Origin: Xenorhabdus ishibashii
GTDB taxonomy: Bacteria; Pseudomonadota; Gammaproteobacteria; Enterobacterales; Enterobacteriaceae
DNA: 15,500 nt
NCBI RefSeq assembly: GCF_002632755.1
Contig: NZ_NJAK01000002.1
Span: forward strand, 1 to 15,500
Reading direction: 5' to 3'
In this document: positions 1-15,500 of the stretch, one piece after another
Layout of the letters: every line of letters starts with the position of its first letter
Position numbering within the stretch: position 1 is the first letter of the stretch
The notes under the pieces: generated by a model
Databases searched by the model: none
The model's input: the letters and a program-made list of their open reading frames with translations, nothing else
What the model was told of the DNA's origin: nothing
Position numbers and translations under genes: made by a program

Positions 1-639
1 CCATCCCCAATTCAAGGGCAGAGTAAACCGCGTTATCGGGGTGCAAATGATACTCATCGACAATAGCAAGGCTGGGGTTAGTACCCTCAATCGTGGCGGC
101 TTTGGCTGCCAACGGTTTTAACAGGCTGTTGCTCTTGGTATAAGTCACTTTGTGTTGCTGGATAGATACCCGCTTCTTGAGTGGTTTTGAAAGCAGGCAC
201 ATCTGGCGGGCATCATCAAACACAATACGCGCCTGATCCCGACTCACGGCGGCGGTGTAAATATCCTGCTGCCCGTTCTCCATCACCAGAAACCAGTTAG
301 CCAGTATCGCGGCTACCGTGGATTTGGCATTTTTGCGCGGCACCTGAATATAAGCACTGCGTATTTCCGGCGACCGGTGGCCTTAACCTTGAAGCCGAAC
401 AGATTCGCAAAGGCGAACTGTTGCCACGGTTCAAGCATAATCGGCTTACCGCGCAAGTGGCCTTTGACGTGCGGGCAGAGACGGGAAAAGCCCACAAAAC
501 GTTCTACAACTTCGGTATCGAACATATAAAGCGGGTTATTCAGGTCGTTAAAGTAGCGTTTCACGGCCTGTTTTACCCGTTTACAGGCCGGAATATTGCC
601 GTTTTTGATATCAAAAGCGTACTGTTCCCATGCGTTCAT
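1..639 (-). CDS. terL: Terminase large subunit, 5' part (continues at 15500; frameshift near 360)
   Basis: ATPase half of the packaging motor, which pumps element DNA through the portal into the procapsid. ATG at 639 gives MNAWEQYAFDIKNG and follows the terS stop by 11 bases. The frame is open to about 361, then continues in another frame: one base is missing at the ctgc/gtattt step (360-361). With it restored, a deviant Walker A (VPRKNAKST, about residues 100-108) and a Walker B (LAIVDEYH, about 190-197) appear, typical of HK97-family TerL. The gene runs off base 1 and resumes in frame at 15500: ...ELGMG joins ARPEGILFAITTAG. Total 1661 bases, so one added base gives exactly 554 codons (553 aa), normal for the family. 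Family assignment is firm; whether the frameshift is biological is unknown. Confidence 0.9.
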
Positions 640-650
640 CGGGGTATCAC

Positions 651-1009
651 TCAGGCCATCAGCACATCTAAATCGTCGGGTTCATCGCTTTCTACCGGAT
701 TTCGGCGGCGGGAAACCGGATCAAAGCCCAGCAATGACGACATTTTTATCATGATTTTTTCCGCATCGGCTTTCGCTTTCAGTGAGGGGTTACTGGTCGC
801 TGCACCGCGTGAACCTTCCACTGCGAACCCGCGCACTTCAATGTCTTCAACGGCTTTACGGTAAATCGCATAGTTAACGCAATAGAGTTCTAAGTTGTTC
901 CAGTCTGCTGGGCTGAGATCTTCCCGTTCGTTGAGGATTTTGGCTTTTGATTTCCATTGCTCGGCGGCAATCTCATTTAAATAAACGGGGGTTTGGGTGC
1001 TCTTGCCAT
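651..1009 (-). CDS. terS: Terminase small subunit, with single-base frameshift near 987-991
   Basis: DNA-recognition subunit of the packaging terminase, directly upstream of terL. ATG at 1009 (MARAPKPP) has AGGA about 9 bases upstream. The original frame hits TAA after ten codons, but adding one C in the C5 run (G5 on the plus strand, 987-991) restores VYLNEIAAEQWKSKAKILNE and the frame then stays open to the TGA at 651-653. The repaired gene is 120 codons (119 aa), normal for a small terminase. The corrected protein is mostly helical with an acidic tail (ESDEPDDLDVLMA), as expected for a TerS oligomer that contacts TerL. The N-terminal PPVYL-type start resembles P27-family small terminases. 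Product named from position, size and helical character, so confidence is below that for TerL. Confidence 0.75.
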
Positions 1010-1137
1010 AATCTATTGTTTCCTATGAAGTTACTGCTATTGAAAAAAGTGCCGTGCATAAAAATTCGAGGGGCGGGTGGTGCCATGAGGCAGGGCGTTT
1101 GTCATTTTTGACACCCCACCCCCTTCTGAGTGCTTCT
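1010..1137. other. Putative cos / packaging recognition region
   Basis: A 128-bp gap between the small ORF after the HNH gene and terS, in an otherwise tightly packed operon. It holds a G-rich block (1068-1082) and a near-inverted C-rich block (CACCCCACCCCC, 1112-1123), with a short dyad TGTCA-tttt-TGACA (1100-1113) beside the second. In HK97-type phages with an HNH gene next to the terminase genes, the cohesive-end site usually lies just upstream of terS and is GC-rich. The cut position cannot be seen here; this is inferred from position and composition. Confidence 0.4.
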
Positions 1138-1305
1138 CTAGCGATTTCGGAAGCATTCCATTAGCTCCCTATCACGCTGTGTCTTGCGCCTCGCTGTGGG
1201 TTTCTCAGGCGCAATCTGATTTTGTTGTCGGTAAGGTTCACTGTGCTTGAGTAACCCTTTAAGGAGTTGATCCACTTCATCTTCACGCATCTTGGTTATA
1301 CTCAT
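1138..1305 (-). CDS. Small basic protein of unknown function between HNH and terS
   Basis: 55 codons starting MSITKMREDEVDQLLKG, ending RDRELMECFRNR. It overlaps the 3' end of the HNH gene, as is common in this compact operon; a second ATG at 1290 would give MREDEVDQ. The N-terminal half is acidic and probably helical, the C-terminal half rich in Arg/Lys (KPTARRKTQRDREL), which could suit nucleic-acid binding. No clear Shine-Dalgarno sequence precedes either start, so translation would depend on coupling to the HNH gene. I do not recognise the family. Its place between HNH and terS suggests a packaging accessory role, but that is inference only. Confidence 0.5.
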   Translation of the reverse strand: MSITKMREDEVDQLLKGLLKHSEPYRQQNQIAPEKPTARRKTQRDRELMECFRNR

Positions 1306-1729
1306 GAATCCAGTTATTGCGCTGGGCTGCCTTTGCTTCCAGTTCCCGATATTCCCCATTCTTACGCCGCTGTTTCGTTGTTGGGTCAGTGGTCACGGTC
1401 TTTCGACTGTGGCAGCTATTACATAGCGGCTGGTGATTGAAGTCAGGCCAAAACAGCACATCACTACCACCGTCAATGGGTATGATATGATCCACAATCG
1501 TCGCTGGGGCATACACACCTACCTTGAAACAATGCACACACAGCGGATTGGACTTAAGGAATTGCAGACGGTATTTATCCCATGCAGGGGTATAACCTCG
1601 CTCACGCCTTGAGCCTCGTTTACTGTCCTGTTGTCGTCTAGCTTCCCGTTTGTGCTGCTCACAGCGACCAGACTTGACCCGCTCACGGCAATTGGGATAG
1701 CTACAGCGCTTTAACGGTTGCCACGGCAT
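1283..1729 (-). CDS. HNH endonuclease of the packaging module
   Basis: HNH-family nuclease of 148 aa. The core is DHIIPIDGG (D80-H81) followed by FNHQPLCNSCHSRK (N98, H99, C103, C106, H107), with a CVHC pair at 64-67. Two Cys pairs around CxxCxxH form the zinc-binding treble-clef framework. A basic N-terminus (C9, C14, C23, H26) may add a second zinc site. In HK97-type cos phages, HNH proteins encoded next to the terminase genes act with TerL in cleaving cos DNA during packaging, which fits its place here. The ATG at 1729 shares one base with the TGA of the connector gene, so the two are translationally coupled. Confidence 0.9.
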   Translation of the reverse strand: MPWQPLKRCSYPNCRERVKSGRCEQHKREARRQQDSKRGSRRERGYTPAWDKYRLQFLKSNPLCVHCFKVGVYAPATIVDHIIPIDGGSDVLFWPDFNHQPLCNSCHSRKTVTTDPTTKQRRKNGEYRELEAKAAQRNNWIHEYNQDA

Positions 1730-2031
1730 CAGTAGACTCCTACATCACGATAGACAGACCATAATGATTTGATGGTGAACGGGATTTCTTTCAGTTCCTT
1801 ATCTGCCACCATCGAACGAGTTTCATACAGTAAACCGATATAAAGTAAACAGCCAACTTTGATCGCCGGACTGAATACCAAGCCATCATCAAAGCGCTTG
1901 CCGATATGTTGCTGGCAGACTTCTAAGGCAGCATTGGCATAACCTTGAAGTAAGGTATCTTCTAACGTATCACTTTCATCTATCCGGCAATGTTGTTTGA
2001 TTTCGTCCAATGTTATGAGAGGGTTACTCAT
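1729..2031 (-). CDS. Head-tail connector (HK97 gp6-like adaptor)
   Basis: 100-aa protein starting MSNPLITLDEIKQHCRIDESDTLEDTLL; this L-x-E-x-K-x-H-x-R-I-D opening followed by helices is typical of gp6-like DNA-packaging/connector proteins. It forms the ring under the portal to which later connector proteins and the tail attach. It starts 8 bases inside the end of the portal gene and ends overlapping the HNH start. This is the last head-assembly component before the packaging genes; no tail-terminator, tail-tube or fibre gene follows, so the connector would be the interface for a tail supplied in trans by a helper phage (inference). Confidence 0.85.
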   Translation of the reverse strand: MSNPLITLDEIKQHCRIDESDTLEDTLLQGYANAALEVCQQHIGKRFDDGLVFSPAIKVGCLLYIGLLYETRSMVADKELKEIPFTIKSLWSVYRDVGVY

Positions 2032-3241
2032 CTTTCACCTCTGTTTTTTTAATACTGACCTCTTGCTTCCATGCCTGGCTAAACTCATCGCCACCATCAC
2101 GGGGGGATAATCCCTCGCGTTCACGGGCTTCATTCGGGCACATCACACCGGATTTAATCGCCGTCTCGTAGCTCTGAAAGCGTTCTTTCGGATTGGCTCG
2201 CAGTAGATCGGCTGTGTCAAATTCAACTTGGTAGCGAATGCCTCGTTTTGGTGAGTTCATCAGCAAGGCGGACTTGATTTGCTGCTCAAAGTTAGCCAGC
2301 CACGGGCGCATGGTGATCGTCAGAAAAGCGCGTGATGCTTCGCTAAAATTACTGTAGGTACTGTTCGAATACTCTTGCAGGAAGATCGGGCTGACATTGA
2401 ACATACGGGCAATATCTTCAATCGTGAAGCGACGAGAGGCCAGCCATTCCGCATCTTGGTTGCTCATGCCTAACTGTTGGTATTCCATCCCCCCCTCAAG
2501 AATGGGCGTTTTCCCTGCATTGCGAGCGCCCTTATAACGTTCGAGGGCTTCCAGTGCCTTATTGCCCTTGATGCCATCCAGCCAGTCAGCGGCTTTAATC
2601 ACGCCCGCTGCCATCATGCCCTCTTTCATTATGCTGGCACCGTGGCGCTGTTGTGCCAGCCCCAAACCCAGTGTTTCACGGCAGATGGTGACTGGCGAAC
2701 GCCCCAAAAAGCCATCTTCGGTGGCATAACGCAAATGCAATACTTCTTCTTGTAGGTAGGTTTTGACCTTGCCGCTATAAGGTTCGGTAATGGTGTAAGC
2801 AAAGCGGTGATCCGATAATCGTTGCGGCACAACCGCTGACGGTGGGTAAGGGTGCAACGATTGTGGCTGTCCGTCTTTTCCCCAGACTATGACTGCATAC
2901 GCATTACCATTGAGTAAGCAATGACGCATCAGGGTTCGCTTAAACTGAAAAGGCGTCTGGCAGTCATTCGGGTATTCATTGAGCAAATAATCCACGGGGT
3001 GATCACTGAGCCATTCGCGGGACTCCTTGCCGTTCTGGTGCTGAACCCGATAGAGATAGCAAGGCATGGTCGCCACGGCTTCACTAATCACCGTGACAGC
3101 ATTCATCACGGCGGGTAAGCCTTCGGCTGTAGACGGTGAAACATGCTCGCCTGATTTGGTGTTAGATATACCTGCCAGAGAAAGAAACTCATCAATACTG
3201 ACACTGCGAGTCTCAGCGGCTTTACGCTTAAAAGGCCACAT
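2024..3241 (-). CDS. Phage portal protein, HK97 family
   Basis: 405-aa portal, the dodecameric ring at one capsid vertex through which TerL pumps DNA. It starts MWPFKRKAAETRSVSI and contains the portal-fold signatures GLPAVMNAVTVISEAVATMPCYLYR, LLNGNAYAVIV and the late FTIEDIARMFNVSPIFL segment seen in HK97-type portals. Length is close to the roughly 400-430 residues of the family. GAGG lies about 8 bases before ATG 3241, two bases after the protease stop. The C-terminus, DGGDEFSQAWKQEVSIKKTEVKDE, is charged, as usual. It lies in the order capsid, protease, portal, connector, the reverse of many phage operons but consistent within this element. Confidence 0.93.
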   Translation of the reverse strand: MWPFKRKAAETRSVSIDEFLSLAGISNTKSGEHVSPSTAEGLPAVMNAVTVISEAVATMPCYLYRVQHQNGKESREWLSDHPVDYLLNEYPNDCQTPFQFKRTLMRHCLLNGNAYAVIVWGKDGQPQSLHPYPPSAVVPQRLSDHRFAYTITEPYSGKVKTYLQEEVLHLRYATEDGFLGRSPVTICRETLGLGLAQQRHGASIMKEGMMAAGVIKAADWLDGIKGNKALEALERYKGARNAGKTPILEGGMEYQQLGMSNQDAEWLASRRFTIEDIARMFNVSPIFLQEYSNSTYSNFSEASRAFLTITMRPWLANFEQQIKSALLMNSPKRGIRYQVEFDTADLLRANPKERFQSYETAIKSGVMCPNEAREREGLSPRDGGDEFSQAWKQEVSIKKTEVKDE

Positions 3242-3243
3242 AG

Positions 3244-3792
3244 TTACACCTCGGACAGTTGCAGCCAGTAATGACGCAAATCAACATTGTTAGGCTTAAC
3301 CCTATTCAGCGAACGCTTGGCAATCTCAACACCGCTTTCAGGGTAGGCGGGTAAACTGGTGACAGTGATTTCCCGTAGTTCCGCTTCTAAAACGGTTCTC
3401 AGATAAGGCTCCTGACCCACATCCCACTGATCTTTGATAGCTCGAAAGCCAAAAGACATACCGGAAATATCACCCCGTTCAACTAGTGCCAGTACATCAC
3501 GCCCTAATTGGGTATCAGGCGGGGTTAACTCAAAGCGTAATCCGGTGGCATCTTCGGCAAGCTGCAATGTACCAGACGTAGTACGGCCTAACAGGTTCAT
3601 GTGATCATGTTCATAAAGCGCCCTGACATCTGTACCCGCCGTTAAGCTGGTGCTAAACGCATTCGGGGCGAACTGCTCGACAAACTCATCCCACAAAACT
3701 TGTGATCGGCTGTTCCACTTAATGACATAACCGGTCAGTTTCTTATCACTGGCAGACAGGGAAGCGGTGCGGATTTCAAAATCATTTTTCAT
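3244..3792 (-). CDS. HK97-type prohead maturation protease
   Basis: 182-aa serine protease of the herpesvirus-like prohead protease family (clan with HK97 gp4). Diagnostic features: ALYEHDHMNLLGRTTSG with the catalytic His (H62 or H64) and ERGDISGMSFGFRA with the nucleophile Ser in MSFGF (about residue 113), followed by a conserved acidic ELREITVTSLPAYP block. It cleaves the N-terminal scaffold domain of the capsid protein after procapsid assembly and is then degraded. The ATG at 3792 is preceded by GGAG at a normal distance. It lies between the capsid and portal genes and is transcribed with them. Confidence 0.93.
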   Translation of the reverse strand: MKNDFEIRTASLSASDKKLTGYVIKWNSRSQVLWDEFVEQFAPNAFSTSLTAGTDVRALYEHDHMNLLGRTTSGTLQLAEDATGLRFELTPPDTQLGRDVLALVERGDISGMSFGFRAIKDQWDVGQEPYLRTVLEAELREITVTSLPAYPESGVEIAKRSLNRVKPNNVDLRHYWLQLSEV

Positions 3793-3811
3793 TGGTAGAC
3801 TCCAGACTACA

Positions 3812-3830
3812 AAGGGGCGCAGTGCCCCTT
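3812..3830 (-). terminator. Capsid-protease intergenic hairpin (possible attenuator)
   Basis: A perfect 7-bp stem (AAGGGGC ... GCCCCTT) with a 5-base loop fills most of the 42-bp gap between the capsid stop and the protease start. On the transcript it is followed by only TTTG, a weak U tail. It may be a partial terminator or an mRNA-stabilising stem that keeps capsid above protease and portal levels; hundreds of capsid subunits are needed per particle. Structure seen directly; function inferred. Confidence 0.5.
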
Positions 3831-3834
3831 ATCG

Positions 3835-4989
3835 TTAACCCGCTTTCGTGCCTTTGATTTCGAGCACTTTGATTGCGTTGGAATCCACCAGACCACCACC
3901 CAAATATTTATCCGTGTGTACCTTGTAGTACCCCGGTTCGGTGATATTGTCAGGACGGGTGCGTGTGCCGGTATCATGGTCAACGATGAAGTAACCGCGT
4001 TTGAAGTCACCCAGACCGATAGCATCATCCGGCATAAATTCGAGATAATGGACAGGCAAGCCCAGTAACATATCAGGATCACCTGCTTGCAGACGTTCGC
4101 GCCAGATGTAATCACCGTTGCCGTTTTTCAGCTTCTGCACTTTGGCAGCCGTCGTGGAGTTCATCACCCACACCGCATTTTTACGGTATTTGTTCCTGAG
4201 CAGGAATTTCAGGTCAATCAGGCTATCGGCTTCCAGTTTGGCAACTTCCAGCTTTTGCAACGTACCGAACGCACGGGCTTTATCGGCTTGGGTATCACGA
4301 GGATAAGACAGGAAGCCTTTCGCTTTCTTGCTGCCGTCACCACTCACAAGATCGGTTTCTTCGGTATCAACAAACGTATCTGCAATTTCTGAGGTTAACC
4401 AGCCTAAAATATCGACATCGCTAAAATCGATGATTTCTTGGGTAGTCTTAGGGTAGGCATAAATCGGAAACAGCTTGATGCTGACTTCTTCCATCGTCGG
4501 TGTGGCTGTCTCACTGCGTGCCTTGCCTTCTTCCCCGTGGGCGACGGCTGCACCCCCGACCGAAACAAGCTGTTTATACTCATTACTACGCGTGGTCTTA
4601 ATCGTACAAATCCGGCGCATAACCGACTCATCAGCCAGTTGCTGCATGATCTGTTTATTCAGCTCAGGGATAACGGTATAGCCACCTTCGGAGGGTACGC
4701 TCGTAGACAAGGTGCGGGTTTCTCCGGTCACGATATAGTGACGCAGTTCATCATTGCTGAGTGTTTTACTGGCGGGCTGGTTCTTGGCCTGATTTCGCTC
4801 TTCATCCGATAAAGCCTCATAACGGGCGATTTCTGCATTCAGGGCACCGGACTGACTGCGCAGCTCGTCAAACTGTTTAGCTTCATCGGCATTAAGAGAG
4901 CGCTTTTCGTCTTCGGCTTTGGTGAGAAGAGAACGCATCTGCTGGGTTAAATCGGCTTTTTGCTGGCGTAATTCGAGTAATTTCTTCAT
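3835..4989 (-). CDS. Major capsid protein, HK97 family with scaffold (delta) domain
   Basis: 384-aa major capsid protein. Residues 1 to about 75 form a charged, coiled-coil-like region (MKKLLELRQQKADLTQQ...) matching the HK97 delta domain, which scaffolds procapsid assembly and is removed by the protease. The mature part begins around GGYTVIPE (residues 102-109), the conserved HK97-fold entry, and continues with typical N-arm, E-loop and P-domain sequence. First gene of the late operon, after a 229-bp non-coding stretch and the early terminator. AGAGG precedes the ATG at 4989. An intact capsid gene on an element without tail genes is the main reason to call it a capsid-forming satellite. Confidence 0.93.
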   Translation of the reverse strand: MKKLLELRQQKADLTQQMRSLLTKAEDEKRSLNADEAKQFDELRSQSGALNAEIARYEALSDEERNQAKNQPASKTLSNDELRHYIVTGETRTLSTSVPSEGGYTVIPELNKQIMQQLADESVMRRICTIKTTRSNEYKQLVSVGGAAVAHGEEGKARSETATPTMEEVSIKLFPIYAYPKTTQEIIDFSDVDILGWLTSEIADTFVDTEETDLVSGDGSKKAKGFLSYPRDTQADKARAFGTLQKLEVAKLEADSLIDLKFLLRNKYRKNAVWVMNSTTAAKVQKLKNGNGDYIWRERLQAGDPDMLLGLPVHYLEFMPDDAIGLGDFKRGYFIVDHDTGTRTRPDNITEPGYYKVHTDKYLGGGLVDSNAIKVLEIKGTKAG

Positions 4990-5140
4990 GGTGCCTCTGC
5001 ATGTAGGTTAAGGGTTCGCTGTCATGCAGGTTTGAGGAAGCGGTAGCGGGTTAGCACTACCGCCTTTGAGGACTTGCTACAGAGCAATTGAAGTCAGGAC
5101 GTGCCTACATGGTTCAGCAATCACTATTTAACACCATGAA
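4990..5140 (-). promoter_or_regulatory. Late-operon leader and probable promoter region
   Basis: The gap between the early terminator and the capsid gene must hold the late promoter if the terminator is efficient. It contains a hairpin with a 7-bp stem (GCGGTAG ... CTACCGC, near 5040-5065) in the 5' leader of the capsid mRNA. I could not pick a convincing -35/-10 pair; TTAAAT on the minus strand near 5125-5130 is a weak -10 candidate. A promoter needing an activator such as AlpA would fit, but no activator site is identifiable. Confidence 0.35.
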
Positions 5141-5173
5141 AAATAATAAAAAAGACCTCGTGATAGGAGGTCT
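5141..5173 (-). terminator. Rho-independent terminator ending the early/replication operon
   Basis: On the minus strand, AGACCTC and its complement GAGGTCT (plus-strand arms 5153-5159 and 5167-5173) form a 7-bp stem with a 7-base loop, followed by TTTTT-ATT-ATTTTT. This is a textbook intrinsic terminator. It sits 46 bases past the stop of the last small early gene and before the capsid gene, separating the replication and head modules. Confidence 0.85.
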
Positions 5174-5218
5174 AAACAAGGGGAAACATGAGGACGGGAT
5201 ATTTACAAATCTTTACTT

Positions 5219-5479
5219 TTATTTTTCACTCATCCAATCCGGCGCGTCGTTCATGATTTCTCTGAACGCCTGTAATTGTTCTATCAATACATCTAACTGC
5301 TCTTTATTGGTTGCCAGTATTTCCTCAGAAAATGTGTGGCGCAGACTACCACCTGAATCCTGAAAGAAAAAAGCATGACCATTGACCAACTGGCGGTACT
5401 CGCTTGTATGTAAATCGTCTAACTGCGTAATACCGTAATAATCGTAGTGTTCTCTGATATCTTCTTGCGTAATCGGCAT
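5219..5479 (-). CDS. Small unknown protein downstream of the origin
   Basis: 86-aa protein, MPITQEDIREHYDYYGITQLDD..., acidic and probably mostly helical in its second half (SEEILATNKEQLDVLIEQLQAFREIMNDAP). No membrane segment, signal peptide or zinc motif. AAGGGG lies about 8 bases before the ATG. It is the last gene before the early terminator and follows the other small unknown gene by 18 bases, so they are probably co-transcribed. I do not recognise the family. Satellites often place small proteins that redirect or block the helper here, but nothing in the sequence proves such a role. Confidence 0.7.
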   Translation of the reverse strand: MPITQEDIREHYDYYGITQLDDLHTSEYRQLVNGHAFFFQDSGGSLRHTFSEEILATNKEQLDVLIEQLQAFREIMNDAPDWMSEK

Positions 5480-5497
5480 AATATTCCCCTTATATAA

Positions 5498-5731
5498 TTA
5501 TTCTACTTCTCTGAATAGGGTTACTTGGAAAGTTTCTAAGGCTTCAGCTATCCCACGAATGTTCATCGCTAATTCATCCCGTGCCGCTGTCTTCATGAAT
5601 GCGGCTATAAGCTCTGGGTGCTGTTTGGCATACCCCTCACCGAACAAAGCATCTATTTCTTTGACTGCTCTTTCCATCCAGTACGCGGCTGAATTAGCTG
5701 CCTGTCTTTCAATCGTTGTTGCATCTAACAT
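5498..5731 (-). CDS. Small helical unknown protein
   Basis: 77-aa protein starting MLDATTIERQAANSAAYWMERAVKEIDALFGEGYAKQHPELIAAF. The start at 5731 is chosen because GGAGA sits just upstream; a longer frame to 5818 enters the iteron array and has no ribosome site. The sequence is helix-rich with alternating hydrophobic positions and no recognisable catalytic motif. First gene after the origin in the direction of transcription, with a stop 18 bases before the next small gene. Function not recognised. Confidence 0.65.
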   Translation of the reverse strand: MLDATTIERQAANSAAYWMERAVKEIDALFGEGYAKQHPELIAAFMKTAARDELAMNIRGIAEALETFQVTLFREVE

Positions 5732-5767
5732 ATGTTCTCCATTTTTGTATATATATAGTGAAAAGTT

Positions 5768-5792
5768 ACCGACAACACCGACAAACCGACAA
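5768..5792 (+). repeat. Left three-iteron array, inverted copy of 6118-6142
   Basis: Three CCGACAA units starting at 5769, 5778 and 5786. The 25-bp block is the exact reverse complement of 6118-6142 and marks the left edge of the putative origin. Confidence 0.9.
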
Positions 5793-6117
5793 TGAGGTAA
5801 AATACAATTTAATATCAATTAGATACACTGTTAAATCGTTGTCGGTTAATTGTCGCTCAATTTTTTGATATCGCTAGAATTACAATATTATTGTTATCTT
5901 TCATGTAGATAAACATCACTTCCTGTTGTCGAAAACCGACAACGCTACTTATAAACTCTTTCATATTTATCCGAATCCTTTTGCCTACCAAAAAAAGAAA
6001 GTTTTTCTTCTGGCAGGTGCTTTGTTTTAAGTCCGCCAATGAAAACGACAAATCGACAACGTACCGACAAACATTTAACATTTTAGTATATTGATTTATA
6101 AGATATTTATATTACTG

Positions 6118-6142
6118 TTGTCGGTTTGTCGGTGTTGTCGGT
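6118..6142 (-). repeat. Right three-iteron array, inverted copy of 5768-5792
   Basis: Three TTGTCGG units starting at 6118, 6126 and 6135, ending 22 bases before the primase stop codon. Exact reverse complement of the left array. Confidence 0.9.
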
Positions 6143-6164
6143 CAGTTTTACGCGTATAGAGAAT

Positions 6165-8876
6165 TTATTCTTCTATTTCATCAGTGGAATACATCAGCAC
6201 ATAATACTTACGGGGTGAGCCGTTGTGCTTCATGCCTTGCACCTTAAAGCCACCATTTGCGGCCTTTCTTAGCATCCCTGATTCAGCGAGAACCCGCGCA
6301 AACATCTTCGTATCGAACGTTTCTGATACCTCATTCTCGAACACATCTGGGAATGTGTAGAAATGGATAAGGCCGGCATTATTGGGGATATCGCTGGTAT
6401 CTTTTCGGTAGCCTGCAAGGTTAGAAATAGTGGCATGATCATAGGTGTACGGTTCTGGTGCATACCGACTCAATCCAAAACGGTCTAAAAATGCCTCGGT
6501 TTGTTCCCGTATCTGTTGGTGTTCTTTATTGGCAGTACCAAATTCAGCCACCCACGCATTAAAGCAGTGTTGAATTGCGTCTCTGCTTTCCTGTTCTGTC
6601 CATCCGGTGAGATGCGTCGCTGCAATAAGTGCCCCCTCTAAGATGGCGAACCGTTCTGCCACGCGGGGAAGTTGTGCCCCAGCGCCTTTGGGGATCAACC
6701 CATTCCAGCGGATTTTGGCTTCTTCAATGGTGTTTCTCGTTGCTTTTTGATGCTGAGTCAGATATTCACACCATACCCGCCCAATAGCCCCATGATTGTC
6801 AGCAATGGCTTTTTCGATTGCCTTAGCGTGTTCTCTGGCATCCTGATAACCATGTAAAACAGTCGGGCTACTGAACGGAATATTCAGCAACCGGACAAGC
6901 TGGCCTGCTTTCATGCGCTTGCCCTCACTTCTGACAAACGTATCAAGATCGACCTCGCCAGTACTGATAGCTATCGTTTTAAACTGGAGAATGTCACGGT
7001 TGCCGCCACCTCTTGCCCCTTGTAACTTGCCTTTGCCGTTAAACAGCGCATAAGACGCATTAGCCACATCTTTAACCGATGATCCCTGCCCGACTTCATC
7101 AAGAGGTAACAGGTTGTTATTATGGGCGGCGGCTTCATTAATCAATCCCAATGTAGTTGCAAACCACGTTAAACGCATGGCAGACGGCTCACCAAAGACA
7201 CTACAGCCGACGCTTTGCGCGGTGGTTTTCCCTGCGGTGCTCTGGTCATAAAAGTGAACCCCAAAGCCATCATCACGCAATAAACCGATAACCGGGGAAG
7301 CTAACGCAGCCGCAATGGACAGCATCATAAAGGGATTGCCTTTGGCTAATTTGGCTACTGAGTCACGCCAGCTTTCAGGCGTTCCTGCCACGGTATACCC
7401 GCGTATTGATGATGTTCTGCCACAAAAGATAACGGACTTCTCTGGAGTGCCAATCACCTCGCCCGTTGGGAAGATGTAAGCCCCATGCTGCCAGCCTGTT
7501 GAGTGGGTAATGTGCCAGTCGGTTTTTTTAGCACAGCGTTGTAACCAATCCGATAGCGTGTGACGTAAAAAAGGTTTAGTGGCAATATTCAATCCTGCGG
7601 CTTTGAGCTGTCGCCAGCCTTCATTTGCGCCAACATCACCTGTTTTCACTGCCTCAGTGTAAGTTGTCCCGTCTTCTTCCCACTGGATAATCAGATAAAA
7701 TTCAATATCATCACGACCGCGCCCGATCACCTTCATTGAGTCACTGAGCCATTGCTCATGGTTGATAATTTCGCCGCTCTCTTTGTCCACCTTTGGCGTA
7801 ACGTAATAAATTCCGTTTTTACGCTCATCAATAAAGGGCTTTAACGGATCACGCTCTTTTGTCCGGTGTTCGTCCAGATTAATGACGATTGATTTTGATA
7901 CTGACATATTCTCCCCCACCTGATACAACCCTTCACTGAATGCCTGTTTTGCTGCCTCGATACCGTGATGCTGGCGATAATCGTCCCAATCAGCCTTGTG
8001 CTCTGTTGGCGGTAACGCTACCCACCCATTAATAGCCTTAGCGGTCTTCTCGGCTGCAATCTTGCCGACGTTCTTCTTGGGCTTACCTTTGTCGTCCAGT
8101 TCTTCCGGTGAGTGCCAATCATTGTCAGCCGCCAGAATGATTTTTACTGTTGGCCACCGCTCTCTGATCTGTTTAGCCACAGTCGGTAAATTTCCTTCAT
8201 CAATAGCAGCCAGCACCAAGCCCTCATGCAATTGGTCGACCGTTAAGGCCGTTGCATAGCCCTCAGCAATAATGATCGTGTCCGGCGTTCCAATTACGGG
8301 CGATAAGGGGATAAAGCTCCCCTTTTTCTTCGAGCCGGGGACAAAGCGCTTTTCACCACTCGGCTTAATGACCTGCGCACCGGTGATTGTGCCGTCCAGT
8401 GCCTGAATGACCAGCAACAACGAACCGTCTTTCAGTAGCTTCTGATTGGGACATTGCAGCCCCTTTTGAGTCAGGTAGTCGGATTGTCCGATAGTGGATT
8501 GAGCCACCAGCTTGTTAACTTTCTCGGTGATGGGTTGAGCCTCTGATTTTAGCGCCTCCTTTCTGGCGGGCTTGGGTTCTGGTAAGGGAAGCAACAACGC
8601 CTCAGAAACCACCTTAGCCGCTTCAATTACCGTGATACCTTTGACCTTCATCAGTAAATCAAAGCCATCGCCGTGATTCGGGTTATCACACTGGCGACAA
8701 TGCCAGTCACCGTTACCGTGATCGTCTATGAAGTGAAAACGGTCAGTACCGCCACAGATAGGGCAAGCACCATGCTTACCCTTTGCTGGAACATCCACCC
8801 CACAAGCAGACAACAAACCTTGCCATTGCCCTTGCGCCGCTGCTTTCACCGACCGAATATCAATATGACTTACCAT
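6165..8876 (-). CDS. Primase-helicase (zinc ribbon, Toprim, DUF927; P4 alpha-like)
   Basis: 903-aa replication protein of the P4 alpha type. Visible parts: a zinc ribbon, CPIC (38-41) and CRQC (60-63), as in P4-type primases; a Toprim-like core, IIIAEGYATALTV with E205 and AADND with D251/D253; a DUF927 region from about 340; then Walker A STAGKTT (K550-T551) and Walker B LLPLDEVG (D593-E594) of an SF3/D5-like helicase. It would synthesise primers, unwind DNA and probably bind the iterons directly downstream. GAGGG lies nine bases before ATG 8876, and the start overlaps the stop of the preceding small gene by 7 bases. The gene is intact. It gives the element autonomous replication initiation after excision. 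Confidence 0.93.
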   Translation of the reverse strand: MVSHIDIRSVKAAAQGQWQGLLSACGVDVPAKGKHGACPICGGTDRFHFIDDHGNGDWHCRQCDNPNHGDGFDLLMKVKGITVIEAAKVVSEALLLPLPEPKPARKEALKSEAQPITEKVNKLVAQSTIGQSDYLTQKGLQCPNQKLLKDGSLLLVIQALDGTITGAQVIKPSGEKRFVPGSKKKGSFIPLSPVIGTPDTIIIAEGYATALTVDQLHEGLVLAAIDEGNLPTVAKQIRERWPTVKIILAADNDWHSPEELDDKGKPKKNVGKIAAEKTAKAINGWVALPPTEHKADWDDYRQHHGIEAAKQAFSEGLYQVGENMSVSKSIVINLDEHRTKERDPLKPFIDERKNGIYYVTPKVDKESGEIINHEQWLSDSMKVIGRGRDDIEFYLIIQWEEDGTTYTEAVKTGDVGANEGWRQLKAAGLNIATKPFLRHTLSDWLQRCAKKTDWHITHSTGWQHGAYIFPTGEVIGTPEKSVIFCGRTSSIRGYTVAGTPESWRDSVAKLAKGNPFMMLSIAAALASPVIGLLRDDGFGVHFYDQSTAGKTTAQSVGCSVFGEPSAMRLTWFATTLGLINEAAAHNNNLLPLDEVGQGSSVKDVANASYALFNGKGKLQGARGGGNRDILQFKTIAISTGEVDLDTFVRSEGKRMKAGQLVRLLNIPFSSPTVLHGYQDAREHAKAIEKAIADNHGAIGRVWCEYLTQHQKATRNTIEEAKIRWNGLIPKGAGAQLPRVAERFAILEGALIAATHLTGWTEQESRDAIQHCFNAWVAEFGTANKEHQQIREQTEAFLDRFGLSRYAPEPYTYDHATISNLAGYRKDTSDIPNNAGLIHFYTFPDVFENEVSETFDTKMFARVLAESGMLRKAANGGFKVQGMKHNGSPRKYYVLMYSTDEIEE

Positions 8877-9175
8877 TTTGGGAATCCCTCGCGGTGATGG
8901 ATTTCAAACTGAGCGTTTTGCTGCGTGTCATTCAGGGCTTCGGCAATTCGGGGCAGGTACATCAGGGCTTCACCGATACGGCGTAAATCCTCCCTTGCCT
9001 GACGATTGTCATAGTTTTCGTTATCAACTGACCAGAAAGCCATTTCCCCCATTGCAGACATTGCCGCCATCACGCTACTCAATGCCCCTTCGGAGTTTTT
9101 GCGCAGATCTTTGAGTTCTTCGGTGCTCAGGTCGTTAAAGCTGGTGCGTACCAAATGTTTATAGATATCAGACAT
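8870..9175 (-). CDS. Small unknown protein upstream of primase
   Basis: 101-aa helical protein, MSDIYKHLVRTSFNDLSTEELKDLRKNSEGALSSVMAAMSAMGEMAFW.... The start at 9175 is preferred because AGGGAG lies about nine bases upstream; ATG at 9181 is also possible and would overlap the previous stop as ATGA. It ends overlapping the primase start, so it belongs to the replication operon. No motif recognised. Confidence 0.7.
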   Translation of the reverse strand: MSDIYKHLVRTSFNDLSTEELKDLRKNSEGALSSVMAAMSAMGEMAFWSVDNENYDNRQAREDLRRIGEALMYLPRIAEALNDTQQNAQFEIHHREGFPKW

Positions 9176-9177
9176 GA

Positions 9178-9348
9178 TCATGCTCTCCCTGCGTAGGTGT
9201 ATTCTTTAGTGAATCGGCTTAATGGCATGGTGCACGGGGTGTGATAACCATCACGGACAAAGGTCACGCGATTAAAGGCGACTGACAGCACTTGTACGGC
9301 TTCCCCGTTCTTATGGGTGTAATAGTCATGGGGGGCTGGGTTACGCAT
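9178..9348 (-). CDS. DUF4222-like small protein
   Basis: 56-aa protein, MRNPAPHDYYTHKNGEAVQV..., with a core RVTFVRDGYHTPCTMPLSRF. The pattern RVTF-RDGY-xxPC-xP-xxRF resembles DUF4222 proteins found in enterobacterial prophages and P4-like elements; function unknown in the family. It starts 8 bases inside the end of the icd-like gene and its stop overlaps the next gene, so it is translated as part of the operon. Assignment rests on recalled family pattern. Confidence 0.65.
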   Translation of the reverse strand: MRNPAPHDYYTHKNGEAVQVLSVAFNRVTFVRDGYHTPCTMPLSRFTKEYTYAGRA

Positions 9349-9589
9349 GATTCACCCCCTGAACGGTAGACATATCGCTACAGTTGAAAGGAGTATCGAT
9401 ACCGATATCCCATGCTTGACGGGAAACGAATATCAGCGAGGACATGCCAGCCAGTAGACGGGCTTCAACTTCACTATCCGCCAGCACAGTGATAAGGCGC
9501 GCCGGATGAATATCCACCAATCGCTGAGTGCCTGATGCAATTAGGAATGTAAATTTAAGGCGAGTTTGGTTATGCTGTGGGGTATCCAT
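9341..9589 (-). CDS. Icd-like host cell-division inhibitor
   Basis: 82-aa protein, MDTPQHNQTRLKFTFLIASG..., with the segment ITVLADSEVEARLLAGMSSLIFVSR and the ending QGVNHA. The pattern KFxFL ... A(D/T)SExEARxLL ... VNHA is that of the Icd/Ash C-terminal family, named from P1 icd, which inhibits host cell division when antisense control is lost. AAAGGAG lies nine bases before ATG 9589. First gene of the icd-DUF4222-small-primase operon; a C4-like RNA lies upstream, the same association as in the P1 immI locus. The frame remains open upstream as far as 10519, but the good ribosome site argues for this start. Confidence 0.7.
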   Translation of the reverse strand: MDTPQHNQTRLKFTFLIASGTQRLVDIHPARLITVLADSEVEARLLAGMSSLIFVSRQAWDIGIDTPFNCSDMSTVQGVNHA

Positions 9590-9723
9590 AGCGTAAGACT
9601 CCTTTACGTTTTTGGTTAGACGCCTCGATAGTGTTGTAGCACTTCGGGGCGTTGTTGTTTTTGGTCTACACTTGTCATACACTTGATGTATAAGTCCAAT
9701 ATAAACAGGAGTAAACCAAGTGT
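9590..9723. promoter_or_regulatory. Divergent control region with ACACTTG operator-like repeats
   Basis: Region between icd (minus) and the RHH gene (plus). ACACTTG occurs at 9668-9674 and 9679-9685, one helical turn (11 bp) apart, and inverted (CAAGTGT) at 9717-9723 over the RHH start codon. For the leftward operon, TTTACT-17-TATACA on the minus strand is a possible promoter whose -10 abuts these repeats. The layout fits operators for the RHH protein acting on both genes; binding is inferred. Confidence 0.5.
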
Positions 9724-9893
9724 CAACCATTAAAATATCAGGAAAGGGAAATAAGCAAATCGCGTTAAGAGTAGAACCATCCCTTGAGCAAGGAATAAAA
9801 GCAGCGTTAGCCCAAGATGGTGACGCTTCTGTATCTGCATGGATAAAGAGAATTATCCGTAAAGAGTTGCAATCTCGCGGCATTGAACAATAA
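9720..9893 (+). CDS. Ribbon-helix-helix (Arc/CopG-like) DNA-binding regulator
   Basis: 57-aa protein and the only convincing plus-strand gene in the window: GTG start at 9720 with AGGAG about 8 bases upstream, stop TAA at 9891. The sequence reads VSTIKISGKGNKQIALRVEP, then EQGIKAALAQDGDASVSAWI and a KRIIRKELQSRGIEQ tail: a beta strand (KQIALRVEP), two helices and a basic C-terminal helix, the layout of Arc/MetJ/CopG repressors that insert a paired beta ribbon into DNA. It is transcribed away from the icd-primase operon across a short control region with ACACTTG repeats, and is therefore a good candidate for the repressor or switch protein of the replication module. It had not been visible as an ordinary ORF because of its short length and GTG start. 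Confidence 0.75.
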   Translation: MSTIKISGKGNKQIALRVEPSLEQGIKAALAQDGDASVSAWIKRIIRKELQSRGIEQ

Positions 9894-9920
9894 CTAACCG
9901 ACCGACAATAAGTCCGGTGG

Positions 9921-9987
9921 TTAACCGAATGAATATCTTTCACTTGGTTGACTGACTCGAAATAATCATAGTAGTTAACCAATTGAT
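9921..9987 (-). promoter_or_regulatory. Candidate antisense target sites of C4-like RNA 1
   Basis: On the minus-strand transcript, ATCAATTGGTTAA (9975-9987) is complementary to TTAACCCATTGAT of the C4-like RNA with one mismatch in 13. A second, weaker match (GATATTCATTCGGTTAA, 9921-9937) lies 38 bases downstream. Paired target sites for one RNA are reminiscent of P4 seqA/seqC. Pairing computed by eye; no thermodynamics. Confidence 0.45.
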
Positions 9988-10107
9988 TTATCTCATGACG
10001 CAAAGACGCGTGATCCCAAAGGGTAGCATTCGCCGTGCTATCCTTTTCTTTTTGCACTCCACTAAATGATGACTGCAAAGTTTGCGCGTCGCTAAATGAT
10101 ACGCGCA

Positions 10108-10182
10108 TATTATGACCAGACTGCATATTTGCAGTGCGATTAGATATCAATGGGTTAAGCAGCCACCCCGAAATAATCGGGG
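10108..10182 (-). ncRNA. C4-like antisense RNA, copy 1
   Basis: On the minus strand: hairpin CCCCG ... CGGGG (10166-10182), the 20-base element whose plus strand is GATTAGATATCAATGGGTTA (10138-10157), hairpin ACTGCA-aata-TGCAGT (10120-10135), then TCTGGTCATA (10111-10120). Copy 2 at 14325-14403 has the same single-stranded blocks exactly but different stems that still pair, the mark of a conserved RNA. C4 RNA of phage P1 regulates icd and ant by antisense pairing, and icd lies downstream here. RNA class recalled from P1/P4 immunity systems, not from a covariance-model search. Confidence 0.6.
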
Positions 10183-10508
10183 AGCCTCCCAAACTACGAC
10201 CAAACGCCAATCTGACGGTCAGCGGGGAAATCAATGAGTTACTGAGGTGTCCGAAAATATTCGCATACCCATCAGCGAAATATTTCTCCGATTGGAACTG
10301 AGCGAAAAGTTTCTCTGAGTGACCAGCCAAAGTGAGGACTACGGTATTCTTCGAGGTCACTGAGTTAATGACCTCGGTAACGGGACTCCTTAAACTAAAG
10401 GAATTCCTATAGTTAATTTTTCCCCGACTTGAGGTTAATTGTTCAATATTTGGTCTTTGATTCCCCCGTTTCGGGGGAACAGAGAGTGCTTTATGACCGC
10501 TCATCAAA

Positions 10509-11198
10509 TTAGCCTCCAATGCGCCCTGTAGGGTTCATTAGTGTTGCGAACAGCTCAATACGGCGGCTTACTTCCCTCAGTGCTTGTGTTGGTGATTGCC
10601 CTGCATTCCTTGCATCTTGAAAAGCAGCCTGTTCAATCTTCTGAATACAGACAAGTAATCCTAACTGTTGCTCATCTGCGTTCTGGCGTTCACCATCCAG
10701 TAAACCCGCAAAGCGATTCTCAGTACGAGCAAGGTTGATGTAATGGTGACGTTCTGCGCCCAGATCACGTAAAGCATCACGGGATTCATGATAGTTAGGC
10801 AGATATTCACGACGTATAGGTTCAGCAGCTCGCTTCTTAGCAAAGGCTTTTGTTACATCCAGCTTAAACTGAACCATCAGATCATGATCACGCCCTCTAA
10901 TAAGTCGGCACATAAAGTCGAACTGGTCTTCATTGAGCAAGGCGTATTTATGCTTACGTTCACCAAGTTGCTCAGTATTTAATCGCTCCGTTTGAAACGG
11001 AAGGATTCCAAACTGCCTTAAATTCTTAGTGTTCTTCCTAATTAATTCATAAAGGCTCTTATGCTGAATTCCGATGCGCTTAGCAAACAGGCGTGAATCA
11101 ATTCTCGATTCAGTTCTATGCTGAACCAAAATAAGCTCTTGGCTGTTTTCAGTGTGAGCAAGTCCCTGACCATTTAAGGCCATATTTTTAGATGTCAT
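10509..11198 (-). CDS. rha: Rha-family phage regulatory protein
   Basis: 229-aa protein. The N-terminal part (about 20-115) carries the Rha signature: ESRIDSRLFAKRIGIQHKSL, then LRQFGILPFQT, KYALLNEDQFDFMCRLIRGR and LMVQFKLDVTKAFAKKRA. The C-terminal part (LGAERHHYINLARTENRFAGLL...QQLGLLVCIQKIEQAAF) is helical and family-variable. Rha proteins occur in lambdoid phages, and pRha homologues are regulators in Gram-negative PICIs. Between alpA-2 (18 bp) and the C4-containing leader, so it is the last gene of the regulatory block. GACAG lies upstream of the ATG at 11198, a moderate ribosome site. Regulatory target unknown. Confidence 0.85.
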   Translation of the reverse strand: MTSKNMALNGQGLAHTENSQELILVQHRTESRIDSRLFAKRIGIQHKSLYELIRKNTKNLRQFGILPFQTERLNTEQLGERKHKYALLNEDQFDFMCRLIRGRDHDLMVQFKLDVTKAFAKKRAAEPIRREYLPNYHESRDALRDLGAERHHYINLARTENRFAGLLDGERQNADEQQLGLLVCIQKIEQAAFQDARNAGQSPTQALREVSRRIELFATLMNPTGRIGG

Positions 11199-11216
11199 AT
11201 TTCTACCCTGTCTTAA

Positions 11217-11498
11217 TTAATTTGATTTTCGGCTATAGGGGTTATTTACGTTCTCTACTGTTGGAGGATTACGTACCCACCACAAAACATCACTTAATAA
11301 CCATGAGACGGAATTACGCCCCAATGGAACGCGTTTAGGAAATTTACCTTCTTCCTCTAATACCCAACGACGAGAACGCGATAAACTGGAAAGATGCTCA
11401 CATTCTTTTTCCCTGATTCGACGATCATATTTCTCGCCATACTCATTTAAAATTGATTGTCGTTCTTGTGGTGTCGGTGATGTAAACTTCATTGCCAT
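11217..11498 (-). CDS. AlpA-family transcriptional regulator, second copy
   Basis: 93-aa protein with the short winged-helix AlpA pattern: ECEHLSSLSRSRRWVLEEEGKFPKRVPLGRNSVSWLLSDVLWWV. The order (recognition helix SRSRRW, FPKRVPLG turn, then W-x-x-x-D-V-x-x-W) is typical of AlpA/Cox-like DNA-binding proteins that activate satellite genes and excision. It differs from copy 1 and has its own upstream gap with a terminator, so it may be separately promoted. Start at 11498 (MAMKFTS); an internal ATG two codons later is also possible. Directly followed by rha. Confidence 0.8.
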   Translation of the reverse strand: MAMKFTSPTPQERQSILNEYGEKYDRRIREKECEHLSSLSRSRRWVLEEEGKFPKRVPLGRNSVSWLLSDVLWWVRNPPTVENVNNPYSRKSN

Positions 11499-11517
11499 AT
11501 TTTTATATTCTCCAAAA

Positions 11518-11540
11518 ACAAAAACCCCGCGAGCGAGGTT
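11518..11540 (-). terminator. Intrinsic terminator between the two alpA genes
   Basis: Minus strand: AACCTCG-ctcg-CGGGGTT stem (one G-U pair) followed by TTTGTTTTT. The G-U pair works only for minus-strand RNA; the plus strand would have a C-A mismatch there. It separates the int-alpA-1 transcript from alpA-2 and rha, implying a promoter or regulated read-through for the latter. Confidence 0.75.
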
Positions 11541-11566
11541 ATTATTAATTTAAATGATGTTTAATT

Positions 11567-11791
11567 TTATTCTGGCTTCCAAGTGCCTTTTATCCATGCC
11601 TGAATTTCAGACAATCGATAAACTTTAGTTTGTGGACCTATCGTTATTTTTAAAGGAAACTTGCCATTTTTTTCAAGATATGACCTGTGTCTTCTTCCTA
11701 ATGAGGTTAACCATTCACACTCTTCTTCTCTAATTAGTCTATCAAGTTCATCTGAATATTCTAATTCTTCACGAGTGAATATATGTATCAT
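11567..11791 (-). CDS. alpA: AlpA-family transcriptional regulator, first copy
   Basis: 74-aa AlpA-type protein: IREEECEWLTSLGRRHRSYL, EKNGKFPLKITIGPQTKVYR, LSEIQAWIKGTW. Matches copy 2 in the same positions (EECEWLTSLGRRHR against KECEHLSSLSRSRR; GKFP shared; W in the last helix), so they are paralogues. A strong GAGGAGG ribosome site lies in the 3' end of int, and the start overlaps int by 23 bases, so translation is coupled. In Gram-negative PICIs, AlpA is the conserved activator next to the integrase. Confidence 0.85.
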   Translation of the reverse strand: MIHIFTREELEYSDELDRLIREEECEWLTSLGRRHRSYLEKNGKFPLKITIGPQTKVYRLSEIQAWIKGTWKPE

Positions 11792-12995
11792 TTTCTATTT
11801 CCTCCTCAATTAAAGAGTCTAAATAATTCACCCACCAGTAGAGTGCATTTCTTTTTTGTTCAATATATTGACTTCGATTATATATTCCAGAGACTCCATT
11901 GAGTGAATGGCCTAATAGTTGTTCAACCACGTTATGTTCAAATCCGTTATCACTGAGTATGGTAGCAAACACTCTTCGTATATCGTGCGCTGTCCACTTT
12001 TCTTTGTGGTTTAATCTTTTCCATATTTTCGCAATAGTCACACTTGCCGTACATTGTTTGACATCAAAGCCAATGACATATTCTCTCTTTTTTGTTGATT
12101 GGTTCAATAACAACAACCAGTTTTTAAAATTACTGGGGATCGGTCTGATTATTTCCCTGCCATTTTTACTGTGCTCTGGCGGCACTCTCCATATATTGTT
12201 TGAAAAATCCCATTCATCCCATTTCGATAGACGTATTTCGGAAAGCCTACACCCAAAAACGATTAAAAACCGAAGAATAATTCTGTTTTCGTGAGACATA
12301 ATGTGGTTATCATATTCTTTATTTATATAGAGCCATACATCACGTAATTCATCATTAGTTAACACTCTGTCTCTTCTATTAGCTTTTTCACCCACATCAC
12401 CAACATCCAAATCATCTATCTCATGGCTAATTGCATATTTTCTTACTCGGCAAAATTTCAATGCCTGTTGTGAGATTTTCAAAAGAGATCCCGCTTGCAC
12501 TGGTGCATTCTCTTTAATTTTATCAAAGCATCTAATCCACATTGATAATGTGCATTCATTTAATGGAATATTTCCAATCTCTGAGTAAATATGTTTAGAA
12601 AAACAACCTCTAATATAGATTGCTGCTTTTCGTTTATTGGTGGCATAATTATTGAGCCAATATTCTATGGCATCTTTCACGGTGACAGGTTTTAACGTAT
12701 CTTCTTTTATTATTTTTATTTGTATTCGTGGATCTTTCCCTTTAGCTAACCATGCCCTGCATTTATCTCTTTGCTCTCTTGCAACTTTAAGGCTTAAATC
12801 GGGGTATTTACCCAATGTTAACCATATCGGCGCACTTTCACGCCCATACAGGCGGTAGAAGAAAACAAAGCTGATTGTCCCTTGTTTACTTAATCTGATT
12901 GATAACCCGTTCCCGTCCGCTATCGTCTGCTGTTTTTCAACAGGTTTACCGTACAAGGATTTGAGCTTTTTATCACTGAGCTTGTTTACAGCCAT
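11769..12995 (-). CDS. int: P4-type tyrosine integrase
   Basis: 408-aa site-specific recombinase that integrates and excises the element. N-terminal arm-binding domain (about 1-95; LTLGKYPDLSLKVAREQRD), core-binding domain (about 100-190) and catalytic domain with R250 (FGCRLSEIRLSKWDEWD), Lys in HSKNGR (K277), H337 and R340 (HDIRR), H363 (LGHS) and nucleophile Y372 (GIYNRSQY). All expected residues are present and the gene is intact. AAAGG precedes ATG 12995. Sequence type is that of enterobacterial P4-like/PICI integrases. The upstream 12996-13290 region carries paired arm sites, as expected when attP adjoins int. Confidence 0.95.
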   Translation of the reverse strand: MAVNKLSDKKLKSLYGKPVEKQQTIADGNGLSIRLSKQGTISFVFFYRLYGRESAPIWLTLGKYPDLSLKVAREQRDKCRAWLAKGKDPRIQIKIIKEDTLKPVTVKDAIEYWLNNYATNKRKAAIYIRGCFSKHIYSEIGNIPLNECTLSMWIRCFDKIKENAPVQAGSLLKISQQALKFCRVRKYAISHEIDDLDVGDVGEKANRRDRVLTNDELRDVWLYINKEYDNHIMSHENRIILRFLIVFGCRLSEIRLSKWDEWDFSNNIWRVPPEHSKNGREIIRPIPSNFKNWLLLLNQSTKKREYVIGFDVKQCTASVTIAKIWKRLNHKEKWTAHDIRRVFATILSDNGFEHNVVEQLLGHSLNGVSGIYNRSQYIEQKRNALYWWVNYLDSLIEEEIENDTYIHS

Positions 12996-13013
12996 CTACT
13001 AAACCTTTTCATT

Positions 13014-13037
13014 TTGCAATACACATTGCAATACGCA
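13014..13037 (+). repeat. Integrase arm-type site pair, left
   Basis: TTGCAATACACA followed directly by TTGCAATACGCA. Matched by a second pair at 13247-13270 with three differences in 24 bases. Confidence 0.7.
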
Positions 13038-13246
13038 GAGAGGTGCAACAATCCACAAACACCAAAACGAATGAAAACACAAAAAATGGATTTATTTTTG
13101 TTTTTCATGAAATTATAAACAACATGAGCACATGTAATCCCATGTCATTTACAAAGTTTATATGCTTGGTGAAGAAATTGCAAATTCTTATTATTTAATT
13201 GATTTATAACGATTTTAATTGTTTTTATTGGTATTTTATTTGCTGT

Positions 13247-13270
13247 CTGCAATGCACATTGCAATACACA
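13247..13270 (+). repeat. Integrase arm-type site pair, right
   Basis: CTGCAATGCACA followed directly by TTGCAATACACA; direct copy of 13014-13037. Confidence 0.7.
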
Positions 13271-13361
13271 GTAATTTTATGAAGGGATAGAGTGAAATGA
13301 GGTCAGTACGCTAAACGCACCAACCTTGTGAAGAGGTTGCGCCGAATTTCGTCGGAACCTA

Positions 13362-13643
13362 TTAAGTGATTGAGGAAGCAGTTAACTGATACCCCTGCCA
13401 GTAAGAAGCCTTTCCCGTCACTGTGATCACCTGGCCTTTCTGTAACAACATCACCGATAGTGCCATCTCATCAAAGCCCACGACACGCAGCGGGTAATCA
13501 CTGCGTTTCTCGCTCTGTGCTTGCATAGTAGCGACTGCCATCACCTTACCCGTCTGGCACTTGATACGCTTGGGGGGAACGGTAATCTTGCCTGTGATCG
13601 TAGCGACTATCGAGGGTGCATTCTTCTTCTGTCTTCGTGCCAT
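13362..13643 (-). CDS. Short OB-fold, SSB-like protein
   Basis: 93-aa protein, MARRQKKNAPSIVATITGKI..., with SIVATITGKITVPPKRI, VMAVATMQAQSE, YPLRVVGFDEMALSVMLLQKGQVITVTGKASYW and GYQLTASSI. The beta-strand order and the G-x-V/I-x-V-x-G turn are those of the OB fold in single-stranded DNA-binding proteins, though it is shorter than SSB and lacks the acidic tail. It may protect single strands during satellite replication. It lies between attP and the terL end, so in the integrated form it would be at the opposite end from int. GGCGGTGG precedes the start. Preceded by an unusually long structured non-coding region with a C4-like RNA. Confidence 0.6.
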   Translation of the reverse strand: MARRQKKNAPSIVATITGKITVPPKRIKCQTGKVMAVATMQAQSEKRSDYPLRVVGFDEMALSVMLLQKGQVITVTGKASYWQGYQLTASSIT

Positions 13644-13783
13644 GTTCCACCGCCTATAGATGGTTGGGATTTAAATCATGATAATAATCAATAACTTAAA
13701 TAACTGCGAACATAATACGTACTGGGTTACATTAAGTAACCTTGTGCTGGACGGCTTAAACTCAAACCCACCTGAGTTATTTA

Positions 13784-13797
13784 TAACTCATTGATAT
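13784..13797 (-). promoter_or_regulatory. Candidate antisense target of the C4-like RNAs
   Basis: Minus-strand ATATCAATGAGTTA pairs with TAACCCATTGATAT of the C4-like element with one mismatch in 14. It lies about 550 bases downstream of copy 2 on the same strand, at the end of the leader ORF. Confidence 0.5.
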
Positions 13798-13850
13798 TCT
13801 CGTTCATCCTCACTTTGAGGAGAAGTAGCAACCGTGGTGATCTTCACCAT
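13788..13850 (-). CDS. Possible 20-codon leader peptide
   Basis: AAGGAG, 10 bases, then ATG: MVKITTVATSPQSEDEREYQ and TGA. The stop codon overlaps the best complementary site for the C4-like RNA (13784-13797) and a TGAGTTAT/ATAACTCA hairpin. Short leader ORFs controlled by antisense RNA are known from P1/P4-type immunity. Evidence is the ribosome site and context only. Confidence 0.35.
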   Translation of the reverse strand: MVKITTVATSPQSEDEREYQ

Positions 13851-14179
13851 AGTTAGGTAACTCCTTGATTCTTCCGAGGGGGTCACTTTGACCACCCTAT
13901 CATGATTTCCGTAATGGTTAATTTATGTGCTGGACAACCGCAGTAAATTCACTGTATTTCAATGAATTACTTGGACATAACGTACTGGACAAAACAACTT
14001 AACCATCTGTTTTCGTATAACTCTTTTGTGCGCACCTCTTAATGAGTTGTACAAATTCTGTGAGTCAGCCAGACTGACGCTCAAATTGTGAGTAACTATC
14101 GGTTACGCTCAAGACCATTTGCGACTGACTAACTGTCAGTGACACCCAAAGTCCGATTATCGGATATTGGATTTTGCAT

Positions 14180-14194
14180 CGACGAATTTCGTCG
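14180..14194. repeat. Palindrome CGACGAATTTCGTCG, repeated at 13340-13354
   Basis: Seven-base arms around one central T; the copy at 13340-13354 has one arm change (CGCCGAA). Both are next to a second AGAGG-containing hairpin. Possibly a protein-binding dyad or paired RNA hairpins. Confidence 0.5.
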
Positions 14195-14324
14195 GGACAA
14201 ACTGAACCTCTTAAAGAGGGGCAGTTCAATCTATTGAGTGATCTATAACTAACACTCTTAAAGAGATGTAGTTCTTGTTTCTTGCCACGAGACAGGTAAC
14301 CCAAAATAATTGGGTCAGTTACAC

Positions 14325-14403
14325 TATGACCAGACGCCAAATATGGCGTCTGATTAGATATCAATGGGTTACGCTAATTGGGATTTTCAAGCCCATTTAA
14401 CCC
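14325..14403 (-). ncRNA. C4-like antisense RNA, copy 2
   Basis: Same layout as copy 1: an outer hairpin (GGGTTA ... TAACCC with inner TGGG/CCCA, 14366-14403), the identical 20-base block (plus strand GATTAGATATCAATGGGTTA, 14352-14371), hairpin AGACGCCA-aata-TGGCGTCT (14332-14351) and TCTGGTCATA (14325-14334). The inner stem sequence is wholly different from copy 1, yet fully paired. No icd gene follows; the downstream gene is SSB-like. Confidence 0.6.
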
Positions 14404-14437
14404 TTTGATTTCACTTAATTCTGTCACAAAACCAGAA

Positions 14438-14456
14438 TTCCCGCATCGTGCGGGAA
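14438..14456 (-). terminator. Hairpin after terL, probable late-operon terminator
   Basis: TTCCCGCA-cga-TGCGGGAA stem 22 bases past the terL stop on the minus strand, followed by TTCTGGTTTTG. Strong stem, interrupted U tail, so efficiency is uncertain. Confidence 0.55.
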
Positions 14457-14478
14457 ATAAGCAAAATCAACAAGTTAT

Positions 14479-15500
14479 CTAAATACCGTCAAAGTCAGCC
14501 AGCCGCTGCTTCTGCTCCTCATTGAGACTAAAAGCAAACTCTTCATGCTCTGCCTGCCATGTACCAAAACTCATCAGAAACGCAATTGCAGGGTCTATTT
14601 TATTCGCGGACTTCTTCTTGTTCGGCTTGATATTGGCGTTCGCGTCTGTCTCCATTACGACATTAGACATCGCCCATGCGAGAACCGGATCGCCATTGTG
14701 ACGAATGATTTTGCGGTTAACAAAGACTTCGGCGGATTTAGCTACGGGACTATACCGCATGTAGGTTTGCGGGAACGGCTCAACATCCAGCCCTGCACCC
14801 TGTAGTTGTGTGCGTAAGTGTGTGGCGTTCCATGTGTCAAAGCCCACCAGTTTGATATCAAAGTGCTGGCTATCCTTGAGAATGTCATCACGGATACGGT
14901 CATAATCAATACAATCGCCGGTCGTGGTACGTATCCAGCCCATTTGTGCCCATTGGCGATACACTGCCCGATTCTTATTAGCAGGGTTCTGTAGCTGGGC
15001 TTCCGGCAAGTAATGGCGGGTCAGTAATAACAGTTCGTTATCCACGGGGAACGTGTAACAGATACTGGTGATATCCCCCGTTGAAGATAAATCTAATCCA
15101 GCGTAGCATTCCAAGCCTTTGAGGTCGTTTTCGTCATAGTCTGACTGGCAGTCTTTCCATGCGCCTTCACCCATCCACGGCGTTTCACCCTGACACCAGA
15201 TATTAAAGCGTTTGGTGAGCATCTCAGTCCATTGCGAGGGAATGCCTCGTGCTTTCTGGATTGTGTCGTGCAAAGCATCACTGTCTACGGAAACATTCAG
15301 GTTAGGATTAGCCTTTATCCAGAGGGCTTCATCATCAATCTCGTTCTCGTCGTCCAGTTCGTAGATCAGGGCAAACAGGGATTCATTTTGTTCTTCACCC
15401 TCCAATATCTGACAGCAATAATCATAGTGCTGTTTACAGGCGGATATCACGTTACTGCCTGCCGTAGTAATGGCAAACAGAATGCCTTCGGGACGGGCGC
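14479..15500 (-). CDS. terL: Terminase large subunit, 3' part (joins base 1)
   Basis: C-terminal 340 residues of the packaging motor, entering from the window end. It begins (A)RPEGILFAITTAGSN, the coupling motif that follows the ATPase Walker B, and continues to the RNase-H-like nuclease: catalytic Asp candidates in AGLDLSSTGD (D350 in the whole protein), VGFDTWNAT (D435) and KIDPAIAF (D516). The nuclease cuts concatemeric DNA at cos. End TAA/stop at 14479, ...KQRLADFDGI. Read with 1-639 it forms one 553-aa protein after correcting a single missing base. This half has no frame break. Family certain from motifs and from the matching 5' half. Confidence 0.92.
   Translation of the reverse strand, partial: ARPEGILFAITTAGSNVISACKQHYDYCCQILEGEEQNESLFALIYELDDENEIDDEALWIKANPNLNVSVDSDALHDTIQKARGIPSQWTEMLTKRFNIWCQGETPWMGEGAWKDCQSDYDENDLKGLECYAGLDLSSTGDITSICYTFPVDNELLLLTRHYLPEAQLQNPANKNRAVYRQWAQMGWIRTTTGDCIDYDRIRDDILKDSQHFDIKLVGFDTWNATHLRTQLQGAGLDVEPFPQTYMRYSPVAKSAEVFVNRKIIRHNGDPVLAWAMSNVVMETDANANIKPNKKKSANKIDPAIAFLMSFGTWQAEHEEFAFSLNEEQKQRLADFDGI

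Follow-up and report, generated by a model that had tools for sequence, protein, structure and literature searches.

The window, a 15,500-nt stretch from a Xenorhabdus genome, was exactly one period of a 15.5 kb circle; the TerL frame left it at position 1 and resumed at 15500. Pfam identified an integrase, two Phage_AlpA proteins, Phage_pRha and a primase with DUF927, Toprim and Zn-ribbon domains, together with a head and packaging set comprising Phage_capsid, Peptidase_S78, Phage_portal, a gp6-like connector, HNH, Terminase_4 (TerS), and TerL_ATPase plus TerL_nuclease (Table 1). A sequence-only reading had proposed an integrase, Rha, a primase and an HK97 head and packaging set, and Pfam families were found for each; the AlpA regulator that it listed was also present, but as two genes instead of one, both matching PF05930. 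Its statement that tail and lysis genes were absent held as well, no such family being found by Pfam among the 18 element proteins; three further small ORFs were scanned with NCBIfam, PHROGs and PADLOC only. The head set had no head-closure gene, unlike that of a related element in E. coli O157. A PADLOC search of 10 satellite proteins for accessory or defence genes returned one marginal match.

Table 1. Features of the element (coordinates in the window; a dot marks features given without strand).
Feature	Coordinates	Strand	Remarks
TerL, first part	1..639	-	TerL_ATPase; break near 360, in this copy only
TerS, P27 type	651..1009	-	Start mapped from C4; PF05119 on L006:15030-15389
Candidate cos/packaging region, small ORF to TerS	1010..1137	-	Role suggested by position
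HNH endonuclease	1283..1729	-	PF01844
gp6-like head-tail connector	1729..2031	-	PF05135
Portal protein	2024..3241	-	PF04860
Prohead protease	3244..3792	-	PF04586
Major capsid protein	3835..4989	-	PF05065
Inverted repeats 3' of primase	5761..6149	.	Arms 32 nt, 94% complementary
Primase-helicase, 903 aa	6165..8876	-	Zn_Ribbon_Prim, Toprim_3, DUF927
Icd-like protein, start approximate, frame clearest in contig C4	9341..9715	-	
Small RHH-type protein (YlcI/YnfO-like), opposite strand	9720..9893	+	
Structured RNA repeat copy 1, possible immunity RNA	10111..10160	-	Repeat of copy 2
Rha-like regulator (Bro zone)	10509..11198	-	PF09669; phrog_518, phrog_2657
AlpA-family regulator 2	11217..11498	-	PF05930
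AlpA-family regulator 1	11567..11791	-	PF05930
Tyrosine integrase, 408 aa	11769..12995	-	Phage_integrase + Arm-DNA-bind_3
Doubled arm-type HE-PICI attP motif, integrase side	13015..13037	-	15/16 consensus positions
attP core, crossover region	13156..13180	.	25 nt common to attP and attL
Doubled arm-type HE-PICI attP motif, far side	13248..13270	-	15/16 consensus positions
Small conserved protein adjoining att	13362..13643	-	OB-fold-like by eye
Structured RNA repeat copy 2, after TerL	14325..14374	-	Fold z -4.6
TerL, remainder	14479..15500	-	Joins position 1 across the circle

The Icd-like protein matched NCBIfam phage_ICD_like under the cut-off and was 32-34% identical to the Icd-like genes of E. 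coli elements. From their position, the inverted repeats downstream of the primase are a candidate replication origin, and a G-rich block within the candidate cos region was kept in all five aligned elements. The small protein adjoining att had no Pfam, NCBIfam, PHROG or PADLOC match and was 95% identical across 92 aa in record G034. The integrase side of that record equals the integrase side of X. hominickii.

Contig C4 (15,501 bp) of the same genome was this circle opened at another point, and one-period pieces with three different openings were recovered (C2:1-15500, C2:15601-31099 and C4). The assembly held the element integrated and in further circular or tandem copies; attP junctions numbered four, attL and attR were each present once, and an empty attB was absent. 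Outside two att positions, one-base indels were the only differences between copies, so the breaks in the TerL and TerS frames of the window, both of which were open in C4 (553 and 119 aa), look like sequencing errors. The junction tally would also be predicted by an integrated tandem array with no excised circles, in which the element is perhaps locked in place, and a Morganella record holds a second, partial copy of its element in head-to-tail arrangement. However, exact one-period pieces opened at three points are the output expected of circular molecules, and an array is an unlikely, if not negligible, source of the extra copies.

Integration had occurred inside the terL of a siphoprophage, with satellite and terL in the same orientation. 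Integrated copies broke at 13180 (C1) and 13156 (C2) into the prophage terL halves carried by these two contigs, and on C1 the minus strand carried int as well as terL; the attR core differed from the attP core by two mismatches at one end. The split fell at position 64-67 of the nuclease profile, behind the 178-position ATPase profile, which we infer to be about position 245 of the older joint terminase profile. The two motif copies lay 131 and 80 nt from the att centre, compared with 131.5 and 80.5 nt in the helper-embedded PICI (HE-PICI) 11capE (nearest-edge measure), and for the two copies of the published HE-PICI motif these distances are 81 and 132 nt (PMC10111431). With the other integrases compared, the motif reached at most 12/16 positions. 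A tRNA-type attachment was rejected, with no tRNA within the four flanking stretches scanned. The terL was uninterrupted at the site in nine loci of eight other Xenorhabdus genomes, and the NFFTKH site was read in eight of the nine. Among the Xenorhabdus terL rows beyond these, G000, G002:C68 and G015 were interrupted at the site, and G002:C28 and two of G011 ended early for other reasons. The G007 row was without residues 1-149, and the site count leaves out incomplete integrase copies in G007 and G029:C65.

The integrase was 75-90% identical to those of five close relatives, 69-71% to those of further IMG/VR loci, the majority of them terL-embedded, and 52% to that of 11capE. It was joined with 11capE in the integrase tree at 85/54 with a long-branch warning; this support was too weak for the tree to serve as proof of a clade, and the attP motif and the site are stronger evidence for an HE-PICI than the tree.

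The surrounding siphoprophage carried a separate set of head, tail, lysis and integrase genes, among them Phage_tail_L, Phage_min_tail, a tape measure, tail tip J, Rz and an integrase, and the sequences suggest that it is the probable helper of the satellite. Adjacent tail and lysis genes had been named beforehand as the sign of a fragment of a full prophage. Such genes did flank the element on both sides, as they would beside a remnant consisting of the head and packaging part of a prophage, but the fragment reading was not borne out: the adjacent genes do not refute a satellite, because the element brings att sites and an integrase of its own and is present in whole one-period copies without those neighbours. 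The neighbouring phage also encodes separate versions of capsid, portal and TerL (31-35% identical), its terL was split precisely at the att core, and relatives with the same borders were found in other genomes. On the strength of the att borders and the one-period copies we reject a prophage fragment as very improbable.

The authors of the HE-PICI study propose that captured late genes are backups (PMC10111431); the satellite TerL would then replace the split helper TerL and leave the helper unblocked. However, satellite and helper were only 31-34% identical in TerL, 33% in the capsid and 35% in the portal, and each terL had a separate TerS before it (the helper TerS was recognized by eye), which argues against such a replacement, and we think it improbable.

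Where 10 kb or more was readable downstream, capsid, protease and portal genes were found in 12/12 terL-abutting loci, whereas the head module was found in 0/36 capsid-E-abutting loci; the loci surveyed are related by descent, and 4 of the 12 came from a single IMG genome. Loci with under 10 kb readable were left out (4/16 terL-abutting and 5/41 capsid-E-abutting). None of these nine had this head module, and no head gene was seen in the 9.2 kb readable at the terL-abutting locus L114. The head module was likewise absent from L034 (portal side) and present in L117, L156-L158 and L165, where the late-gene flank was not readable; L181 had no row in the site survey. The X. hominickii portal was called from 70 residues after a lambda-type TerL and had no match in Pfam.

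Of 10 IMG/VR records queried, 8 had the satellite TerL flanked by both terL halves, and the remaining two were short, with one terL piece only. The integrated form that was to be sought in related genomes was found as terL-flanked copies, with the same embedding in G030, G032 and E. coli NRZ96606; in such relatives the two halves lay together on one contig or on a chromosome. A terL/integrase junction was present in 32 of 5426 complete E. coli genomes. By eye, at least 28 of the 32 had a satellite-TerL/terL-C junction on the same strand 13.6-17 kb off, 8 of the 28 being one near-identical bovine series. CP128979 (far junction at 59% coverage), CP122620 and CM135183 (best places far apart) and CP172152 (absent among the matches listed) were not in the 28.

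The head module was not confined to terL embedding, since it also occurred within tail gene T in G021, next to an AraC-family gene in G022 and next to fis in the Morganella element. Motif geometry did not fix the far end of BG5 (G022), so this site is only half defined. An ordinary cf-PICI (capsid-forming PICI) that landed off-target in a prophage terL, with no functional meaning, would agree with the one close relative adjoining an AraC-family gene, and off-target HE-PICIs have been published (PMC10111431). However, the terL site recurred in Xenorhabdus, in an IMG/VR genome fitting Arsenophonus and in E. coli, and the doubled motif preceded each of the 16 terL-abutting integrases surveyed, so we give a meaningless landing little credence. 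The chances are about even that forming capsids and embedding in terL make up a single strategy of a subclade extending from Xenorhabdus to E. coli, in which a satellite with its own heads and motor is lodged in the helper gene for the packaging motor and the prophage is a tail and lysis donor unable to package itself until the satellite exits.

The two 50-nt repeats were 82% identical and formed minus-strand hairpins, with stems that differed between copies and were each self-complementary. Fold z-scores against shuffles were -4.6 for copy 2 and -1.3 for copy 1, only copy 2 being clearly better. Boxes like copy 1 were seen in four Xenorhabdus relatives with 1-4 mismatches per 20, a count without a chance control, and a box like copy 2 (3 mismatches per 20) lay 3' of the satellite TerL in G021. 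These repeats had been described as two C4-like RNAs; they are real hairpin-forming repeats, but no Rfam RNA of that kind matched, and the C4 RNA family was rejected with no match in the window at the gathering threshold or at E up to 5. The sole Rfam match in the four reference loci was an int-alpA RNA of the Morganella element. The RHH gene had weak matches only, to YlcI/YnfO (under the curated cut-off) and to Arc-like families (NCBIfam, PHROG). Both the RNAs and the RHH switch had been offered as new to such elements. However, immunity RNAs have been reported for several HE-PICIs (PMC10111431), and a YlcI/YnfO gene is annotated on the opposite strand beside an Icd-like gene in the 11capE, E. 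coli O157 and Morganella elements, so it is not clear that either feature is a novelty.

Judged from its sequence, the element is quite probably a capsid-forming, helper-embedded PICI of Xenorhabdus, for which we propose the following interplay with the helper. Upon helper induction, late transcription of the prophage would run through the satellite. Helper DNA would be unpackageable while terL is split within the nuclease domain, and the helper tails and lysis functions would remain intact. Int and AlpA would excise the satellite, which would replicate from its own origin; the satellite terminase would then package it into satellite-encoded heads, with tails and lysis coming from the embedding helper or another resident phage. 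Excision would rejoin the helper terL, and because terL is restored, the helper would be delayed and not destroyed. A satellite needing only helper tails and lysis can afford to shut off helper packaging, and an insertion in terL would stop that packaging with the tail and lysis genes left whole. The model predicts who is packaged when, and the satellite and its probable helper are a natural pair, both known from sequence. There is also a warning for annotation: a satellite and its host prophage may be recorded together as a single prophage, and a satellite with its flank may be recorded as a plasmid, as happened with the Morganella record.

The cf-PICIs make their heads themselves and take tails from a helper; they encode a capsid, protease, portal, connector, HNH, TerS and TerL but neither tail nor lysis genes, and these two were likewise absent here. 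Their integrase, AlpA and primase core was present in the Xenorhabdus element, and its head and packaging genes followed the known cf-PICI order, as in the O157 and Morganella elements, with no head closure. The claimed match with cf-PICIs was borne out by Pfam, gene order and homology to these two elements; the reading as a head-only cf-PICI stood in these respects but had not considered that the site and attP are of the HE-PICI type. At 15.5 kb, the element is of cf-PICI size, given as near 14 kb on average (PMC10803314). Of the named elements compared, the Morganella morganii element beside fis (NZ_CP070523) had the most similar head module (TerL 87%, portal 86%, capsid 81%, TerS 76% identical). 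It also has no head closure but differs in its fis site, an integrase of 49% identity and the lack of a doubled motif. This record was deposited as a plasmid. In E. coli O157, the element next to roxA (NZ_CP038425), presumably EcCIEDL933, shared the gene order (TerL 77%, portal 77%, capsid 67%, TerS 63%) but has a chromosomal site, an integrase of 42% identity, no doubled attP motif and an additional head-closure gene.

Among HE-PICIs, 11capE of E. coli NRG 857C shared the attP architecture and the embedding in prophage late genes, with 52% integrase identity. Unlike the Xenorhabdus element, it sits in the capsid gene, and its annotated late genes are a capsid and a decoration protein only, with no terminase, portal or protease. 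AlpA, a further feature of HE-PICIs, was present in the Xenorhabdus element. HE-PICIs excise once the helper is induced; for the Xenorhabdus element, the attP junctions assembled indicate circles or tandems. Targeting of terL is already published (PMC10111431), and we dropped it as a new finding. The main text of that study does not name Xenorhabdus, and its text gives no capsid-forming description and no link between the terL site and a complete set of head and packaging genes; the study's authors were unable to detect particles from the element they worked on (PMC10111431). Its group A:Terminase_1:245/246 (Tommasini, Mageeney and Williams 2023, PMC10111431) shared with the Xenorhabdus element the doubled attP motif and its spacing, and its HE-PICIs shared the late-gene insertion in a prophage in the same orientation with no replacement sequence and the four-zone gene order. 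The properties of cf-PICIs and HE-PICIs, each published separately, appear to be combined here, joining two satellite types in one element.

The element was discrete in sequence, had its own packaging set, was present in circular or tandem copies and was accompanied by a split terL gene. The surrounding genome (3.86 Mb) was assembled in five contigs, with the window at the start of contig C2. The window covered a single turn of a circle exactly, with TerL leaving at base 1 and resuming at base 15500. Contig C4 (15,501 bp) was the same circle opened at 1121, a further copy in C2 was opened at 9579, and contig C5 (14,361 bp) held a shorter copy; two 100-N gaps separated element copies in C2. The attP was assembled four times in the genome, in which no assembled empty site was found. 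Three copies of one period each, all with different opening points (pieces L006, L010 and L011 of contigs C4 and C2, genome G000), together with the incomplete copy suggest that the element was plentiful, circular or tandemly repeated, when the culture was sequenced. The TerL and TerS frames were broken in the window and open in C4; these breaks look like sequencing errors, because one-base indels were the sole differences between copies besides two positions at the att end.

Coordinates and order of the features
Feature	Sequence	Position	Strand	Remark
Window	contig C2	1-15500		one turn of circle
Further copy of circle	contig C2	15601-31099
att core, 25 nt	window	13156-13180		two assembled ends exit at 13180 and 13156
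Two 50-nt RNA repeats	window	10111-10160, 14325-14374
First part from att	window			integrase, two AlpA, Rha, small RHH-type gene (other strand), Icd-like gene
Middle part	window			small unknowns, 903-aa primase, inverted repeats, two small unknowns
Last part	window			capsid, prohead protease, portal, gp6-like connector, HNH, small ORF, TerS, TerL
End, after TerL	window			small conserved protein adjoining att
Beta-barrel gene of helper	L021	11204-11746
int-alpA RNA	L018	20540-20606
Two satellites in one prophage	G032	about 26739-42092, 47730-62939	reverse

The two ends that exit the element lay just upstream of the integrase. TerL was encoded on both flanks, about the first 340 residues on contig C1 and the rest, as a 241-aa frame, on C2; the break in this helper terL fell within the nuclease domain (Pfam profile position 64-67). 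On the side of the N-terminal half, the flanking siphoprophage, the probable helper, carried an Rz lysis gene, an HNH gene 37% like that of the satellite and, further out, an integrase; TerS, endolysin-like and repressor-like genes were read there by eye. The other side carried the helper's own portal, capsid, tape measure, minor tail proteins M and L and tail proteins I and J, with a protease and connectors read by eye. Among the tail genes there was also one for an outer-membrane beta-barrel protein, which by eye resembled Ail/Lom. Capsid, portal and TerL of helper and satellite were only 31-35% identical. Uninterrupted terL was found at the site at nine loci in eight other Xenorhabdus genomes; the NFFTKH site was legible in eight of these loci, the ninth not being located by the scan. 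Integration of the satellite into its own TerL gene is unlikely, because that gene mismatched the att core at 12 of 25 bases.

No tail or lysis families were found in the element. When embedded, the satellite would keep the helper terL off without disrupting the genes for tail and lysis; once excised, it would use its own motor and heads and borrow tails. Captured late genes have been suggested by the HE-PICI (helper-embedded PICI) authors to be backup copies (PMC10111431); such a role appears unlikely here because satellite and helper TerL differ so much. The interval from the small ORF to TerS contains a G-rich block, kept in all five elements aligned, which is a candidate for the cos region. 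The YlcI/YnfO-like gene is a common feature.

The HE-PICI paper by Tommasini, Mageeney and Williams (PMC10111431) describes 491 such elements, which have related integrases and occupy 14 sites spread over nine late genes of prophages; their attP has a doubled motif at distances of 81 and 132 nt to the att centre (PMC10111431). Both copies were present in the window and each agreed with the consensus at 15 of 16 positions, while 50 mononucleotide shuffles reached 14 at most. Their spacing from the att centre was 80 and 131 nt, compared with 80.5 and 131.5 by the same measure in 11capE, the reference HE-PICI, which lies in a prophage capsid gene of E. coli NRG 857C. The doubled motif preceded the 11capE integrase and every integrase at least 75% identical with a readable start; the other integrases compared had at most 12 of 16. 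Record G032 had two such satellites in one prophage, one in terL and the other in the major tail gene, fitting the published Arsenophonus pair A:Terminase_1:245 and V:Phage_TTP_13:49 (PMC10111431), and we infer that G032 is probably Arsenophonus. When its sister record L030 was searched against plasmids, it matched 34 records, all Arsenophonus; the best 20 of the 34 covered just the lysis genes, 6% of the query, with identities of about 84-86%. Helper prophages with satellites were noted in Arsenophonus in a paper citing HE-PICIs. The integration-site type is thus already published (PMC10111431); the main text of that paper makes no mention of Xenorhabdus, Morganellaceae, cf-PICI (capsid-forming PICI) or terL.

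Of the two RNA repeats, one lay in the Bro zone and the other followed TerL; both folded into hairpins with stems that differed on both sides yet stayed paired. Similar boxes occurred in four Xenorhabdus relatives with 1-4 mismatches in 20 in a scan without chance control; the 4-mismatch matches elsewhere (L028, L030, L032, L068) look like chance. Immunity RNAs were reported in several HE-PICIs (PMC10111431), and by analogy the repeats may be RNAs of this kind. An Rfam search of the repeats matched no family of the immunity-RNA kind. No int-alpA RNA (RF02996) match was found in the window; the Morganella element had one between integrase and alpA. That element lies in L018 (NZ_CP070523.1, 24,703 bp), a record deposited as a plasmid that is Morganella chromosomal DNA around fis carrying a cf-PICI. 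A second partial head-to-tail copy there, with DUF3892, TerL and TerS repeated, probably reflects misassembly of a tandem or of a circle junction.

The genome belongs to Xenorhabdus: it is of one genus with G015, which has an integrase locus identical to one from a named X. khoisanae, and all seven named integrase relatives in the genome collection were Xenorhabdus. Among nine close loci (window, L023-L029 and G021), terL was split or abutted in three (window, L023, L029) and tail gene T in two (G021, L027), with Phage_tail_T on the integrase side in both; L025 abutted a gene read as portal, L024 abutted an AraC-family gene, and L026 and L028 were not assigned a site. An X. hominickii-type element (L034/L090), whose integrase was 81% identical and which shared the small gene adjoining att, had no HK97 head module; one of its ORFs was lambda-type small terminase-like by eye, and its int side abutted a lambda-type late region.

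When IMG/VR was scanned with five aligned integrases, 79 loci were obtained. Sixteen abutted terL; 12 of these could be read for 10 kb or more downstream, and every one of the 12 had window-like capsid, protease and portal. This head set was found in none of the 41 loci abutting a lambda-type capsid gene, 36 of which were readable over 10 kb or more. Ten of these IMG/VR records were queried for TerL; all eight that were not truncated had the order helper terL-N, satellite TerL, helper terL-C, with satellite TerL at 78-79% to that of the window. The terL/integrase junction occurred in 32 of 5426 complete E. coli genomes, with a satellite-TerL/terL-C junction 13.6-17 kb off on the same strand in 28 of them (compared by eye). 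Of 30 records in the E. coli spread listing, 29 matched the terL part alone (query 1-329 in 28, 1-323 in one), up to the att centre, as uninterrupted genes would be expected to do. The whole arrangement was visible in one annotated E. coli composite. Four of the 12 loci came from one IMG genome and 8 of the 28 E. coli genomes from one near-identical series; because the loci share descent, the coupling of terL embedding with the head module is a subclade property and not many independent events. The head module was also found in elements at other sites.

In the literature found, cf-PICIs and HE-PICIs were treated apart, and searches on these terms, covering work other than the main cf-PICI papers, returned no statement linking terL embedding with capsid formation. 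cf-PICIs average 14 kb, and their carriers include Morganellaceae (PMC10803314). In its head module, the closest of the named elements compared was that of Morganella morganii beside fis (TerL 87%, portal 86%, capsid 81%, TerS 76%), followed by the E. coli O157 element beside roxA (77, 77, 67 and 63%, respectively). With the attP and site of an HE-PICI and cf-PICI-like head genes, the element, as judged from sequence, joins an HE-PICI integration module to a cf-PICI head module.
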